From Rufibacter immobilis (GTDB lineage: Bacteria; Bacteroidota; Bacteroidia; Cytophagales; Hymenobacteraceae), in contig NZ_RJJE01000009.1 in NCBI RefSeq assembly GCF_003721565.1, forward strand, positions 1,116,934-1,180,933: a stretch of DNA of 64,000 bases, read 5' to 3'. Shown here one piece after another: positions 1 through 64,000 of this stretch (its first letter is position 1; each line of letters begins with the position of its first letter). The translations under genes and the position numbers were made by a program. The notes under the pieces were generated by a model. It saw only the letters and a program-made list of their open reading frames with translations. It was not told the origin of the DNA and ran no database searches.

Positions 1-2665
1 GATTTACGACTTCCTGCGCCTGCTCTACGCCCGCACCGCCGAGGCCTTCAGCTACGTGACCGGCGAGAAGATGATAAAACAGTCTGATGACCAGATTGTG
101 CAGCACGTGCTGGAGCATTTCTCTGGTAAGAAAACCATTGTGCTGGCGCCCGTGGTGAAAGGCCGCAAAGGCCACTACCGTGAGCTGTTTGAGCAAATCA
201 GGAAAATGGGCTTCCTGCGCGCGCGCATTGACGGCGAACTGGTGGAACTCACGCCCAAGATGCAGGTAGACCGCTACAAGATCCATGACATTGAGATTGT
301 GATTGACAAACTGGTGCCCTCTGTTGAGGACCGCTACCGTCTGTCTACCTCCATCCAGAACGCGCTACAGCACGGCAAAGGCACCGTACTGGTGCTGGAC
401 GCTGACACCAACGCCACGCAGTTCTACTCCCGCCACCTCATGGACCCGGCCACCGGTATTGCCTATGATGACCCGGCACCCAATACCTTCTCGTTTAACT
501 CGCCGTACGGGGCCTGCCCGGTATGTAACGGCTTGGGCGAAATTGAGGAACTCACCGAAGATTCCATTGCGCCAGATAAGAGCCTGAGCATTAGCCGTGG
601 GGGCATCGCGCCGCTGGGCGAGTACCGCGATATCTGGATTTTCAGTCAGATCACGGCCCTGCTCAAGCGCCACAAAGCCTCTTTGACCGTTCCCATTTCT
701 GATATTCCCGCCCAGGCCTGGCATGACCTGCTGTATGGTTTTGAAGAGGAAGACCCCAAAGGCAAGCGCGAGCCGTTCATCTTTGAGGGCGTCATGAGCT
801 TCCTGAAAAAACAGCTGGAGTCTGACTCTGAGAACGTACGTGCCTGGATTCAGGAATACACCACCCAGAGCACCTGCCCCGAGTGCAACGGCTACCGCCT
901 GAAAAAGGAATCTTTGCACTTCAAGCTAGATGATAAACACATCGGCCAGCTGGCCGAAATGGACATTGCCGAGCTGGCCGCCTGGGTAGCCAACCTGGAA
1001 GAGCGCCTGAGCGAACGCCAGAACCTCATCGCCCGCGAGCTGCTTAAGGAAATCCGGAAGCGGATTGGCTTCCTGGTAGACGTGGGATTGGAATATTTGC
1101 ACCTGCACCGCTCGGTGAGAACTTTATCAGGTGGCGAAAGTCAGCGGATAAGATTGGCCACGCAAATTGGGACGCAGCTGGTGGGCGTGTTGTACATCAT
1201 GGATGAACCCAGCATTGGCTTGCACCAGCGCGACAACGAGAAGCTCATCAAGGCCCTGCAAGACTTGCGCGATTTGGGCAACTCCGTGGTAGTGGTGGAG
1301 CACGACAAAGACATGATTCTGGCCGCCGACTACGTGGTGGACATAGGACCAGGCGCAGGCGCGCACGGCGGGCAGATTGTGACCGCGGGTACCCCGAAGG
1401 AGATGATGGAAAGCGGCACCACCACCGCCGACTACCTAAGCCACCGCCGCGGCATTCCGGTGCGCAAGCAGAAGCGCGAAGGCAATGGCAAGAGCCTCAT
1501 TCTGCGCGGTGCCACCGGCCATAACCTGAAGAACGTGACGCTGGAGCTGCCATTGGGCAAGTTCCTGTGCGTAACGGGTGTCTCGGGCTCCGGGAAATCA
1601 TCGTTGATCCATGACACGCTGTTCCCCATCCTGAACAAGTATTTCTTCAATGCCAAGCGTGAGCCGCTTCCTTACCAGGAGATTGACGGCCTCAAGAACA
1701 TTGACAAGGTGATTGAGGTAGACCAAAGTCCTATTGGGCGTACGCCGCGCTCTAACCCCGCCACCTACACCGGTGTATTCACGGAGATACGCAGTCTGTT
1801 CGCATCACTGCCTGAGGCTAAAATCAGAGGCTATTCGGCGGGACGTTTCTCTTTTAACGTGAAAGGTGGCCGCTGCGAGACCTGCGAGGGCGCGGGTATG
1901 CGTACCATTGAGATGAACTTCATGCCAGACGTGTACGTGCCCTGCGAAACCTGCAAAGGCAAACGCTACAACCGCGAGACGCTGGAAGTACGCTTCAAAG
2001 GCAAATCCATTACCGATGTACTGGACATGACCGTGGAGCACGCCGTGGAGTTCTTTGAGAACCAGCCGCGTATTCTTCGCAAAATCCAGACGCTGAACCA
2101 AGTTGGCTTGGGCTACATCACCTTGGGTCAGCAGGCGACTACCTTATCTGGCGGCGAGGCGCAGCGGGTGAAACTGGCCACGGAGCTTTCCAAGAAAGAC
2201 ACGGGCCGCACACTCTACATCCTGGATGAGCCCACCACGGGTCTGCACTTCCAGGACATTCAGCATTTATCTGATGTGTTGAACCGCCTGGTGGACAAAG
2301 GCAACAGCGTGCTGATTATTGAGCACAACATGGACCTCATCAAAGTGGCTGACCACATCATTGACATAGGACCGGAAGGCGGCGCCAAAGGCGGAACCAT
2401 TGTGGCCCAGGGCACCCCGGAAGAAGTAGCGGAAAGCCCCATTGGCTATACTGCCCGCTTCCTGAAGGAGGAGCTGAGCACAAGCCACTACGTAGACGCG
2501 CCCGTGTTGGTGGAAGACGAACCGGAAACGGAAGACGAGGCAACTGACGCTCCGGCCCCGGAGAAGAAGACCCGCGGCCGCAAGAAGAAAGAACCAGAAG
2601 CCGCAGAGGCTACTCCACCTGCCGCAGAGAAGAAAAAAGCTGGCCGGAAAAAGAAAGCCGAATAG
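1..2665 (+). CDS. uvrA: Excinuclease ABC subunit A (partial, 5' end missing)
   Basis: Damage-sensing ATPase of nucleotide excision repair that recruits UvrB; cytoplasmic, DNA-bound. The frame is open from base 2 (Ile-Tyr-Asp-Phe, a stretch that follows the first Walker A in UvrA), so about 887 residues are visible and roughly the first hundred lie outside; the GTG at 56 is internal. Visible in order: ABC signature LSGGESQR (~375) with MDEPS Walker B, second Walker A GVSGSGKSS (~525), an intact second zinc module (CETC ... CETC, ~625-648), second signature LSGGEAQR (~714) and LDEPTTGLH. The first zinc module keeps only its second pair (CPVC); the position of the first pair reads RHLMDPATG. The C-terminus is a Lys/Arg/Glu/Ala tail of about 50 residues with RGRKKK and GRKKK blocks. 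The TAG stop lies inside a copy of the dispersed 36-nt repeat. Confidence 0.97.
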   Translation, partial: IYDFLRLLYARTAEAFSYVTGEKMIKQSDDQIVQHVLEHFSGKKTIVLAPVVKGRKGHYRELFEQIRKMGFLRARIDGELVELTPKMQVDRYKIHDIEIVIDKLVPSVEDRYRLSTSIQNALQHGKGTVLVLDADTNATQFYSRHLMDPATGIAYDDPAPNTFSFNSPYGACPVCNGLGEIEELTEDSIAPDKSLSISRGGIAPLGEYRDIWIFSQITALLKRHKASLTVPISDIPAQAWHDLLYGFEEEDPKGKREPFIFEGVMSFLKKQLESDSENVRAWIQEYTTQSTCPECNGYRLKKESLHFKLDDKHIGQLAEMDIAELAAWVANLEERLSERQNLIARELLKEIRKRIGFLVDVGLEYLHLHRSVRTLSGGESQRIRLATQIGTQLVGVLYIMDEPSIGLHQRDNEKLIKALQDLRDLGNSVVVVEHDKDMILAADYVVDIGPGAGAHGGQIVTAGTPKEMMESGTTTADYLSHRRGIPVRKQKREGNGKSLILRGATGHNLKNVTLELPLGKFLCVTGVSGSGKSSLIHDTLFPILNKYFFNAKREPLPYQEIDGLKNIDKVIEVDQSPIGRTPRSNPATYTGVFTEIRSLFASLPEAKIRGYSAGRFSFNVKGGRCETCEGAGMRTIEMNFMPDVYVPCETCKGKRYNRETLEVRFKGKSITDVLDMTVEHAVEFFENQPRILRKIQTLNQVGLGYITLGQQATTLSGGEAQRVKLATELSKKDTGRTLYILDEPTTGLHFQDIQHLSDVLNRLVDKGNSVLIIEHNMDLIKVADHIIDIGPEGGAKGGTIVAQGTPEEVAESPIGYTARFLKEELSTSHYVDAPVLVEDEPETEDEATDAPAPEKKTRGRKKKEPEAAEATPPAAEKKKAGRKKKAE

Positions 2666-2695
2666 CGGCCGTTTTTCTGAAATAACGCCTAAAAC
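2660..2695 (+). repeat. Dispersed 36-nt GTTTAG palindrome, copy 1 (type B)
   Basis: Degenerate copy of the family: left end GAATAGCGGCCGTTTTT, right end CGCCTAAAAC. The uvrA stop codon (2663-2665) is part of its left end, and its last four bases are the first four of the terminator hairpin at 2692. Confidence 0.7.
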
Positions 2696-2731
2696 AGCAA
2701 TGCCTTGCTCAAGGGCAAGGCATTGCTGTTT
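2692..2731. terminator. Bidirectional terminator hairpin between uvrA and the facing lipoprotein gene
   Basis: Perfect 16-bp stem: 2692-2707 pairs with 2716-2731, with an 8-nt loop. The arms begin AAAC and end GTTT. It lies between convergent genes, so it could serve both. Confidence 0.8.
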
Positions 2732-2810
2732 CTAAAGACCTGGATAAAATCTTTGCGGTTTACCCGTTACTATTTTGCAGAACAGACCTTTAAAGAAGGC
2801 TTGGTTTCTA

Positions 2811-3059
2811 CTAGTGGGCAGCTTCTTGAGTAGGTGCGGCAGCTTCGGCTTTAGGCGCAGCGGCACTGTCTGTGCTGGTAGGCATGGCGGCAGGAGCAGC
2901 GGAGTGGGCTTCCTCAGCAGCCGGAGCGGCGGTAGTAGCTTCTTCGGTTAAAGCGGTACCTGAACCTTTGTCGTTAGGATCTGTAGTGGACGTATACGTA
3001 GAACAAGCTACACCAGCAAGCAAAGCGCAAGCCGCGAAGAAAGGCAGTATGTTTTTCAT
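2811..3059 (-). CDS. Small Ala-rich lipoprotein
   Basis: 82 residues. A lipoprotein signal peptide ends at the lipobox AGVAC, so the mature protein should be lipidated at Cys and membrane-anchored. The mature N-terminus STYTSTTDPNDKGSGTAL is closely related to the start of the next gene upstream (3272-3586: STYTASTDPDDLGTGYAL). The rest is low-complexity Ala/Glu/Thr/Pro with no domain I recognise. It is the last gene of a minus-strand series of small lipoproteins and was probably produced by tandem duplication. Function unknown. Confidence 0.75.
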   Translation of the reverse strand: MKNILPFFAACALLAGVACSTYTSTTDPNDKGSGTALTEEATTAAPAAEEAHSAAPAAMPTSTDSAAAPKAEAAAPTQEAAH

Positions 3060-3144
3060 TTTGTGTTAAATTTTGCCCAAAGGTACAGTTAGCCCGTCAA
3101 AAAACAATTGGCTGGCTGGGCTAAGCTTTTTACCCGCAGATTCT

Positions 3145-3180
3145 GTTTAGGGGCTGATTTTCCAAAAACTGCCTCTAAAC
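3145..3180. repeat. Dispersed 36-nt GTTTAG palindrome, copy 2
   Basis: Begins GTTTAGGGGCTGATTTTCC and ends CTGCCTCTAAAC. Its last four bases (AAAC) are shared with the terminator hairpin at 3177. Confidence 0.85.
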
Positions 3181-3216
3181 GCGAAGGCCCACCTAGTAAG
3201 GCGGGCCTTCGCGTTT
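3177..3216 (-). terminator. Terminator hairpin downstream of the 104-aa lipoprotein gene
   Basis: Perfect 14-bp stem, 3177-3190 with 3203-3216, bounded by AAAC and GTTT. It sits between two minus-strand lipoprotein genes and overlaps repeat copy 2 by four bases. Confidence 0.75.
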
Positions 3217-3271
3217 CTTCTACAGCAAAAATCGCAGGCAAGAAAACCCTTAATCTGGGCTACTGCCGCTC

Positions 3272-3586
3272 TTATTGCCCGTTAGGATTGCTGGTCTGTA
3301 CTTTGATTGGGGCGGAAGTACTGGCTTTCTTCGCCTCGGTGCTGTCTGCTTGCGGACTCGCCTTGGTGCTGTCTGGCGTTGCCCCCGTGGCAGAATTATC
3401 AAAGGTGGCATTGTTGTTGGCTTCGGCCACCTCGTGGCTACTTGTATGGCCCGTTCCCGCTTTGTCTCCACTCAGGGCATAGCCGGTTCCTAAATCATCT
3501 GGGTCTGTGCTGGCAGTATAGGTTGAACAGGCAGCACCGCTTATCATTAAGGCAGCCGCTGCGAATAGAAACATTCCTTTTTTCAT
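3272..3586 (-). CDS. Small Ala/Ser/Thr-rich lipoprotein, paralogue of the preceding gene
   Basis: 104 residues starting MKKGMFLFAAAALMISGAAC, a clear lipoprotein signal (lipobox SGAAC). The first 18 mature residues match the 82-aa lipoprotein at 2811-3059 almost position by position. The remainder is hydrophilic and low in complexity (Ala, Ser, Thr, Lys, Asn), suggesting a flexible periplasmic tail. No known domain. It lies in the same minus-strand array as three DUF4142 lipoproteins, so a shared envelope role is possible but unproven. Confidence 0.75.
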   Translation of the reverse strand: MKKGMFLFAAAALMISGAACSTYTASTDPDDLGTGYALSGDKAGTGHTSSHEVAEANNNATFDNSATGATPDSTKASPQADSTEAKKASTSAPIKVQTSNPNGQ

Positions 3587-3743
3587 AGTTGTATTGCTCG
3601 CGTAGTACTAGGTTTAGTTCCCTCTATACGTGCGGCTGGGGCCGGGGTTAACTTCCTCCGGCTTGCTTAGATGTGGTTATTCTCGGCCCGCATGTCAAGG
3701 GGATTATCTCTTAGCGCCCTTGGTTTCTGCAGCCCTAATATAA

Positions 3744-3799
3744 AGGCTTGCCCGTTTAGGGGCCGTTTTTAGAAAAACAGCCCCTAAACGGGCAAGCCT
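3744..3799. repeat. Dispersed GTTTAG palindrome, copy 3 (type A, nested in a longer hairpin)
   Basis: The core GTTTAGGGGC ... GCCCCTAAAC is extended by copy-specific arms AGGCTTGCCC and GGGCAAGCCT that are exact complements. It lies downstream of the DUF4142 gene ending at 3819, where a terminator is expected. Confidence 0.9.
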
Positions 3800-3818
3800 G
3801 CTAACGATAAACGGTAGC

Positions 3819-4472
3819 TTAGTCTACTTTATCTTCCAGGGCAGTAGCCATTTTCTTGTGCGATTGCAGCATTGGCAGAGTCTTCGCTGCCATTGCTTTC
3901 ACCGTTGGAGTTTCTGCGTTGTTGCTCTTCATCTGAAACATAGCGATGTCCATGTCATGGGCCGTCTCCATGGCATCCATATACTCCTCGTCAAAGTCTT
4001 TGCCCGTTTTGTTGTTTAACTTGTCCATGATGGCCTGGTGCGGCGGCATGAGGGTTTTAGGCAAAGTCACTTTCATCTGAGAGGCAAGCGTCATCATTTC
4101 CTGATTTGCTTTGGTATGGTGGTCTACCATCATCTGCGCGAACTTTTTCACATCGGCATTGGTAGCCTTCTGCGCGGCCAGCTTACCGGCCTGTATCTCC
4201 AGCATGTTGCTGCTGGCGGCGGTCATCATGAACATGGCATCAGTCATGTTGGTCATGTCCATGGTAGTGCCCGCGGTAGCACCGGAAGTTCCGCCAGTGG
4301 TGCCGGTGGTACCGGTAGTAGTGCCTGCGGTTCCTCCGCCATAGGAAGCGTCTGTAGAGCTTGCGGTGCCTGCGGTTGATGTATTATTGCCAGTTGTGTC
4401 AGTAGAAGTACTGGAGCAGGCAGAGGCTGTAAACATAGCTCCGGCCGCCAAGATTAACATAGATTTTTTCAT
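3819..4472 (-). CDS. DUF4142 lipoprotein
   Basis: 217 residues. Lipoprotein signal MKKSMLILAAGAMFTASAC, then a Gly/Thr/Ser-rich linker of about 55 residues, then a DUF4142 helical domain from about residue 70 (MLEIQAGKLAAQKATNADVK, VDHHTKANQEM, FDEEYMDAM, AHDMDIAMF). DUF4142 proteins are predicted ferritin-like helical bundles of unknown biochemical function, usually exported. The HH in VDHHTK and the D/E-rich helix DFDEEYMD are shared with the two DUF4142 paralogues at 4887 and 5642. Same-strand neighbours are other small lipoproteins. Confidence 0.88.
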   Translation of the reverse strand: MKKSMLILAAGAMFTASACSSTSTDTTGNNTSTAGTASSTDASYGGGTAGTTTGTTGTTGGTSGATAGTTMDMTNMTDAMFMMTAASSNMLEIQAGKLAAQKATNADVKKFAQMMVDHHTKANQEMMTLASQMKVTLPKTLMPPHQAIMDKLNNKTGKDFDEEYMDAMETAHDMDIAMFQMKSNNAETPTVKAMAAKTLPMLQSHKKMATALEDKVD

Positions 4473-4598
4473 AGTTCCTTTTATATTTTTATCAGTTCAG
4501 ATTTCTATACGCGCTTATTTTGAAGGGGTTAGCTTCTTTTACCAAACGAGCGTTATTATTTGCACTCCCCCTACACGTTATGCAGGTTAGTCCCTGCC

Positions 4599-4838
4599 TT
4601 ATCTGTTGGTGCTGGCAGTATCTGAGGATAAGGTGTCAGAGGCAAGAGCATGGGTGGAAGTAGCGCCGCCCATGCCGCTGCTGCCCGCGCTACTGGTGGC
4701 CGCTGGGGAGTTCGTCTCTGAGGTTTCAGTTCCCGCGGCATGGGTGTCTGTGGTAGAAGCCGGTTCTTGCCCACCTTTATTACAGGCAAACGCCGCCAGC
4801 AAGACGGTGGTGCTAATGCAAATACATAGCTTTCTCAT
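4599..4838 (-). CDS. Small Ser/Thr/Ala-rich lipoprotein
   Basis: 79 residues starting MRKLCICISTTVLLAAFAC, a lipoprotein signal with lipobox AAFAC followed by NKGGQEPAS. The mature part is low-complexity Ser/Thr/Ala/Gly with no recognisable domain. It sits between two DUF4142 lipoprotein genes on the same strand, and its composition resembles the linkers of those proteins. Its existence rests on the clear lipobox and its place in the array; function unknown. Confidence 0.65.
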   Translation of the reverse strand: MRKLCICISTTVLLAAFACNKGGQEPASTTDTHAAGTETSETNSPAATSSAGSSGMGGATSTHALASDTLSSDTASTNR

Positions 4839-4886
4839 TACCGCTGTTTTGAATCCAAGACAAGCATCTGTTCCACTGGCATCTGC

Positions 4887-5546
4887 TTACTTGTTTACTT
4901 TCTCTTCCAACTTGTCGGCCTGGTGCTCATGCACGCGCAGAACGGGCAGGGTTCTGATGGCGAAAGCCTTAACAGTGGTAGTCTGGGCGCCGTTGCTCAC
5001 TACCTCAAACAAAGCAATGTCGCGCTCATGGGCGTCTTCCAGTTCATCCACGTACTTTTCATCAAATTCACCGCCGGTCAGTTTAGAGAGCTTGTCTACC
5101 AGTTTCTGATGATCTGGCATCAGCGTAGAGGGTAACTCCACATTCATGCCGGAGCTAATGTCTGCCAACTCCTGATTGACTTTGGTATGGTGATCAATGA
5201 GCATTTGGGCAAGTGCTTTTACTTCTGGGTTGGAAGACCGCTCCAGGGCTAGTTTCCCCAATTGTACTTCCATCATGCTGCTGCTGGCGGCTTCCATGAG
5301 GAAAGAGGCCTCGGTGATGGCCCGGGCTCCGTACATCATGGTGCCGGGCACGTTGCCCGCCGAGCCGGTAGAGATGTACGCATCTGCCGGAGTGGCGGCA
5401 TTACCGGCTCCCGCATGCGCGGCGGTAACGGTAGCCGCGTAGGAATCTGACGTAGGTACGGTGTTAGCGGTATTGGTATCTATTCTGCTGCAAGCTGCTC
5501 CGGCCGCCATGGCACTGAAAAGCAGCACGTATACATTCTTTTTCAT
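4887..5546 (-). CDS. DUF4142 lipoprotein
   Basis: 219 residues. Signal MKKNVYVLLFSAMAAGAAC with lipobox AGAAC, a Ala/Thr-rich linker, then a DUF4142 domain from about residue 80: MMEVQLGKLALERSSNPEVK, IDHHTKVNQEL, STLMPDHQKLVDKL, GEFDEKYVDELEDAHERDI. Clearly paralogous to the DUF4142 gene at 3819-4472 and, more distantly, to 5642-6208. Probably a periplasm-facing helical bundle anchored by lipid; activity unknown. It ends VNK-stop in the Lys/Glu-rich final helix. Confidence 0.88.
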   Translation of the reverse strand: MKKNVYVLLFSAMAAGAACSRIDTNTANTVPTSDSYAATVTAAHAGAGNAATPADAYISTGSAGNVPGTMMYGARAITEASFLMEAASSSMMEVQLGKLALERSSNPEVKALAQMLIDHHTKVNQELADISSGMNVELPSTLMPDHQKLVDKLSKLTGGEFDEKYVDELEDAHERDIALFEVVSNGAQTTTVKAFAIRTLPVLRVHEHQADKLEEKVNK

Positions 5547-5641
5547 CGCTTCTTCTTTTTTATAATCAACAACTTATTCCACGTCTCGCTAAGAAACGGT
5601 GTTACTTATACTAGCAACAGGACACCTGCAAACCTTCGTAT

Positions 5642-6208
5642 CTAGAAGTTCAGGTCCTGTTGTAGTTGCTCGGCTTGGGCTAAATGCGCCTGCAACAGGG
5701 GCAAGCCTTTGGCCGCGAACGTCTTCAGTTCTGTGTCTTTGCCATCCTGGCTCATCTCCTCAAATTGTTCAATGGCTTCTTTATGGTCTTTTATAAGTGC
5801 TTCCAGATATGCTTTATCAAACGCCTGCCCGGCTTGGGCCATTACCTTGTTGTATTGCTCCTGGTGGTCATCTCCCAGGCTAGTGGGCACCATCAGGTTC
5901 TTCAGGTCTGCGATTTGCTTGAGTTGGGTATTTTGCTGGAGATGATGGTCCAGCATTTTCTGCCCCAGTTGCTTTACTCGCGGGTCTGCGGCTTTGCTGC
6001 TGGCCAACCGACCCATCTCTGTCTCAAAAAGGCCTCCACTTGTTGCCTCTGCCACAAACCAGCCGGCTCTCTCGTCTTTTCCGGTACTCTCCAGCAGGTC
6101 TTCATTGTGTCTGCCTGCCGCATCTACGGAGGTAGTATCTGAAGAATTGCCACAACCAGACAAAGACACAGAGGCTGCCAACAGCAGGTAGAACAGGTAA
6201 TTTTTCAT
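5642..6208 (-). CDS. DUF4142 lipoprotein
   Basis: 188 residues. Signal MKNYLFYLLLAASVSLSGC (lipobox LSGC), a shorter linker than its paralogues, then DUF4142: GGLFETEMGRLASSKAADPR, LDHHLQQNTQL, SLGDDHQEQYNKVM, AFDKAYLEALIKDHKEAIEQFEE. It keeps the HH motif and helical pattern but is the most divergent of the three. It is the first lipoprotein of the array in the direction of transcription. Function unknown. Confidence 0.87.
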   Translation of the reverse strand: MKNYLFYLLLAASVSLSGCGNSSDTTSVDAAGRHNEDLLESTGKDERAGWFVAEATSGGLFETEMGRLASSKAADPRVKQLGQKMLDHHLQQNTQLKQIADLKNLMVPTSLGDDHQEQYNKVMAQAGQAFDKAYLEALIKDHKEAIEQFEEMSQDGKDTELKTFAAKGLPLLQAHLAQAEQLQQDLNF

Positions 6209-6330
6209 AGTTTAGATCTTGTACCAATGGCGAACAGGCGGCGGCCTGCCCTCCCTTTTCTACGGGTTAGCGTGTGCAGGGTTAACTTGGCCGTTGCCAG
6301 ACCGCTTTCTTCTCTCTGAGAAAGGGAGCA

Positions 6331-6394
6331 AAAAGAAGGAGGGCGTTTAGGGGCTGTTTTTCCAAAAACAGCCCCTAAACGCCCTCCTTCTTTT
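6331..6394. repeat. Dispersed GTTTAG palindrome, copy 4 (type A, perfect 31-bp hairpin)
   Basis: 6331-6361 pairs perfectly with 6364-6394 around a 2-nt CC turn. The unique outer arms AAAAGAAGGAGGGC and GCCCTCCTTCTTTT extend the conserved core. The A-tract and T-tract at the base give it the look of a bidirectional terminator. It lies downstream of the gene at 6419-6886. Confidence 0.95.
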
Positions 6395-6418
6395 GAGGTG
6401 ATAGGAATGTACTACCGC

Positions 6419-6886
6419 TTACAGACTTACTCCTTTGCGTCTGCCGGCCTGCCTGATGGCATCCCGCACGGCTTCTTCGTATTCTTCGGGAATGGAGTCA
6501 AACACCACCTCGCCGGTTTGGCCAGACACCAGACGGTACAGGAGCCGGTCTGGCTGTACCCGCAACAGGCTGATGTCATTCCAGGGCAGGGTAACCGCCT
6601 CATGGCTCACCGACAGTTTCAGCTCCAGATGATCCTCGGTTACCTGCACGTAGCGTTGACCACCCGGCTTCCGCCGACGCCAGGCAATGATAAGATAGGA
6701 GATAGCCAGCGCCAACTGCAGCAACGGCAAAAGGTAAACACTTACCACCGTCTCCTGGGCAGCGTATTGCCGGTACACGCCCAGCCCACCCAGTACAAAG
6801 AACACTACCGCCATAAACAGGTACAGTTTAGACAAAACGGAACTGTTCTGCTTCTCCGGCGATAGATTTAAGAAAAATGTTTCCAT
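6419..6886 (-). CDS. Small two-TM membrane protein with PH-like cytoplasmic domain
   Basis: 155 residues. Two hydrophobic segments (about 20-42 and 50-68: LYLFMAVVFFVLGGLGVY, LLPLLQLALAISYLIIAW) are followed by a basic RRRKPGG turn. A soluble C-terminal half follows (YVQVTEDHLELKLS ... VTLPWNDISLLRVQPD), whose beta-rich pattern resembles bacterial PH-like domains. No catalytic motif. Role unknown. The repeat hairpin at 6331-6394 is its likely terminator. The 290 bp upstream to the hexosaminidase gene show nothing I can name. Confidence 0.8.
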   Translation of the reverse strand: METFFLNLSPEKQNSSVLSKLYLFMAVVFFVLGGLGVYRQYAAQETVVSVYLLPLLQLALAISYLIIAWRRRKPGGQRYVQVTEDHLELKLSVSHEAVTLPWNDISLLRVQPDRLLYRLVSGQTGEVVFDSIPEEYEEAVRDAIRQAGRRKGVSL

Positions 6887-7176
6887 AGAAAGACAAAACT
6901 TAGCAGACTTACTTTTATCGCTCCCGCAGGTCTGGAATCAACCAAAACGCAAACCCCTGAAAACAATGTCAGGAACCGGCAAGAGGTAGGTTAGCAACCT
7001 GAACGAGAAGATGCGCTTCACTTGCCAGACAGGCAGATACTGGGAGGCACTAACCCAGGCAAACGCAATACACGCCGTTTCATCTGCATCTTACAAACCT
7101 GTTTCTAAGCTACCTTTCTTTAACGATGCCCAAAACAGAAAAGTGCATACCTTCTGTAAAACAACTAACCGGCAGG

Positions 7177-8826
7177 CTATTGGTCTGCCACTGTCCAGCG
7201 TTCAAAATTTTTGAAGTAAGCACTGCCCCAGAAAGAGAACCTCGGGATCATCGTGGTTTTGATTCGGCGCTTGAAATCTTCAAAGTCCTTCTGCTTTGGA
7301 TCTGTCCAGAGCACTTCGCTCAGGGCCGTCATCCGCGGGAACACCATGTACTCCACCTTCGCGGGGCTGCCCATGTATTCTGTCCAGACGTTGCCCTGCG
7401 CACCCAGAATGTACTTGTCTAACCGGAGCTGCTGCAGTTCTGCCGGCACTGGGTTAAAGTTGTACACGGCATCCAGCGGATTATAGCCATGGATGGCCAG
7501 ACTGTCTTTGGGGTCTTTGGATTGGTAGGCGTCAAAATACAGCGGCTTACCCGGCGACATGATGACGGTATGCCGCCGCTGGGCTGCCTCAATGCCTTGT
7601 TTGGCGCCGCCCCAGTTCATGATCACCGCCGTGGTGTCCAGGTGCCCTTCCAGAATCTCATGCCAGCCAATTACCTTCTTGTTCTTCTTGGCCAGATACC
7701 CAGACACCTGTTTGATGAAGTACGTCTGGAGCTCTTTCTCGTCTTTGAGCCCGTTGGCTTTCATGAACGCCTGGGTTTTAGGATCAGCTTTCCACCACAT
7801 CTTGCTGCATTCATCGCCACCAATATGGACGTATTCACCGGGGAAGAGATCTGCCACTTCGCCAAAAACGGTTTCCAGAAATTGGAACGTTCCCGGAGTA
7901 GGCGCCAATACGTTGTTCTGGCGGTTATACATACCCCAGGTGTTGGCTACCTGCCATACCGTGTCTGGTCTGGTGCTGAACTCGGGGTAGGCGGCAATAA
8001 TGGCGCGGCTGTGCCCTGGTATATCAATCTCTGGTACTACGTTGATGCCGCGCACCGCTGCGTATTTCACTATCTCCCGCACCTGGTCTTTGGTGTAGAA
8101 TCCGCCGTAGCGGGTAGAATCATAGCGGGCCGGAGTGTCTTTAAAATGGCCAATCAAGGTGGAGTTACGCCAGGCTCCTACCTCCGTGAGTTTGGGGTAA
8201 GAGTCAATCTGCAGGCGCCAGCCCTGGTCATCTGTGAGGTGCCAGTGAAACGTGTTAAACTTATGGAAGGCCAGGTAGTCAATGTACTTCTTGATGAAAT
8301 CCAGAGGGAAGATATGGCGGCTCACGTCCAGGTGCATTCCGCGGTACGCGAACCGGGGGTAGTCTTTCACTTCCACCGTGGCGAATTTGACTTCTTTCAC
8401 TTTCTGCAGCGGCAACAACTGCATCAGGGTCTGTATGCCGTGCACCATACCGGCCACATCTCTAGCTTTGATCCTTACCACCGGACCGCCGGCCTCCAGC
8501 CAGTACATCTCCGGACGGTTGGCTTCTACGGTGTCATGCACCAGCATGATGCGCGAATGGCGGGTCTTGCGGGCATCTGGCGCGGCAATGGCCAACCCAA
8601 GATTGCACTGGTTTAACAGCAACTCCTGCAGATATTCGGCCTGTTGTTTGTAGGCAGCATCTGCCACAATAACGGTGTGCTTGTTGAGGGTAACTGGTTT
8701 TTCGCCGGTGGCGATGAAGGAGACGGGCTTAGGCACAATGTTGTTGACGGAAGCCGTCTGGCCTTGGCACCAGAAAGTAAGAGCTGAAAATAGCAGCGTG
8801 AATAAAACAAACCGAGGTTTCTTCAT
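7177..8826 (-). CDS. Beta-N-acetylhexosaminidase, GH20 family
   Basis: 549 residues. Exported glycosidase that removes terminal GlcNAc/GalNAc from chitin oligomers, peptidoglycan fragments or glycans. Signal peptide MKKPRFVLFTLLFSALTFW, then an N-terminal GH20b-like domain (~25-150) and the GH20 barrel (~155-500). Hallmarks: HWHLTDDQGWR (194-204) and the catalytic Asp-Glu pair in HIGGDECSKMWW (D338-E339). EIDIPGHSRA and the Trp-rich substrate pocket near MNWGG also fit. Ends with the usual FPRMTALSEVLW region. Length is normal for the family. It stands alone between unrelated genes; the 14-bp terminator upstream belongs to the M28 peptidase gene. Confidence 0.96.
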   Translation of the reverse strand: MKKPRFVLFTLLFSALTFWCQGQTASVNNIVPKPVSFIATGEKPVTLNKHTVIVADAAYKQQAEYLQELLLNQCNLGLAIAAPDARKTRHSRIMLVHDTVEANRPEMYWLEAGGPVVRIKARDVAGMVHGIQTLMQLLPLQKVKEVKFATVEVKDYPRFAYRGMHLDVSRHIFPLDFIKKYIDYLAFHKFNTFHWHLTDDQGWRLQIDSYPKLTEVGAWRNSTLIGHFKDTPARYDSTRYGGFYTKDQVREIVKYAAVRGINVVPEIDIPGHSRAIIAAYPEFSTRPDTVWQVANTWGMYNRQNNVLAPTPGTFQFLETVFGEVADLFPGEYVHIGGDECSKMWWKADPKTQAFMKANGLKDEKELQTYFIKQVSGYLAKKNKKVIGWHEILEGHLDTTAVIMNWGGAKQGIEAAQRRHTVIMSPGKPLYFDAYQSKDPKDSLAIHGYNPLDAVYNFNPVPAELQQLRLDKYILGAQGNVWTEYMGSPAKVEYMVFPRMTALSEVLWTDPKQKDFEDFKRRIKTTMIPRFSFWGSAYFKNFERWTVADQ

Positions 8827-8886
8827 GGGTGAGTAAGATGATAGAAAAGTAAAAGTACAGGCAATTACCCTTGCGGTAAAGTAAAA

Positions 8887-8919
8887 CGGCCTTTTCTTCT
8901 CCAGTAGAAGAAAAGGCCG
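8887..8919 (-). terminator. Terminator hairpin of the M28 peptidase gene
   Basis: 14-bp perfect stem (8887-8900 with 8906-8919). On the minus strand it is followed by TTTTAC. It lies between the M28 peptidase stop (8976) and the hexosaminidase start. Confidence 0.75.
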
Positions 8920-8975
8920 CTCTATAAGGATTCGTCAGTTTATAGACTTCCTAAACTGAGTGCGTGGTTGTTCAC

Positions 8976-10532
8976 TTAAGACTGCGGCTTAGGCTGCGGA
9001 AGCGCTTTGCGCGGCAATTTGTCTTTGCGCACTGCAGTTTGGTAGACAAAGTTGGCTACAATCACAGAAGCTTGCTTCAGGTCATCGGCTTGCAGACGGT
9101 CATAGGTGTCCATGTTGGTGTGGTGGGTACGGGTGTTGTACTCCAACTCGTCCTGGATGAACTGGAAGCCCGGCAGACCCAAACCATCAAAAGAAAGGTG
9201 GTCTGTACCCCCGGTATTACGATTGGTTACGGTAGTGGCGCCCAGATCATTGAATGGCTTCATCCACTCTTTGAACAACGGGGCTACGGCCTCGTTGCCT
9301 TGGGTATAGATGCCTCTGATTTTGCCGGAACCATTGTCTAAGTTAAAGTAACCGGCAATCTTGGCGTGCTCTGGCAACAGCTTCATGGTCTGTGGATCTC
9401 CCAGATGCTTTTTGGCATACCCGCGCGAACCGTAGAGGCCTTGCTCCTCCCCACCCCAAAGCGCGATTCTGATGGTACGCTTAGGCTGTAGGTTCAAAGC
9501 TTTGATGATGCGTACGGCTTCCATCATAACGGCTACCCCGGCGGCGTTATCCGTAGCGCCGGTGGCGGCGTGCCAGGAGTCTATGTGACCGCCCAACATC
9601 ACAATCTCAGACTTCAGTTTCTTGTCGGTGCCCGGGATTTCGGCAATTACGTTGTAGCCTTGCGGATCTTCGGTGAGGAAGCGGGTTTTGCTTTCCAGCT
9701 CCACTTCCACCGGAATACCGGCGGCTAGCAGACGGCTCATGCGAGCCAAGTCTTCCTGCGCCATTTCGAACTCTGGCAACACAGTAGGCGCATCCAGAGC
9801 GTAAGAAGCACCGTTGCTGGTGAAGAACGTGCCGTGCGAACCGCTCCGGCCGCTGAACACTGCCACCGCGCCTTCTTTGGCAAACATTTCGCTCATCTTG
9901 GTGGCCAGGGCCCGGCGCGCTCTGAACGCGGCCATCTGCTCTTCGGTCATAGGCGTACGTCCGGCGGTAGGTTGCACCGGCTCAGCCATTTTCTGCAATT
10001 GCTCATCTGTGTAGCGGTTGCCGTCTGCCTTGAAAGTGGTCTTAATAGGAGTAGTCACTTCCATCATCACCACTTTGCCTTTCAGCTTGCCGGCATATTG
10101 CGCCAGGTCTTCTTCTTTAGAGGCTTTCACTACGGCCACCTGGGCTTTCACCGGACCATTGGTGCTGGGAGTCCAGGCCTTAGGTGACCCAATCATGGGC
10201 TGGTAGTACGGTTTGGTGAGCGCCAGGTAAGACTTTTCTACCTCCCAGCCTTTGCCAAATGTGCCCCAGGGCTCAATGACAGCATTTTTCAAGCCCCACG
10301 AAGTGAGTTTGTCTTTGGCCCACTGGTTGGCTTTGGCCAAGCCGGTAGAGCCTGACAAACGAGGTCCGTTTACATCAGTGAGGTAAAAGGCGATGTCCAT
10401 CACTTGGGAGTTTTTGAGCCCTTCCTGGCGGATTTTCTCCACCACGGCCGCATCTAGCGGCTCTGCTTGCTGGGCAAAAGCGGGCACAGCCAGAAAGGCG
10501 GCACCCAAGACGAGGGTAAAAGCTTTGTTCAT
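8976..10532 (-). CDS. M28 family zinc aminopeptidase with PA domain, exported
   Basis: 518 residues. Signal peptide MNKAFTLVLGAAFLAVPAFAQ. A PA-type insert occupies roughly 120-290 and the M28 catalytic domain follows. Zinc-site signatures are intact: GGHIDSWH (H316, D318), GATDNAAG (D328) and WGGEEQGLYGS (E362-E363). Later come NLDNGSG and a His-rich segment NTRTHHTNMDTYDRL carrying the last metal ligand. Expected activity is release of N-terminal residues from peptides in the periplasm or outside the cell; exact specificity cannot be read. Monocistronic, with its own terminator. Confidence 0.94.
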   Translation of the reverse strand: MNKAFTLVLGAAFLAVPAFAQQAEPLDAAVVEKIRQEGLKNSQVMDIAFYLTDVNGPRLSGSTGLAKANQWAKDKLTSWGLKNAVIEPWGTFGKGWEVEKSYLALTKPYYQPMIGSPKAWTPSTNGPVKAQVAVVKASKEEDLAQYAGKLKGKVVMMEVTTPIKTTFKADGNRYTDEQLQKMAEPVQPTAGRTPMTEEQMAAFRARRALATKMSEMFAKEGAVAVFSGRSGSHGTFFTSNGASYALDAPTVLPEFEMAQEDLARMSRLLAAGIPVEVELESKTRFLTEDPQGYNVIAEIPGTDKKLKSEIVMLGGHIDSWHAATGATDNAAGVAVMMEAVRIIKALNLQPKRTIRIALWGGEEQGLYGSRGYAKKHLGDPQTMKLLPEHAKIAGYFNLDNGSGKIRGIYTQGNEAVAPLFKEWMKPFNDLGATTVTNRNTGGTDHLSFDGLGLPGFQFIQDELEYNTRTHHTNMDTYDRLQADDLKQASVIVANFVYQTAVRKDKLPRKALPQPKPQS

Positions 10533-10638
10533 TAGAGAAGTGTTTGTGCCGTTAAATATAGAGAAGCCTGTATAATTAACCCAAACTTAACACAAAAACT
10601 ACTCGCACTCAGAAGGAAAGATGCGTTGAAAGGCTTAT

Positions 10639-11226
10639 TTAAGGAGTTCTTAAGTAACTGTTCACCAGCTTGTACTGGCCGGGCTTCACAATTCTGTACA
10701 CTTCCAGGCTAGACCAGCGGCTGGTCATTTTCTCTGCCCTGAAATAGCGTTTCACCAGAATAAGTTTTTTGGCGGGCAGTACTATGGGCGAAGAGTAGGC
10801 ATAGTAAGAAGCCGGCACCAGGTTCAGTTCCTGCAGCAAGGTACTATTGGGGAAATCTTCCTGGGTCCATTCGGTTTTGCTCTGTTGCCTGATCTTGGCT
10901 TTGATCTGCTCAAACTCCTGATTAGTGAGTTTGTAATCCATGCGCAGTTGCGGCCCGGCCCCGTGCAAGCCCCCCCGGGCAGCCAGCCTGCCTTGGTCTG
11001 AGACATTCACAATCGCCCAAAGGGAGTCGTTCACGTAGACTTCCGGCAGTTTCCAGGGCACTATGTTCTTATCTATCCGGTTGTGCGGACCGTTCTGGGA
11101 AGCCAGAAACTTCAGGAAATCCTGCACAAGGGTAGCCTCTGCTTTGCCCGCCTGCCCCACACTCTCTGAGGCGTAAAACAAGGAAAATCCCAGAAAGAAA
11201 GACAGCACAAGTGATTTGATACGCAT
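10639..11226 (-). CDS. Uncharacterised secreted protein
   Basis: 195 residues from the ATG at 11226, chosen because it begins a signal peptide (MRIKSLVLSFFLGFSLFYAS). The frame opens eight codons earlier at 11250 without changing the mature protein. The mature part contains LVQDFLKFLASQNGPHNRID, a segment about drawing conclusions on no family I can name, and a basic C-terminus ending YKLVNSYLRTP. No domain recognised. Flanked downstream by the M28 peptidase and upstream by a degenerate copy of the dispersed palindrome (11305). It resembles the many small orphan exported proteins of Cytophagales. Confidence 0.72.
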   Translation of the reverse strand: MRIKSLVLSFFLGFSLFYASESVGQAGKAEATLVQDFLKFLASQNGPHNRIDKNIVPWKLPEVYVNDSLWAIVNVSDQGRLAARGGLHGAGPQLRMDYKLTNQEFEQIKAKIRQQSKTEWTQEDFPNSTLLQELNLVPASYYAYSSPIVLPAKKLILVKRYFRAEKMTSRWSSLEVYRIVKPGQYKLVNSYLRTP

Positions 11227-11304
11227 AGGATAAAGATGGAAGTACAGCATAAGACGAAGGGTTGCGATAGAGACTCTGCTACGTCTGCTAAGCTAACCGC
11301 CCCC

Positions 11305-11340
11305 GTTTAGCGGCCGTTTTTTCAAAATTAGCTCAAAAAC
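11305..11340 (+). repeat. Dispersed GTTTAG palindrome, copy 5 (type B)
   Basis: GTTTAGCGGCCGTTTTTTC at the left, a decayed right end GCTCAAAAAC. Outer arms CTAAGCTAACCGC (11288-11300) and GCGGTTACTTAG (11345-11356) still pair with one bulged base, so the core again lies inside a longer hairpin. Confidence 0.8.
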
Positions 11341-11468
11341 AGATGCGGTTACTTAGGTTATTCTCCATTCGTTAAGAATAGCCATGCGCCCCGGCCTTTC
11401 TTTCAAAGTTGATGCCAATTCCTTGGGCAGAGCATCTTCCAGGAAAACATCTGCCGTTTCAGCAATAC

Positions 11469-11504
11469 GTTTTGGCCCTGATTCTGGAAAAACGGGCGCT
11501 AAAC
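11469..11504 (-). repeat. Dispersed GTTTAG palindrome, copy 6 (type B, reverse orientation)
   Basis: Left end GTTTTGGCCCTGATT, right end GGGCGCTAAAC. It begins four bases after the stop codon of the minus-strand gene ending at 11509. Confidence 0.75.
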
Positions 11505-11508
11505 GCAC

Positions 11509-12129
11509 TTACAGCGGAATTCCCCACAGGCTGATGCCCAGCATAAACCCCAGCATAAACCCCGTATACACCTGCTTGGAGTTATGCGCCCCCAGGGCCA
11601 GCCGCGCAGACAGCACGGCGCCGCAGATCACACAGCCCAGGCTGATAGGGTACAGCAAATACGCCTCTGCCAGCCACCCATGCAGCAACACCAGAATTCC
11701 CAGCCCGCCGCCCAGCCCAATGCCGTGGGCACTTATCTTCCAGAACTGGTTAATGAACAGCGTGGCGTACACAGAGACCGTGATAATGCCCATGAGCAGG
11801 TAGAACAACTGATCAAAGAAGGACATTCTATAGAAGATGACGGTAAGCACCGTGTAACAGCTGGCCGCCAGTAACAGTGGCCAGCGCCGCTCCTTCTGGG
11901 CATCTAAGGTAATGGAAGCCACAATACCCGCCTGTTGCAGCAGCATGGTTCCCAGCACGGGCAGCAGGAAAGTGCAGATGAAGACCAGCAGCAGAATAAG
12001 CCGCCTACCTTCCGGCGGATAGGAGAACACCTCTGGCGGCAGGTAATACAGCAACAGACTGAACAGGTACGTAGGAATCAGTAAAGGATGAAAGAGCACT
12101 GACAATGCTCTTGCAAGGCGGGGGTCCAC
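11509..12129 (-). CDS. PAP2-like integral membrane protein
   Basis: 206 residues with about six hydrophobic segments and no signal cleavage site. The C-terminal half carries patterns reminiscent of PAP2 phosphatases: KISAHGIGLGGGLG in place of the SGH motif, and SARLALGAHNSKQVYTGFMLG in place of SR-x5-H-x3-D. The final acidic residue is replaced, so the protein may be an inactive or divergent member. PAP2 proteins dephosphorylate lipid or sugar phosphates at membranes. Same-strand neighbour of rpoN, separated by an AT-rich inverted repeat, so co-transcription is uncertain. Confidence 0.75.
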   Translation of the reverse strand: MDPRLARALSVLFHPLLIPTYLFSLLLYYLPPEVFSYPPEGRRLILLLVFICTFLLPVLGTMLLQQAGIVASITLDAQKERRWPLLLAASCYTVLTVIFYRMSFFDQLFYLLMGIITVSVYATLFINQFWKISAHGIGLGGGLGILVLLHGWLAEAYLLYPISLGCVICGAVLSARLALGAHNSKQVYTGFMLGFMLGISLWGIPL

Positions 12130-12132
12130 GGT

Positions 12133-12258
12133 ATTAATTAAGAATTAGGAATTAAGAATTGGTTCAGAGCACTGTTGAGCATGTATGGAATTGATGTCAT
12201 CTAAATTTAGCTGAAGCTTTTGATCAAAGTTAAAATTCCTAATTCCTAATTCTTAATT
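12133..12258. repeat. AT-rich inverted repeat of AATTAGGAATT-like units
   Basis: The arm at 12136-12160 is the reverse complement, with one mismatch, of 12234-12258. Each arm is itself a short tandem of near-identical AATTAGG/AATTAAG units. About 73 bp of unrelated sequence lies between. It occupies the whole gap between rpoN and the PAP2-like gene. Confidence 0.75.
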
Positions 12259-12281
12259 CCTAATTTAACACGCTGCGCGTG

Positions 12282-13763
12282 TTAAAGCTCTTTGCGCAAA
12301 CGGGCTACGGGTATGTTCAGCTGTTCGCGGTATTTGGCCACGGTACGGCGCGCAATGTTGTAGCCTTTCTCGTTGAGCATCTTCTCAATTTTGTCGTCAG
12401 AGAGCGGCTTGCGCTTGTTCTCGGCGTCAATGATGTCTTTGAGGATGGCTTTGACCTCGCGGCTGCTGGCGTCTTCACCGGCATCGGTGGCAATGCCCTC
12501 AGAGAAGAAGAACTTCAACGGGATAATCCCGAACTCGGTCTGCACGCTCTTGCTGTTGGCCACGCGGCTCACGGTGGAAATGTCCATGCCAATGTCTTCA
12601 GCGATGTCTTTCAGGATCATGGGTCTGAGTTTGCTTTCATCGCCTTCCAGAAAGTACTCGTACTGGCGGCGCATGATGGCCTCCATGGTGCGCAGCAGGG
12701 TGTTCTGGCGCTGCTTGATGGCGTCTATGAACCACTTGGCGGCGTCTAGCTTCTGTTTTACAAACGTGACGGTTTCCTTCAGCTTCTTGTCTTTCTTGGC
12801 GCTTTTGTCATAGGCGTCAAACATGTCTGCGTAGGAGCGGGAAATGCGCAGGTCTGGCGCGTTGCGGGCGTTCAAAGACAGTTGCAGCTGCCCTTCTTCA
12901 TTGGCGATGATGAAGTCTGGGATCACGTACTGCACGCGCGTGGCGCCACCCGTTCCGCCGGGCTTGGGGTTGAGCTTGAGAATAAGGTCAATGGCGGCCT
13001 TCATCTCATAGTCTTCCAGTTCCAGCTTCTGCTGTATTTTGGGGTAGTGCTTCTTGGTGAATTCGTCAAAGGTGTCTTGCACTATCTGCTCGGCCACCTC
13101 GGTGACTTCATCTGGGTCGCGGCGCTCCAGTTGCAGCAGCAGGCACTCCTGCAAATCGCGGGCGGCAATGCCGGGCGGGTCAAAGGCCTGGATGCGGCGC
13201 AGCACGTCTTCTATCTCCTCTACAGAGGCATCTATGTTCTGGGAGAAAGCCAGATCGTTTGAAATGGCCTGCAATTCGCGCCGGATGTACCCGTCCTGGT
13301 CAATGGACCCGATGAGTTGCTCGCCAATGGCCAACTGTTTCTCGTCCAGGTTCAGGAACCCCAGTTGGTCCATGAGGGCATCCGTAAGCGAGCCGGAGAA
13401 AGCGATGGGTGTTTCGCGGTCTTCCTCGTCGCCGGGGCCGTCGCCCTGCATTTTGTAGCCGGCTATCTCATCGTCGTTCAGGTAGTCGCCCAGGTCCACG
13501 TCATCATCGTCGCGGCGGGCTTCCTCTTCGGCAAAATCATCCTCGGTGTTGTCGAAATCATCATCGGCATCACTGTTGGTGTCTTCATTATCGGGCGCAG
13601 GGTCATCGGCGGCATCTCCCTCTTCCAGAGCGGGATTCACCTCCAGTTCCTCTTTGATGCGGGCCTCCAGTTCAGCGGTAGGCACCTGCAACAGCTTGAT
13701 GAACTGAATCTGCTGCGGCGATAATTTCTGGGATAAAAGCTGTTTTAAGTCAAGTCTCTGCAT
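12282..13763 (-). CDS. rpoN: RNA polymerase sigma-54 factor
   Basis: 493 residues from the ATG at 13763 (MQRLDLKQLLSQKLSPQQ); an in-frame start 24 bases further out would add an atypical Arg-rich leader. Order: Gln/Leu-rich region I (IQFIKLLQVPTAELEARIKEELE begins near residue 20), a strongly acidic region II (~60-110, runs of D/E), the core-binding domain, a helix-turn-helix (DISTVSRVANSKSV) and the C-terminal RpoN box ARRTVAKYRE. It directs core polymerase to -24/-12 promoters that need an AAA+ activator; none is encoded nearby. It is divergent from asnS across a 421-bp gap. Confidence 0.96.
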   Translation of the reverse strand: MQRLDLKQLLSQKLSPQQIQFIKLLQVPTAELEARIKEELEVNPALEEGDAADDPAPDNEDTNSDADDDFDNTEDDFAEEEARRDDDDVDLGDYLNDDEIAGYKMQGDGPGDEEDRETPIAFSGSLTDALMDQLGFLNLDEKQLAIGEQLIGSIDQDGYIRRELQAISNDLAFSQNIDASVEEIEDVLRRIQAFDPPGIAARDLQECLLLQLERRDPDEVTEVAEQIVQDTFDEFTKKHYPKIQQKLELEDYEMKAAIDLILKLNPKPGGTGGATRVQYVIPDFIIANEEGQLQLSLNARNAPDLRISRSYADMFDAYDKSAKKDKKLKETVTFVKQKLDAAKWFIDAIKQRQNTLLRTMEAIMRRQYEYFLEGDESKLRPMILKDIAEDIGMDISTVSRVANSKSVQTEFGIIPLKFFFSEGIATDAGEDASSREVKAILKDIIDAENKRKPLSDDKIEKMLNEKGYNIARRTVAKYREQLNIPVARLRKEL

Positions 13764-14007
13764 AGACAAACGGCACCGGCCCCTCAAGCGCGGACTAAGC
13801 CAAAGTTATGGTTTTTTACTACTGGTTTGCAAAAAAGGTTAATCGCGCGGCGGCATGGGGTAACTCATGGTTACTATCGCGAAGCGAGACAGGCTTTGTA
13901 AGGCCCTCAGCCAAAGGGCCATTTGCCGTTGGGGGCGCGGGAGAAGCGGTTGCCCGCCTTTTCCTGCGGTTTTTGCTCTGTGACGCCAGCAGGCCTTCAA
14001 GGCTTGC

Positions 14008-14043
14008 CTTTAGGGGCCGTTTTTCTGAAAAAAGCCTGAAAAC
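14008..14043 (+). repeat. Dispersed GTTTAG palindrome, copy 7 (type B, decayed)
   Basis: Left part CTTTAGGGGCCGTTTTTCTG, right part AAAGCCTGAAAAC. One of the few copies in a divergent promoter region rather than at a gene end. Confidence 0.7.
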
Positions 14044-14103
14044 AGGAGCCGGCGCAAAGGGCCGTTGGCGCGGCAGATAAAATTTAAGGCCTGAAACAAG
14101 TTC

Positions 14104-14138
14104 TTTGTAAGAATTTAGAGCGCAGAGTCCTATTTTTG
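14104..14138 (+). promoter_or_regulatory. Candidate Bacteroidota promoter of asnS
   Basis: TTTG at 14104-14107 and TATTTTTG at 14131-14138, matching the TTTG ... TAnnTTTG consensus. The 23-nt spacing is at the long end. The predicted start would leave a leader of about 40 nt. Confidence 0.45.
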
Positions 14139-14141
14139 CCT

Positions 14142-14176
14142 TTGTCTTGCTACATGATACGCAACACGTGATACGA
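14142..14176. repeat. Short TGATAC-type degenerate array before asnS
   Basis: TTGTCTTGCTACATGATAC followed by GCAACACGTGATACGA. A near-identical string occurs at 41635-41667 and a related CTTGTGTCTTGCGTC array at 37072-37107. Confidence 0.55.
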
Positions 14177-14184
14177 GTAACTCC

Positions 14185-15573
14185 ATGAAACGAACCAAAG
14201 TAAAAGCATTGCTCCAGACACCGGCCAGCGGGCAGGAGGTGTTGGTAAAGGGTTGGGTGCGCACCAAGCGCGGCAACAAATATGTCACCTTTATTGCCGT
14301 GAACGACGGCTCCACCATCCATAACATGCAGGTGGTGGCAGACATGAATGTGTTTACCGAGGAGGCGTTGAAAGAGGTAACTACCGGTGCCAGCGTTTCT
14401 GTGGTAGGCACGTTGGTAGAGAGCCAGGGCAAAGGCCAGACCGTGGAGGTGCAAGCCAAAACCATTGAGGTACTAGGCACCGCCGATCCAGAAGTGTATC
14501 CCTTGCAGAAGAAAGGCCATTCGCTGGAGTTCCTGCGTGAGATTGCCCACCTGCGCCCGCGCACCAACACCTTTGGGGCGGTATTGCGCATCCGGCACGC
14601 CATGGCCTTCGCGGTGCACCAATATTTCAACCAGAAAGGATTCTTCTACATCCATACACCTATTATCACGGCCTCAGACGCCGAGGGTGCCGGTGAGATG
14701 TTCAGGGTGACCACCTTAGATCCGGTGAACCCACCCCGCACCGAGGCTGGCGAAGTGGACTTCTCAGAAGACTTCTTCGGGAAATCTACCAACCTGACGG
14801 TTTCTGGGCAGCTGGAGGGCGAAGTAACCGCCATGGCCCTGTCTGAGATCTACACCTTCGGTCCCACTTTCAGAGCCGAGAACTCCAACACCAGCCGCCA
14901 CCTGGCTGAGTTCTGGATGATTGAACCTGAGATGGCTTTCTATGAACTGGAAGACAATATGGAACTGGCCGAGGATTTCCTGAAGTATCTGGTGCGCTAC
15001 GCCCTGGACAACTGCCAAGATGACCTTCAGTTCCTGAACGACCTCTATGACAAAGAACTGCTGAGCCGTCTCCACTTTGTGGTGGAGAATGATTTCCAGC
15101 GCCTGACCTACACAGAGGCCGTGGAAATCCTGAAGACGGCCAAGCAGAAGTTTGAATACAAAGTAGACTGGGGCACTGACCTGCAGAGCGAGCATGAGCG
15201 CTACCTGGTGGAGAAACACTTCAAGAAACCGGTGATCCTGACCAATTACCCCAAAGACATCAAAAGTTTCTACATGAAGCTCAACGATGACGGCAAAACC
15301 GTACGCGCCATGGACGTGCTGTTCCCCGGCATTGGCGAGATCATTGGCGGTAGCCAGCGCGAGGAGAGCTATGAGAAACTGGTGACCCGCATGCAGGAAA
15401 TGGGCGTGCCAGAGAAAGAGATGTGGTGGTTTCTGGACACCCGCCGTTTCGGGACGGTTCCGCACAGCGGCTTTGGCCTGGGCTTTGAGCGCCTGCTGCT
15501 GTTTGTGACCGGCATGGGCAACATCAGAGACGTGATTCCGTTCCCGCGCTTCCCTAAGAGCGCTGAGTTTTAA
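14185..15573 (+). CDS. asnS: Asparagine--tRNA ligase
   Basis: 462 residues, usual length. Charges tRNA-Asn with asparagine in the cytoplasm. N-terminal OB-fold anticodon-binding domain (~1-105: [25 protein letters not shown]). The class II catalytic domain follows with motif 2 around [20 protein letters not shown] (~235) and motif 3 [21 protein letters not shown] (near 440). The AsnRS/AspRS-type [12 protein letters not shown] string and the final IPFPR favour asparaginyl specificity over aspartyl. Start ATG follows a short TGATAC array. Followed by a strong intrinsic terminator at 15605. Confidence 0.97.
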
Positions 15574-15604
15574 CCCGCAGGATATTTTTGAGATACATCT
15601 TTGG

Positions 15605-15637
15605 CCGCCCTTCTGCACAACAGGAGGGCGGTTTTTT
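15605..15637 (+). terminator. Rho-independent terminator of asnS
   Basis: 11-bp stem with one G-T wobble (15605-15615 with 15621-15631), directly followed by TTTTTT. Confidence 0.9.
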
Positions 15638-15685
15638 ATTAGCCGACGGCAAATCCTCCATTGCCCCTTAAAAACCTGAAGGCTG

Positions 15686-15720
15686 GTTTTAGTCTGTTTT
15701 AGGAAAAACGGCCGCTAAAC
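15686..15720 (-). repeat. Dispersed GTTTAG palindrome, copy 8 (type B, reverse orientation)
   Basis: Left end GTTTTAGTCTGTTTT is decayed; right end GGAAAAACGGCCGCTAAAC is well kept. Confidence 0.8.
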
Positions 15721-16039
15721 GAACCTCCGCTACAGACGGTCTACCTTGGCAGGTGCCATTATCAAAGGCTGTTGCCCCTCTCCTGCTTAAGCCATTCTTT
15801 ACAGTTTTTTCTTCTGCAAGCCGAATTCAGAAGACTTTTCCACAGGATTATCTCTTGCTGTTTTTTTGCTGCTGGAGGAGAAAAATCCCACCCGGTTCAT
15901 CCAAAGTGATAATCTGTCCGTAGTAATAGAATTTATGAAGAAGTTGGCTAGCTAACTCCCTATGCCTCTTTTGATCATCTATTTTAGAATATAAACATGA
16001 ATATATTAGATATGAATACATAGCAAAAACATTATATTA

Positions 16040-16047
16040 TAACTTTG
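16040..16047 (+). promoter_or_regulatory. Candidate -7 box TAACTTTG
   Basis: Matches TAnnTTTG in an AT-rich stretch about 118 bp upstream of the ATG at 16165. No convincing -33 TTTG was found, so this is tentative. Confidence 0.35.
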
Positions 16048-16164
16048 CAGAAACATTTTATACAAGAAATTGTAGCATTTAAACTTTAAATCATTTTACT
16101 TTACACTGATTATCAAACAACAGACAAAATTGATTCCCCACTAATCATCAAACGCTCTACCCCT

Positions 16165-16668
16165 ATGTTAAAACACATTACTCTTTTACTGTTCGTATTT
16201 GCCTTAGCCCTAGGATCTACCCAAGCCCAAAGCACCAAGCAGAAAGAAAAGGAGCGCATTGCGCAACTGAAGCAGAAAGAAAAGGAGCGTGCCGAGTTAG
16301 CGAAACAAAAAGCCAAGGAGCGGAAAGAGCTGATGAAGCAAAAAGCCATTGCCCGTGAAGCCCAGCTAGATGCTAAGTATGAAGCCCTGGACGAGGCCAT
16401 GCTGCAAAGAGAAGAAGCTAGAAGAATAGCTGAAAAAGAAAGAATGGCCGCCCTTAAATTGAAAGAGCAGGAAAGAAAAGACGCTCTGAAAGAGAAAGAA
16501 GAGGCTGTCAAAGAAAAAGAGCGTGCTGCCAAGCTGGCCCTGAAAGAAAAGGAAGAAGCTAGAAAACAAGCCGCCAAAGAAAGAGCACTGGAATTGAAAG
16601 AAAAAGAAGCCGCCCGTAAACTGGCTCAGAAAGAAAAAGAGGCTAATAAAAAACTAGCTTCTTATTAA
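16165..16668 (+). CDS. Exported Lys/Glu/Ala-rich single-helix-like protein
   Basis: 167 residues. A signal peptide MLKHITLLLFVFALALGSTQ is followed by about 145 residues composed nearly entirely of K, E, A, R, L and Q, with recurring KEKER, KEKEE and EARK units and no Gly or Pro. The i/i+4 alternation of acidic and basic residues is what single alpha-helix (ER/K) domains show; a coiled coil is the alternative. At DNA level, AAAGAAAAGGAGCG recurs in the first repeats, indicating expansion by duplication. No enzyme motif. Ends with ASY. Followed by a 22-bp terminator hairpin. Function unknown, perhaps a spacer or envelope-associated helix. Confidence 0.8.
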   Translation: MLKHITLLLFVFALALGSTQAQSTKQKEKERIAQLKQKEKERAELAKQKAKERKELMKQKAIAREAQLDAKYEALDEAMLQREEARRIAEKERMAALKLKEQERKDALKEKEEAVKEKERAAKLALKEKEEARKQAAKERALELKEKEAARKLAQKEKEANKKLASY

Positions 16669-16681
16669 GAAACGTTTCTCT

Positions 16682-16731
16682 CCCCTACAACAGAAAAGCC
16701 CGCCTCCATGCGGGCTTTTCTGTTGTAGGGG
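16682..16731 (+). terminator. Long terminator hairpin
   Basis: Perfect 22-bp stem (16682-16703 with 16710-16731) with a 6-nt loop, 14 bases after the stop at 16668. It lacks the GTTTAG core, so it shows what a plain terminator looks like in this genome. Confidence 0.85.
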
Positions 16732-16925
16732 CCTTATCCTAACAGGTAGCTCCGTTTCTTTCTACAGGCCCCTCAAGTACTCACGCCCCAGATTCTTCGG
16801 TTCTTCAGAATCACTTCGGTTCTGCCTTTCTACAGTTCGTCTACCTCTCCCAACAGTTCATCTTCTTTAAATTTCAATCCTTTTTCTAGCGGTACATCTT
16901 TGATCAGAATCTAAGACAAACCGCT

Positions 16926-19085
16926 ATGAAACCCGCTCCCCTCCTTCTGCTCCTACTCCTGTTCATTGGGTCACAAAGCTTTGCCCAGGCCTTGGTACAA
17001 GGTTCTGTCAAAGACGCAACGGGGCAGCCTATTCCCGGGGCCAATGTAGTGTTGAAGGGAGCGTATGACGGAGCCTCTACAGATGCAACCGGCGCCTTCA
17101 GATTCAGTACCAAACTGAAAGGGGCGCAGACGCTGGCGGTTAGTTTCCTGGGCTATGCCACGGTAGAGAAAGAGATAAACTTAGATCAGCCCCAGCGCTC
17201 CCTGTCTTTTACCCTGAAGCCCGATTACCGCCAGCTTCAGGCGGTACAAATCTCGGCGGGGGCGTTTGAGGCTAGTGATGAGAAGCGAGCCGCGTTGCTG
17301 AACTCTAGAGACATTGTCACCACCGCCGGTGCCTCCGCCGACATCATGGCTGCCATCAATACCCTGCCGGGCACCCAGAAAGTGGGCGAAGAAGGCAAAC
17401 TGTTCGTGCGCGGCGGCGATAGTTACGAAGCCAAAACGTTTATTGACGGTTTACAGGTGGCTAATCCGTACACCGCCACCATCCCGGATGTTCCTTCGCG
17501 CGGACGTTTCTCGCCTTTCCTGTTCAGCGGCATGGCCTTCAGCTCGGGTGGGTATTCGGCTGAGTTTGGTCAGGCCCTTTCCTCAGCGTTGCTGCTCCAG
17601 AGCCAGGACCTGCCCGAAGAATCGCAGACCGGCATCTCCCTCATGACCATTGGGGGCAGCCTCTCGCGCACCAAGCGCTGGACCAACACTTCTTTGGCGG
17701 TCTCTGCGGACTACACCAACCTGGCTCCTTACATGAAACTGGTTCCCCAACAGCAAAGCTGGCAGCACATGCCCGAAAGCAAAGCCGGCAGTCTTGTGTT
17801 CCGGCAGAAGACATCGCCCACCGGCATGCTCAAACTCTATGGCACCTACGCCAGCAGCCATTTCGCGGTAACGCAGCCAGACGTAGACCATCCTGAAAAC
17901 CCTGTAGCGGTAGACCTGCGCAACCAGAACCTCTTCCTGAACAGCACCTATGAAGAAATTTTTAAAGAGCACTGGACCCTGCAAACCGGCATGACCTTCA
18001 CCCACACCCAAGACCACATTGCCGCCGGCGAAGCTCTGGTGACTGCCCACCAAAACACCTGGAACGGGAAAGCCGTGCTAATAGGCGACATTGGCCGGTC
18101 TGTGACGCTCCGCACCGGCTTGGAAACCCAATTGCGCGGCTACCGCCAGACCTACCTGGAGCACCCCAACACCGCAGCCCAGAAAGGCGTGGTAGATGAG
18201 CAGAACGTGGCTGGCTTCGCCGAAGCCGATGTCTATCTGGGCGACAAACTGGTAGCCCGCCCCGGACTGCGGTGGGAGCGCTCTTACTTTCTGGCCAAAA
18301 ATGCCCTCTCGCCCCGTTTGGCGCTGGCGTACCAGGTAGGAAAAGATGCCCAGGTTTCCTTCGCCTACGGACACTTCTACCAAACCCCGGAGAACGATTA
18401 CCTCAAGTACCACACCCCGCTCACCTTTGAGAAAGCCACGCATTACATTCTCAACTACCAACGCACCATCGGTAAGCGCACCCTTAGGGTAGAAGGCTAC
18501 TACAAGCAATACCGGCACCTGATCCGCTACAACGCCACCAATCTGCTTGACGCCACGGAGATCACGAACGGCGGCCACGGCTACGCCCGCGGCGTGGAGT
18601 TTTTCTTTAGGGACCAGGAAAGCATTAAGCTAGGCGATTACTGGATTTCTTATTCGCTCCTGGACACCAAGCGGCTGTACAAAGGTTTTCCGGAGGCGGC
18701 GCGTCCGTCTTTCGCCTCTACGCACAACCTGAGCCTGGTGTACAAGCAGATGGTGAAACCAATCAAGACCTACGTGGGCACCACGTTCAGCTATACCAGT
18801 GGCCGCCCGTACCATAATCCCAACCTGGAGGGCTTTCAGCGGAGCCGTACCAAGCATTACCTGGACCTGAGCCTGAGCGCCAGTTACCTCACTTCGTTCA
18901 AAGGCCACTCCACCATTGTGCACGTGGCGTGCAATAATCTGCTGGGCTTCAACAACGTGTTCGGGTACCGGTATGCCACCACGCCCAACGCAGAAGGCCA
19001 ATATGACAGACAGCCCGTGGTGCCGGGCGCCAAACGCTTCGCCCTACTGGCGCTGCTCATTTCCATCAACGACGGGAAGAAATAA
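16926..19085 (+). CDS. TonB-dependent outer-membrane receptor with CarboxypepD-like N-terminus
   Basis: 719 residues. Signal peptide MKPAPLLLLLLLFIGSQSFA, then a carboxypeptidase-regulatory-like beta-sandwich (VQGSVKDATGQPIPGANVVL ... FLGYATVEKEI, ~25-105). A plug domain follows (INTLPGTQKVGEEGKLFVRGGD, ~135-160) and then a beta-barrel ending in a long C-terminal region. It would import a substrate across the outer membrane using energy from ExbB/ExbD/TonB, encoded in this window at 47.5-50.4 kb. No SusD partner is present, so a glycan role is not indicated. The TPR gene, sensor kinase and LytTR regulator downstream on the same strand may form a functional unit. Confidence 0.92.
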   Translation: MKPAPLLLLLLLFIGSQSFAQALVQGSVKDATGQPIPGANVVLKGAYDGASTDATGAFRFSTKLKGAQTLAVSFLGYATVEKEINLDQPQRSLSFTLKPDYRQLQAVQISAGAFEASDEKRAALLNSRDIVTTAGASADIMAAINTLPGTQKVGEEGKLFVRGGDSYEAKTFIDGLQVANPYTATIPDVPSRGRFSPFLFSGMAFSSGGYSAEFGQALSSALLLQSQDLPEESQTGISLMTIGGSLSRTKRWTNTSLAVSADYTNLAPYMKLVPQQQSWQHMPESKAGSLVFRQKTSPTGMLKLYGTYASSHFAVTQPDVDHPENPVAVDLRNQNLFLNSTYEEIFKEHWTLQTGMTFTHTQDHIAAGEALVTAHQNTWNGKAVLIGDIGRSVTLRTGLETQLRGYRQTYLEHPNTAAQKGVVDEQNVAGFAEADVYLGDKLVARPGLRWERSYFLAKNALSPRLALAYQVGKDAQVSFAYGHFYQTPENDYLKYHTPLTFEKATHYILNYQRTIGKRTLRVEGYYKQYRHLIRYNATNLLDATEITNGGHGYARGVEFFFRDQESIKLGDYWISYSLLDTKRLYKGFPEAARPSFASTHNLSLVYKQMVKPIKTYVGTTFSYTSGRPYHNPNLEGFQRSRTKHYLDLSLSASYLTSFKGHSTIVHVACNNLLGFNNVFGYRYATTPNAEGQYDRQPVVPGAKRFALLALLISINDGKK

Positions 19086-19158
19086 GCACCCTCGATTTAC
19101 ACAATAGAAAACTCACCCTCTACCAAGCAATCAACCTAACCATAAAAACATAACCACC

Positions 19159-19791
19159 ATGAAAAAGCTCCTCATCCTTCCGTTCCTGTTCCTGGCTTTG
19201 TTTGTGAATGCCCAGGCCAACTACCAAACCGCGCTCACAGATGCTTTAACTAAAATGAAAACCGCCAATACCGCTGAGGAAATGCAGAGCGTTGCCAACC
19301 AGTGTAGCCGCATTGTCAGCGCCGAGCCCAAAGAATGGCTTCCCAACTACTACGCCGCCTACACCAACATCACCCTCACGTTCCTGCTGAAGGACGATGA
19401 CCAGCGCGACCAAGTCCTGGACAAAGCCCAAACCTTTCTGGACCGCGCCCTGAAGCTACAGCCCAAAGAATCTGAGCTCTATGTGCTACAGGGCTACCTG
19501 CACCAGGCCCGGCTGGTAGTTTCGCCCATGATGCGCGGCATGAAGTACTCCGGCCTGGCCTCCACCGCCCTGGAGAAAGCCAAGACCCTGAACCCCAACA
19601 ACCCGCGCGTGTATTTCCTGCTGGGCCAGAACGCTTTTAACACGCCCAAAATGTTTGGCGGCGGCACCGATGTAGCCAAACCCATCTTAGCCAAAGCCAA
19701 GGAAAAATACGCTACCCAGAAACCCGCCAACGCCCTGCTCCCCAACTGGGGCGAGAGCAGAGCACTGGCCCTGCTGGCCAAATGTAACTAA
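19159..19791 (+). CDS. Exported TPR-like protein
   Basis: 210 residues. Signal peptide MKKLLILPFLFLALFVNAQA. The mature part has helical repeats of TPR type, with DKAQTFLDRALKLQPKESELYVLQGYLHQAR and ALEKAKTLNPNNPRVYFLLGQNAF the clearest units. No catalytic motif. Starts 73 bp after the receptor gene, so co-transcription is likely. The dispersed palindrome (19801) and a terminator follow within ten bases of the stop. Probably a periplasmic scaffold linked to the receptor, but that is inference. Confidence 0.82.
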   Translation: MKKLLILPFLFLALFVNAQANYQTALTDALTKMKTANTAEEMQSVANQCSRIVSAEPKEWLPNYYAAYTNITLTFLLKDDDQRDQVLDKAQTFLDRALKLQPKESELYVLQGYLHQARLVVSPMMRGMKYSGLASTALEKAKTLNPNNPRVYFLLGQNAFNTPKMFGGGTDVAKPILAKAKEKYATQKPANALLPNWGESRALALLAKCN

Positions 19792-19800
19792 GCTCTTTGC

Positions 19801-19836
19801 GTTTAGGGGCTCTTTTTCCAGAAACAGCCCCTAAAC
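19801..19836. repeat. Dispersed GTTTAG palindrome, copy 9
   Basis: GTTTAGGGGCTCTTTTTCC and ACAGCCCCTAAAC, ten bases after a stop codon. A separate terminator hairpin follows four bases later. Confidence 0.9.
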
Positions 19837-19840
19837 GCCC

Positions 19841-19862
19841 GGCACGGCTTTTCTGCCGTGCC
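19841..19862 (+). terminator. Terminator hairpin after the TPR-like gene
   Basis: 8-bp GC-rich stem GGCACGGC/GCCGTGCC around TTTTCT, side by side with repeat copy 9. Confidence 0.6.
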
Positions 19863-19900
19863 CAGAAAGAATCTTTTCCAAAAATCCTTAACTTCCTGCC

Positions 19901-20944
19901 ATGGCAACGTACGGCTTACCGCAAAACAAATTCCTGTCTTTCCTAAGATGGTTTCTGCTGTTTGCCCTGCTGGCCGGCATTCAGGTCATGCTCACCTGTT
20001 CTGCGTGCTATTCCAGCCTGAATGCGGCCTGGCGCAACTTTCTGTACTCGTTCTCTCTCTTCAGTATGCTCTGGCTGGGCAACGGCTACCTGAGCAACAA
20101 CCTAAGCATCCTGGTCCCTTGGACTGTCAATCCCTGGAAGCGGTTTATCATTACCTTACTGCTGGTACTCCTTTACTCGGCGCTGGTGGTATTTCTGGTG
20201 AACTGGTTCTGGTTCGTGCTGCTGCCCAAGCAGAGCTTCGCCGTCATGGCGTCTCCCAAAGTGAGGGAGAGCATGTTCATGCAGATGCTCATCACCTACA
20301 TTATTACCATGACCATTCATGCCGTCGCTTTCCTGAGGGGCTGGCGCGAAACGGCCATTCAGGCGGAGCGGCTGCAAAAGGAACATGCCTTGTCTAAATA
20401 CGAGGCGCTCAAGAACCAGGTGAACCCGCATTTCCTGTTCAACAGCCTCAACGCGCTCACCAGCCTGGTGCACCCAGAGCCAGACCTGGCCGTGAAGTTC
20501 ATCAAGCAGCTGTCTGAGGTGTACCGCTACGTGCTGGACTCCCAGCACAAAGAGGTGGTGTCTCTGGAAGAAGAACTGAATTTTACCCAACGCTACGCTT
20601 TTCTTCAGCAAATCAGGCACGGCGACGGATTGCAGGTAAGCTTCCCCCGCGATTTCCCCCACGGTTTGCACCTGCCGCCCCTGGCCCTGCAAACCCTGCT
20701 GGAGAACGCCATTAAACATAACCGGGTGCTGGCCCAGGAACCGCTGCGGGTAACGGTGCGCGTGGCAGACCAGACCCTGCTGGTGGAAAACAACGTGCAG
20801 CCTAAACCCCAGCATGAACCGCCCAGCGGTCTGGGGCTGCCCAACATCAAGGCAAGGTACGAGATGCTCACCGACAGGCACCTGGAAATACTGCCCACCA
20901 GCACCTCTTTTCTGGTACGCTTGCCTCTGCTCACGTTCCAGTAA
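19901..20944 (+). CDS. LytS/YpdA-type sensor histidine kinase
   Basis: 347 residues. Four hydrophobic segments within the first ~140 residues, then a short coiled linker (RLQKEHALSKYEALKNQVNP) and the His_kinase domain. The phospho-acceptor lies in NQVNPHFLFNSLNALTSLV (around residue 175) and the ATP-lid region carries LQTLLENAIKHN and GLGLPNIKARYEML. It should autophosphorylate and pass phosphate to the LytTR regulator encoded 81 bp downstream. The sensing signal is unknown. Stop is followed within three bases by a dispersed palindrome (20948). Confidence 0.93.
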   Translation: MATYGLPQNKFLSFLRWFLLFALLAGIQVMLTCSACYSSLNAAWRNFLYSFSLFSMLWLGNGYLSNNLSILVPWTVNPWKRFIITLLLVLLYSALVVFLVNWFWFVLLPKQSFAVMASPKVRESMFMQMLITYIITMTIHAVAFLRGWRETAIQAERLQKEHALSKYEALKNQVNPHFLFNSLNALTSLVHPEPDLAVKFIKQLSEVYRYVLDSQHKEVVSLEEELNFTQRYAFLQQIRHGDGLQVSFPRDFPHGLHLPPLALQTLLENAIKHNRVLAQEPLRVTVRVADQTLLVENNVQPKPQHEPPSGLGLPNIKARYEMLTDRHLEILPTSTSFLVRLPLLTFQ

Positions 20945-20947
20945 GGC

Positions 20948-20982
20948 GTTTAGCGGCTCTTTTTCCTAAATAGGGCCAAAAC
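20948..20982 (+). repeat. Dispersed GTTTAG palindrome, copy 10 (type B)
   Basis: GTTTAGCGGCTCTTTTTCC at the left, GGGCCAAAAC at the right; three bases after the kinase stop and upstream of the regulator gene. Confidence 0.8.
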
Positions 20983-21025
20983 CAGGAAATCCATTCCTCA
21001 TCAACAACCAGCCATAGACATCAAC

Positions 21026-21826
21026 ATGCTCCGCGCCCTCCTTATTGAAGACGAACCTCTGGCAGCCACTCGGCTGGAAAAACTCCTGCTGGCCCAGACC
21101 GAACTGCCGCTCACGGTGGTGGCCAAACTTGCCTCTGTGCAGGAGGCGGTGCAGTACTTCCGGGAGCAGCCCCTCCCCGATCTGGCTTTCTTTGACATTC
21201 AGTTGGGCGATGGCCTGAGCTTCGAGATCTTTGAGCAGACTGAGGTGACTTGCCCCGTCATTTTCACCACCGCCTATGACGCCTATGCCCTGCGTGCCTT
21301 CAAAGCCAACGGCATAGACTACCTGCTCAAGCCCATTGATGACGAAGAACTGGCCCAGGCCCTCAAGAAGCTTCAGCGGCTCAGATCAGCGGCGGGAAAC
21401 CGAGCCTCGGCCCCGGCCGTTCCAGACCAGTCCTTGCAGTTGCTCCAGCAAGCCTTGCAGCAGTTGCAGAACCCGGCTGGTCCCACGTACAAGAATCGGT
21501 TTGTCTTAAAAGTGGGCGAGCACCTGCGGGCCATTCCGGTGGAGGAAATTGACTTCTTCTACAGTTTTGAGAAAGCTACCTTTCTACAGACCACAGACAA
21601 CCGCCGCTTCGCCCTTGACTACACCGTGGAGCAGCTGGAGCAGTTGGTGGACCCCAAACGGTTTTTCAGGGTAAACCGCGGGTATCTGGTGCAGGTAAAC
21701 GCCATTCAGGACATTATCCACTACACCAACAGCCGCCTTAAAGTAGCGTTACGCCATCATCAACAGGAAGAGGTATTGGTGAGCCGGGAACGCGTGGGGG
21801 CTTTCAGGGCCTGGCTAGACCAGTAG
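21026..21826 (+). CDS. LytTR-family response regulator
   Basis: 266 residues. N-terminal receiver domain (acidic pocket EDE at 8-10, phospho-acceptor Asp57 in FFDIQLGD, Lys in LLKPIDDEE), a Gln/Leu-rich linker (~130-155) and a C-terminal LytTR DNA-binding domain (VGEHLRAIPVEEIDFFYSFE ... FFRVNRGYLVQVNAIQDI). It acts as a transcription factor controlled by the adjacent histidine kinase. LytTR proteins bind pairs of about 9-bp direct repeats; a candidate pair, GACACCTGA twice, lies 30 bp beyond its stop. Confidence 0.94.
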   Translation: MLRALLIEDEPLAATRLEKLLLAQTELPLTVVAKLASVQEAVQYFREQPLPDLAFFDIQLGDGLSFEIFEQTEVTCPVIFTTAYDAYALRAFKANGIDYLLKPIDDEELAQALKKLQRLRSAAGNRASAPAVPDQSLQLLQQALQQLQNPAGPTYKNRFVLKVGEHLRAIPVEEIDFFYSFEKATFLQTTDNRRFALDYTVEQLEQLVDPKRFFRVNRGYLVQVNAIQDIIHYTNSRLKVALRHHQQEEVLVSRERVGAFRAWLDQ

Positions 21827-21849
21827 TTTCAGGCGAAGCCAAGTGTGCT

Positions 21850-21883
21850 TATCAGGACACCTGATAGGTAGAATGACACCTGA
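21850..21883. promoter_or_regulatory. Possible operator: palindrome plus GACACCTGA direct repeat
   Basis: TATCAGG-ACA-CCTGATA (21850-21866) overlaps the first of two GACACCTGA repeats (21856-21864 and 21875-21883, 19 bp apart). It lies between the LytTR regulator and the DUF4252 gene. Assignment to LytTR binding is a guess from position and repeat spacing. Confidence 0.35.
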
Positions 21884-21938
21884 AAGAAGCGTTTTTGCCT
21901 TTTCTCCCGTAGAAGAGGTAAAAAATGATCCATCAGCT

Positions 21939-22514
21939 ATGATATCTATGCTTTTTAACCACCCGAAGAAAACAGTTTTCCAGCGCCTGCTGCCCTTGGT
22001 GGCGGGGGCCGTCTTCTTGATTATGCAGGCCTGCAGCAGCACCAGCAAACTGCCACCGGCCCAAACCACGTCAGACTTTTACCAGAAATATAAAAATGAG
22101 GCCGGCTTCAAAGGAACCAGTGTTCCGGTGGGGCTGGTGAGCCGCCTGGTGGCCAGGGGCGTGACCGATACGACTGTTCGGGCGGCGCTGGCCAATATCT
22201 CCTCCATCCGGACCCTCACCTTCACGCCCACTGACAAGAAGTCTCAACGCCTTTTGGAACGTGAACTCACCCAAGAACTGGACCAGGTGCTACAGAGAGA
22301 GAATTATACGGCTATTCCCTTGCTAGACACCACGCCGGGGGCGCTGCAGTTCAGAATGAGGCAGTCTAACAATGAGGTACAGGAACTGGTGGGGTACCGC
22401 AAGTACGGCAACAACTTTACCATGGTACAGGTCAACGGAAGGTTTACCCAGCAACAGATAGAACAGATGCTGCGCAAGCTAGACCCGGATGCCTTGCTTC
22501 CTCTGTTAGATTAG
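21939..22514 (+). CDS. DUF4252 lipoprotein
   Basis: 191 residues from the ATG at 21939; the frame is open from 21843, but the added residues lack signal character and would overlap the likely operator. ATG at 21948 is an alternative. A hydrophobic stretch LLPLVAGAVFLIMQAC gives a lipobox, followed by a DUF4252-like domain (IRTLTFTPTDKKSQRLLEREL ... EVQELVGYRKYGNNFTMVQV). DUF4252 proteins are small exported Bacteroidota proteins without known activity. Immediately downstream of the LytTR regulator and a plausible target. Ends just before the perfect hairpin at 22528. Confidence 0.8.
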   Translation: MISMLFNHPKKTVFQRLLPLVAGAVFLIMQACSSTSKLPPAQTTSDFYQKYKNEAGFKGTSVPVGLVSRLVARGVTDTTVRAALANISSIRTLTFTPTDKKSQRLLERELTQELDQVLQRENYTAIPLLDTTPGALQFRMRQSNNEVQELVGYRKYGNNFTMVQVNGRFTQQQIEQMLRKLDPDALLPLLD

Positions 22515-22527
22515 ATTACCTCCTTTA

Positions 22528-22595
22528 TAAAAATACCCGTTGCGTTTAGGGGCCGTTTTTGGAAAAACGGCCCCTAAACGCAACGGGTATTTTTA
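22528..22595. repeat. Dispersed GTTTAG palindrome, copy 11 (type A, perfect 33-bp hairpin)
   Basis: 22528-22560 pairs perfectly with 22563-22595 around a 2-nt GG turn. The outer arms TAAAAATACCCGTTGC and GCAACGGGTATTTTTA are unique to this copy. A- and T-tracts at the base and its position between convergent genes make it a bidirectional terminator candidate. Confidence 0.96.
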
Positions 22596-22621
22596 CAGGC
22601 TCCCCTGCCGTAGCATCTGCT

Positions 22622-25531
22622 TTACCGGTCTTTCTCTGTTGTAGCCGGTATAGGGGCTGCGAACGCTACGTCTTCCTTGAAAAACACGGTGAAGGTAGTG
22701 CCCTGCCCAGGTTCGCTGGCCACGGCAATTCGGCCGCCGTTGTTTTCAATGATGCGCTTCACAATGTACAAGCCAATGCCCGTGCCCTCCACGTGCGAGT
22801 GGAACCGCCGGAACATGGTGAACAGCTTTTCCTGCTGGTCTTCCCGTATGCCCAACCCATTATCGGCCACGGTGAGTACCACGTACTCATCTTGCCGCTG
22901 CGTCTTGATGGTCACTTTGGATTTGCGCTCCGGGTCACGGTATTTCACGGCATTGGAAACCAGGTTATAAAGGATGCTGCGCAGGTTCTTGCGGGCGAAC
23001 CGCAGGCTCTTCACCTCAAAAGAGGTTTCCAGCTTGGCTCCGGCCTCCTGGATGAGCGGCGCAATGTCTTCTTCCACCCCAGCCAACACTTCAGCGAAGG
23101 ACAGCACCTCGGCCTGCGAGTCAAAGTCTTTCTGCACCTTGGTGATCTCCGTCAGGTCATGGATGGTGCCTTTCAGCTTGGCAATGGAAGAAGTGACCAT
23201 GTGCAGCAGGAAATATTCTTCGCTGTCCTCTTTGCCCTCCACGGTTTCCAACAGGGCGGTGGTGAGGCCTTCCAGGTTGGCCAGCGGCGACCTTAAATCA
23301 TGCGAGGCGGTGTACACAAAGTTGTCCAGGTCATTGTTGATGCGCAGGAGTTCCTGGTTTTTCTGGTTCAGCTCATCATTGAAAGCCGAAAGCTGCTCCC
23401 GGCTTTTCACCTGCTCCGTTACTTCAACGGCAAACGTGAGCACAGACTCCACTACATTTTTCCCGTTCCGGATGGGTTCATAGACAATGTTGAAATACCG
23501 GACGTATTTTTCTCCGGTTGCCGAGTCTGTGAACGGAATAGGCACCTCCATTCCAATGTAAGGCTCACCGGTTTCTTCAATGCGCTTGATGGTTTCCTTG
23601 AAGTTCTGGTGCCGTTCTTCTGGCAAAGACTCCAGCACTGATTTCCCTACCTGCGCTTTACCGTCATAGAGATTGCTCAGGAAGCTGTTTACTAAAGTAT
23701 AGGTTAGGTCTTTTACTTTCACCAAGCCTACAATGGCGGGCACCTGCATGAAGATCTGCTGGAGGGTTTCGGCGCTTTGCTTCAGTTTGCGCTCCATCTT
23801 AATCCGGTCACTGATATCAATAGCCGAGCCGATGTAGCCCATGAAAGCACCTTCGGCACTGAAGCGCGGCGTGCCCGTGGTCACCACTCCCCGGTACTCG
23901 CCGTCGTGCCGGCAGAGGCGGTATTCCACCCTGAATTCTGCTTCGGCTTTCCGGGCTTTGTTGTATATCTTGGTCACATTAGGGCTGTCTTCCGGGTGAA
24001 TAAACTCCAGCCATTGTTTCCCCATGTTGCCTTCCAGGGTAGAGCCGGTGAACTTGAGCCACTGACGGTTGACATACTGGCAGTGGCCGTTCTGATCGGT
24101 GGTCCAGATCATCACGGGAGCACTGTCGGCCATGTTCCGGAAGCGGGCCTCACTCTCTAGCAAGGCCTGCTGGGCTCTTTTCTCTTCCGTGACATCCCGC
24201 ACTTCCAGAATATGCCCCACTACCTGGCCGCTTTGTTTTACATAACGGGTAGAGCAGGCAACCGGGATGGAATTCCCGTCTTTGCAGATGAAAGTGTCTT
24301 CAAACCGGAAGGCTTTTTGAGAGACCAATTCCGGAGACAAATTGCCGGGTTCCTGCTTCAGGTGCACCAGCTCATACATGGGCCGGCTCCTGAGTTCCTC
24401 CAGGGAATACCCCAGCAATAGTTCGGCCGCCGGATTCTGGAAGGTGCAATACCCGCGGTCATCTAACATGAACAAGCCCGCGGTGGTATTTTTGGTGATG
24501 AGTTCTGTGAGCTGGTTAGACCGCAGATAGCGCTGCAAAGACCAGATCACGAAGAAGATAAGCAAGCTGATGATGCTCCCACCCAGCAAGATGAGATCGT
24601 GCTGATCTATGCCAGAGGCTTCTGTAAAGGCACGGGTTGCTTTGTAGCGCATGGTCCAGGTACGGCCGGCCACACGCATCACATCTGTGGCGTAAAATAC
24701 GCTGTCTGTGTTCTCTACCTGGTCTGCCTCTGCTATGTTGCGGTACAGCAGTGCGTCTTCCTTGGCCTCTTTGCCGTCATAAATGGAGATGCTGATGTCT
24801 TTGAAGTCATCCCCGATGGTGTTGGAGAACAGATCGGTAGCCCTGAAAGGAGCGTACACAAACCCCCTAAGCCTGCTTCTGCGCCCCTCCAGATCAGTAG
24901 GCACGGTGCCGCCGTAGTAAACGGGCATGTAGATCAAGATGCCCGGTTGCACTTTGTTCCCGCTTTCCTGCACCAATTGCACCTTGCCGGTCATGGCAGG
25001 CAGGTTGAAGTCACGGGCCGCTTCCATGGCCTCCCGCCGGGTAAGGTCATTGAACATGTCATAACCAAACGCCCGCCGGTTCTGCAGGTCTAAGGGTTCC
25101 AGAAAAATGATGGAAGAATACTCAGTGCGCGGCCCTACCGGATTTACCTGGAAATTGGGATAGCCTTCTGCCCTGATGCGACTCTCCAGCGCGGGCACCT
25201 GTTCAGGGGTGAGCATAACCGCGTAGCCAATCCCCTGCACCCCAGGGTAGTTCTTACGTACCTGCAAAGACCGGAGGTAATTCTGAAAGTCTCTGCGGGT
25301 AACGGTGTCTGACCCCATAAACAAACCGTTTACCCCTTTCAGGATTTGCAGGTAGTAGCCCATGCGGCGCTCCAGGGTACCTTTGATCTGCACCTTCCTA
25401 ATCTCAAACAACTGTATGTCTTCGGCTTTGTCATTCGCCCTGGAGACCCAGAAAGCATACAGAGTCATGCCCAGCACTAACAAAGAGGAGCCAAGTGCCA
25501 GGTAATAATCTTTAAATCGGGAAAATAACAT
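22622..25531 (-). CDS. CHASE/PAS sensor histidine kinase
   Basis: 969 residues. N-terminal TM (~10-30), extracytoplasmic CHASE domain (~75-300: FQNYLRSLQVRKNYPGVQGI ... FGYDMFNDLTRREAMEAARD), a second TM (~312-332), then three PAS domains (~350-460, ~475-595, ~605-730, with PAC motifs such as YRGVVTTGTPRF). HisKA follows (H-box FVYTASHDLRSPLANLEG, ~750) and then HATPase_c (LYNLVSNAVKYRDPE, VADNGLGI, GTGIGLYIVKRIIENNGG). No receiver domain is fused and no regulator gene is adjacent, so its partner is elsewhere. CHASE domains bind small extracellular ligands; the ligand is unknown. It faces the DUF4252 gene across the hairpin at 22528. Confidence 0.95.
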   Translation of the reverse strand: MLFSRFKDYYLALGSSLLVLGMTLYAFWVSRANDKAEDIQLFEIRKVQIKGTLERRMGYYLQILKGVNGLFMGSDTVTRRDFQNYLRSLQVRKNYPGVQGIGYAVMLTPEQVPALESRIRAEGYPNFQVNPVGPRTEYSSIIFLEPLDLQNRRAFGYDMFNDLTRREAMEAARDFNLPAMTGKVQLVQESGNKVQPGILIYMPVYYGGTVPTDLEGRRSRLRGFVYAPFRATDLFSNTIGDDFKDISISIYDGKEAKEDALLYRNIAEADQVENTDSVFYATDVMRVAGRTWTMRYKATRAFTEASGIDQHDLILLGGSIISLLIFFVIWSLQRYLRSNQLTELITKNTTAGLFMLDDRGYCTFQNPAAELLLGYSLEELRSRPMYELVHLKQEPGNLSPELVSQKAFRFEDTFICKDGNSIPVACSTRYVKQSGQVVGHILEVRDVTEEKRAQQALLESEARFRNMADSAPVMIWTTDQNGHCQYVNRQWLKFTGSTLEGNMGKQWLEFIHPEDSPNVTKIYNKARKAEAEFRVEYRLCRHDGEYRGVVTTGTPRFSAEGAFMGYIGSAIDISDRIKMERKLKQSAETLQQIFMQVPAIVGLVKVKDLTYTLVNSFLSNLYDGKAQVGKSVLESLPEERHQNFKETIKRIEETGEPYIGMEVPIPFTDSATGEKYVRYFNIVYEPIRNGKNVVESVLTFAVEVTEQVKSREQLSAFNDELNQKNQELLRINNDLDNFVYTASHDLRSPLANLEGLTTALLETVEGKEDSEEYFLLHMVTSSIAKLKGTIHDLTEITKVQKDFDSQAEVLSFAEVLAGVEEDIAPLIQEAGAKLETSFEVKSLRFARKNLRSILYNLVSNAVKYRDPERKSKVTIKTQRQDEYVVLTVADNGLGIREDQQEKLFTMFRRFHSHVEGTGIGLYIVKRIIENNGGRIAVASEPGQGTTFTVFFKEDVAFAAPIPATTEKDR

Positions 25532-25660
25532 GTATGGTTCGTCCTCTTCGGCTTTACGCTGTTTCTGTCTGGCAGAATGTTCTTTCTCTTTTCTACTATT
25601 CTATAATATGCCCAGAGAGCGGCGCAAGTTTATTCAACAACGGTCTGGTGCAACAGGTTC

Positions 25661-27010
25661 TTATGCGAGTTGGGTCTGCAGATACTGCTGAACCGCTGGC
25701 TTGTTGTAGTCTTCCTCCGTCTGGATGTGTACCATGAGCTCCCGCATGATCTCCTCCTGCCGCTTTCCGTTGGCCAATGCCTCGGCATACGGCAAATCGG
25801 GGGAAAAGGTGACCATGGAATACAGCGGGAGCCAGGCATCTGGATACTGGGCCGTGATTTTGGCTTCTATCTTCTTCTGCAACAGAAACCGCGGATCGGC
25901 TACTTTGTCCCGCATCTCAATGAAATTGTACACCGCTAAATCTGCAATGGCGTCTGTATTGGCTTTGCGCACCTGCTGAAACGTCTGGAAAATAGTTTCC
26001 CAGTCGTCTTGGTGCTGTTCTAAAAGCCCGCGCAACACGGTGCAGTCTTCAAACCCGGCATTCATGCCCTGCCCGTAAAAGGGCACAATGGCGTGGGCTG
26101 CGTCTCCCAGAAGTAAAATTTTGCCACCATGGCTCCACGGGAAACATTTCACCGTGACCAGAGAACCGGTGGGGTTTTCAAAGAATTCCTGCGCCAGGTC
26201 TGGCATAAGGGCGGCAGCGTCTGGGAAAACTTCTTTGAAGAAAGCCTCCAGCTGCGCCGATGTTTGCAAGGATTTAAAAGAAGGCTCGCCCGCGTACGGG
26301 AAGAACAGGGTACAGGTGAAAGAACCATCTATGTTGGGCAAGGCAATCATCATGTACTGGCCCCGGGGCCAGATGTGCAGGGCGTTCTTCTCCAGTTGCC
26401 AGTTTCCGTCTGCGGCGGGCGGAATGGTAAGTTCTTTGTAACCGTAGTCCAGGTAACTCTGCTCATAGTTGAACCGGTCTGTTTTCTGCAAAGACAGCCG
26501 TACCATGGAGAAAGCCCCGTCTGCGGCGAAAATCACATCGGGCTGAATCTGATGCTCCTGCCCCGAGACGGCATCCAGCATGGTCACTTTGTTGGTAACC
26601 ACTTCCACCTCCAGCACCTGTTGCTGAAAGTGCAGGGAGATGCCCGGTTCTGCCTCGGCCAGGTCTAATAGAGCCTGGTTCAAACCACCTCTGGAAACCG
26701 AATAGATGGCCTGGTTTTCTTGCCCATACGGCTGAAAAGACAGGTTGCCGTTTTTATCATGCATGACCCGGCGGTACATGGGAATGGCCACTTTCTTAAT
26801 GTCTTCCGCAATCCCAATGGTTTCCAGCGCGCGCCAGCCTCTGTCACTCAACGCCAGGTTAATGGATTTGCCTGCGTTGATGTCTGTACGGCGCAAATCT
26901 GGCCTCCGCTCATACACATCCACCCGATACCCTTGTTTGGCTAGGTACAAAGACAGCAGGCAGCCTACCAGGCCCCCGCCCATCACGCTGAGTTGGGTGG
27001 TTTTCTCCAT
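25661..27010 (-). CDS. kmo: Kynurenine 3-monooxygenase
   Basis: 449 residues. FAD- and NADPH-dependent hydroxylation of L-kynurenine to 3-hydroxykynurenine, second ring step of tryptophan degradation. Rossmann FAD motif GGGLVGCLLSLYLAKQGY near the N-terminus followed by VYERRPDLR, a DG motif FAADGAFSMVR and the FAD-phosphate motif GDAAHAIVPFYGQGMNAGFED. Conserved KMO regions include GKSINLALSDRG and GYKELTIP. Context supports the call: kynureninase, 3-hydroxyanthranilate dioxygenase and ACMS decarboxylase genes lie within 10 kb. It is not directly joined to them; an AlkB-like gene and an antiporter intervene on the same strand. Confidence 0.95.
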   Translation of the reverse strand: MEKTTQLSVMGGGLVGCLLSLYLAKQGYRVDVYERRPDLRRTDINAGKSINLALSDRGWRALETIGIAEDIKKVAIPMYRRVMHDKNGNLSFQPYGQENQAIYSVSRGGLNQALLDLAEAEPGISLHFQQQVLEVEVVTNKVTMLDAVSGQEHQIQPDVIFAADGAFSMVRLSLQKTDRFNYEQSYLDYGYKELTIPPAADGNWQLEKNALHIWPRGQYMMIALPNIDGSFTCTLFFPYAGEPSFKSLQTSAQLEAFFKEVFPDAAALMPDLAQEFFENPTGSLVTVKCFPWSHGGKILLLGDAAHAIVPFYGQGMNAGFEDCTVLRGLLEQHQDDWETIFQTFQQVRKANTDAIADLAVYNFIEMRDKVADPRFLLQKKIEAKITAQYPDAWLPLYSMVTFSPDLPYAEALANGKRQEEIMRELMVHIQTEEDYNKPAVQQYLQTQLA

Positions 27011-27193
27011 CAGATTAAGGTTACAGACAGTACCGCTAAGCAGGATCTTTCATGAAATACTGCTTTCTACGGAAAGAAGAGGTAAACTTGGTTAATTTTA
27101 ATGAAAAAGCCACCACCTGTCTGCGCCAATGTCCCTCTTTGGCCGCCAAATGTGCTTGCCCACACGCTTACCGCCGCGGCACCCTGTTCTCTG

Positions 27194-27228
27194 GTTTGGG
27201 CCTGTTTTCAGAAAAACGGCCCCTAAAC
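27194..27228 (-). repeat. Dispersed GTTTAG palindrome, copy 12
   Basis: GTTTGGGCCTGTTTTCAG at the left, ACGGCCCCTAAAC at the right; between kmo and the AlkB-like gene. Confidence 0.85.
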
Positions 27229-27258
27229 CCAACTTTGGGAAGGAAAAGTCATTCTGCC

Positions 27259-27879
27259 CTATCCATGGATAAACCGAAAGGTAAGGTTGATTCTGGGCTG
27301 TACTGCTTTGGCGGTTTTAGGCAGCTGGTGGTGCCAGAAATGTTGGGTGGTACCAGCCATCAGCAGCAGACTCCCCGAGGGCAGCACTAGTTGCTGTTTC
27401 AGGTCTTTCTGTTGCCGGTGCCGGAAAGAGAAGGTCCGGTCCTGCCCCAGACTCAGCGACGCGATAACCGGATTCTGGCCTAACTCAGGTTCATCATCTG
27501 CGTGCCAGCCCATGCTGTCTTGCCCGTGCCGGTACAGGTTCAGAAGTACGCTGTTGAAGGGAACGCCCGTTACCTGTTCCAAGTCTGCTTTAAGGGCAAG
27601 CAGTTGGGGAATCCAGAGCAAAGGCTCCCAGGTAAGCCCCGAGTAGGTGTAGCTTTTGCCGGCATCGGCGTACCAGGCGGTGAGGCGGGGCTGTTCTACT
27701 TGCCGGCCAAACATCCTAATCTTTTCCTGTCGCCAGGCTACCTGTTCTTCCAGTGCCTGCTGCACCTGCGGTTGCGTTTCTTTGGAAATAAAATCAGGGA
27801 TCAGGTACACCTGGGCGTCTTGCATGGGCAATTGACAGGACGCATAGTTTTGTTCAAAGTCAGGAGATACTACTGGCAT
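27259..27879 (-). CDS. AlkB-like 2-oxoglutarate/Fe(II) dioxygenase
   Basis: 206 residues. Oxidative demethylase family that reverses alkylation of nucleic acid bases. Iron and 2-oxoglutarate residues are visible: NLYRHGQDSMGWHADDE (HxD), RTFSFRHR, HFWHHQLPK (second His) and the terminal RINLTFR. The order and the LSLGQDRTFSFRH string match ALKBH2/3-like bacterial members. Starts 16 bp after the antiporter gene, so the two probably share a transcript. The combination with an antiporter has no obvious functional logic. Confidence 0.92.
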   Translation of the reverse strand: MPVVSPDFEQNYASCQLPMQDAQVYLIPDFISKETQPQVQQALEEQVAWRQEKIRMFGRQVEQPRLTAWYADAGKSYTYSGLTWEPLLWIPQLLALKADLEQVTGVPFNSVLLNLYRHGQDSMGWHADDEPELGQNPVIASLSLGQDRTFSFRHRQQKDLKQQLVLPSGSLLLMAGTTQHFWHHQLPKTAKAVQPRINLTFRFIHG

Positions 27880-27894
27880 ATGTGGTTGGTTCAG

Positions 27895-29208
27895 CTACGC
27901 ACTTTCCGGGGCCGGGACAGATGAATCTGTTTTCTCTTTGGTAAGATCTTCCTTGGCTTTGCGTGGATCAATGTAATCGCTAGGTTTTCGTACTTTGTCC
28001 AGGTACTGCATCACAGGGGTGGCCAATACTCCGTGCAGTACAATAGACAGCAGAATGGTAAAACCCGCTACGGCCCAGATCTCTTCTGGGTTGGTAAAAG
28101 AAGCTTTGCTCAGGGCAAAGGAAATGTAGAAGATGGAGCCAATGCCCCTGATCCCAAAAAAGCTGATGGCCCATTTCTCGCGGGTTTTTACTTTGATGCC
28201 CAGCAACCCAATGTAGCCGGCCAGGGGACGTACCACCAGCAGAAAACCAACGCCCACCAATGCCCCTTGCCAGGTAAGCGCGTCTAATAATCCCCGGCTC
28301 AGGCTTCCGCCCAGCAAGATAAGGACAATCACCAGCAGAATCCGCTCAATCTGGTCTGTGAAGTCATGCAGTTCGCGGTGGTAGGAGTAATCTTTCTCCT
28401 GATGCTTGAGAGTGAGCCCTGTAAGAAATACCGCAATAAAGCCGTAGCCGTGCAGCATCTCCGTTAAGGCATACACTAATAAGGTAGCCGAGATGGCCAC
28501 GAAGCCATCCTGGGTTTCGGGGAAGCGGCTCTTTTTAGGCAGTTTAAAAAGCAGGTACGCCAGCACTCTCCCCATGAGGTAGCCTACGCCTACTCCTACC
28601 GCAATGCGGTACAGCAAATCATAGGTAAGCCAGTGGGTGAGCCAGTTTTCTGGGGCCAGGCCTTTGGTGGCCAGCGCTATTCCCAACCAGGTAAAAGGGA
28701 AGGCCATGCCGTCGTTGAGGCCGGCCTCGGAGGTGAGGGCAAAACGGGGAGCGTCTTCAATTTCCTCGCTGGGCGGCCCCACCTGCACATCTGAGGCCAG
28801 TACCGGGTCTGTGGGCGCCATGGCCGCCGCCAGCAACACGGCAGAGGCTACGGGAAACCCCAGAAACTGCCACGCGAGCCAGGCCAAGGCGCCAATAGAG
28901 AGAAGCATAGTCCAGCTGACCAGCCGGAAAGGCACCTGCCAACTGAAAAAAGAAAACCGCCGGTTAATCTTAATGCCCGTGCCCATAAGCGTAATGATGA
29001 CGCACAGCTCTGACAGCCGCAACGCCAAATCATTTTCCCGCAGCGGATCTGGCTCCGGAAGACCTATAGGCAGTTTAAACAACAGGAACCCCACTACCAC
29101 AAAAAGCATGGCGTAAGAGAAAGGCACTTTCTTGAACCAAGTGGGCAACCAAGCCATGGCCAGCGCGGCTATGCCAATCACTAGAAAAGAGATCAGGTAA
29201 ACATCCAT
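27895..29208 (-). CDS. Cation:proton antiporter, NhaP/CPA1 type
   Basis: 437 residues with about 12 membrane segments. Family features: long hydrophobic helices from residue 4, the AAAMAPTDPVLASDVQVGPP segment (TDP of CPA1 exchangers) near 130, and EAGLNDGMAFPFTWLGIAL with the acidic ND pair of the ion site. A GIRGIGSIFYISFAL helix occurs later. The C-terminal tail is short, charged and cytoplasmic. It should exchange Na+ or K+ for H+ across the inner membrane. Overlapped downstream by the AlkB-like gene after a 15-bp gap; upstream are copy 13 of the palindrome and kynU. Confidence 0.93.
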   Translation of the reverse strand: MDVYLISFLVIGIAALAMAWLPTWFKKVPFSYAMLFVVVGFLLFKLPIGLPEPDPLRENDLALRLSELCVIITLMGTGIKINRRFSFFSWQVPFRLVSWTMLLSIGALAWLAWQFLGFPVASAVLLAAAMAPTDPVLASDVQVGPPSEEIEDAPRFALTSEAGLNDGMAFPFTWLGIALATKGLAPENWLTHWLTYDLLYRIAVGVGVGYLMGRVLAYLLFKLPKKSRFPETQDGFVAISATLLVYALTEMLHGYGFIAVFLTGLTLKHQEKDYSYHRELHDFTDQIERILLVIVLILLGGSLSRGLLDALTWQGALVGVGFLLVVRPLAGYIGLLGIKVKTREKWAISFFGIRGIGSIFYISFALSKASFTNPEEIWAVAGFTILLSIVLHGVLATPVMQYLDKVRKPSDYIDPRKAKEDLTKEKTDSSVPAPESA

Positions 29209-29350
29209 GGGTGGTGCTGTTTCTGTAGGTGGGAGTTGGGCAACTCGTATAAATACTTACTTCATACGGAATCTGGTTCTTTTTTTCCGACCTATTTTCT
29301 GCAAAACCCTCAATTTTTGATCAACTATTTCCTGCTTTTCTGCAAAACAA

Positions 29351-29402
29351 CGCCTCCCGTTTAGGGGCCGTTTTTGCAAAAACGGCCCCTAAACGGGAGG
29401 CG
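29351..29402. repeat. Dispersed GTTTAG palindrome, copy 13 (type A, perfect 25-bp hairpin)
   Basis: 29351-29375 pairs perfectly with 29378-29402 around a GC turn; unique arms CGCCTCCC/GGGAGGCG. Between kynU and the antiporter gene, downstream of kynU. Confidence 0.95.
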
Positions 29403-29445
29403 GCACCTGTATACTAAAGTAGGGAACGCTATTTAGGAATAACCA

Positions 29446-30717
29446 TTATCTCTGGAAATGCGCTGCTAAAAACTGCCCAAACCGGTACACATCTTCAAAC
29501 GTGTTGTACAGAGGCGTAGGAGCCACCCTGATCACGTTGGGTTCGCGCCAATCCAGAATGAAGCCGTTGGCCATGAGCGTGTCAAACAATTGGCGGCCGT
29601 TCTGGTGCACCAGCAATGACAATTGGCAGCCTCTGGCTGATGGTTCTGCGGGCGTGATCACTTCCAGGGCTTCTTTGGGCTGCTGCAATCCGTTGATCAG
29701 GAACTCCAGGTAGGCGGTGAGCTGCTCGCTCTTGGCCCGCAGGTTGTCCATGCCGGCCTGGTCAAAGAGTTCCAGCGAGGCTTTGTGCACGGCCATGGGC
29801 AGAATCTGGCTGTTGGAGAGCTGCCACCCTTCGGCCCCGGGCATGGGGATAAAGCCTTTCTTCATCTGGAAACGCACGCTCTGGTCATGTCCCCACCACC
29901 CGGCAAAGCGCGGCAGGTCTGGGTTCTGGGCGTGGCGTTCATGCACAAACACCCCAGAGGTTCCGCCGGGGCCTGAGTTCAGGTACTTATAGGTACACCA
30001 CACGGCAAAGTCCACGTCCCAGTCGTGCAGGTGCAGGACTACGTTACCCGCCGCGTGGGCCAGATCAAAACCGCAGACGGCACCCGCCGCGTGGGCGGCC
30101 TGCGTGATAGCGGCCATGTCAAACACCTGACCGGTGTAGTAATTGATACCGCCCATCATGACCAGAGCCAAAGAGTCGGCGTTTTCCTGGATGGTGCGGA
30201 GGATGTCTTCGGTGCGCAGGGTGTGCTCACCGGCGCGGGGAGCCACTTCTATGATGGCGTCCTCTGGGTCGAACCCGTGGAATTTCACCTGGCTCTCCAG
30301 CGCGTACTGGTCTGAGGGAAAAGCTCCAGCCTCCGTGAGTATCTTGTAACGCGGGCCCTGCGGCCGATAGAAAGATACCAACATAAGGTGCAGGTTCACG
30401 GTGAGCTGGTTCATGACCACTACCTCTTCGGGCTTGGCCCCCACCACGCGGGCGGTAGGCGCGGCCAGGGTGGCATGGTACGTAAACCAGGGAGAATCGC
30501 CGGTGAAATGGCCTTCCACCCCCAGTTCGGCCCATTTGGTCATTTCGGCCTCCACCGCGGCCCGGGCGGCTTTCGGCTGTAAGCCCAAGGAGTTTCCGCA
30601 GAGGTACACGGTGTCCTGGCCGTTTTGCTGCGGAATGTGGAACTGGTCTCTAAATGTGCGAAGCGGGTCTGCCTGGTCTTGCGCCTGGGCGTAGGCAAGG
30701 GTATTTTGAAAAGACAT
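29446..30717 (-). CDS. kynU: Kynureninase
   Basis: 423 residues. PLP enzyme that cleaves (3-hydroxy)kynurenine to (3-hydroxy)anthranilate and alanine. Visible: VYLCGNSLGLQPKAARAAVE, the substrate/PLP region NQLTVNLHLMLVSFYRPQG, FDLAHAAGNVVLHLHDWDVDFAVWCTYKYLN (Schiff-base lysine in TYKYLN) and GPGGTSGVFVHERH. Length is typical. It is isolated by dispersed palindromes on both sides (29351 and 30821), so probably its own transcript. Works with kmo and the dioxygenase in this window. Confidence 0.97.
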   Translation of the reverse strand: MSFQNTLAYAQAQDQADPLRTFRDQFHIPQQNGQDTVYLCGNSLGLQPKAARAAVEAEMTKWAELGVEGHFTGDSPWFTYHATLAAPTARVVGAKPEEVVVMNQLTVNLHLMLVSFYRPQGPRYKILTEAGAFPSDQYALESQVKFHGFDPEDAIIEVAPRAGEHTLRTEDILRTIQENADSLALVMMGGINYYTGQVFDMAAITQAAHAAGAVCGFDLAHAAGNVVLHLHDWDVDFAVWCTYKYLNSGPGGTSGVFVHERHAQNPDLPRFAGWWGHDQSVRFQMKKGFIPMPGAEGWQLSNSQILPMAVHKASLELFDQAGMDNLRAKSEQLTAYLEFLINGLQQPKEALEVITPAEPSARGCQLSLLVHQNGRQLFDTLMANGFILDWREPNVIRVAPTPLYNTFEDVYRFGQFLAAHFQR

Positions 30718-30820
30718 GGAAGCTCGTTAAATCTTGGTTGTTGGAATGGTTGGCTAAATTACCTAACGGGCGTTAGATCACCATACATTTCGGCTTAAAC
30801 TATTCTGACCATTACCGTGC

Positions 30821-30856
30821 GTTTAGGAGCTCTTTTTCCAAAAAAAGCCCCTAAAC
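30821..30856. repeat. Dispersed GTTTAG palindrome, copy 14
   Basis: GTTTAGGAGCTCTTTTTCC and AAAGCCCCTAAAC with TGC/GCA outer extension. Between the ACMS decarboxylase gene and kynU, both minus strand. Confidence 0.9.
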
Positions 30857-30910
30857 GCAAATCCTTTCTTAACTCACGGAAAAGCGGCCGACGAAGTAAG
30901 ACAGGTTTCT

Positions 30911-31945
30911 CTAACCTAGAAACAGCTTTTTATCCAGCCCCAGCCATTGCAGGGCAGAGCCGCTCAGGAGCAGTTCCTTCACCTCGTTTGTGTAGGGCAT
31001 GGATTCAATCAGTTTTCCCGGCTCCAGTTCGCCCAGCGGGAAGGGGTAATCTGAGCCCAACGCCACTTTATCTGCCCCAAACTGCTTTACCACATAGTCT
31101 AAGGTGTTGGGGCAGTGCACCAGGGAATCTATCCAGAACTTGCCCAGGTAGCTTTCGGGTTTTACGGGGTTGTCTACGGCGCAGAGGTCTGGCCGCACGT
31201 CAAAACCGTGCTGAATGCGCCCAATGGTGAAAGGGAAAGAACCTCCGCCGTGGGCGAAGGCCAGCCGCAGGTGGGGCAACCGCTCCAGCACGCCCCCAAA
31301 AATGAGCGAGCAGATGGCGCGGGAAGTCTCGGCGGGCATGCCCACGAGCCACGGGAGCCAGTATTTACGCATCTTCTTCTCGCCCATCATGTCCCAGGGG
31401 TGCACAAAGATGGCAGCGCCCAGATCGGCGGCGGCTTCAAAAATGGGAAACAGGGCGGCATCGTCCAGATTGGTGTCGTTCACGTTGGAGCCAATCTGCA
31501 CCCCGGCCAGCCCCAGTTCCTTCATGCAGCGCTCCAGTTCTTTGATGGCCAGCTCGGTGTCCTGCATGGGCAGGGTGCCCAGCCCCACAAACCGCTGCGG
31601 ATACGTTGCCACCACCCCGGCAATATGGTCGTTCAGGATTTTGGAGAGGTCCCAGGTGTGCTCGGGCTTGGCCCAGTAACTGAACATGACCGGCACGGTG
31701 CTCAACACCTGCACGTGTACACCGTGGTGGTCGCACTCGCGCATACGGGCGGCGGGGTCCCAGCTGTTTTCCTGGATTTCGCGGAAGAACCGGTCATCCA
31801 TCATCATGCGGGCGCAGCAGGGCTTGTGGTGCTCCAGCCGGATGAAGCCGCCATAGCCGTACCGTTCCCGCAAATCGGGCCATTTCTCCGGGAGGATGTG
31901 CGTGTGGATGTCTATTTTAAGGGACTGGTTCAACATAAGCGGCAA
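30911..31945 (-). CDS. 2-Amino-3-carboxymuconate-6-semialdehyde decarboxylase (ACMSD)
   Basis: 344 residues, amidohydrolase-2 family. Zinc-dependent decarboxylation of ACMS, the product of 3-hydroxyanthranilate dioxygenase, steering flux away from quinolinate and NAD. Metal ligands: HTHILPEKW near the N-terminus, IFVHPWDM (~175), [14 protein letters not shown] (~225) and the Asp in [11 protein letters not shown] (~300). ACMSD-type features include the YGGFIRLEH region and [14 protein letters not shown]. The frame could start at 31945 or at the second ATG three codons in ([13 protein letters not shown]). Divergent from the NmrA-like gene. Confidence 0.92.
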
Positions 31946-32019
31946 GACAAACTAAAGGCAACTTTGCTCAACTTACGAAATCTCCGGCATATAATGTTCT
32001 GCCACCGGCACGGCAAGGC

Positions 32020-32055
32020 GTTTAGCGGCTCTTTTTTGAAAATTAGCCCCTAAAC
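32020..32055 (+). repeat. Dispersed GTTTAG palindrome, copy 15 (type B)
   Basis: GTTTAGCGGCTCTTTTTTG and TTAGCCCCTAAAC; GC/GC outer pairs. It lies in the divergent gap between ACMSD and the NmrA-like gene. Confidence 0.85.
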
Positions 32056-32223
32056 GCCCGCATTGGCGCCCGCCGCGCCTTCGCCATTTATGCAGCGCTT
32101 CTTCTTTGCGGCAGCGGTCGCTTCTTAAAATTCACTTTATCAGATATTTACAGGCCCAACTTTTGCAAAATAGGCAAAAAGGATTTAGCTTAACCGTGCC
32201 CCCGCCCATTCTTACTCCTGCCT

Positions 32224-33087
32224 ATGAGAACAGTTCTTGTTTTAGGAAGCACCGGCAGCCTGGGCTCCTGCGTGCTGGAAGTACTCAGACAACACGGTTA
32301 TAAAATAAGGGCCACCGCCCGCACACCGCTCAAAGCCGAACAACTGAAACCCTGGGCCCACGAGGTGGTGGTCTGTGACCCTACCAAGGCAGAAACACTG
32401 CCCCCGGCCCTGGTGCAGGGCGTGGACTATATCATCTCGGCGCTGGGCAAAAGCCTCCGGTTAACCGACCGCAGCCGCACATCTTTCCATGAGGTGGATT
32501 TCAAGGGAAACCTGAACGTGCTCCGGCTGGCGCAGCAACACGCCCCGCACCTGCAAAAGTTTGTGTACGTGGGGGCCTTCAGCGGGGAAGAATGTCCGCA
32601 CGTGGCTTATTTCAGGGCGCACGAAGATTTTGCCCAGGCCCTGCGGCAAAGCGGATTTGCCTTCTCCATCATTAAGCCGCCCGCTCTGTTCTCTGCGTTT
32701 CTGGACCTGCTGCCCCGGGCCCGCGACGGAAAGCTCTCCTCACTGGGTGACGGCGACACCATCACTAATCCCATTCATGAGCAGGAGGTAGCCGAAGTTT
32801 GCGTGCAGGCGCTCACCCAACCCGGAAACGACACCCTGGAATTGGGCGGCCCTGTGGCCTATACCCGATTGGAGTTGATCCAGCTCCTGGGCAAAGCCGT
32901 GGGCAAAAAACACGTTATTCCCAGCATGCCGTATTGGCTGGTTCAGGCCTTTCTACCGCTGTTGCGCCTGTTCAACCGCTCCTGGTATGAGAAAGTGGCT
33001 TTCTTTGTGGAAGTGACCAAAACCGACTGCGTGGCGCCCGTAAAAGGCCGGCTGCGGCTGGAAGATTATTTAGCCCAACATGTATAG
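32224..33087 (+). CDS. NAD(P)-binding NmrA-like / atypical SDR protein
   Basis: 287 residues. N-terminal nucleotide-binding motif VLGSTGSLGSCVLEVL (GxxGxxG) and Rossmann fold, with LVQGVDYIISALGKS and FVYVGAFSGEECPHVAYFR typical of atypical SDRs that bind NAD(P)H. No clear YxxxK catalytic pair, so it may be a reductase of unknown substrate or a redox-sensing protein. Start ATG follows a short AT-rich leader. Next to the kynurenine genes but on the opposite strand; no direct link shown. Confidence 0.88.
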   Translation: MRTVLVLGSTGSLGSCVLEVLRQHGYKIRATARTPLKAEQLKPWAHEVVVCDPTKAETLPPALVQGVDYIISALGKSLRLTDRSRTSFHEVDFKGNLNVLRLAQQHAPHLQKFVYVGAFSGEECPHVAYFRAHEDFAQALRQSGFAFSIIKPPALFSAFLDLLPRARDGKLSSLGDGDTITNPIHEQEVAEVCVQALTQPGNDTLELGGPVAYTRLELIQLLGKAVGKKHVIPSMPYWLVQAFLPLLRLFNRSWYEKVAFFVEVTKTDCVAPVKGRLRLEDYLAQHV

Positions 33088-33152
33088 CAACCCGCTTGGG
33101 GCATCCGCCGTTTTTCCCGATATTTGCCTACACTTCGAATTAGACTAACCGC

Positions 33153-33887
33153 ATGGGAAGAGCATTTGAGTTCCGGAAAGCCCGGAAAATGAAACGCTGG
33201 GACATGATGTCCAAGCAGTTCACCCGCATAGGGAAAGAAATTGTGATGGCCGTGAAATCCGGAGGCCCTGACCCAGACACCAACGCTCGTCTGCGCGTGT
33301 GCATCCAGAACGCCAAAGGCGTGAACATGCCCAAAGACCGCGTGGAAGCCGCCATCAAGCGGGCCCAGGGCAAGGAAGAAAGCGATTACTCAGAGGTAGT
33401 ATATGAAGGATACGGTCCGCACGGCGTGGCCGTTCTGGTAGAAACCGCTACCGACAACGTGAACCGTACCGTAGCCAACGTGCGCATGCACTTTAACCGC
33501 ACCGGCGGGGAGTTGGGTCGCACCGGCCAGTTCGACTTCATCTTTGAGCGCAAAGGCGTGTTCCACCTCAACGGTGAAGGCCTGGACATGGAAGAACTGG
33601 AGCTGGACCTGATTGACTTCGGGCTGGAGAGCATTGACAAGGACGAAGAGGAAAACGAGATCATTATCCAGACTTCCTTCGGTGACTTTGGCGCCATGCA
33701 GAAAGCCCTGGAAGAGCGCGGGATCCACGTGAAAACCTCTGAGTTGCAACGTTACCCCACCGTCCTCAAAGAACTCACGCCCGAGCAGCAGGAAGACATG
33801 ACCAAACTCCTGGACCGCCTGGAAGAGGACGATGACGTACAGGCCGTGTACCACAACATGAAAGAAGACGCCGGAGACGACGAATAA
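33153..33887 (+). CDS. yebC: YebC/PmpR family protein
   Basis: 244 residues, usual length. Family of DNA-binding regulators and ribosome-associated factors that relieve stalling. Three-domain order visible: MGRAFEFRKARKMKRWDMMS with TRIGKEI (domain 1), NARLRVCIQNAKGVNMPKDR and YEGYGPHGVAVLVETATDN (domain 2), and the acidic C-terminal part (ELTPEQQEDMTKLLDRLEED). Bacteroidota members start with MGRAFEFRK, which supports the chosen start. Followed within ten bases by a dispersed palindrome and then a terminator. Confidence 0.96.
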   Translation: MGRAFEFRKARKMKRWDMMSKQFTRIGKEIVMAVKSGGPDPDTNARLRVCIQNAKGVNMPKDRVEAAIKRAQGKEESDYSEVVYEGYGPHGVAVLVETATDNVNRTVANVRMHFNRTGGELGRTGQFDFIFERKGVFHLNGEGLDMEELELDLIDFGLESIDKDEEENEIIIQTSFGDFGAMQKALEERGIHVKTSELQRYPTVLKELTPEQQEDMTKLLDRLEEDDDVQAVYHNMKEDAGDDE

Positions 33888-33892
33888 CCTGC

Positions 33893-33928
33893 GTTTAGCG
33901 CCTGTTTTCTGAAAAACGGCTGCTAAAC
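33893..33928 (-). repeat. Dispersed GTTTAG palindrome, copy 16
   Basis: GTTTAGCGCCTGTTTTCTG and ACGGCTGCTAAAC, six bases after the yebC stop and 12 bases before a terminator hairpin. Confidence 0.85.
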
Positions 33929-33940
33929 GGAATTAACGGC

Positions 33941-33974
33941 AAAGGCCCGCTTTCTGAAGAGAATGCGGGCCTTT
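33941..33974 (+). terminator. Terminator of yebC
   Basis: Stem AAAGGCCCGC (33941-33950) with GCGGGCCTTT (33965-33974), 14-nt loop, flanking T-run. Confidence 0.75.
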
Positions 33975-34028
33975 TGCTATTGTTGAAAAGATTCATTTAG
34001 GCCAATGCGCACTCAAGAAGGGACGCTC

Positions 34029-34382
34029 CTAGGCATGAACTACTATTTCTGTTTTTGAAACTTCTATCAGGGAATGCGTCAGAAAGAGTTTGACAATCAA
34101 CTCTATGTACTTGTCAAACAGATCTATTAACTCACTGTTTCTGATATTTCCCGTTTTGATCAGCAACAGTTTAGGCGGTTCTTTTCTTAGAACATAAGAT
34201 TCAAGAAAGTCTGCATCTTTGGTGATGACGATAAGCTGCTCCTCTAAAGCTAATCGTGTGATGTACCCGTCTTGCGTTTTATTCTTGTCTGGTAATTCAA
34301 GGGTATGGATGGAATCTATCCCTTTTGATTTTATGAAGTCAGAAAGTGTCTTAGGCAATTGGGCATCTACAATAAACTTCAT
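34029..34382 (-). CDS. DUF5615 PIN-like toxin
   Basis: 117 residues. PIN-like putative RNase; acidic residues in KFIVDAQLPK (D6) and VITKDADF match DUF5615. Begins with an ATG that overlaps the stop of the DUF433 gene by four bases (ATGA), the translational coupling common to toxin-antitoxin pairs. The expected role is RNA cleavage checked by the partner; this pairing is known for DUF433/DUF5615 but rarely tested. Noticeably more AT-rich than the flanking genes, consistent with acquisition. Confidence 0.88.
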   Translation of the reverse strand: MKFIVDAQLPKTLSDFIKSKGIDSIHTLELPDKNKTQDGYITRLALEEQLIVITKDADFLESYVLRKEPPKLLLIKTGNIRNSELIDLFDKYIELIVKLFLTHSLIEVSKTEIVVHA

Positions 34383-34615
34383 GAAGCTATTCTATAGATA
34401 CTTTTTACTTGAGTTAGCTTAGCCGCATATTGAAGGCAGGCAAGAAAATCTTCTTTCTCTAAATCTGGATAATCTTCCAACAGTTCATCTACGGTCATCC
34501 CAGAAGCCAAAAGCTCCAGCATATTGTCTACCGGATACCGCAATCCGCGAATTGTGGGTTTCCCGTGACAAATATTAGGGTCAATTGTTATCCGTTCTAA
34601 GAGTTTTTCTTGCAT
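34379..34615 (-). CDS. DUF433 antitoxin
   Basis: 78 residues, full length for DUF433. ERITIDPNICHGKPTIRGLR is the family signature, followed by a helix-turn-helix-like ASGMTVDELLEDYPDLEKED segment. It is expected to bind DNA for autoregulation and neutralise the DUF5615 protein encoded 4 bp overlapping downstream. Confidence 0.9.
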   Translation of the reverse strand: MQEKLLERITIDPNICHGKPTIRGLRYPVDNMLELLASGMTVDELLEDYPDLEKEDFLACLQYAAKLTQVKSIYRIAS

Positions 34616-34720
34616 ATCTACTTTTACTTGATAGAGTCAAAAATAAGCAAAAATTTGCGGGCCTTATCTTCACACCCCAGTCAGATGCCATCCAAGTTTA
34701 AAGAAAAGGCAATCTTTATT

Positions 34721-34747
34721 CGCCCACAAGATCTTTTCAGGAAGACA
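34721..34747. repeat. Single arm of the CAAGATCCTTCC repeat
   Basis: CGCCCACAAGATCTTTTCAG and following GAAGACA; related to the inverted pair at 36919-37007 and to 35952-35974. Confidence 0.6.
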
Positions 34748-34781
34748 CCGTGAGAAAAAGCAAATCGTGATGTTCCTCTTC

Positions 34782-35093
34782 CTACCTCCCCGAAGTCTGC
34801 GCTCGCGTTTGGGTTGTCATTAGTTGGTAGCCCGTGTTTCGGTTTAGAAAGCTAGTTAGGCAAAATAGTTGGAGCGAAAGCGAGACTACCAGCAGGAAAA
34901 GCAAGGTGCGGGTAATGGAATACACAATCTGTAGTCTAAACAGCAGAAAAATAATAACACCCGCAAGAAGCAGACCCACCGTAGCGGCTACGCCCACAAA
35001 CAGATTAGGCCGCGATAAGGCTTGGATAAAAGGCACTTCCCGCACGAGCCAAACCACCCCGGAAAGCAATAGCATAATACTGATAATGCTCAT
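34782..35093 (-). CDS. Small membrane protein, start uncertain
   Basis: 103 residues from the ATG at 35093. Three hydrophobic segments (MSIISIMLLLSGVVWLV, LFVGVAATVGLLLAGVIIFL, RTLLFLLVVSLSLQLFC) and a hydrophilic tail ending RAQTSGR. The frame stays open upstream to a TAG near 35205 with plausible coding content (EILTLLSEFILAFLAGGKEE, then RYRGRNKV), but contains no ATG; a TTG at 35138 is available. So the true protein may be longer with a rare start. No family recognised. Confidence 0.6.
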   Translation of the reverse strand: MSIISIMLLLSGVVWLVREVPFIQALSRPNLFVGVAATVGLLLAGVIIFLLFRLQIVYSITRTLLFLLVVSLSLQLFCLTSFLNRNTGYQLMTTQTRAQTSGR

Positions 35094-35214
35094 GACTTTG
35101 TTACGGCCTCTGTATCTCTCTTCTTTTCCGCCCGCCAAGAAAGCAAGAATGAACTCGGATAGTAGCGTGAGTATTTCCGTTATACTTGGTGTAAGTGGTT
35201 CCTAGTTAGATGAA

Positions 35215-35742
35215 CTACTGCACCGGAGCGGGCTTCACCATTACTTCACCGCAATTGCTGCAGGTGCGTTTCTCTTCAGACTCCCAGAAAGCATTCATGA
35301 CCACCGGCAATTGGCCCACGATGTCTGAGACGGGGATAAACTCTTCGTACAGTTTGGTGTTGCAGTTCTCGCAGTACCATTGGAAACCGTCCAATTCAGA
35401 TTCATCGCGGTAGCGTTCCATCACCAGACCTACGGTGTTGGGGCCGCGACGCGGAGAATGCGGCACGTTGGGCGGAAGCAGGAAAATATCGCCTTCGTTG
35501 ATGTGGATGTCTTTGAACTCGCCGTTGTCAATGACCTTGAGCACAATGTCGCCCTCCAGCTGGAAGAAGAATTCCTCGCCGTTGTTGATGTGGTAGTCTT
35601 TGCGCGAGTTGGGGCCGCCCACCACCATCACGATAAAGTCTTTGTTGTCTTTGTAGACCTGTTGGTTGCCCACCGGTGGCTTGAGCAGGTGACGGTGTTC
35701 CTCTATCCATTTCTTGAAGTTGAAGGCAGGTTGTAAGGCCAT
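35215..35742 (-). CDS. nbaC: 3-Hydroxyanthranilate 3,4-dioxygenase
   Basis: 175 residues from the ATG at 35742 (MALQPAFNFKKWIEEHRHLL); the frame extends 24 codons upstream without family similarity. Non-haem iron enzyme that opens 3-hydroxyanthranilate to ACMS. Cupin iron ligands lie in DYHINNGEEFFFQLEG (H, E) and LPPNVPHSPRR (H), with arginines in NSRKDYH and RRGPNTVG. The C-terminus carries the second, rubredoxin-like CxxC pairs of bacterial HAAO (WYCENCN and TCSNCGE). It supplies the substrate of the ACMSD encoded at 30911. Confidence 0.96.
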   Translation of the reverse strand: MALQPAFNFKKWIEEHRHLLKPPVGNQQVYKDNKDFIVMVVGGPNSRKDYHINNGEEFFFQLEGDIVLKVIDNGEFKDIHINEGDIFLLPPNVPHSPRRGPNTVGLVMERYRDESELDGFQWYCENCNTKLYEEFIPVSDIVGQLPVVMNAFWESEEKRTCSNCGEVMVKPAPVQ

Positions 35743-35830
35743 AGGAGTTGCGTTTGCGTAGAAGATGCGCCTCTGGTTCAGGCCAGCGGCTGCTCCAAGG
35801 TACGAAACCGCCACGAAAAAGGTAAATCCT

Positions 35831-35866
35831 GTTTAGGGGCTCTTTTTCTGAAAATCGGCCGAAAAC
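35831..35866 (+). repeat. Dispersed GTTTAG palindrome, copy 17 (type B)
   Basis: GTTTAGGGGCTCTTTTTCTG and TCGGCCGAAAAC; the right end is decayed. Confidence 0.8.
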
Positions 35867-35951
35867 ATTCCGTTGAAAGAGGTAGATACCGAAAGCTCTT
35901 TGGCATTCTGCAAGTATCTTGTCGTTTCCGTAAGCACTATTACTACTTATT

Positions 35952-35974
35952 CACAAGATCTTTCCAAGATGACA
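35952..35974. repeat. Single arm of the CAAGATCCTTCC repeat
   Basis: CACAAGATCTTTCCAAGATG followed by ACA; same family as 34721 and 36919-37007. Confidence 0.6.
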
Positions 35975-36018
35975 AGGACGGAAAAGAGCAGGTCACCTCA
36001 ATATTTCCTATTTTGCTT

Positions 36019-36050
36019 ACTCAGAACTCTAGACTCAAGACTCAGAACTC
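36019..36050. repeat. ACTCAGAACTC degenerate array before the SDR gene
   Basis: Four units of the form GACTCAAGAC / ACTCAGAACTC / TAGACTCAAG in tandem, ending just before the ATG at 36057. Related arrays at 38591-38627 (inverted) and 38766-38799. Confidence 0.6.
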
Positions 36051-36056
36051 TTTATA

Positions 36057-36845
36057 ATGGATTTGAATTTACAGCATAAGTACGCCGTGGTCTGCGGCAG
36101 TACACAGGGTATCGGGAAAGCGGTGGCTCTGGAGTTAGCGCAATTAGGTGCCACGGTGACCTTAGTAGCCCGAAACGAAGAACGCCTGCAGGAAACCGTA
36201 AAAGCACTTTCCACCCAGGCTGGTCAGCAGCACCAGTACGTGGTGGCAGATTTCAGCCGTCCGCGCGAGGTGCAGGAGCGTTTAGAGGCTCATTTGGCAA
36301 AAATCGGGCAAATCCATATTCTGGTCAACAACACCGGCGGACCAGCGGGCGGACCAGCCTTGGATGCGGCGCTGGAAGAGTTTGAGAACGCCTTCGCGGC
36401 GCATTTGCTGTCTAACCACGTGCTGGTGCAGGCGGTGGTGCCTTATATGAAAGAAGCGGGTTACGGGAGAATCATCAATATTATCTCCACCTCGGTGAAG
36501 CAGCCTATCAAAGGCTTGGGCGTGTCTAATACCATTAGGGGAGCCGTGGCCAACTGGGCGAAAACGCTTTCCTTTGAACTGGCTCCCTTTGGTATTACGG
36601 TGAACAACGTATTACCCGGCGCCACGCTCACGGCCCGTCACCACTCGCTCATTGAGACCAAAATGCAGAAAACCGGCCTCCGCCGAGAGGAAATCGAAAA
36701 GGAGATGCTGGCGGGCATTCCGGCCAACCGGTTCGCTGAGCCCGAGGAAGTAGCCGCCGCCGCCGCGTTCCTAGCCTCGCCCGCCGCTGGCTACATCAAC
36801 GGCGTCAACATACCCGTAGACGGCGGACGGTTGGGGAATCTGTAA
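36057..36845 (+). CDS. SDR family oxidoreductase
   Basis: 262 residues. Classical SDR: cofactor motif CGSTQGIGKAVALELAQLGA (TGxxxGxG equivalent), NNTGG in place of NNAG, a catalytic Ser in INIISTSVKQPI, and the C-terminal VDGGRLGNL. The usual YxxxK dyad is not seen: the matching segment reads LGVSNTIRGAVANW, with Asn in place of Tyr and Arg in place of Lys. Such 3-oxoacyl-ACP-reductase-like SDRs with altered active sites accompany kynurenine or aminophenol clusters in some Bacteroidota. Position 262 bp before the dehydrogenase gene supports a shared role, but the reaction is unknown. Confidence 0.9.
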   Translation: MDLNLQHKYAVVCGSTQGIGKAVALELAQLGATVTLVARNEERLQETVKALSTQAGQQHQYVVADFSRPREVQERLEAHLAKIGQIHILVNNTGGPAGGPALDAALEEFENAFAAHLLSNHVLVQAVVPYMKEAGYGRIINIISTSVKQPIKGLGVSNTIRGAVANWAKTLSFELAPFGITVNNVLPGATLTARHHSLIETKMQKTGLRREEIEKEMLAGIPANRFAEPEEVAAAAAFLASPAAGYINGVNIPVDGGRLGNL

Positions 36846-36918
36846 ACAGAATTCTGAGGAGGAGAAGCACAACCTAAGCGAGCATCAAAGAAAAGCTTCT
36901 CAGTTCAAGCCCCTTCCA

Positions 36919-37007
36919 TGTCATCCTGGAAGGATCTTGTAGCCAACGGCAATGGTCTTTACTTCAGCGCTATCCTGGTTCGCCCACAAGATCCTTCCAG
37001 GATGACA
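36919..37007. repeat. Perfect 22-bp inverted repeat, CAAGATCCTTCC family
   Basis: 36919-36940 is the exact reverse complement of 36986-37007, with 45 bp between. The inner flanks AGCCAAC and GGTTCGCCC extend the symmetry imperfectly. Single arms occur at 34721 and 35952. Confidence 0.85.
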
Positions 37008-37071
37008 AAGGAGAATAAACAACTAAAGGAAAAGCAAATAAGGCTAGAGCGAGGCATCTCCCGTATTTTGC

Positions 37072-37107
37072 TATCTTGTGTCTTGCGTCTTATATCCTGT
37101 GTCTTTT
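37072..37107. repeat. CTTGTGTCTTGCGTC degenerate array before the dehydrogenase gene
   Basis: Units TCTTGTG, TCTTGCG, TCTTATA, TCCTGTG, TCTTTT in tandem, ending directly at the ATG at 37108. Resembles arrays at 14142 and 41635. Confidence 0.55.
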
Positions 37108-38550
37108 ATGCTGCACATCCAGAACTTCCTCAACGGCACTTTCCAAGCTCCAGTTTCTGGAGCGTACCTACCCAATATCAATCCGGCCACGGGTGAGGTG
37201 TATTCGCAGATTCCGGATTCTGACGAGCGGGATGTGCAGGCGGCGGTAGAGGCGGCGCAGGCGGCGTTCCCGGCGTGGGCGGCACTTTCGGCGGAGAAAA
37301 GGGGCCGTTTTCTGATAAAGCTCTCCGAACTGATAGACCGGGATCTGGAGCGTTTGGCCGAAGCCGAGACCACCGATAACGGTAAGCCGCTTTCGCTCTC
37401 CCGCACCGTAGACATCCCCAGGGCCAGCAGCAACCTGTACTTCTTCGGGACGGGCGTGCAACATTTCGCCTCCGAGGCGCACCACATGGAAGGCGTGGCG
37501 GTGAACTACACGGTGCGCAAGCCGCTAGGCGTGGTGGCCTGCATTTCCCCGTGGAACCTGCCACTGTATCTGTTCACCTGGAAGATTGCCCCGGCCCTGG
37601 CCGCCGGAAACTGCGTAGTGGCCAAACCTTCAGAAATTACGCCCTACACCGCCCATCTGCTGGCAGAACTCTGCGTGGAGGCCGGCTTGCCCGCGGGCGT
37701 CCTGAACATCGTGCATGGCACCGGTCCCAAAGTAGGCGCGACGCTGTGCGAGCATCCTGAGGTGAAAGCCATTTCCTTCACCGGCGGCACTCAGACCGGC
37801 AAAACCATTGCGCGCGCGGCTGCGCCGATGTTCAAGAAACTCTCGCTGGAACTGGGCGGCAAGAACGCCACCGTCATCTTCGCTGATTGTGACTTTGAGA
37901 AAACCGTGACCACCGCCGTGCAGGCTGCCTTCGCTAACCAGGGACAGATTTGCCTCTGCGGCTCGCGTATTCTGGTGGAGCGTTCGTTGTACGCGCGTTT
38001 CAAGGCTGCTTTTCTGAAAAGAGTCGAAAACCTGACCGTAGGTGATCCCATGGAAGCTGGTTCTAACATGGGTGCACTGGTTTCAGAAGCGCATTTGCAA
38101 AAAGTGCAGCAATACATCGCGCTGGCGCAGGAGGAAGGCGGCACGCTGCTCACCGGCGGCGAACGGGTGCAACTGGAAGGCCGCTGCGCGAACGGCTATT
38201 TCCTGCAACCCACCGTTTTCGAGAACCTTCCCCACACCTGCCGCACCAACACCGAGGAAATCTTCGGGCCGGTGGTCACGCTCTTGCCTTTTGATACCGA
38301 GGAAGAAGCCCTCACTTACGCTAACCATACCCAATACGGCCTCGCCGCTTCCGTCTGGACCCAGGACCTCACCCGCGCCCACCGCGTGGCGCATCAACTG
38401 CAAGCCGGCATTGTGTGGGTGAACACCTGGCTGCTGCGGGATTTGCGCACGCCCTTCGGCGGCACCAAACAAAGCGGCGTGGGCCGAGAGGGCGGCTGGG
38501 AAGCCCTGCGTTTCTTTACCGAGCCGCAGAATGTGTGCGTGAAGCTGTAG
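37108..38550 (+). CDS. Aldehyde dehydrogenase, 2-aminomuconate-semialdehyde dehydrogenase type
   Basis: 480 residues from the ATG at 37108 (MLHIQNFLNGTFQAP); ten further codons upstream fall in a repeat array. NAD-dependent oxidation of 2-aminomuconate semialdehyde produced from ACMS by ACMSD. Rossmann region CISPWNLPLYLFTWKIAPAL and KPSEITP, SFTGGTQTG, general-base Glu in LELGGKN and catalytic Cys in NQGQICLCGSRI. The string VNTWLLRDLRTPFGGTK with GREGG is characteristic of aminomuconate/hydroxymuconate semialdehyde dehydrogenases (ALDH8-like), and the neighbouring kynurenine genes agree. Confidence 0.93.
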   Translation: MLHIQNFLNGTFQAPVSGAYLPNINPATGEVYSQIPDSDERDVQAAVEAAQAAFPAWAALSAEKRGRFLIKLSELIDRDLERLAEAETTDNGKPLSLSRTVDIPRASSNLYFFGTGVQHFASEAHHMEGVAVNYTVRKPLGVVACISPWNLPLYLFTWKIAPALAAGNCVVAKPSEITPYTAHLLAELCVEAGLPAGVLNIVHGTGPKVGATLCEHPEVKAISFTGGTQTGKTIARAAAPMFKKLSLELGGKNATVIFADCDFEKTVTTAVQAAFANQGQICLCGSRILVERSLYARFKAAFLKRVENLTVGDPMEAGSNMGALVSEAHLQKVQQYIALAQEEGGTLLTGGERVQLEGRCANGYFLQPTVFENLPHTCRTNTEEIFGPVVTLLPFDTEEEALTYANHTQYGLAASVWTQDLTRAHRVAHQLQAGIVWVNTWLLRDLRTPFGGTKQSGVGREGGWEALRFFTEPQNVCVKL

Positions 38551-38554
38551 CCTA

Positions 38555-38589
38555 GTTTTGACCTGATTTCGGAAAAAGAGCCGCTAAAG
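38555..38589 (-). repeat. Dispersed GTTTAG palindrome, copy 18 (type B, reverse orientation)
   Basis: GTTTTGACCTGATTTCGG and AAAGAGCCGCTAAAG; four bases after the dehydrogenase stop. Confidence 0.8.
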
Positions 38590-38590
38590 A

Positions 38591-38627
38591 GAGTTCTGAG
38601 TCTTGAGTCGCGAGTTCTGAGTCTTGG
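38591..38627 (-). repeat. ACTCAGAACTC array, inverted
   Basis: GAGTTCTGAGTCTTGAGTC and then GAGTTCTGAGTCTTGG; reverse complement of the arrays at 36019 and 38766. Confidence 0.65.
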
Positions 38628-38641
38628 TCTACTGGCAGAAA

Positions 38642-38695
38642 CTGGCGCGAGACTGATGTCTCGTGACACAGGATGATGCGAGTCTCCATACTCGC
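38642..38695 (+). repeat. 54-nt GCGAGACT element, copy 1
   Basis: Starts CTGGCGCGAGACTGATGTC and ends GCGAGTCTCCATACTCGC; it holds two small hairpins. The reverse complement of 41570-41623 matches it over all 54 positions with about seven mismatches. A partial copy with GAGTCTGGAGACTCGCGCC lies at 38718-38741. Confidence 0.9.
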
Positions 38696-38717
38696 CGGAA
38701 ACCACCAGCCGGAACAC

Positions 38718-38741
38718 GGGAGTCTGGAGACTCGCGCCAGC
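38718..38741 (-). repeat. Partial GCGAGACT element
   Basis: GGAGTCTGGAGACTCGCGCC and flanks; half of the 54-nt element. Confidence 0.65.
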
Positions 38742-38765
38742 GGAAGGGCAGTTTTGTCTGTTGCC

Positions 38766-38799
38766 AGACTCAGGACTCAGAACTCAAGACTCAGGACTC
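38766..38799 (+). repeat. ACTCAGAACTC array
   Basis: AGACTCAGGACTCAGAACTC followed by AAGACTCAGGACTC; inverted partner at 38591-38627. Confidence 0.65.
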
Positions 38800-38805
38800 T
38801 TTCCC

Positions 38806-38841
38806 GTTTAGCGGCTCTTTTTTCCAAATCTGGCCTAAAAC
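38806..38841 (+). repeat. Dispersed GTTTAG palindrome, copy 19 (type B)
   Basis: GTTTAGCGGCTCTTTTTTCC and TGGCCTAAAAC; 73 bp before the dipeptidyl peptidase start. Confidence 0.85.
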
Positions 38842-38914
38842 GAACGTTCCTTCGGCGGGGGCCATCTTAAAATAAATGCCTATTTTTAAGGCTACAAACT
38901 TTCTAACAAACCGA

Positions 38915-41113
38915 ATGAGACATACCCTTAACCGCTGGATGATAGCGGCTAGCTGCCTGGTGTTGGCCGTGAGCGCCCAAGCCCAGCAGAAACGAGACTT
39001 TGATTTAGACGACATTTTCCGGAAAGGCACGTTCCAGGCCCGCTCGGTGTACGGCGTGAACTGGATGCGCAACGGCCAGTTCTACTCCAGCCAGGTGGCC
39101 GATGACAAGAACAAGGCCGTGGACATTGTGCAGGTAGACGTGACTACTGGGCAGCCGGTTAGCACCATTCTGGAGGGCGAAGACCTGAAGATGGACGGCA
39201 AAGTGCTGAAGTACGACGGTTACAGCTTCAGCAATGACGAGACCAAAATCCTGTTCGAGACGGAGCACGAGCCCATTTACCGCCGCAGCAGCAAGGGCCA
39301 TTTCTACGTGTATGACCGCGCCAGCAAAAAGCTCCAGAAACTGAGCCAGGGCGGTAAGCAGAGCTACGCCACCTTCTCGCCAGATAACAAGTTCGTGGCC
39401 TTCGTGCGCGACAACAACCTGTTCTACGTGGACCTGGCCAACATGCAGGAGCGCCAGATTACGAATGACGGCAAGTGGAACTTCATCATCAACGGCGGCA
39501 CTGATTGGGTGTATGAGGAGGAATTCGGGTTTGCGCAGGCGTTCTTCTGGTCGCCGCAGGGCAATCAGATTGCGTTCTACAAGTTCGATGAGAGCCAGGT
39601 GCCCGAGTACAACATGCAGATGTGGGGCCCGCTGTATCCGCAGGACTACAAGTTCAAGTACCCGAAGGCCGGGGAGAAAAACGCCACCGTGGCTATTTAC
39701 ACCTTCGACCTGACATCGGGTAAAACCACCAAGATGGAAACCGGCAACGAGGCCGACCAGTACATCCCGCGCATCAACTGGACCAACACGCCTAATCTGC
39801 TGTCCATCCGGCGCATGAACCGTTTGCAGAACACCCTGGAGATTCTGCACGCCAACGCCCAGACCGGCCAGAGCAAAGTGGTCCTGAAAGAGACCGACAA
39901 AGCGTACATTGACATTACCGATGACCTCACCTACCTGGCCAACGGCAAGCAGTTTGTGCACAGCTCAGAGAAAGACGGTTTCAACCACCTGTACCTCTAT
40001 GACATGAACGGCAAACTGGTGCGCCAGATCACGAAGGGCAAGTGGGAAGTGAGCAGCTTCTACGGCGTAGACGAGAAAAACGGCACCATTTATTTCACGT
40101 CCACGGAGGTTTCGCCCATGGAGCGTCACCTGTACAGCATGGGCCTGAACGGCAAGAACAAGAAAAGCCTCACGCCCGCCAAAGGCACGCACACCATCAA
40201 CCTGAGCCGCGATTTCAAATATTACCTGGACTACTACTCCACCATCACCACGCCTACGGTGGTGAGCCTGCACACCTCAGACGGCAAGCAGATCAAGGTG
40301 TTGGAGAGCAACGAGAACCTGAAGAGCACGCTGGCTACCTACAACATGCCCAAGCCGGAGTTCTTCCAGTTCAAGACCTCAGAGAACGTGACCCTGAACG
40401 GCTACACCATCAAACCCACTGACTTCGACCCGAACAAGAAATATCCGGTGCTTATGTTTCAGTACAGCGGCCCTGGCAGCCAGGAAGTGGTAGACAGCTG
40501 GAGAGGCCGCAATTACTTATGGCACAGCTACCTTACCAAACAAGGCTACATCATTGCCGTGATTGATAACCGGGGCACCGGCGGACGCGGTGCCGAGTTC
40601 AAGAAAATGACCTACGGCAACTTGGGCCACTATGAAGTCATTGACCAGATTGAAGGCGCGAAGCACCTGGGCAACCTGCCGTACGTAGACAAAGGCCGCA
40701 TCGGGATTTGGGGCTGGAGTTTCGGGGGCTACATGAGTTCGCTGGCCATCACCAAAGGCGCCGATGTGTTCAAAGCCGCCATCGCGGTGGCGCCGGTAAT
40801 TAACTGGCGCTTCTATGACTCCATTTACACCGAGCGCTTCCTGAAATTGCCGCAGGACAACGCCAAAGGCTACGACGACAACTCCCCCATCACCCACGCG
40901 AACAAACTGCGCGGCAAGTACCTGCTCATCCACGGTACCGGCGACGACAACGTACATTTCCAGAATGCGGTGGAGATGGTCAATGCCCTGGTGAAAGCCA
41001 ACATTCCGTTCGAGAGCGCCTACTACCCTAACCGGAACCACGGCATCAGCGGCGGCAACACCACCATCCACCTGTTCACTAAAATGACTGAGTTTATCCA
41101 GCGGAACTTGTAG
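38915..41113 (+). CDS. Dipeptidyl peptidase IV (S9B family), exported
   Basis: 732 residues from the ATG at 38915, chosen because it begins a signal peptide (MRHTLNRWMIAASCLVLAVSAQA); the frame opens 13 codons earlier. N-terminal eight-bladed propeller (~40-470) with the DPP4 Glu motif DWVYEEEFGFAQAFFWSP. The C-terminal alpha/beta hydrolase has catalytic Ser in GWSFGGYMS (~602), Asp in HGTGDDNVHFQNA and His in NRNHGISGG. It releases Xaa-Pro dipeptides from peptides in the periplasm. Followed by a terminator hairpin and the densest repeat region of the window. Confidence 0.97.
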   Translation: MRHTLNRWMIAASCLVLAVSAQAQQKRDFDLDDIFRKGTFQARSVYGVNWMRNGQFYSSQVADDKNKAVDIVQVDVTTGQPVSTILEGEDLKMDGKVLKYDGYSFSNDETKILFETEHEPIYRRSSKGHFYVYDRASKKLQKLSQGGKQSYATFSPDNKFVAFVRDNNLFYVDLANMQERQITNDGKWNFIINGGTDWVYEEEFGFAQAFFWSPQGNQIAFYKFDESQVPEYNMQMWGPLYPQDYKFKYPKAGEKNATVAIYTFDLTSGKTTKMETGNEADQYIPRINWTNTPNLLSIRRMNRLQNTLEILHANAQTGQSKVVLKETDKAYIDITDDLTYLANGKQFVHSSEKDGFNHLYLYDMNGKLVRQITKGKWEVSSFYGVDEKNGTIYFTSTEVSPMERHLYSMGLNGKNKKSLTPAKGTHTINLSRDFKYYLDYYSTITTPTVVSLHTSDGKQIKVLESNENLKSTLATYNMPKPEFFQFKTSENVTLNGYTIKPTDFDPNKKYPVLMFQYSGPGSQEVVDSWRGRNYLWHSYLTKQGYIIAVIDNRGTGGRGAEFKKMTYGNLGHYEVIDQIEGAKHLGNLPYVDKGRIGIWGWSFGGYMSSLAITKGADVFKAAIAVAPVINWRFYDSIYTERFLKLPQDNAKGYDDNSPITHANKLRGKYLLIHGTGDDNVHFQNAVEMVNALVKANIPFESAYYPNRNHGISGGNTTIHLFTKMTEFIQRNL

Positions 41114-41134
41114 TCTGAACTTACCTTAGCATAG

Positions 41135-41167
41135 AAAACGCCAGCCTTCTTGAAGGGCTGGCGTTTT
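41135..41167 (+). terminator. Terminator of dipeptidyl peptidase IV gene
   Basis: 12-bp stem AAAACGCCAGCC (41135-41146) with GGCTGGCGTTTT (41156-41167), T-run at the 3' base; one base before palindrome copy 20. Confidence 0.85.
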
Positions 41168-41168
41168 T

Positions 41169-41204
41169 GTTTTGGGGCTGATTTCAGAAAAAGAGCTGCT
41201 AAAC
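41169..41204 (-). repeat. Dispersed GTTTAG palindrome, copy 20 (type B, reverse orientation)
   Basis: GTTTTGGGGCTGATTTCAG and AAAGAGCTGCTAAAC, directly abutting the terminator. Confidence 0.85.
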
Positions 41205-41315
41205 GGAAAAGCTTCTGCAAATGACAATTCCCGATAGTGTTGGGCCTAATCTATAAGCCACAATAAAGACTGACTACACTTTCTACAGCAAGATACTTCT
41301 TCTACCTTTTCTATT

Positions 41316-41486
41316 CGCATTCCGTCCCCCTTTGAAGGGGGTAGGGGGATGACAAGGCAATCTAAAGAACCAATAGCTTTCACTACGAAGCTTGGGAACC
41401 ACGGTGAATTCCCCTACATCTATGGGAAAGCCATTATCAGCACGAGTCATCATCCCCCTACCCCCTTCAAAGGGGGACGGAATGCG
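41316..41486. mobile_element. MITE-like element with 37-bp perfect terminal inverted repeats
   Basis: 41316-41352 is the exact reverse complement of 41450-41486. Each arm contains CCCCCTTTGAAGGGGG, itself a hairpin, and GTAGGGGGATGA towards the inside. The 97-bp interior has no coding sequence. No transposase and no obvious target-site duplication were found, so the mobile label is an inference from the structure. Confidence 0.65.
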
Positions 41487-41521
41487 TGGAATCAATGGGT
41501 TCATTATAACCCGAATTTCCA

Positions 41522-41556
41522 CTTTAAGCCTGTTTCCAGAAAAAGAGCCGCTAAAC
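41522..41556 (-). repeat. Dispersed GTTTAG palindrome, copy 21 (type B, reverse orientation)
   Basis: CTTTAAGCCTGTTTCCAG and AAAGAGCCGCTAAAC. Confidence 0.75.
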
Positions 41557-41569
41557 GCACCTTACTTCC

Positions 41570-41623
41570 GCGAGTCTGGAGACTCGCTTCATCCCATGTC
41601 ACGAGACTGAAGTCTCGCGCCAG
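41570..41623 (-). repeat. 54-nt GCGAGACT element, copy 2 (inverted)
   Basis: Starts GCGAGTCTGGAGACTCGC and ends GAGACTGAAGTCTCGCGCC; reverse-complement partner of 38642-38695. The pair brackets the dipeptidyl peptidase gene. Confidence 0.9.
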
Positions 41624-41634
41624 GTAAAGTCACT

Positions 41635-41667
41635 TTGTCGTGCTACTTGATACTTGATACGTGATAC
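41635..41667. repeat. TTGATAC degenerate array
   Basis: TTTGTCGTGCTACTTGATAC then TTGATACGTGATAC; six bases from the stop of the threonylcarbamoyl-AMP synthase gene. Compare 14142-14176. Confidence 0.6.
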
Positions 41668-41673
41668 CCAAGA

Positions 41674-42636
41674 CTACCCTTGGAAACTGGCGCGTTGCAG
41701 ACGGTCGTTGATGGCGCGGCCCAGGCCATGCTCTGGCATCGGCTCTGCCAGAATCAGGTCAATGGGTTGTTCATCCAGAGAACGGAGGGCGGAAAACAGG
41801 GCGCGGGCGGCTTCGCCGAGGTCACCCGAAGCGGAAAGCTGGATTTGCTGTTCCATAGGCACCTGCGGGAAATTCTTTCGCAGCGAAATAGTGCCTACTC
41901 TGGCGGGGTCTACCAGGTTCAGGTTTTCCTCAATAGAGCCCAACAACACTTTCTTGCGGGGCGAGTAGTGGCTGCTGAGCATGCCGGGTGCGGCGGGATT
42001 GGACGATGACGTTTTGATGCGGGCTTTGGAAATCTGCACCACTTCCTCCAGTTCCTCCAGAGCCAGGCCGCCTAAGCGCAGCACCTCCACCTCGTTTCCG
42101 TTCAGGGCCAGAATGGTAGACTCAATGCCCACGGCGCAGGAACCTCCGTCTAAAATATACGGAATACGGCTCCCTAATTGGTCCTGCACGTGTTGGGCAG
42201 TGGTAGGGCTCACGTACCCGAACGGATTAGCGCTGGGCGCGGCCACCGGAAACGGCAACTGGCGCAGCAAGTCCAGCGTGAGCGGGTGGCGCGGAATGCG
42301 CACGCCCACGGAGTCATGGCCAGAGGTCACCAGCAGCGGCACGTGTTCGGCTTTGGGCAAAATGAGCGTGAGCGGACCGGGCCAGAAACGCTCGGCCAGC
42401 AGATACGCTACATCAGGCACTTCGCGGGTAATGTTTTTCACCTCAGACACGGCGTGCGTGTGCACAATGAGCGGGTCAAACGCGGGGCGGTTCTTCGCCT
42501 CGAAAATCTTGACTACGGCGACCTCGTCGTAGGCGTTGGCGGCTAAGCCGTACACGGTTTCGGTGGGGATGGCGACCAGTTCGCCCTGGGTTAGATATGC
42601 GGCGGCGCGTTGTACCTCTTTGCCTATGTCTGCCAT
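41674..42636 (-). CDS. L-threonylcarbamoyladenylate synthase (Sua5/YwlC type)
   Basis: 320 residues: an N-terminal YrdC domain (~1-200) plus a C-terminal Sua5 domain, the long form. Makes threonylcarbamoyl-AMP from threonine, bicarbonate and ATP for the t6A37 modification of tRNAs. Visible: ELVAIPTETVYGLAANAYD, KNRPAFDPLIVH, ERFWPGPLTLIL, RIPRHPLTLDLL, PVAAPSANPFGYVSPTTA and the linker HYSPRKKVLL into the Sua5 domain. All substrate-site Lys/Arg/Ser residues of the family appear intact. Upstream is palindrome copy 22. Confidence 0.96.
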   Translation of the reverse strand: MADIGKEVQRAAAYLTQGELVAIPTETVYGLAANAYDEVAVVKIFEAKNRPAFDPLIVHTHAVSEVKNITREVPDVAYLLAERFWPGPLTLILPKAEHVPLLVTSGHDSVGVRIPRHPLTLDLLRQLPFPVAAPSANPFGYVSPTTAQHVQDQLGSRIPYILDGGSCAVGIESTILALNGNEVEVLRLGGLALEELEEVVQISKARIKTSSSNPAAPGMLSSHYSPRKKVLLGSIEENLNLVDPARVGTISLRKNFPQVPMEQQIQLSASGDLGEAARALFSALRSLDEQPIDLILAEPMPEHGLGRAINDRLQRASFQG

Positions 42637-42709
42637 GTTGCGTAGAATAATCCTGCAAAGCTACTACGATGCTGGCTCATTTTCAGCTGCTCCCGTAGGT
42701 TAAGTTTCT

Positions 42710-42745
42710 GTTTAGCGGCCGTTTTTCCAAAAAGAGCCGCTAAAC
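42710..42745. repeat. Dispersed GTTTAG palindrome, copy 22 (compensated C/G variant)
   Basis: GTTTAGCGGCCGTTTTTCC and AAGAGCCGCTAAAC: the G-to-C change in the left arm is matched by C-to-G in the right. Its last four bases overlap the terminator at 42742. Confidence 0.9.
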
Positions 42746-42780
42746 AGCAATCCCCGCTTATGGGGCGGGGATTGCTGTTT
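42742..42780 (-). terminator. Terminator of the 152-aa gene
   Basis: Perfect 16-bp stem (42742-42757 with 42765-42780), bounded by AAAC and GTTT. Its AAACAGCAAT start is the same as in the uvrA terminator at 2692. Confidence 0.8.
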
Positions 42781-42806
42781 CATATAATATAATGAACAAG
42801 GCGCAA

Positions 42807-43265
42807 CTAAATCACTCGGCCCTCTTTTTCAGCTTTGCGGTCTAAGTAACCCCCTATGCCAAGTCCAATCCCTACTCCAATGGGAATTCCTAACGCAATG
42901 TTTTTGAACATAGCGCCCCACGGCAACCCTATGCCTATTCCAAGCGGAAGCCAGATGCCGCTATAGTAGCCTTTTGAGACTAGTTTGTATTGCTCTCTCA
43001 CCAGCTTTTTAAGGGCATTGATCCGCTTCTGCAACAAACCAAACGTTTCGTCTTTGGGATTTGGCATCGCCGGCAAGAGCATCACAACGGCTTCAATGTT
43101 GCCTTGCAGTACTTCGCGTTGCTGTGCCGAAGCCTCCAGGGTGGGCAGTTTAGAGATCAGGTTCCGAAGCGTGGGCACAGAATAGATCTTCAGTTCCTGC
43201 TCTGTGTACGCGTGGGTTCTGGTTTCAATCTCGTGTGAGACGCGTTCTTGCCAGTTCTCTTCCAT
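42807..43265 (-). CDS. Uncharacterised membrane protein with Gly-rich C-terminal segment
   Basis: 152 residues. A hydrophilic, helical N-terminal ~95 residues (RNLISKLPTLEASAQQREVLQGNIEAVVMLLPAM) is followed by a glycine-patterned hydrophobic hairpin (GIWLPLGIGIGLPWGAMF, IALGIPIGVGIGLGIGGYLD) and a charged RKAEKEGRVI end. The Gly-zipper pair resembles membrane-inserting hairpins. No family recognised. Starts 20 bp after the cysteine desulfurase stop on the same strand, so probably co-transcribed with it. Confidence 0.75.
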   Translation of the reverse strand: MEENWQERVSHEIETRTHAYTEQELKIYSVPTLRNLISKLPTLEASAQQREVLQGNIEAVVMLLPAMPNPKDETFGLLQKRINALKKLVREQYKLVSKGYYSGIWLPLGIGIGLPWGAMFKNIALGIPIGVGIGLGIGGYLDRKAEKEGRVI

Positions 43266-43285
43266 GTACGTGTAGGCCTATGGTG

Positions 43286-44428
43286 TTACACCGTCTCCTT
43301 CTGGTACAGCTTGGCCAGCGTGGCCACGGCGTAGTCAATCTCCTCTATGGTATTGTACTTGCTGAACGAGAACCGGACGTTGCCGCGCTCCATGTCACAG
43401 CCAATGCCGCGGAGTACGTGCGAGCCCAGGTCCACGCCGCTGGTGCAGGCGCTACCGCCCGAGGCGGAAATTTTATTGATGTCCAGGTTGAAGAGCAGCA
43501 TCTCGTTCATCTCAGAAGCTGGTAAGCTCACGTTCAGGACGGTGTAGAGGCTCTTGTCGCCTTCGGCCGAGAGGCCGTTGAACTGCACGTCTTCTATCTG
43601 CTCGCGCAACTTAGAGATCATGCGGTCTTTGAGGCTCTGGATGTGGCGATGATGCTCGTCCATGTCGCGGTACGCAATCTCCAGGGCTTTGGCCAGCCCG
43701 ATGATGCCGTACACGTTCTCGGTGCCGCCGCGCATGTTGCGCTCCTGCGAACCACCCTGGATCAAGGGATGGATTTTCACCGAGGAATCAACGTAAATGA
43801 AGCCCACACCTTTGGGCCCATGGAATTTATGCGCCGAGCCTACCAGGAAATTCAGGCCCAGGGCCTGCACATCGTGGTGGTAGTGACCCATGGTCTGCAC
43901 CGTGTCTGAGTGGAAGATGGCGTCATATTTCTGGCAGAGATCGGCAATGGTCTGGATATCATTGAGGTTGCCAATCTCGTTGTTGGCGTGCATCACAGAT
44001 ACAAACGTACGGGGCTTGGAGGCCAGCGTCTCTTCCAGGTGCTGCAAGTCCAGCGTTCCGTCAGGGGCAACGCGTAGCATGGTGAGTTCAATCTCACCGT
44101 TTTTCTCCAGCACTTCCAAAGAATGCAGCACCGCGTGGTGCTCCAGCGGCGAAGAGATAGCGTGTTTCAGGCCCAGACTGCGGATGGTGCAAATAATGGC
44201 CAGGTTATCGGCCTCGGTGCCACCCGAGGTGAAGAACACTTCCGAAGGCGAGGCGTTGATCAGGCCCGCCACTGTTTTCCGGGCGCCTTCAATGGCCGCC
44301 CGCACATGCCTACCGTGTGCGTGTATAGAGGATGGGTTTCCGTAGTGCTCCAGCATGAAGGGAGCCATTACCTCAAAAACTTCTTTGTCTAGCGGGGTGG
44401 TAGCCGCATTGTCTAAATATACACGCAT
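43286..44428 (-). CDS. Cysteine desulfurase, NifS/IscS family
   Basis: 380 residues. PLP enzyme that takes sulfur from cysteine for Fe-S clusters or tRNA thiolation. Visible: MRVYLDNAATTPLD start, TSGGTEADNLAI, SVMHANNEIG, the PLP lysine in VGSAHKFHGPKGVGF (~205) and the reactive Cys in SGGSACTSGVDLGSHVLRGIG (~328). The loop and length fit group I (IscS/NifS) enzymes. No iscU or other Fe-S gene is adjacent. It lies between glmM and the 152-aa gene. Confidence 0.95.
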   Translation of the reverse strand: MRVYLDNAATTPLDKEVFEVMAPFMLEHYGNPSSIHAHGRHVRAAIEGARKTVAGLINASPSEVFFTSGGTEADNLAIICTIRSLGLKHAISSPLEHHAVLHSLEVLEKNGEIELTMLRVAPDGTLDLQHLEETLASKPRTFVSVMHANNEIGNLNDIQTIADLCQKYDAIFHSDTVQTMGHYHHDVQALGLNFLVGSAHKFHGPKGVGFIYVDSSVKIHPLIQGGSQERNMRGGTENVYGIIGLAKALEIAYRDMDEHHRHIQSLKDRMISKLREQIEDVQFNGLSAEGDKSLYTVLNVSLPASEMNEMLLFNLDINKISASGGSACTSGVDLGSHVLRGIGCDMERGNVRFSFSKYNTIEEIDYAVATLAKLYQKETV

Positions 44429-44561
44429 GGGAATTTTACTTTTTACAGCAACAACAAGTGGAACAGATACGGTTCATGCTCTTCAGGCTTTATGTAGGCA
44501 GAAGCAGATTATATAATAGGATTGCAGTTTACCGCAAGGCAAGCCACGTTTGTGGTTTCGC

Positions 44562-44597
44562 GTTTAGGAACTCTTTTTCTAAAAACAGCCCCTAAAC
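44562..44597. repeat. Dispersed GTTTAG palindrome, copy 23 (nested)
   Basis: GTTTAGGAACTCTTTTTC and ACAGCCCCTAAAC with outer arms GTTTCGC (44555-44561) and GCGAAAC (44598-44604); ends two bases before the glmM stop. Confidence 0.9.
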
Positions 44598-44606
44598 GCG
44601 AAACGG

Positions 44607-46001
44607 TTATTCAGATTTCTCTGAGATGATTTCTTTGATGTCTCCGATGATCTTGTTGGCCAAATGGTCAGCGGTGGAAAGGCTGTCTGACTCGGCGTAG
44701 ATCCGGATGATAGGCTCGGTGTTGGACTTGCGCAGGTGCACCCACTCTTTGTCAAACTCAATCTTGACACCGTCAATGGTATTGATAGGCTGCTTGGCGT
44801 AGCGCTTCTGTACTTTGGCCAGCACCGCGTCTACATCAATGTCTTTGGTGAGTTCAATCTTGTTTTTGGAGATGTAATAGCTTGGGTACTTGGCGCGCAA
44901 CCGTGACATTCTTAAGCCAGATTTGGCTAAATGAGTCAAGAACAATGCAATTCCCACTAAAGCGTCGCGGCCGTAGTGCAGTTCTGGATAGATGATGCCG
45001 CCGTTCCCTTCGCCGCCAATAATGGCGTTCTGGGCTTTCATCATGTTCACCACGTTTACCTCGCCTACGGCGGCGGCAAAATACTGCCCACCGGCTTTCT
45101 CGGTCACATCGCGCAGGGCACGGGTAGAAGACAGATTAGATACAGTGTTGCCCACCTGGTTCTGCAGCACGTAGTCAGAAACAGCTACCAGCGTATATTC
45201 TTCGCCAAACATGCTGCCGTCTTCGTTGATGAGGGCCAAACGGTCTACGTCTGGATCTACCACAATGCCTAAGTCAAAATTCCCTTTCTCCAACATTCTG
45301 GAGATTTCGCCCAGGTTCTCTGGGAGCGGCTCTGGGTTATGGGCAAAGTGCCCGGTGGGGTCACAGTTCAGCTTCTCTACCTGCGCCACGCCCAGGGCCT
45401 CCAGCAGCAAAGGCACCGCAAATCCTCCGCTGGAGTTCACGGCGTCTACCACTATTTTGAAGTTCTTGGCCCTAATGGCCTCCACGTCTACCAACGGCAG
45501 GTCCAGGATGGCTTTGATATGCTTTTTCAGGAACTTGTCGCTCTGGGTGTATTTGCCCAGTTTGGTCACCTCTGCGAATTTGAACGACTCCTGTTCGGCC
45601 AGGTCCAGCACCAGTTTGCCTTCGGCATCATTGATGAACTCGCCGTGCTGGTTCAAAAGTTTAAGGGCGTTCCATTGCTTGGGGTTATGGCTGGCGGTGA
45701 GAATAATGCCTCCTCCGGCTTTTTTGGCGGGAACGGCCATCTCTACGGTAGGCGTAGTGGAAAGCCCCAGGTCTATCACATTAATGCCTAGTCCCTGCAG
45801 GGTAGCGACTACCAGTTTACTTACCATCTCGCCAGAAAGACGGGCGTCACGGCCTATGACAATGGTGTCGTTCTGAGTAGTCTGGAGTACCCAAGTACCA
45901 AAGGCAGCCGCAAACTTTACTACATCTACTGGTGTAAGGCCTTCGCCAACCGCTCCTCCAATTGTACCTCTTATTCCTGAAATTGATTTTATAAGTGCCA
46001 C
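44607..46001 (-). CDS. glmM: Phosphoglucosamine mutase
   Basis: 464 residues. Interconverts glucosamine-6-P and glucosamine-1-P for UDP-GlcNAc and cell-wall synthesis. Start MALIKSISGIRGTIGG is typical. Phosphoserine loop ILTASHNPKQWNALKLLN (~103), metal loop VDPDVDRLALINEDG (~245), sugar-binding GGEGNGGIIYPELHYGRDA (~330) and phosphate-binding RKSNTEPIIRIYAES near the C-terminus are all intact. The EGNGG string and length distinguish it from phosphoglucomutase proper. A TACTTTTG promoter box lies just upstream. Confidence 0.95.
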   Translation of the reverse strand: MALIKSISGIRGTIGGAVGEGLTPVDVVKFAAAFGTWVLQTTQNDTIVIGRDARLSGEMVSKLVVATLQGLGINVIDLGLSTTPTVEMAVPAKKAGGGIILTASHNPKQWNALKLLNQHGEFINDAEGKLVLDLAEQESFKFAEVTKLGKYTQSDKFLKKHIKAILDLPLVDVEAIRAKNFKIVVDAVNSSGGFAVPLLLEALGVAQVEKLNCDPTGHFAHNPEPLPENLGEISRMLEKGNFDLGIVVDPDVDRLALINEDGSMFGEEYTLVAVSDYVLQNQVGNTVSNLSSTRALRDVTEKAGGQYFAAAVGEVNVVNMMKAQNAIIGGEGNGGIIYPELHYGRDALVGIALFLTHLAKSGLRMSRLRAKYPSYYISKNKIELTKDIDVDAVLAKVQKRYAKQPINTIDGVKIEFDKEWVHLRKSNTEPIIRIYAESDSLSTADHLANKIIGDIKEIISEKSE

Positions 46002-46023
46002 TGATTCCTAGTATTTGAATAGA

Positions 46024-46056
46024 CAAAAGTAGTAAAATAGAACCGATTCAGCACAA
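46024..46056 (-). promoter_or_regulatory. Candidate promoter of glmM
   Basis: On the minus strand, TTG (46054-46056), 22-nt spacer, TACTTTTG (46024-46031), matching TAnnTTTG. The predicted leader is about 15-20 nt. Confidence 0.5.
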
Positions 46057-46165
46057 CCGCTGCTAATAAGCCCGTTACATCCCCTAGCATAAGCCGGATC
46101 ACCCGTGGCAAACACTTGGGCAAACGGTTTCTTGCAAAAGAAACACGTTTTGGGCAAAGCACGGC

Positions 46166-46201
46166 GTTTAGGGGCTACTTTTAGAAAAAAGGCCCCTAAA
46201 C
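46166..46201. repeat. Dispersed GTTTAG palindrome, copy 24
   Basis: GTTTAGGGGCTACTTTTAG and AAGGCCCCTAAAC; outer GGC/GCC and AAAGC/GCTTT partly pair. Confidence 0.9.
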
Positions 46202-46331
46202 GCCGCTTTAGCATTCTCCAGAAAAAAAGACAAAAAAATTTTGTTCCCCTTTATGGAATCCTGCTCCCGCCGGCATCTTAGAAGAAAAAGACGTTCATTG
46301 TTGGGGCAAGGCCCTGGCAAGAACGCAACCC

Positions 46332-46367
46332 GTTTAGCGGCTCTTTTTCCGAAATTAGCCCCAAAAC
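46332..46367 (+). repeat. Dispersed GTTTAG palindrome, copy 25 (type B)
   Basis: GTTTAGCGGCTCTTTTTCC and TTAGCCCCAAAAC. Confidence 0.85.
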
Positions 46368-46468
46368 AGGTTCGCTGACACTACCGTTGCTGGTAAAATT
46401 TATGGTTTACTGTGTTACTAAATCATGAAGATTAGAAGGTGCACCCTCTAACTTTTTAACATTCCGTT

Positions 46469-46476
46469 TATCTTTG
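46469..46476 (+). promoter_or_regulatory. Candidate -7 box of mazG
   Basis: TATCTTTG, a full match to TAnnTTTG, ends four bases before the mazG ATG. Transcription would start at or near the start codon, implying a leaderless or nearly leaderless mRNA, or a start codon further in. Confidence 0.5.
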
Positions 46477-46480
46477 CTTA

Positions 46481-47308
46481 ATGGAGAACCCTGCAGCCCC
46501 CGCTTACACCCGCCAAGCCCAGCTAGATGCCTTCAACCGCCTGCTGGATATTCTGGACGATTTGCGTGAGAAATGTCCCTGGGACCGGAAACAGACCATG
46601 GAAAGCCTGCGCCACCTCACTATTGAGGAGACGTACGAACTTTCTGAGGCTATTCTCACCCAGGACATGCCTGAAATCAAGAAAGAATTAGGCGATGTGC
46701 TGCTGCATCTGGTCTTCTACGCCAAGATAGCCGCAGAGAAAGGAGACTTTGACATTGCGGAAGTCCTGAACAGCCAATGCGATAAGCTGGTTTTCCGGCA
46801 CCCGCACATTTACGGAGACACCAAGGCAGAAACAGAAGAAGAGGTGAAACAGAACTGGGAAAGCCTGAAACTGAAAGAAGGCAATAAGTCTGTACTGTCC
46901 GGCGTTCCTTCTTCACTCCCATCCATGGTGAAAGCCATGCGTATACAAGAGAAGGCCCGCGGCGTTGGTTTTGACTGGGACGAACCGTCAAAAGTATGGG
47001 AGAAAGTGGAAGAGGAGTTGGCAGAGTTCAAAACAGAGTTTGACAAACCCAACCTTACAGACGCAGATAGAGTAAAAGCGACAGATGAACTGGGCGATGT
47101 CTTCTTTTCCTTGATCAACTTTGCCCGTTTCCTAGACCTTAACCCTGAAGAAGCCTTGGCTAAAACCAATTTAAAGTTCATTCAACGCTTTCAGTACCTG
47201 GAGCAGGCGGCAAACGCCCAGGGGAAGAAGCTAAGTGAAATGACATTGGCCGAAATGGATGTTTACTGGAATGAAGCCAAAACTAAAACCACCCCTCTGG
47301 ATCAATAG
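46481..47308 (+). CDS. mazG: Nucleoside triphosphate pyrophosphohydrolase MazG
   Basis: 275 residues, two tandem MazG domains. Hydrolyses (d)NTPs to NMP and PPi, cleaning up aberrant nucleotides. Domain 1: LREKCPWDRKQTMESLRHLTIEETYELSEAI with the metal-binding EExxE and KKELGDVLLHLVFYAKIA (EhD). Domain 2: VEEELAEFK ... ATDELGDVFFSLINFARFL. Length and arrangement match the E. coli type. Divergent from glmM; 246 bp before exbB. Confidence 0.96.
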   Translation: MENPAAPAYTRQAQLDAFNRLLDILDDLREKCPWDRKQTMESLRHLTIEETYELSEAILTQDMPEIKKELGDVLLHLVFYAKIAAEKGDFDIAEVLNSQCDKLVFRHPHIYGDTKAETEEEVKQNWESLKLKEGNKSVLSGVPSSLPSMVKAMRIQEKARGVGFDWDEPSKVWEKVEEELAEFKTEFDKPNLTDADRVKATDELGDVFFSLINFARFLDLNPEEALAKTNLKFIQRFQYLEQAANAQGKKLSEMTLAEMDVYWNEAKTKTTPLDQ

Positions 47309-47554
47309 TAAGATTCCTGCAAATACTGGGCTAACAGTTGCACTTTTGCAATAAATTTCTTAGTATTAGTTGATATTTTGCATTTAAATCCCTAGGCTTG
47401 TATTTAGGTTGCTTCAAAACTTTTTTAACTCTCTTGCTAAACAACGGTTGAGGGGAATTATAAGAGTCAAAAGAGCATTACTTTTTAACAACCAATTTAA
47501 TTTTTAACAACTCACACAGTAACACAAACAACTAAACCTAAATTTTTAGAAAAA

Positions 47555-48412
47555 ATGGAAAAAAAGAGTGCACCTGCAGCTGCGAAACCAGTTCAAAAAA
47601 GTGAAGGCAAAACAGGCTCAATGTTTGCCAGCATCGTAATTCCAATTGCAATTATCGCTGCTGTATGTATTTATTTATTCATCCTTGGTAACCCTGCCAA
47701 CTTTGAAGGTGGCGACAATGCAAACCACCCACTTCCAGGTAACTATCTTGGTCAGGTTTACAAAGGAGGATTCATTGTACCAATCCTGATCGCGATCAAC
47801 ATTCTGGTAATAACTTTCTCTATTGAGCGCTTCCTGACTATCAGCAAAGCAAAAGGCGGAAAAGGCCTTGAGTCTTTCGTTCGTAGCGTACGTCAGAAAA
47901 TGAACGTAGGTGATGTGAACGGCGCTATTGCTATCTGCGACCAGCAGAAAGGTTCTATCGGAAACGTGGTGAAAGCCGGTCTGTTGAAATACCAAGAAAT
48001 GCACAACGAGCATGGCATGACCAAAGATCAGCGCATCCTGGCTATCCAGAAAGAGATTGAAGAAGCTACTGCTCTTGAGTTGCCAATCCTGGAGAAAAAC
48101 CTGGTAATCATCTCTACAATTGCCTCTACTTCTACTCTGGTAGGTCTGATTGGAACAGTATTGGGTATGATTAAAGCGTTCGCGGCCCTTGCAACTGCAA
48201 GTGGTGCTCCAGATGCTACTCAGCTGGCAAATGGTATCTCTGAGGCCTTGATCAACACAGCCCTTGGTATCACTGGTTCTGCTATCGCTATCGTGGCATA
48301 CAACTTCTTTACCAGCAAAATTGATGAGTTAACATACAGCATTGATGAGGCTTCTTACAGCATCATCCAGACGTATGCCGCTCAGCACACTGAAAACAAC
48401 AGAACTATCTAA
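47555..48412 (+). CDS. exbB: ExbB (MotA/TolQ/ExbB proton channel family)
   Basis: 285 residues. Inner-membrane proton-channel subunit that energises TonB. Hydrophobic segments at about 28-48, 75-95, 185-215 and 225-250; the family core VIISTIASTSTLVGLIGTVLGMIKAF and AEALINTALG-like ISEALINTALGITGSAIAIVAYNFF are clear. N-terminus is Lys/Ala rich and cytoplasmic. First gene of a tight operon with two exbD genes and tonB. Confidence 0.95.
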   Translation: MEKKSAPAAAKPVQKSEGKTGSMFASIVIPIAIIAAVCIYLFILGNPANFEGGDNANHPLPGNYLGQVYKGGFIVPILIAINILVITFSIERFLTISKAKGGKGLESFVRSVRQKMNVGDVNGAIAICDQQKGSIGNVVKAGLLKYQEMHNEHGMTKDQRILAIQKEIEEATALELPILEKNLVIISTIASTSTLVGLIGTVLGMIKAFAALATASGAPDATQLANGISEALINTALGITGSAIAIVAYNFFTSKIDELTYSIDEASYSIIQTYAAQHTENNRTI

Positions 48413-48442
48413 TTTGAACTTCTTACTTAGAAGGAAAACAAA

Positions 48443-49048
48443 ATGCCAAAAGTAAAACCACATAGAAGCTCTCCATCCCTGGACATGACGCCCATGGTGG
48501 ACTTGGCATTCCTTCTGGTAACGTTCTTCATGCTTATCTCGAAGTTCGCGCCAGAAGAAGTGCTGGTGGTGGATACGCCGTCTGCAACAACAGAAATCAA
48601 AGCCCCGGATGCCAACATTATCACCATTAGTATTGGTAACGATGAGCGGGTTTTCTTTGGAGTGGATGACAAAAACACTAAACTAAGATTGATTGATAAG
48701 ATCAGCGAGAAATACGGAGTAGCCTTTACAGACGCTGAAAAGCAGACGTTCTCTACGCTAGGCTCCTTTGGAGTTCCTATTGCTCAGCTAAAGTCTTATC
48801 TGTCAATGGCCCCTGATCAAATGAAGCAGGTAAATCAGCCGGGTATTCCTATAGATTCTACCAGCAATGAGTTAGGTGACTGGGTACAATTAGCCCGTTA
48901 CTCAAACCCACAGTCTGTTGTAGCCATCAAAGGAGACCAAACGGCAGGTTACCCGGTAGCTGGTCGTGTGATTGAGATCTTACAGGATAAAAACATCAAC
49001 CGTTTCAATCTTGTAACTGACATGGAAGCGAAACCTCGTAACTTATAA
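48443..49048 (+). CDS. exbD: ExbD-family protein (first)
   Basis: 201 residues. Biopolymer transport protein with one N-terminal TM (~15-37) and a periplasmic domain. LDMTPMVDLAFLLVTFFML carries the essential TM Asp (around 17) that conducts protons. Preceded by a purine-rich AGAAGGA, unusually Shine-Dalgarno-like for this phylum. The periplasmic part is longer than in the second copy and contains YGVAFTDAEKQTFSTLGSFG. Confidence 0.94.
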   Translation: MPKVKPHRSSPSLDMTPMVDLAFLLVTFFMLISKFAPEEVLVVDTPSATTEIKAPDANIITISIGNDERVFFGVDDKNTKLRLIDKISEKYGVAFTDAEKQTFSTLGSFGVPIAQLKSYLSMAPDQMKQVNQPGIPIDSTSNELGDWVQLARYSNPQSVVAIKGDQTAGYPVAGRVIEILQDKNINRFNLVTDMEAKPRNL

Positions 49049-49063
49049 CGAAAGGGAAAAGAA

Positions 49064-49597
49064 ATGGCAGAAATACAACAGCAAGGCGGCGACGAAGGCG
49101 GTAAAAAACGGGCCAAAAAAGCCTCTACCAAGGTGGACATGACCCCCATGGTAGACTTAGGCTTCCTGTTGCTTACTTTCTTCGTAATGACCACCACCTT
49201 GGCCAAGCCGCAGATCATGGAGATCAACATGCCGGTGAAGCCTAAAAATGAGCAGGAGCAGATGGAACTGAAAGCTTCTAACGCTTTTACCATCTTGTTA
49301 GGATCTGATGACCGTATCTTCTTCTACCGTGGCCTTCACCAGCCAAACGTGGGAATTATTCCCACGGTGGAGGAAAGCAACTGGTCTGCAAACGGGATCA
49401 GAAAAACGGTTTTGGAAGCAACGCGTGCAAATCCAAATCTAGTAGTTCTGGTTAAGGCAGATGAAACTTCTTCTTATAAGAATCTGGTAGATATCTTAGA
49501 TGAGATGGCCATCACCTCAACCCAGAAGTATGCGATTGTGCCGTTAGATAACGCAGATGCTACATTACTTAGAAACACAGAGAAAGGAGGGCAATAA
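49064..49597 (+). CDS. exbD: ExbD-family protein (second)
   Basis: 177 residues. KVDMTPMVDLGFLLLTFFVM contains the TM Asp. N-terminus is Lys/Gly rich and cytoplasmic. Its stop overlaps the tonB start by one base (TAATG), implying translational coupling. Two non-identical ExbD proteins in one operon are common in Bacteroidota and probably form a heteromeric stator. Confidence 0.95.
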   Translation: MAEIQQQGGDEGGKKRAKKASTKVDMTPMVDLGFLLLTFFVMTTTLAKPQIMEINMPVKPKNEQEQMELKASNAFTILLGSDDRIFFYRGLHQPNVGIIPTVEESNWSANGIRKTVLEATRANPNLVVLVKADETSSYKNLVDILDEMAITSTQKYAIVPLDNADATLLRNTEKGGQ

Positions 49598-50421
49598 TGG
49601 ATAACGAACGTTTAGCAACCGCCACCCTTGATGATATGGTCTTTGAAGGCCGTAACAAAGAGTATGGCGCCTACATGCTCCGTAAGATTTATACGAAGCA
49701 CGTAAACCGGGCAATCGTTATTGCAATCATTTTATTTGTTCTTTTCCTGAGCATCCCATTGATTCAATCAATGTTTAAGGAAGAAGAAGAAGTAGTGAAA
49801 GCTCCGGTTGTCAAAGTAGTGGACTTGGCAGCACCGCCTTCCGTGGAGAAAGTGGTACCACCACCACCACCGCCACCAGACGCACCACCACCACCGCCAC
49901 CCGTACGTTCCACCGTTAAATTCACGCCTCCGGTTGTGAAGAAAGACGAGGAAGTGGTGAAGGAGGAGATTCCAGACGTGAAGGAACTGCAGAAAACAGA
50001 TGCAGGTACCGCTACAGTGAAAGGTGACCCAACAGCGCCACCAACCCTTGAGGGCATTGAAAACGGTACAGGCCCTGCGGGTCCGGTTCAGGAGGTCTTT
50101 GAAGAGAAGGTATACATTGCGGTAGAGAAAATGCCTGAATTCCCAGGCGGACAAGCCGCAATGTTCAAATACCTCAGTGATAAGTTCCGGATTCCATCTG
50201 CCGCTCAGCGTGCCGGTGCCGAAGGAACGGTAGTACTGAGCTTCGTGGTAGGACCTTCTGGAGAGATTTCTAACATTGAAGTAATGAAAGGCCTAGGTTA
50301 TGGTCTTGATGAAGAGGCTGTGAGAGTGATCAAGGGTATGCCTAAATGGAGCCCAGGAGAACAAAACGGTCGTAAAGTATCTGTGAAATACACTGTACCT
50401 TACCGTATCGTAATCAAGTAA
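49597..50421 (+). CDS. tonB: TonB energy-transducing protein
   Basis: 274 residues. N-terminal LDDMVFEGRNKEYGAYMLRK (a typical Bacteroidota TonB leader), TM segment at about 47-66, then a Pro-rich spacer with runs of seven and six prolines. The C-terminal TonB domain follows (GGQAAMFKYLSDKFRIP ... VVLSFVVGPSGEISNIEVMKG ... YRIVIK). Spans the periplasm and contacts outer-membrane receptors such as the one at 16926. A terminator hairpin follows 25 bp after the stop, yet the small membrane gene and PstS-like gene continue on the same strand. Confidence 0.96.
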   Translation: MDNERLATATLDDMVFEGRNKEYGAYMLRKIYTKHVNRAIVIAIILFVLFLSIPLIQSMFKEEEEVVKAPVVKVVDLAAPPSVEKVVPPPPPPPDAPPPPPPVRSTVKFTPPVVKKDEEVVKEEIPDVKELQKTDAGTATVKGDPTAPPTLEGIENGTGPAGPVQEVFEEKVYIAVEKMPEFPGGQAAMFKYLSDKFRIPSAAQRAGAEGTVVLSFVVGPSGEISNIEVMKGLGYGLDEEAVRVIKGMPKWSPGEQNGRKVSVKYTVPYRIVIK

Positions 50422-50446
50422 CCTAACTTACTATGGTTCTTTGAGT

Positions 50447-50502
50447 AAGAACTCCGAAGACAGACATTCAACTAAGAATGGGTTGTCTTCGGAGTTCTTT
50501 TT
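50447..50502 (+). terminator. Terminator after tonB
   Basis: Perfect 16-bp stem (50447-50462 with 50484-50499), 21-nt loop, then TTT. Confidence 0.8.
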
Positions 50503-50561
50503 TACTGCCTTGCGTCGTTTTGCGTATATCCTTTGGCGCTTTACCTACCATCTATCAACCT

Positions 50562-50819
50562 ATGAATTACTCCAGAAGACCACCTCGCCGGAGCCAACAG
50601 AATACTTATGGAAACATCATGAAATATATGTCAATATTGATGGTGCTGCTATACTTTGGCTTTGGATTATACGTTTTACTATCTAGTCCTAAACAGATAC
50701 CGTTTCCCAAAGAGTATAAAATAATTTTAGGCGGACTGCTCCTTTTCTATGGTTTTATTAGATTTGTGAGAGCGTATCAGCAATATTTTAAAAAGCCCAG
50801 ACGAAATGAAGAAGATTAA
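50562..50819 (+). CDS. Small membrane protein
   Basis: 85 residues from the ATG at 50562; the frame opens 28 codons earlier inside the terminator region. A basic N-terminus (NYSRRPPRRSQQNTYGN), two hydrophobic segments (MKYMSILMVLLYFGFGLYVL and IILGGLLLFYGFIRFV) and a charged end KKPRRNEED. No family recognised. The last 14 bases overlap the start of the PstS-like gene, so the two are translationally linked. Confidence 0.75.
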   Translation: MNYSRRPPRRSQQNTYGNIMKYMSILMVLLYFGFGLYVLLSSPKQIPFPKEYKIILGGLLLFYGFIRFVRAYQQYFKKPRRNEED

Positions 50820-51759
50820 TCTTTTCACTTTTCTTATAACTGCTGGTGTAGCCTTTGCTACCTTCTCCTGCGGTCAGTCTGGAAAAGGCCCCGCAGACAC
50901 CACCACTACCGGGCATATCAAAATAAGTGCCGATGAATCATTTGCCCCTATTGTAGATGCACAGATACAGACGTTTGAAAGTCTCTACAAATATGCCAAC
51001 GTTGATGTGGCTTACAAACCAGAAGTACAGGTTGTGAAAGATCTGCTGGAGGACACCATCAGATTTGCAGTGATGGCTCGTCAATTAACGGATCTGGAAA
51101 AAGCGGAGTTTGACAAGTTAAAGATTACCCCTAGAGTATATAAAATTGCCATTGATGGAATTGCGCTTATCCTGAACAAGGAAAACACAGATACTACGCT
51201 CACCTTACAGCAGGTAAGGGATGTGTTCACTGGCCAAACCACTAACTGGCGCCAATTGGATCCAACTGCTACAGATGGAAAGATTACCATTGTTTTTGAC
51301 AACAGCAGTTCCAGCACCGCCAGATTTATTCTGGACTCCATCAACCACAAAAAGCCATTGCCCCCAAATACTTTTGCCACTACCTCTAACTCAACACTGG
51401 TAGATTACGTAGCACAAAACCGAAATGCAATTGGGGTTATTGGGGTGAACTGGATCAGTGACCGCCGTGACAGCACAGCTATTAGTTTTCTTAAGAAAGT
51501 TAATGTAGTTGGCATTAGTGTACAAGACGCCCCTACCTCTGTAGATGATTACATACAACCTTATCAAGGTTATCTGGCACAAGGAACTTATCCGCTACGG
51601 AGAGAGGTTTTTATAGTAAGCCGTGAAGCCCGGGCAGGTCTTGGCACAGGTTTTGCATCTTTTATAACAGGAGATAAAGGGCAAAGAATCATATTAAAGT
51701 CTGGCTTAGTGCCTGCCTCAATGCCTGTACGCATTGTAGGGTTTTCACAACAAGAGTAA
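50806..51759 (+). CDS. PstS-like substrate-binding lipoprotein
   Basis: 317 residues. Lipoprotein signal ending FATFSC, then a PBP-like type 2 domain: GHIKISADESFAPIVDAQIQ, VYKIAIDGIALILNKENTDTTL, QVRDVFTGQTTNW, FDNSSSSTARFILD and RNAIGVIGVNWISDR. PstS binds phosphate for an ABC importer, but no pstCAB or regulator gene is nearby. In Bacteroidota this gene commonly follows tonB, and its ligand there is not established. Starts 14 bp inside the preceding gene. Confidence 0.88.
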   Translation: MKKINLFTFLITAGVAFATFSCGQSGKGPADTTTTGHIKISADESFAPIVDAQIQTFESLYKYANVDVAYKPEVQVVKDLLEDTIRFAVMARQLTDLEKAEFDKLKITPRVYKIAIDGIALILNKENTDTTLTLQQVRDVFTGQTTNWRQLDPTATDGKITIVFDNSSSSTARFILDSINHKKPLPPNTFATTSNSTLVDYVAQNRNAIGVIGVNWISDRRDSTAISFLKKVNVVGISVQDAPTSVDDYIQPYQGYLAQGTYPLRREVFIVSREARAGLGTGFASFITGDKGQRIILKSGLVPASMPVRIVGFSQQE

Positions 51760-51791
51760 CAAGAGTTTCACTAACACTAACAACTTGACCC

Positions 51792-53291
51792 ATGATTAAA
51801 AACTGGAAGACGTATGGAGCTTTAGCGGCCGCTTTCTTTACTGCCGCAGGAGCCTCAGCACATAACAATGCGCTGCGTTCTGGTAAGATTGAGCAAACAC
51901 AATTGGTTATACAATCAAACCAGGGGCAGGCCACCCTTGCTTTTGTTGCAGTACAAGATAACTCGGCCGCTGGTTTAGTACAGCAGGGGAAAACCCTCCT
52001 GTCTCAGAACAAAGTAGCAGAAGCCCAACAGCTTTTTGATAAAGCGTTGTCCATGACTAAAAACAAGGACAATAATATCAAGATCATGATTGGCGAGGCT
52101 TATGTGACTTCTGGCGTGAAAGACTTGTCACCGGCAATTAAGGTTTTGGAAGAAGCAACAAGCAAAGACACCAAAAACGCTAATGCCTTTGTGTTACTGG
52201 GAGATGCTTACCTGCACAATAAAACAGTAGACGGTGGTAAGGCATTGGCCAATTATGACAAAGCAATTGCCGCCGATAACAAGTTTGCAAAAGCCCATCT
52301 GCGTAAAGGTCAGTTGTATGTACAGTCACGCAATTTTACTCAGGCGAAAGAAGCTTTAGATGCGGCGCTGGCAGCAGACCCTAACTATGCCCCTACTTAC
52401 CTTGAGTTAGCAGAGCTGTATTACCGTGCTGAACAATATCCTAAGAGCTCTGAGTACATCAAAAAGTATGTGTCTATGGCAGAGAACACACCAGAGACCC
52501 GTGCTAAATATGCTTCAATTCTCTACTTGACTAAGGATTATACCAATGCCATGACAGAGATACAGTCGGTACTGAAGAGTGATCCTAATAACATTGCCAT
52601 GAACCGTTTGGTGGCTTATAGTTATTATGACACCAAACAGTATGACAAAGCTCTGGAAGCCATGACCGCTTACTTTAACAAGTATGATGAGTCGCAGCGT
52701 ATTCCTTCAGACTATGAGTACTATGCCAACATTTTGGTAGAGAATAAAAAGCCGCAGGAAGCTGTAGCCATCATTGAGAAGGCAAAACAGTTAGATCCAA
52801 AGAACCCTTTGTATAATGATCTGTTGGCGAAACAATATGTTTCCCTCAAGAACTATCCGAAGGCTATTGAGGCATATAAAGCTAAATTTGCCACTACCCC
52901 GCCAACTAACACAGACTTGTTCTACTATGGCTACACCCATGAACTGAACGATGACTACAAAACCGCGGACAGTGTCTATACTCTTATTACCACCAATAAC
53001 CCTACATATGCTTATGGCCATTTGTGGAGAGCGCGTGTCAACTCTCACCTAGACCCTGAGACAAAAGAAGGTTTGGCAAAACCACATTATGAAGAGTTTA
53101 TCAAACTCACTTCAGGTGATAAAGAGAAGTATAAGAAAGACCTTATCACTGCGAATAACTACCTAGGTTATTACTACTACCTGAAGAAAGATAAAGCGAA
53201 TGCTACCAAGCACTGGCAAGAAGTAAAAACCTTAGATCCAACCAATACGGATGCATCTAATGGTTTGAATGGTCTGAAAGCGATGAAATAA
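51792..53291 (+). CDS. Exported TPR-repeat protein
   Basis: 499 residues. Hydrophobic N-terminus (YGALAAAFFTAAGASAHNN) resembling a signal peptide, then about a dozen TPR units (AEAQQLFDKALSMT, ALANYDKAIAADNKFAKAHLRKG, AKEALDAALAADPNYAPTYLE, PKAIEAYKAKFATTP). Scaffold likely in the periplasm. Being the last gene of the exb-ton region and 32 bp after the PstS-like gene, it is probably in the same transcript. A 20-bp terminator follows. Confidence 0.88.
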   Translation: MIKNWKTYGALAAAFFTAAGASAHNNALRSGKIEQTQLVIQSNQGQATLAFVAVQDNSAAGLVQQGKTLLSQNKVAEAQQLFDKALSMTKNKDNNIKIMIGEAYVTSGVKDLSPAIKVLEEATSKDTKNANAFVLLGDAYLHNKTVDGGKALANYDKAIAADNKFAKAHLRKGQLYVQSRNFTQAKEALDAALAADPNYAPTYLELAELYYRAEQYPKSSEYIKKYVSMAENTPETRAKYASILYLTKDYTNAMTEIQSVLKSDPNNIAMNRLVAYSYYDTKQYDKALEAMTAYFNKYDESQRIPSDYEYYANILVENKKPQEAVAIIEKAKQLDPKNPLYNDLLAKQYVSLKNYPKAIEAYKAKFATTPPTNTDLFYYGYTHELNDDYKTADSVYTLITTNNPTYAYGHLWRARVNSHLDPETKEGLAKPHYEEFIKLTSGDKEKYKKDLITANNYLGYYYYLKKDKANATKHWQEVKTLDPTNTDASNGLNGLKAMK

Positions 53292-53307
53292 CATTGCTTA
53301 TCTTGAG

Positions 53308-53352
53308 CCTACAAAAAAAGCGCCTCTGTGAAAGAGGCGCTTTTTTTGTAGG
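53308..53352 (+). terminator. Terminator after the TPR gene
   Basis: Perfect 20-bp stem (53308-53327 with 53333-53352); inner stem AGCGCCTCT/AGAGGCGCT followed by a T7 tract. Confidence 0.9.
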
Positions 53353-53462
53353 TAATTCCCTATTTCAGCCAGTTGATTTCAAACAATCGCAAATGGCAAT
53401 GTGTGCGGTTACTCTATCGGATATAGTAATATTAAGCAGAAGATTTTCCCTCAAGACACATT

Positions 53463-53528
53463 CTATACAACAAGTCCGTTTAGGGGCTGTTTTTGAAAAA
53501 GCAGCCCCTAAACGGACTTGTTGTATAG
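53463..53528. repeat. Dispersed GTTTAG palindrome, copy 26 (type A, nested)
   Basis: 27-bp perfect stem 53463-53489 with 53502-53528; unique outer arms CTATACAACAAGTCC/GGACTTGTTGTATAG around the core. Between convergent genes (TPR gene and rluD), downstream of rluD. Confidence 0.95.
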
Positions 53529-53562
53529 TGATAATAAGTACTGCTGCGACTGGTTCTTGATA

Positions 53563-54636
53563 CTAAAGTCCTTGGGATCTAGACTGGAGTACTTGCCCAT
53601 ATTGTCTCCATTTCTCCAGAGCAGCTACAAAATCAGCAGGTAAATCAGATTCAAATTGAATGAACTGCTGCGTAGTAGGATGAATAAATCCAAGTGATTT
53701 AGCATGCAGGGCTTGCCGGGGCAACAATGCAAAAGTATTCTGAACAAATGCTTTGTATGGGCCAGTCTGTTGGCCTTTCAGGATCTTATCACCACCGTAG
53801 GTAGCATCATTGAATAGCGGGTGCCCCAGGTACTTCATATGCGCCCTAATTTGGTGCGTACGTCCGGTCTCAAGATTGCATTTAATCAAACTACAATAAC
53901 TGAAAGACTCCAGCACCTCATAATGCGTGACTGCATGTTTCCCAAAATCTCCCTCGGGGTAGACAGCCATCACTTTACGGTCTTTAAGGCTGCGGCCAAT
54001 ATTGCCCACTATAGTACCTTTAGGCTGGGCAGGCACCCCCCAAACCAATGCATAATAGGTACGCTCAATGGAGTGATCAAAGAATTGCCTAGCTAAATGG
54101 GCCATGGCTATCTCAGTCTTCGCGATCACCAGTAACCCAGAAGTATCTTTGTCAATTCTATGCACTAAACCTGGCCTAATCTCTCCATTCCGATGCGTAG
54201 GCAAGTTCTGCAAGTAATACACCAAACCATTCACCAAAGTACCAGACCAGTTGTTATAAGCCGGATGCACTACCATGCCGGCAGGCTTGTTAATCATCAA
54301 CAAGTCCTCGTCTTCATAAACAATATTGAGCGGAATATCCTCAGGAACAACATCTGTGTCTCTAGGCGGAGTAGCCAACGTCACCGTAATGATGTCTAAC
54401 GGTTTTACTTTGTAGCTTGCCTTGGTCACGTTTCCGTTAATGCGTACAGACTCCGCTTTGATGGCATCCTGTAGCTTATTTCTGGTCACATTAGGCAGAC
54501 GGTCCATCAAGAACTTATCCAATCGCAGTAAGGCCTGTCCCTTGTCTACCTGTATTCTATGGTGCTCATATAATTCATCAGAATCTAGGCTGCCTATTTC
54601 CTCAAAATCTTCTTCTTTGGCGTCTGTGAATGGCAT
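53563..54636 (-). CDS. rluD: RluD-type 23S rRNA pseudouridine synthase
   Basis: 357 residues from the ATG at 54636 (MPFTDAKEEDFEE); the frame extends 11 codons upstream across a degenerate palindrome. Converts uridines in 23S rRNA helix 69 to pseudouridine. N-terminal S4 RNA-binding domain (LRLDKFLMDRLPNVTRNKLQ, ~45-110), then the catalytic domain with GLVHRIDKDTSGLLVIAK (the Asp of HRxDxxTSG), ARQFFDHSIERTYYALV and GRTHQIRAHMKYLGHPLFND. Length and S4 domain favour RluD over RluA or RluC. Confidence 0.93.
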   Translation of the reverse strand: MPFTDAKEEDFEEIGSLDSDELYEHHRIQVDKGQALLRLDKFLMDRLPNVTRNKLQDAIKAESVRINGNVTKASYKVKPLDIITVTLATPPRDTDVVPEDIPLNIVYEDEDLLMINKPAGMVVHPAYNNWSGTLVNGLVYYLQNLPTHRNGEIRPGLVHRIDKDTSGLLVIAKTEIAMAHLARQFFDHSIERTYYALVWGVPAQPKGTIVGNIGRSLKDRKVMAVYPEGDFGKHAVTHYEVLESFSYCSLIKCNLETGRTHQIRAHMKYLGHPLFNDATYGGDKILKGQQTGPYKAFVQNTFALLPRQALHAKSLGFIHPTTQQFIQFESDLPADFVAALEKWRQYGQVLQSRSQGL

Positions 54637-54639
54637 GGC

Positions 54640-54675
54640 GTTTAGGAGGCTTTTTTCCAAAATAAGCACAAAAAT
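54640..54675 (+). repeat. Dispersed GTTTAG palindrome, copy 27 (remnant)
   Basis: Left arm GTTTAGGAGGCTTTTTTCC kept, right arm decayed (AATAAGCACAAAAAT). It touches the ompH terminator at 54676 and forms the leader of rluD. Confidence 0.6.
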
Positions 54676-54710
54676 AAAGAGCCGGTGAAGATATTCCTCA
54701 CCGGCTCTTT
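54676..54710 (-). terminator. Terminator of the uppS-bamA-ompH operon
   Basis: Perfect 13-bp stem AAAGAGCCGGTGA (54676-54688) with TCACCGGCTCTTT (54698-54710), just after the last ompH stop on the minus strand. Confidence 0.85.
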
Positions 54711-54731
54711 ATGAATAAGATAACTTAAACC

Positions 54732-55343
54732 TTATTTTTTCTTTTTAACAGCAGAAGGAGCAGTAACGGCTGGCTTAGGAGCTGTAGCTGCTGGCGAAGC
54801 AGCAGAAGCAGCTGGAGAGCCTTTAGGAGCCGGGGTTACCCCAAGGTCCTTCAACACCAGGTCAGTGAAAGCGTTTCCGTCTTCAGGACCATACAGCAGC
54901 GCCTCGGCAGTGAAAATGTGGGTATAACCGTTCTCTTTGGCTACTTTGTCAATAGCTTTCTGGATCTTCTCCATTACTGGCTGAAGCTTCTCCTGCTCTT
55001 TTTTCTGCAAAGAAGCATCGGCGTTGCGCTGAAACTCTTCAATAGAAGCTTGCAGAGTAGTCAATTCTTTCTCTCTATCAGCACGAACTACATCCGTCAT
55101 CTGGCCAGCTCCTTTTTTGTAAGCTTCCACTTTCTCCTGATAAGACTTATATTTATTCTGAAGCTCTTTTTCCAGTTGGCTGCTGTGTGCTTTAAGATCA
55201 GACTCAATCTGGCGGCTTTCAGGCAGTTGACTGATAATGTAGTTGGCATTTGTATAGCCAACCTTTACTGTTCCTGTCTGTGCAAAAGAAGCCACACTTA
55301 CAAGTAAGAAAGCGGCTACCAACAGAGATTTCAATTTGTTCAT
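54732..55343 (-). CDS. ompH: OmpH/Skp family periplasmic chaperone
   Basis: 203 residues. Signal peptide MNKLKSLLVAAFLLVSVASFAQ, then the Skp fold: VKVGYTNANYIISQLPESRQIES, long charged coiled-coil tentacles (~40-140) and AIDKVAKENGYTHIFTAEALLYG. Binds unfolded outer-membrane proteins on the way to BamA. Extra Ala/Pro/Lys-rich tail ending KKKK. Second of two ompH genes, 21 bp after the first. Confidence 0.94.
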   Translation of the reverse strand: MNKLKSLLVAAFLLVSVASFAQTGTVKVGYTNANYIISQLPESRQIESDLKAHSSQLEKELQNKYKSYQEKVEAYKKGAGQMTDVVRADREKELTTLQASIEEFQRNADASLQKKEQEKLQPVMEKIQKAIDKVAKENGYTHIFTAEALLYGPEDGNAFTDLVLKDLGVTPAPKGSPAASAASPAATAPKPAVTAPSAVKKKK

Positions 55344-55363
55344 TGTAGGTTACTTAGTTTGTT

Positions 55364-56041
55364 TTAATTGTTTTTCTTTTTCACTGGGACCTTTTGCCCA
55401 CTTGGTTTTGCTTTGGCCGGCGTTATGGCAGGAGCAGCAGTTTCTGGTAAAGGCGGCACATCTGCCGGATCATCCACTAAAGCATTTGCGGGTCGTGCCC
55501 CTGCAGTGTTCTGTTCTTTAGAAGCCAAACCTAGTTCCTCTAACACAAATTCTGTATAATCATGACGGGGATCTGTATACAGCATGACCACATCGCCAGA
55601 TTTATCAAACATAAAGTTTAAGCCCCGTTGCCGAACTATTTTCTCTACTGCTTCAAACAGTTGATCTTGGGCAGGTCTTATAAGTTCTTGGCGCCTTTTG
55701 AAGAGAGCTCCCTCAAACCCGAACATCTTCCGCTGGAACTCCCGTATTTCAGTGTCTTTGCGGTTTATCTGTTCCTGCCGCTTGGTCTTCATGTCTGGAG
55801 TTAGTAGAATCTCCTCAGCCTGATAACTCTTTTGAAGCTTTTCAAGTTCCGCCCGCATATTCTCTATTTCCTTCTGCCAAGACTGGGAGAGCTTTTCAAC
55901 TTCTGTCTGGGCATTGGTATAGGCCGGCATTTTCTGCAAGATAAAGCCTGAATCAATATAGCCAAAGCGCTGGGCGTTTACATTCTTCCCGAAGAGGATG
56001 AACAAACATAGTAATAAAAAGCACCCTAACTTCTTCATCAT
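55364..56041 (-). CDS. ompH: OmpH/Skp family periplasmic chaperone
   Basis: 225 residues. Signal peptide ends near KNVNAQ; RFGYIDSGFILQKMPAYTNAQ opens the mature domain, followed by coiled-coil arms (SWQKEIENMRAELEKLQKSY) and KIVRQRGLNFMFDKSGDVVML. Like its neighbour it carries a Pro/Ala/Lys tail (KPSGQKVPVKKKNN). Starts 28 bp after bamA. Confidence 0.94.
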   Translation of the reverse strand: MMKKLGCFLLLCLFILFGKNVNAQRFGYIDSGFILQKMPAYTNAQTEVEKLSQSWQKEIENMRAELEKLQKSYQAEEILLTPDMKTKRQEQINRKDTEIREFQRKMFGFEGALFKRRQELIRPAQDQLFEAVEKIVRQRGLNFMFDKSGDVVMLYTDPRHDYTEFVLEELGLASKEQNTAGARPANALVDDPADVPPLPETAAPAITPAKAKPSGQKVPVKKKNN

Positions 56042-56069
56042 ATTCTAATCTTGCAAATTCTGTTCCAAC

Positions 56070-58655
56070 TTATCTGATTTGCTGGCCAATGATAAAGTGG
56101 AACTGACCGCCATTAGCACCTGGTAAACCAGGTACTGTGTCTAATCCCCAACCATAATCAAAGCCCAACAGACCAAAGGCGGCCATGAACACTCTTGCTC
56201 CTACCCCTACTGAACGATAAAGCTTGAATGGATCGTATTGACGGTAGTTGCCGAAGTTATTACCTGCCTCTGCAAATCCTAGAACAAAGACAGTTGCAGC
56301 TGGGTTCAATGAAATAGGATAACGTAGTTCCGCTACATATTTATTGAAGGCAACCCCACCAGCTGAGTTTGGAGAGATACTTTCATCTTCATAGCCTCTC
56401 AAGCCAATATAGTCTGTAGCTACAATAAAAGAACCACCGCCTAAACCAGAACCTCCTAGCTTGAATCTTTCAAATGGCCCAATGGTCTTGCCAGATCCAT
56501 AAGTACCAATAAATCCGAAGTGCGCTCTTGTGTTCAAAACCAGTTTCCCGTTTCCACTCAAAGAATGGAACCATGAAGCATCAAACATCCACTTATGGAA
56601 TTCTATCCACTGGAATGGATTAGACTTGCTGTTGAGCAGAGAGTAAGGCGGTGTAAATGTTACATTCAAGCCAATAGAAGAACCCGAACGGGTATAAGTT
56701 GGGTTATCTATACTTGACCGGGCAAAAGATGTAATAAACGAAATGTTATTAGCATCTCTAATCTTATCTGCCTCTGCATAATTACCGAAGATAGCAGACC
56801 CGTTACTCATATTATATCTAAAGTAGGAGATAGAGTTACTCAACGTAAAGTAATCATCTGGCCAACGTAAACGCCTACCTAAGTTAACGCTTGCCCCTGT
56901 AATGTCTATGTGAGCGTCTGTTAACTGACCAAAATTATCATTATCCTGCTGCGTAAACCGCTGAATAGATTTACTTAAGCTAACGGTTAATGAATTAGGT
57001 CTACGCCCACCTAACCAAGGTTCAGTGAAGGACAAAGAGTAGGATTGGTATCTCTTACCATTGGCCTGAATGTTCAAAGCCAGACGCTGCCCATCGCCAG
57101 ACGGTACTGGTCTCCATTCTTTCCAGTTACCTGCTTTCCGGAGGGAGAAGTTGTTCAACACTAAACCAACGGTACCCACTGCCCCAAGGCCACCGCCCCA
57201 ACCACCGGATAAAGTGATTTGGTCATTTGGTCTTTCCTCAACAGTGTATTGAATGTCTACTGTACCATTCTCTGGGTTAGGAATAGGCTGCATGCCAATC
57301 TTCTCTGGGTCAAAGTACCCTAGGTTAGATAATTCACGCTGAGAACGGATTAACGCAGATCTGCTGAAGTTCTGCCCCGGCAAAGTACGTAGCTCCCGCA
57401 GGATCACGTGGTCACTGGTTTTGGTGTTACCAGACACCGTGATTGAATTGATAGTTGCCTGAGAGCCTTCGCTCAAACGCATTTCAATATCAATGGAGTC
57501 TCCTTCAACGGCTACTTCTACCGGTTCAATCTGGAAAAACAGATAACCATCATCCATGTAGAGGGAGGTGATGTCGTTCCCATTAGGATTATAGTTGAGG
57601 CGTTTATCCAGTTCTTCTCTGTTATACACGTCTCCTCTTTCTAATCCAAGAACTCTTGCCAGGAAGGCAGCATCATAAAGGTAATTTCCGCTCCAGCTAA
57701 TATTACGGTAGTAATATCTTCTTCCTTCATCTACCACTAATTTGATGCCTATCCGGTCATCACTAAGGGTATATATAGAATCTGAGACAATGGCGGCATC
57801 CCGATAACCTTCTTTGTTATAGAAGTCGATCAGAAGCTTTTTGTCTTCTTCATATTCTGATTTATTGAATTTGGCACCCGTAAAAATCTTGTAAAACTTC
57901 TTTTCCTTCGTCTTCTTCAGCTGACGCTTCAGCTTTGACTCACTAAAGGTGCGGTCATCATTGCTCCACAAACCAGAAATTTTCTCTGCCAGACTACGGT
58001 TTTCCAACTTATCCGTAGCTGCATGGATTCTCTCTATTTCCAGTTCGCCAATACGCACCTTCTCGCCTTTATCTACTCGTATCTCAAGAGAAACACTGTT
58101 GGCAATGACAGAATCAGGAATTTGTCTGATTACTACCTGCGTATTGAGGAAGCCTTTCTCCTGGAAGAAACTCTGTACCGTAGTACGGGTTGAATTCAAA
58201 AGAGCATCTGTTACTACCCTTCCTTTGTTAAGAGATATTTTTTTCTCCAGATCTTCCGCTTGAGACTTGGATGTTCCAGAAAAATCAAATCTAGACAAGC
58301 GCGGACGCTCCGTCAGTAAGAAATCAAGATAGATCTTATCGCCTTCAATCTTAGTGGCGCGTACATCTACGCCCCCCAGAATGCCTTGGTCCCAAAGCTT
58401 TTGAATAGCCCTACTGATGGCATCACCCGGAACATCAATCTCGTCCCCAACCCTTAACCCGGTAAGGGAGATCAACGTAGAAGGATCTAAGAACTTGGCA
58501 CCACTTACGGTAATACCGCCAATCTCATATTTACGGGGATTCGCATAATCAATGGACGCTGCTGCATTGCCGCTGCCAACACCTAGTCTGATTTGCGCGG
58601 TGGCAGTTACACCAGACGTCACTAAAAGGCATAACAGCCAAAAGTACTTACTCAT
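56070..58655 (-). CDS. bamA: BamA outer-membrane protein assembly factor
   Basis: 861 residues. Signal peptide MSKYFWLLCLLVTSGVTATAQ, then POTRA domains (~45-440; e.g. YEIGGITVSGAKFLDPSTLI, INSITVSGNTKTSDHVILRE) and a C-terminal 16-stranded barrel (~480-861) ending FHFIIGQQIR. RGYED is a variant of the VRGY/F motif in loop 6 (IGLRGYEDESISP). Inserts beta-barrel proteins into the outer membrane. Start overlaps the uppS stop by one base, indicating coupling. Confidence 0.96.
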   Translation of the reverse strand: MSKYFWLLCLLVTSGVTATAQIRLGVGSGNAAASIDYANPRKYEIGGITVSGAKFLDPSTLISLTGLRVGDEIDVPGDAISRAIQKLWDQGILGGVDVRATKIEGDKIYLDFLLTERPRLSRFDFSGTSKSQAEDLEKKISLNKGRVVTDALLNSTRTTVQSFFQEKGFLNTQVVIRQIPDSVIANSVSLEIRVDKGEKVRIGELEIERIHAATDKLENRSLAEKISGLWSNDDRTFSESKLKRQLKKTKEKKFYKIFTGAKFNKSEYEEDKKLLIDFYNKEGYRDAAIVSDSIYTLSDDRIGIKLVVDEGRRYYYRNISWSGNYLYDAAFLARVLGLERGDVYNREELDKRLNYNPNGNDITSLYMDDGYLFFQIEPVEVAVEGDSIDIEMRLSEGSQATINSITVSGNTKTSDHVILRELRTLPGQNFSRSALIRSQRELSNLGYFDPEKIGMQPIPNPENGTVDIQYTVEERPNDQITLSGGWGGGLGAVGTVGLVLNNFSLRKAGNWKEWRPVPSGDGQRLALNIQANGKRYQSYSLSFTEPWLGGRRPNSLTVSLSKSIQRFTQQDNDNFGQLTDAHIDITGASVNLGRRLRWPDDYFTLSNSISYFRYNMSNGSAIFGNYAEADKIRDANNISFITSFARSSIDNPTYTRSGSSIGLNVTFTPPYSLLNSKSNPFQWIEFHKWMFDASWFHSLSGNGKLVLNTRAHFGFIGTYGSGKTIGPFERFKLGGSGLGGGSFIVATDYIGLRGYEDESISPNSAGGVAFNKYVAELRYPISLNPAATVFVLGFAEAGNNFGNYRQYDPFKLYRSVGVGARVFMAAFGLLGFDYGWGLDTVPGLPGANGGQFHFIIGQQIR

Positions 58656-59407
58656 TAAGAATGTGCTTTTTGTAATTGTTCGCTTGTCTTCCCAAAACGG
58701 CGTTCCCGCTGCTGAAAAGAGACTAAAGCTTCATAAAGATGCTCTTTTCTGAAATCAGGCCACAGTAATTCTGTGATATAAAGTTCTGTATAGGCCAATT
58801 GCCAGAGTAGAAAATTACTGATCCTTTGCTCTCCGCTGGTTCTGATCAATAGCTCCGGATCTGGCATTTCCGCCGTATTCAAAGCTCCCTGGATTGCAGT
58901 TTCATTGATATCTTCAGGCGCTAGCTTTCCGGCTTTCACCTGGTCCGCTAATTTCTGCATTGCGTTTACCAGCTCCCAGCGCCCGCTATAGCTTAATGCC
59001 AATACAAGCGTCATGCGGGTATTTTTACTGGTAAGTTCTATGGCTTCCTCTAACTGGGCTCTACATGCCGCCGGTAAAGCAGCTTTATCACCGATAGATT
59101 GCAACCTAATATTATTCTTGCTCAGGGTTTCTGTCTCTTTGCGGATGGTGCTCACCAACAATTGCATCAAGGCATCTACTTCATACTTCGGCCTTGACCA
59201 ATTCTCTGTAGAGAAAGCATACAGCGTCAGATACTTGATTCCTAGTTCTGCCGCTGCCTCCACAGTTTCACGCACGGCAGTAATAGCATTCTGATGGCCA
59301 AAAATCCTAAGATTGCCTTTTTTCTTTGCCCACCTACCGTTTCCGTCCATGATAACGGCAACATGCTGTGGCAAATTGTCTATGTCTATCTTTTCCCTAA
59401 GGCTCAT
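58655..59407 (-). CDS. uppS: Isoprenyl transferase (undecaprenyl diphosphate synthase)
   Basis: 250 residues. Makes the C55 lipid carrier for cell-wall and surface polymers by cis-condensation of isopentenyl units. HVAVIMDGNGRWAKKKG near the N-terminus holds the catalytic Asp; YLTLYAFSTENWSRPKYEV, LALSYSGRWELVNA, PDPELLIRTSGEQRISNFLLWQLAYTEL and DFRKEHLYEAL are the other conserved blocks. Upstream partner of bamA, with a one-base overlap. Confidence 0.97.
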   Translation of the reverse strand: MSLREKIDIDNLPQHVAVIMDGNGRWAKKKGNLRIFGHQNAITAVRETVEAAAELGIKYLTLYAFSTENWSRPKYEVDALMQLLVSTIRKETETLSKNNIRLQSIGDKAALPAACRAQLEEAIELTSKNTRMTLVLALSYSGRWELVNAMQKLADQVKAGKLAPEDINETAIQGALNTAEMPDPELLIRTSGEQRISNFLLWQLAYTELYITELLWPDFRKEHLYEALVSFQQRERRFGKTSEQLQKAHS

Positions 59408-59470
59408 TAAAAAGAAATTTCAATGCAATTTAGGAAAAGCTTAGCACATTTTACTTATCCTTGGTTTGTC

Positions 59471-60253
59471 TTACTTTTTACCGGAGGGCGTAACGGGGCA
59501 GTTTATTTTGTAGAAGGTATATGAAAGCGTAACCCCATTGAAAAAGTACAGGTCTCTGCTGTTTTTGTTCATCACCTGCTCATTCTGTGATGATAGATTG
59601 TCAAAGTCATCTGTAAAGAGCACACGCACCCCTGCTTCGGCCCCTATGTTCCAATGCTCTGAGAGAGCATATTTAACACCGGCGCCAATGGGTACGGCAA
59701 ACGCAAACCCTGTTCTATAGGATTCATCCTTGCCACTATTAGCCGGATAGATAATTTCAGGGTCCTCTGCGGTAGTTCTGTTATTATAAACGACGGCCGC
59801 TACACTAAGCGTAAAATAAGGGGTCCACCGGGTGTTGCGCCTAAAGTCATAGTAGTCAAGGAACTTATAATCAATGCCCCCACTTAGCTCCAAAAGGCTT
59901 GTGGTAACTTTGGCTTTTCTATAGATTTCCAACGGGAGATCTTTGGCTAAAGATGAGTTTTTCTCCGTGTCGTCTTCTGCTTGAGTACGGCCAATTAATA
60001 AGCTTCCTCTCCAAGCCACAGCACTGGAAACATCCTTCTTATAGAAGAGCATAAGGGCTGGCCTGTTATTCTGGAGTTGATAACGAGGGGCCACTTCCCC
60101 TTTGTATGCTACCCCTCCCACACCTATTCCTACTTCACTGGTTGTTCTGGGTTGTCCCGTCTGCATCTGCGCTTTAGCAGAGAGCCCAAAAAAAACACTC
60201 CCTATTTGTACAGAAGTGCAAATAAGGAGTGTGCGAATTATCTTTAAACTCAT
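59471..60253 (-). CDS. DUF6089-like outer-membrane beta-barrel protein
   Basis: 260 residues. Signal peptide (RTLLICTSVQIGSVFFGLSAKA), then a small beta-barrel pattern: EVGIGVGGVAYKGEVAPRYQ, LLELSGGIDYKFLDY, FALPIGAGVKYALSEHWNIG-like FAVPIGAGVKYALSEHWNIG, AGVRVLFTDDFDN. Similar in order to the next gene upstream, and both fit DUF6089. Possible structural outer-membrane protein; function unknown. 28 bp after its paralogue. Confidence 0.82.
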   Translation of the reverse strand: MSLKIIRTLLICTSVQIGSVFFGLSAKAQMQTGQPRTTSEVGIGVGGVAYKGEVAPRYQLQNNRPALMLFYKKDVSSAVAWRGSLLIGRTQAEDDTEKNSSLAKDLPLEIYRKAKVTTSLLELSGGIDYKFLDYYDFRRNTRWTPYFTLSVAAVVYNNRTTAEDPEIIYPANSGKDESYRTGFAFAVPIGAGVKYALSEHWNIGAEAGVRVLFTDDFDNLSSQNEQVMNKNSRDLYFFNGVTLSYTFYKINCPVTPSGKK

Positions 60254-60281
60254 GTACTCAAAATCAAAGGGTGCTTCCGTA

Positions 60282-61250
60282 TTAACGGAATTTCGGGCCT
60301 CTTCGTGTAGGAGCCAATATATAATTTAGTGAAAACCCAGTGGTAATGTACCAGTCATCATCAGAAGTGTCTCCTCTCTGGTCACCGGCTCTACCATAGC
60401 CTTGCAATCTACTGAAGGTTCCGTTGGGCGTATTATCATTGATAATAGGATATGAAGTTCCCGCTCTTGGGTTCTCGGCAGATCTATCAGAAAGAATAGC
60501 TGCGGTTTCAGACAAATCGGCTTTGTTAGCATATACTGTGCTCACGTCATCCAGGTAATCTGTGAAGGTTTTGCGCCAGGTAATTTCAAAGCCAAGATCC
60601 CAGCTTCTAGCCAGTTTATATTTCACGCCCAATCCAAAAGGAATGGCGAACTGTACTTTCTTGTATGGTTCTGGATAACCTTGGTTATTAGAGGCATATT
60701 GGCCTTCTGTACCTAGAGGCTGCAATTCATACCAACCGGCAGGCAGTCTATTATCCCTGCCATCATAATAGGCTTTAGGATTATGGTGGAAAACAGCAAC
60801 ACCAGCAAAGGCATAAGGAGTAAAGTCAGGGCGGCGCAGGTAAGATCTGCGGTTTTCAAACAGGTCAATGATACCAACCAGATTCAGCTCCTTGATATCA
60901 TTCCTGAAGCTCAGATTTCGCTTGTATCTTCCTTCGTTCTCTGGCTCGGAGAAATCTGCGCTTTTGCTGTCATCCCCCGTGATTCTTCCCCAGGAGAAAG
61001 CGGCTCTACCATAAATTCTGGGAGTGAACTTGCGGGTAAAGTGCACAGAGACGCTAGGCCGGGTAGAATTCAAACGTAAGCTGGTAAAATCAGCTTCGGG
61101 AGTAACGTCACCAAAATAATTCATGGCGTTTAGGCTAATCCCTACACTATTGTAAAGATTTCTCCTACTAAACCGCTGTGCCTCTGCCTCTGGCAGAGCA
61201 GCTGTGAAGAGAACAAACAAAATTAAAGAAGTAGAGAAAATTTTTTTCAT
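60282..61250 (-). CDS. DUF6089-like outer-membrane beta-barrel protein
   Basis: 322 residues from the ATG at 61250 (MKKIFSTSLILFVLFTAALP), taken as signal peptide start; ATG at 61283 would add eleven hydrophilic residues. Barrel-like features: VGISLNAMNYFGDVTPEADF, FTPRIYGRAAFSWGRITGDD, FAIPFGLGVKYKLARSWDLG and WRKTFTDYLDDVSTVYAN. Paralogous with 59471-60253. A near-consensus promoter lies about 60 bp upstream (61309-61338). Confidence 0.85.
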   Translation of the reverse strand: MKKIFSTSLILFVLFTAALPEAEAQRFSRRNLYNSVGISLNAMNYFGDVTPEADFTSLRLNSTRPSVSVHFTRKFTPRIYGRAAFSWGRITGDDSKSADFSEPENEGRYKRNLSFRNDIKELNLVGIIDLFENRRSYLRRPDFTPYAFAGVAVFHHNPKAYYDGRDNRLPAGWYELQPLGTEGQYASNNQGYPEPYKKVQFAIPFGLGVKYKLARSWDLGFEITWRKTFTDYLDDVSTVYANKADLSETAAILSDRSAENPRAGTSYPIINDNTPNGTFSRLQGYGRAGDQRGDTSDDDWYITTGFSLNYILAPTRRGPKFR

Positions 61251-61308
61251 GCCATCAACTGTTACTAATTTACTGTTACTCATAAAGACGCACTTGCCCT
61301 GCTACGGA

Positions 61309-61338
61309 CAAAATTATACCTTTTTTTATTATTACAAA
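61309..61338 (-). promoter_or_regulatory. Near-consensus Bacteroidota promoter
   Basis: On the minus strand TTTG (61335-61338), 18-nt spacer, TAATTTTG (61309-61316): a full match to TTTG-N17-23-TAnnTTTG. It would drive the DUF6089-DUF6089-uppS-bamA-ompH-ompH block. Confidence 0.65.
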
Positions 61339-61374
61339 CAGATATATAGGACTTTATTATATTTAATTTTCATC

Positions 61375-62253
61375 CTAACCATTTCTTTGATCAAGTCCCC
61401 AATGCATTTTGGTTCTAAGGGTTGTTAAAAAATTAACTTGGTTCAATTTAACCAGCCTTGCATTGAAATCTTCCCGCCTAACCGCCAGTTGAATGGAAGC
61501 ATCAACTGGTTTAGACCTGGAATCAAGTGAGACTAGATATCTTGTACTTCTTCCCTCAATCTCAAAAGAGATCACACTCTTATCAGAGACCACCAAAGGC
61601 CGCACATTCAAGTTATGTGGGCATACGGGAGAGATTACAAAATTGTTTGTCTGCGGCATCATTACCGGACCTCCGCAGGAAAGCGAATAACCGGTAGACC
61701 CGGTTGGGGTTGCCACTATCAGGCCGTCTGCCCAATAGGAGTTGAGATACTCGCCGTCTATGTACGTATGTACGGCAATCATGGAGGAAGTATCTCGCTT
61801 TAAAATGGTAAATTCATTTAATCCAAAGTTCTTTCCATCAAAAACCTCCTGATCGCTATCTAAATGGATAAGTGATCTGTCTTCCAGCGTAAAGTGTCCT
61901 CTCAGCAAGGAATCAATGGCTAGATCTAATTGCTCATAGGGCAATGAGGCCAAAAAGCCTAGCCTCCCCATATTTATACCCAAAATAGGAATCTGCAATG
62001 CCCCCACATAAGTAACCGTGTCTAAAAGAGTACCATCTCCCCCTAAACTCAGTACATAATTTACGTCAAAGAGATTAGTCTCACGGGTAAAGGTATCTAT
62101 CTGGGCCGGCAGCGGGGTAAATGGAACCAAAGATTCTGCAAAATGGTCTGCCACTAGTACCGTTATACCTTGACTGAGCAAAAGATCAAACAACCGACGC
62201 ACAAAAGGAACAACCTCCTCTTTGACGGGTTTGCCCACTATTGCTATTTTCAT
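61375..62253 (-). CDS. nadK: NAD kinase
   Basis: 292 residues. Phosphorylates NAD to NADP. LSLGGDGTLLDTVTYV holds the GGDGT motif, INMGRLGFLASLPYEQLD and FGLNEFTILKRDTSSMI follow, and DGLIVATPTGSTGYSLSCGGPVM is the second family block. Conserved neighbour of bamA-uppS in Bacteroidota. Separated from the DUF6089 genes by an AT-rich promoter region. Confidence 0.96.
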   Translation of the reverse strand: MKIAIVGKPVKEEVVPFVRRLFDLLLSQGITVLVADHFAESLVPFTPLPAQIDTFTRETNLFDVNYVLSLGGDGTLLDTVTYVGALQIPILGINMGRLGFLASLPYEQLDLAIDSLLRGHFTLEDRSLIHLDSDQEVFDGKNFGLNEFTILKRDTSSMIAVHTYIDGEYLNSYWADGLIVATPTGSTGYSLSCGGPVMMPQTNNFVISPVCPHNLNVRPLVVSDKSVISFEIEGRSTRYLVSLDSRSKPVDASIQLAVRREDFNARLVKLNQVNFLTTLRTKMHWGLDQRNG

Positions 62254-62325
62254 GGTCTGTTCTGCTCAAAGGTAAACCAAAGTCTTCTATATCAAAGCAA
62301 AGAAGGCAAATGGCTTAATGGTTAA

Positions 62326-62991
62326 TTAAATATTGAGATACCGCATAAGCAGATCCAATCTATCCTGATCTTCTGGGGCACTGGCGGTGTCCTGGAACTG
62401 TGCCGTGATTTTATACCCGAAGCGCTCCAAGGTAGCCACTATTCTGCCTAGTTCAACGGTGTTGATTTTCAAGGTGAGTTTTATCTTGAAAATATCCGTC
62501 TCATCTGGCGAAACGTAGGCACTTAGAATCTTCGCGTTATTAGATTCCACTAACCGGCTGATCTCACTCAGGGAATAATCTCGTTCGGCCATGCAGAGTA
62601 CTAAAATACCACCTTGCCCCTGCAACGCAGACATTTGCCCGAAGGCAGAAATGGTGTCGTTCACGGTGATCACTCCCAGATACTCCTGCAGCTCATCCAG
62701 CACGGGTACCACCTGCACTTTATTTTTGATTGCCAGCTCCATCACGTTGTAGAAGTGCTGGTTCTGCTGCACATGCACGTGCTCAAAGTCAAAGGGGATA
62801 TTCTCCAGTACCTGCTCTGGGTCTTTCGCCTCCAGCACGTTCTCCTCCGTTACCAGCCCCAGATATTTCCGGTTTTTTACAACGGGCAGCTGGTTCAGCC
62901 TGAATTCATCCATCCAACGCACGGCTTTCTCGCCGGTGTCAGAGAGTTTGAGGGGCGGAACCATCTGGTTTATCAGTTCTTCAGCTATCAT
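62326..62991 (-). CDS. CBS-domain protein with ACT-like C-terminus
   Basis: 221 residues. Two CBS repeats (~10-65 and ~70-125: LPVVKNRKYLGLVTEENVLE, VVPVLDELQEYLGVITVND) that bind adenosine nucleotides, then an ACT-like region (GGILVLCMAERDYSLSEISRLVESNNAKIL ... TVELGRIVATLERFGYKI). Probably a nucleotide or metabolite sensor; target unknown. Overlaps the hydrolase gene upstream by 11 bp and precedes nadK, so an operon is likely. Confidence 0.88.
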   Translation of the reverse strand: MIAEELINQMVPPLKLSDTGEKAVRWMDEFRLNQLPVVKNRKYLGLVTEENVLEAKDPEQVLENIPFDFEHVHVQQNQHFYNVMELAIKNKVQVVPVLDELQEYLGVITVNDTISAFGQMSALQGQGGILVLCMAERDYSLSEISRLVESNNAKILSAYVSPDETDIFKIKLTLKINTVELGRIVATLERFGYKITAQFQDTASAPEDQDRLDLLMRYLNI

Positions 62992-63751
62992 AGGCAGCAG
63001 TCTTTATCAGGAATCTCTCTAAGATACTGTTAAAGGCGTCCGGATGTTCCATCATGGGCGCATGGCAGCAGTGGTCTATGAAATGCAATTCAGAATTCTG
63101 GATGAGCCTGTTGAACTCATGGGCTACCATAGGCGGCGTAATGGTGTCATTCAGGCCCCAGATAAGCAGGGTAGGCGCCTGTATTTTGCCTAGGTCTTTC
63201 CCTAGGTTATTACGTTGCGCAGACTTGGCAATGGAAATGATGCGCAGTACTTTCTGGTTGCTGTTAGTGATGTCAAACACCTCATCTACCAGCTCTTTGG
63301 TGGCCACGGCGGGGTCATAGAATGTGTAGGCCACCCGCTCTTTCACAAACTCGTAGTTGCCGCGCTTAGGGAAAGAACCGCCCATGGAGTCTTCGAACAG
63401 ACCGGAGGAACCGGTTAACACCAGCCGCTGCACCAATTCGGGATTTTTCAGGGTGTACTCTAAGGCTACGTGCCCGCCCAGGGAATTGCCTAACAAGGTC
63501 AAGTCCGTCAGGTTCTTGTGCGTCACAAACTCTTCCACAAACTCCACCAGGCCCGGCACACTGGCTTGCGGCAACGACATCTCGTATAAGGGCATGAGCG
63601 GAATGACCACGCGGTAATTTTTCTGAAAATAGGAGACTACCCCCTGCCAGTTACTCAGCGCCCCAAACAGACCGTGCAAAAGCAAAAGCACTTCGCCTTC
63701 GCCTTCATCTATATACTCAAACCCGCTTTCCTTCTTGATTTCCAAGTCCAT
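62981..63751 (-). CDS. Alpha/beta hydrolase
   Basis: 256 residues. Canonical fold: oxyanion turn LLHGLFGALSNW, nucleophile Ser in LLGNSLGGHVALEY, Asp in LIWGLNDTITPP and His in FIDHCCHAPMMEHP. Substrate unknown; the family includes esterases, dehalogenases and C-C hydrolases. Overlaps the CBS gene by 11 bp. Confidence 0.9.
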   Translation of the reverse strand: MDLEIKKESGFEYIDEGEGEVLLLLHGLFGALSNWQGVVSYFQKNYRVVIPLMPLYEMSLPQASVPGLVEFVEEFVTHKNLTDLTLLGNSLGGHVALEYTLKNPELVQRLVLTGSSGLFEDSMGGSFPKRGNYEFVKERVAYTFYDPAVATKELVDEVFDITNSNQKVLRIISIAKSAQRNNLGKDLGKIQAPTLLIWGLNDTITPPMVAHEFNRLIQNSELHFIDHCCHAPMMEHPDAFNSILERFLIKTAAYDS

Positions 63752-63789
63752 GTGAGAAAATCGCTTGTAATGATAGTAAGTAGAAACAA

Positions 63790-64000
63790 TTATAGGGATG
63801 TAATATTAGTAATATTCAACCAATTTCTGAGCATCTCCAGCCCATGTTGGGTAAGTGCTGCTTCTGGATGGAACTGCAGCGCGTACAACGGCAGGTGTGC
63901 GTGCCGGAACGCCATCAATTCACCCTCAACGGTTTGCGCCAGCGGAACCAGATCTTCTGGGGCCTCCTGCACCACCAGGGAATGATAGCGCACCACCGGT
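63790..64000 (-). CDS. Glutamine amidotransferase, TrpG/PabA type (partial, C-terminal end)
   Basis: 70 residues of the C-terminus; the rest lies beyond base 64000. VRYHSLVV is the segment near the catalytic site and LYALQFHPEAALTQHGLEMLRNWL carries the His-Glu of the triad (FHPE). Anthranilate synthase component II and aminodeoxychorismate synthase component II share these motifs, and the visible part cannot separate them. It supplies ammonia from glutamine to the chorismate enzyme. Confidence 0.85.
   Translation of the reverse strand, partial: PVVRYHSLVVQEAPEDLVPLAQTVEGELMAFRHAHLPLYALQFHPEAALTQHGLEMLRNWLNITNITSL

Follow-up and report, generated by a model that had tools for sequence, protein, structure and literature searches.

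Intergenic gaps of Rufibacter immobilis carry a 36-nt imperfect palindrome, about one copy per 2.4 kb, and the element is present in all 16 Rufibacter genomes sampled. It has a fixed length, a spelling that differs by species, and positions that are often conserved; a subclass of copies is terminator-like, and most copies give no pairing or RNA signal. The reading that we prefer, tentatively, is an inverted-arm DNA site that is recognized as sequence, lies at transcription-unit boundaries, and co-evolves with a putative factor.

Distribution in the window and the genome

In the window, the 64,000-nucleotide stretch analyzed here, a weight-matrix scan returned 29 matches of 29 to 57 bits, and in the same scan no match reached 8 bits in 5 block shuffles of the window. 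Twenty-seven matches are extragenic (Table 1), equal to the number of copies counted in the preliminary description, which had placed all of them outside coding sequence; the copy at 2660 shares 6 nt with the end of an ORF. The remaining two, at 36280 and 37997, lie inside coding sequence and are probably look-alikes of the element, because they recur in the corresponding protein segments of genomes G004 and G014. The matrix, trained on the window copies and then applied to other DNA, found 211 copies in 464 kb of the R. immobilis genome, none in shuffled sequence, and 358 copies in a larger sample of 864 kb, with 17 of the 358 inside genes as called by a home-made gene caller. The earlier picture of a dispersed, extragenic, high-copy family, REP-like in copy number and placement, is borne out by both samples. 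A genome total of ~1,980 copies is extrapolated from the 864 kb, as the model search of this genome scored 150 of 5822 candidates. At the strictest cut-off, 413 half-sites fell within elements and 8 elsewhere, with none in genes. A weak AG follows the right end of the element in about two-thirds of copies, and symmetric copies occur alongside asymmetric ones in this genome. No Rfam family matched the window at the gathering score, and no description of the family was found in the open-licence PMC papers searched.

Table 1. Extragenic copies of the palindrome in the window
Positions	Strand	Description	Basis
2660..2695	+	asymmetric; overlaps stop of upstream ORF	matrix scan
3145..3180	+	nearly symmetric	matrix scan
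3754..3789	.	symmetric, terminator-like; stem extends 10 nt into unique flanks	matrix scan, stem extension
6345..6380	.	symmetric, terminator-like; stem extends 14 nt; occupied in 5/5 relatives compared, arms compensating	stem extension, relatives
11305..11340	+	asymmetric	matrix scan
11469..11504	-	asymmetric; 4 nt from 3' end of adjoining minus-strand gene	matrix scan
14008..14043	+	asymmetric; gap empty in 8/8 relatives compared	scan, relatives
15685..15720	-	asymmetric	matrix scan
19801..19836	+	symmetric; gap shorter and empty in 3/4 relatives compared	scan, relatives
20948..20983	+	asymmetric; 3 nt past stop codon; copy within 4 nt of same place in 3/4 relatives, 21 nt in the fourth	scan, relatives
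22544..22579	.	symmetric, terminator-like; stem extends 16 nt; A-tract and T-tract; convergent gap	stem extension
27193..27228	-	asymmetric; 2-7 nt from same position in 8/8 relatives compared	scan, relatives
29359..29394	.	perfect palindrome; stem extends 8 nt	matrix scan, stem extension
30821..30856	+	symmetric; position common to 4/8 relatives, gap shorter and empty in other 4	scan, relatives
32020..32055	+	divergent gap; within 5 nt of same place in 7/8 relatives	scan, relatives
33893..33928	-	stop codon on one side, separate terminator on other	matrix scan
35831..35866	+	asymmetric; divergent gap; 88-92 nt upstream of called gene start, spacing kept in 7/8 relatives (79 nt in G012)	scan, relatives
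38554..38589	-	asymmetric	matrix scan
38806..38841	+	asymmetric	matrix scan
41169..41204	-	asymmetric	matrix scan
41521..41556	-	asymmetric	matrix scan
42710..42745	.	symmetric	matrix scan
44562..44597	-	symmetric; stem extends 7 nt	matrix scan, stem extension
46166..46201	-	symmetric; stem extends 4 nt	matrix scan, stem extension
46332..46367	+	asymmetric	matrix scan
53478..53513	.	symmetric; stem extends 15 nt; convergent gap	stem extension
54640..54675	+	asymmetric, degenerate	matrix scan

Placement relative to genes

Occupancy depends on the kind of gap: 55 of 60 convergent gaps of at least 100 nt hold the element, compared with 0 of 114 co-directional gaps shorter than 40 nt, and divergent gaps hold 44 of the 358 R. 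immobilis copies. Clearly oriented copies are balanced with respect to the nearest gene end (90 with, 78 against). The correlation of orientation with GC skew, -0.22 over 41 stretches, indicates no clear link, and replication-linked orientation is not evident. Oriented pairs less than 200 nt apart are inverted in 15 of 20 cases (p = 0.04).

Separate terminators were sought with a strict finder and the home-made gene calls. Of 129 copies that are alone in co-directional gaps, 51 are no more than 25 nt from the stop codon; a terminator beyond the copy was detected for 3 of these and for none of the other 48. Of the 86 at distances up to 60 nt, 81 have no detectable separate terminator, and of the 43 farther out, 18 come after one. 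In convergent single-copy gaps, a separate terminator was detected in 24 of 52. Many copies are probably transcribed. The prevailing order of stop, terminator, and element (19 versus 4) is not taken here as a sign that most copies lie outside transcripts. It varies with distance: the 18 cases beyond 60 nt all follow the terminator, and copies within 25 nt do not. In a convergent gap, moreover, a copy beside a shared terminator has that terminator on one side and the stop of one of the genes on the other.

Dialects and conservation across the genus

Densities among the 16 genomes range from 0.38 to 0.88 per kb, with 0 to 3 matches per genome in shuffled controls, and 20 to 120 kb from each of 5 genomes in 4 other genera yielded one weak match. 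Rufibacter genomes appear to hold some two thousand copies each. Both arms change alike between species, producing dialects whose motif information is 20 to 40 bits. Spelling is homogeneous within some species, including those represented by genomes G001 and G006 (21 copies in 40 kb in the latter), and a loose consensus alone remains in G008, G015, G003, and G011. Orthologous copies are 67% identical and nonorthologous copies 66%, an equality that saturation can also produce; in G002, G004, G008, and G014, copies within a genome are no more alike than copies from different species.

Positions are often conserved between species. Of 87 comparisons based on 15 gaps of the one window and 8 relatives at that locus, 61% place the copies within 10 nt of each other, versus 30% after each gap is exchanged for another of its type, and the median offset is 7 nt versus 26. 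Many positions are common to species only 71 to 82% identical at the test locus. The recent common source proposed earlier is a poor fit for such positions, although some species have a homogeneous spelling. Between species pairs (not strains) at 85 to 87% identity, 1 of 39 alignable copies is missing: aligned sequence is present in the other species for 19 of 19 in G004/G014 (25 found, 2 or 3 of them coding) and for 19 of 20 in G006/G013 (21 found). The core of the element is more conserved than its flanks (p = 0.002; 36 of the 39 alignments). Core divergence between close species is uneven, with variance-to-mean ratios, flank rate variation included, of 2.7 (15 of 19 alignments) and 1.6 (16 of 20), and a few cores, such as G004:34288 and G006:37555, have changed far beyond their flanks.

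Arm pairing and a terminator-like subclass

Constant length had been taken to imply selection on structure or a recent common source; selection on structure finds no support for most copies. Over 329 copies from 15 genomes, arm pairing equals that of independent draws from the arm consensus (3660 pairs observed, 3751 expected). In R. immobilis, the 289 of 358 copies whose stems extend by less than 5 nt show no pairing excess (3335 versus 3618 expected); the excess is limited to the 69 with extensions of at least 5 nt (1086 versus 864 pairs). Mismatches show no RNA strand bias (169 GU, 151 AC, p = 0.34), unlike those of separate terminators (25 versus 9, p = 0.009). On these tests, an RNA hairpin for all copies was rejected.

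The extended-stem minority appears, from its sequence features, to behave as terminators. Stems reach at least 5 nt into unique flanks in 39 of 211 copies, where 3.5 are expected, and extensions of at least 4 nt occur in 28 of 86 convergent and 58 of 205 co-directional copies and in only 3 of 44 divergent ones. A separate terminator is rarer near extended copies (9 of 59) than near asymmetric ones (28 of 77, p = 0.007), and compensatory stem changes are seen across species. T-tracts lie on the sense side in 11 and the antisense side in 3 of 54 extended copies, versus 7 and 6 of 151 others. Insertion of the element into terminator loops fits only this minority, and snap-back copying of flanks may occur but is not needed as a general mechanism, because the extended stems are located at expected terminator sites. 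These features, with the many near-stop copies for which no separate terminator was detected, would suit a family made up of Rufibacter intrinsic terminators kept as RNA hairpins. Intrinsic terminators likewise have long stems at gene ends, some with an A-tract and a T-tract, but most copies here show neither a selected stem nor a GU bias and have no clear sense T-tract, and some come after a separate terminator or occupy divergent gaps, making this account of the whole family unlikely.

Alternative explanations

Dispersed palindromes are usually attributed to hairpins and RAYT transposases. The R. immobilis genome does encode a 181-aa RAYT-like protein with NHLH, WQ, and YIHQNP motifs, but a classical REP or REPIN family mobilized by it is very improbable. 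The preliminary description had suggested looking for Y1_Tnp genes flanked by a copy; a search found instead that other hairpins adjoin RAYT genes, with the 36-mer not consistently near (16 loci, 2 of which gave no ORF). RAYT presence does not track copy homogeneity (p = 0.12, or 0.21 counting G006), and the prediction that close RAYT orthologues accompany homogeneous copies failed: G010 and G015 have a close RAYT and loose copies, whereas G001, without a close RAYT, and G006, with no match to Y1_Tnp or the R. immobilis protein at E 0.001, are homogeneous. RAYT-mobilized REPs were rejected on the gene flanks and this lack of tracking. The window itself has no Y1_Tnp or RAYT-protein match, and the whole genome no DDE_Tnp_1 or rve match, so that the reported absence of RAYT and IS genes from the window holds for all four queries; IS ends as parents were rejected on the latter result. 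Like REP, BIME, and REPIN elements, which are extragenic palindromes of 20 to 40 nt in hundreds to thousands of copies, the Rufibacter element often lies at gene 3' ends and forms some inverted close pairs. It differs in having no cognate RAYT found and no GTAG or CGTC tag in the column counts at its foot, in that most copies are not maintained as hairpins, and in positions often conserved genus-wide with dialects by species. CGTC-tagged REPs, reported in PMC3733652 as high-copy palindromes without a dedicated transposase in Bacteroidetes among other phyla, resemble it in those respects; compared by description rather than by published consensus sequences, they differ in their tag.

A close rival of the sequence-recognized site, and a real possibility, is a REP-like selfish, nonautonomous repeat that would be spread by a transposase other than the RAYTs found and tolerated in gaps, with ectopic conversion or re-insertion overwriting resident copies and so producing concerted evolution. 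The many short extragenic copies, inverted close pairs as in REP clusters, high information content, species subfamilies that are homogeneous in some Rufibacter genomes, coexistence of symmetric and asymmetric copies, and uneven core divergence all speak for it. Against it, the copies that could be aligned seldom appear to have moved between close species, and neither the RAYT results nor the DDE_Tnp_1 and rve searches point to a transposase for it.

Uptake sequences, the DUS of Neisseriaceae and the comparable USS of Pasteurellaceae, suggest a different kind of drive, in which the 36-mer would mark self DNA for transformation and preferred uptake of intact sites would repair copies in place. 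In PMC3630211, DUS are described as occurring in thousands of copies with dialects, dyad-symmetric pairs, and inverted pairs linked to terminators, which parallels the copy number, clade dialects, and partial recruitment into terminators seen here; in-place maintenance and excess information also fit, and ComEC is encoded in 16 of 16 Rufibacter genomes. However, ComEC is also encoded by 7 of the 8 genomes searched from other families, and PF00437 (pilus or type II secretion ATPase) scores above the cut-off in 0 of 16 Rufibacter genomes, with sub-cut-off matches near 20 bits in 8. DUS are commonly intragenic according to PMC3630211, whereas the Rufibacter element is 36 nt long with two inverted arms and almost never in genes. 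An uptake role is quite improbable.

A proposed sequence-recognized site at transcription-unit boundaries

Several observations lead us to prefer the DNA site: its placement by gap type, its balanced orientation without a clear GC-skew link, its presence in all the Rufibacter genomes sampled, conserved positions, cores better conserved than their flanks, dialects that alter both arms alike while the arms pair as if independent, and half-sites concentrated in elements. On this view, the element would be a double-stranded site. A single putative trans-acting protein, probably a dimer, would recognize the sequence of both arms, which are inverted and ~17 nt long, and copies would sit downstream of gene ends and ahead of promoters. 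The family would have arisen at the base of Rufibacter or earlier; copies would stay put long-term as arm spelling drifts genome-wide together with the reader, giving species dialects, and a minority at gene 3' ends would have been captured as intrinsic terminators, their stems growing into unique flanks. We infer the protein reader, its dimeric form, the co-evolution, and a boundary role as supercoil sink, nucleoid anchor, or insulator. Several points weigh against this site. By our own estimate, ~12 bits suffice for 2,000 sites, less than the motif holds, so that copying or drive may contribute. Independent arms would also follow from the neutral decay of a palindromic master, four genomes keep only a loose consensus, close pairs tend to be inverted, a few cores have outrun their flanks, and many copies are probably transcribed.

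In its most far-reaching and rather doubtful form, the site would constitute a genome-wide boundary code, with ~2,000 inverted-arm sites at transcription-unit borders, a genus-specific reader, and rewriting in place as the reader changes, with no part played by a hairpin, RNA, or RAYT. Such sites would form a class of their own, apart from REPs, terminators, and uptake sequences. The hairpin and RAYT explanations are both testable in Rufibacter, and neither fits most copies. The combination of conserved positions and dialects shared across a species suggests that thousands of sites are acted on together, by a reader or by a copying process. With the natural dialects of 16 genomes, the old question of selfish versus useful repeats can be put to a direct test.

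Results

A direct-repeat search and a scan with a weight matrix trained on the window copies yielded 29 window matches, each 36 nt long, and the scan found none in five shuffles of it. Two matches within coding sequence are taken as look-alikes, because the same protein segments carry matches in two other Rufibacter genomes (see table); the remaining 27 are those counted in the preliminary description. Rfam gave no matches in the window. The predicted enrichment beyond the window was apparent in the R. immobilis genome (G000), with 211 copies in 464 kb (the window and 20 stretches of contig C1; none in shuffled sequence) and 358 in 864 kb (adding 20 stretches of contig C10, copies near stretch ends excluded), or by extrapolation about 1,980 per genome; only 17 of the 358 lie in called genes. 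At the strictest cut-off, 413 half-sites fall inside elements versus a rare 8 outside, none of those in genes.

All 16 Rufibacter genomes sampled (40 to 60 kb each; shuffles gave 0 to 3 matches) carry the element, at 0.38 to 0.88 per kb and at a fixed length. One relative of the same genus, G001, agrees in its match coordinates with Rufibacter ruber CCM 8646, which identifies the genus as Rufibacter. Its spelling varies by species, being GTTTAGGGGCTGTTTTT-like in G000 and GTTTTTGGCCTGTTTTC-like in the relatives G006 and G013, with CTCATTT replacing CTGTTTT in G012. In 20 to 120 kb from each of five genomes of four other genera, the general genus matrix matched nothing in G017, G018, G019 and G022. 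G021 gave a single match, when the lowest of the five cut-offs was applied, and its shuffle gave one as well.

Other repeats and element-like segments seen in the course of the survey
Feature	Location	Description
Coding look-alikes	window 36280, 37997	resemblance repeated at the same protein segments in G004 and G014
39-nt repeats (family D12)	window 34709, 35936, 36969	three related copies, ~1 kb spacing; direct-repeat search
AAAGAAAAGGAG-type tandem repeats (family D7)	window 16243-16640	within an ORF; direct-repeat search
Long terminator-like hairpin	L002, about 8980-9040	very long, without element; convergent genes; adjoins an element copy
GGGATT..AAATCCC hairpin repeat	G000:C1:452655-453197 (L001, L142); relatives L143-L147	beside RAYT genes; distinct from the 36-mer
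CCTAGG	G019 (L101, L112-L116)	frequent six-base palindrome, resembling a highly iterated palindrome; 120 in 120 kb, of which 72 lie in genes
TATATATA	G017 (L098, L102-L106)	intergenic enrichment; 43 in 120 kb, of which 13 lie in genes

Among G000 gaps of at least 100 nt, the element occupies 55 of 60 convergent, 159 of 271 co-directional and 37 of 87 divergent ones, and it is absent from all 114 co-directional gaps shorter than 40 nt. Copies lie a median of 32 nt from the nearest gene 3' end. In single-copy co-directional gaps, a separate terminator was detected in 23 of 129, with the element after it in 19 and before it in 4. This order varies with distance from the stop codon. Among the 51 copies lying no more than 25 nt from the stop, a terminator comes after the element in 3 and our strict finder detects none for the other 48, whereas 18 of 43 copies more than 60 nt away follow one. 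Copies thus occur both before and after terminators, and many are probably transcribed.

Positions are often conserved. In 87 comparisons (15 window gaps, up to 8 relatives), the nearest copy lay a median of 7 nt from its expected place, against 40 nt under uniform placement and 26 nt with same-type gaps swapped. Counting every gap compared, G000 and the relative both had a copy in 74, G000 alone in 20, the relative alone in 26 and neither in 44. Identity is 67.3% between orthologous copies (60 pairs, offset within 15 nt) versus 66.1% for non-orthologous cross-species pairs, a similarity to which saturation may contribute. Within genomes, copy identity is 74.6% in G000 and 75 to 79% in G005, G006, G012 and G013, but only 61 to 65% in G002, G004, G008 and G014, making concerted evolution clear in some lineages; in others it is absent or lost. 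Between the most closely related species (two pairs, at 87.0% and 84.7% identity), 25 of 36 copies have a core better conserved than the flanking 36 nt on either side (p=0.002), yet a few cores have diverged much further than their own flanks.

Discussion

The preliminary description read the constant length as a possible sign of selection on structure. Upkeep of a hairpin predicts that the arms of one copy match each other more often than arms drawn from the pool, and this was not borne out where pairing extends less than 5 nt into the unique flanks: 329 copies from 15 genomes showed 3660 pairs where 3751 were expected, and 289 G000 copies showed 3335 where 3618 were expected. A second test, on the positions that vary within the arms and limited to copies in which both arms are good, was concordant: paired dinucleotides occurred in 8 of 31 copies (9.9 expected) at extensions of at most 2 nt and in 24 of 44 (15.1 expected) at extensions of at least 5 nt. 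Sense-strand mismatches within 150 nt of 3' ends show no strand preference (GU 169, AC 151), the bias of a smaller sample (67 versus 41) having gone in the larger one; separate terminators, the positive control, gave 25 versus 9. As neutral decay of a palindromic master also yields independent arms, the arm test weighs against selection on structure, not against a palindromic origin.

A minority behaves differently. Stems extend at least 5 nt into unique flanks in 39 of 211 G000 copies, versus 3.5 expected. These copies are concentrated at the 3' ends of genes, have a separate terminator alongside less frequently (9/59 versus 28/77, p=0.007) and show excess pairing both in G000 (1086 versus 864 expected, 69 copies) and outside it (515 versus 396, 35 copies), with both sides of the stem altered across species in orthologous gaps. 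They most likely serve as intrinsic terminators.

The element's suggested REP-like character stands as a resemblance, although we do not call it a REP proper. G000 carries a 181-aa RAYT-like gene with the motifs given for Bacteroidetes subclass 2.6 in PMC6006769, which describes genes of this subclass as having atypical hairpins on their flanks, copies of which also occur elsewhere. The expectation of a RAYT flanked by element copies failed: the 36-mer is not consistently near RAYT genes, which here too are adjoined by other hairpins, such as CGGGATTGGTAAATCCCG (flanks read by eye). G006 has no RAYT matches yet a homogeneous element population, and in the genus as a whole homogeneity does not follow the presence of the close RAYT (p=0.12). 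Neither DDE_Tnp_1 nor rve was found in G000 (4.77 Mb); of 14 control genomes, 9 gave matches to the former and 6 to the latter. An uptake-type drive is possible, but no PF00437 ATPase match in the genus exceeds the Pfam cut-off.

Our data point towards a site on double-stranded DNA that a putative protein would recognise, since sequence rather than pairing is constrained, both arms share a dialect, positions are kept at transcription-unit borders, divergent gaps included, and placement depends little on gene orientation. The element's high information content speaks for a contribution from copying or drive as well, which places a REP-like selfish origin close behind the protein-read site in accounting for this element of Rufibacter.
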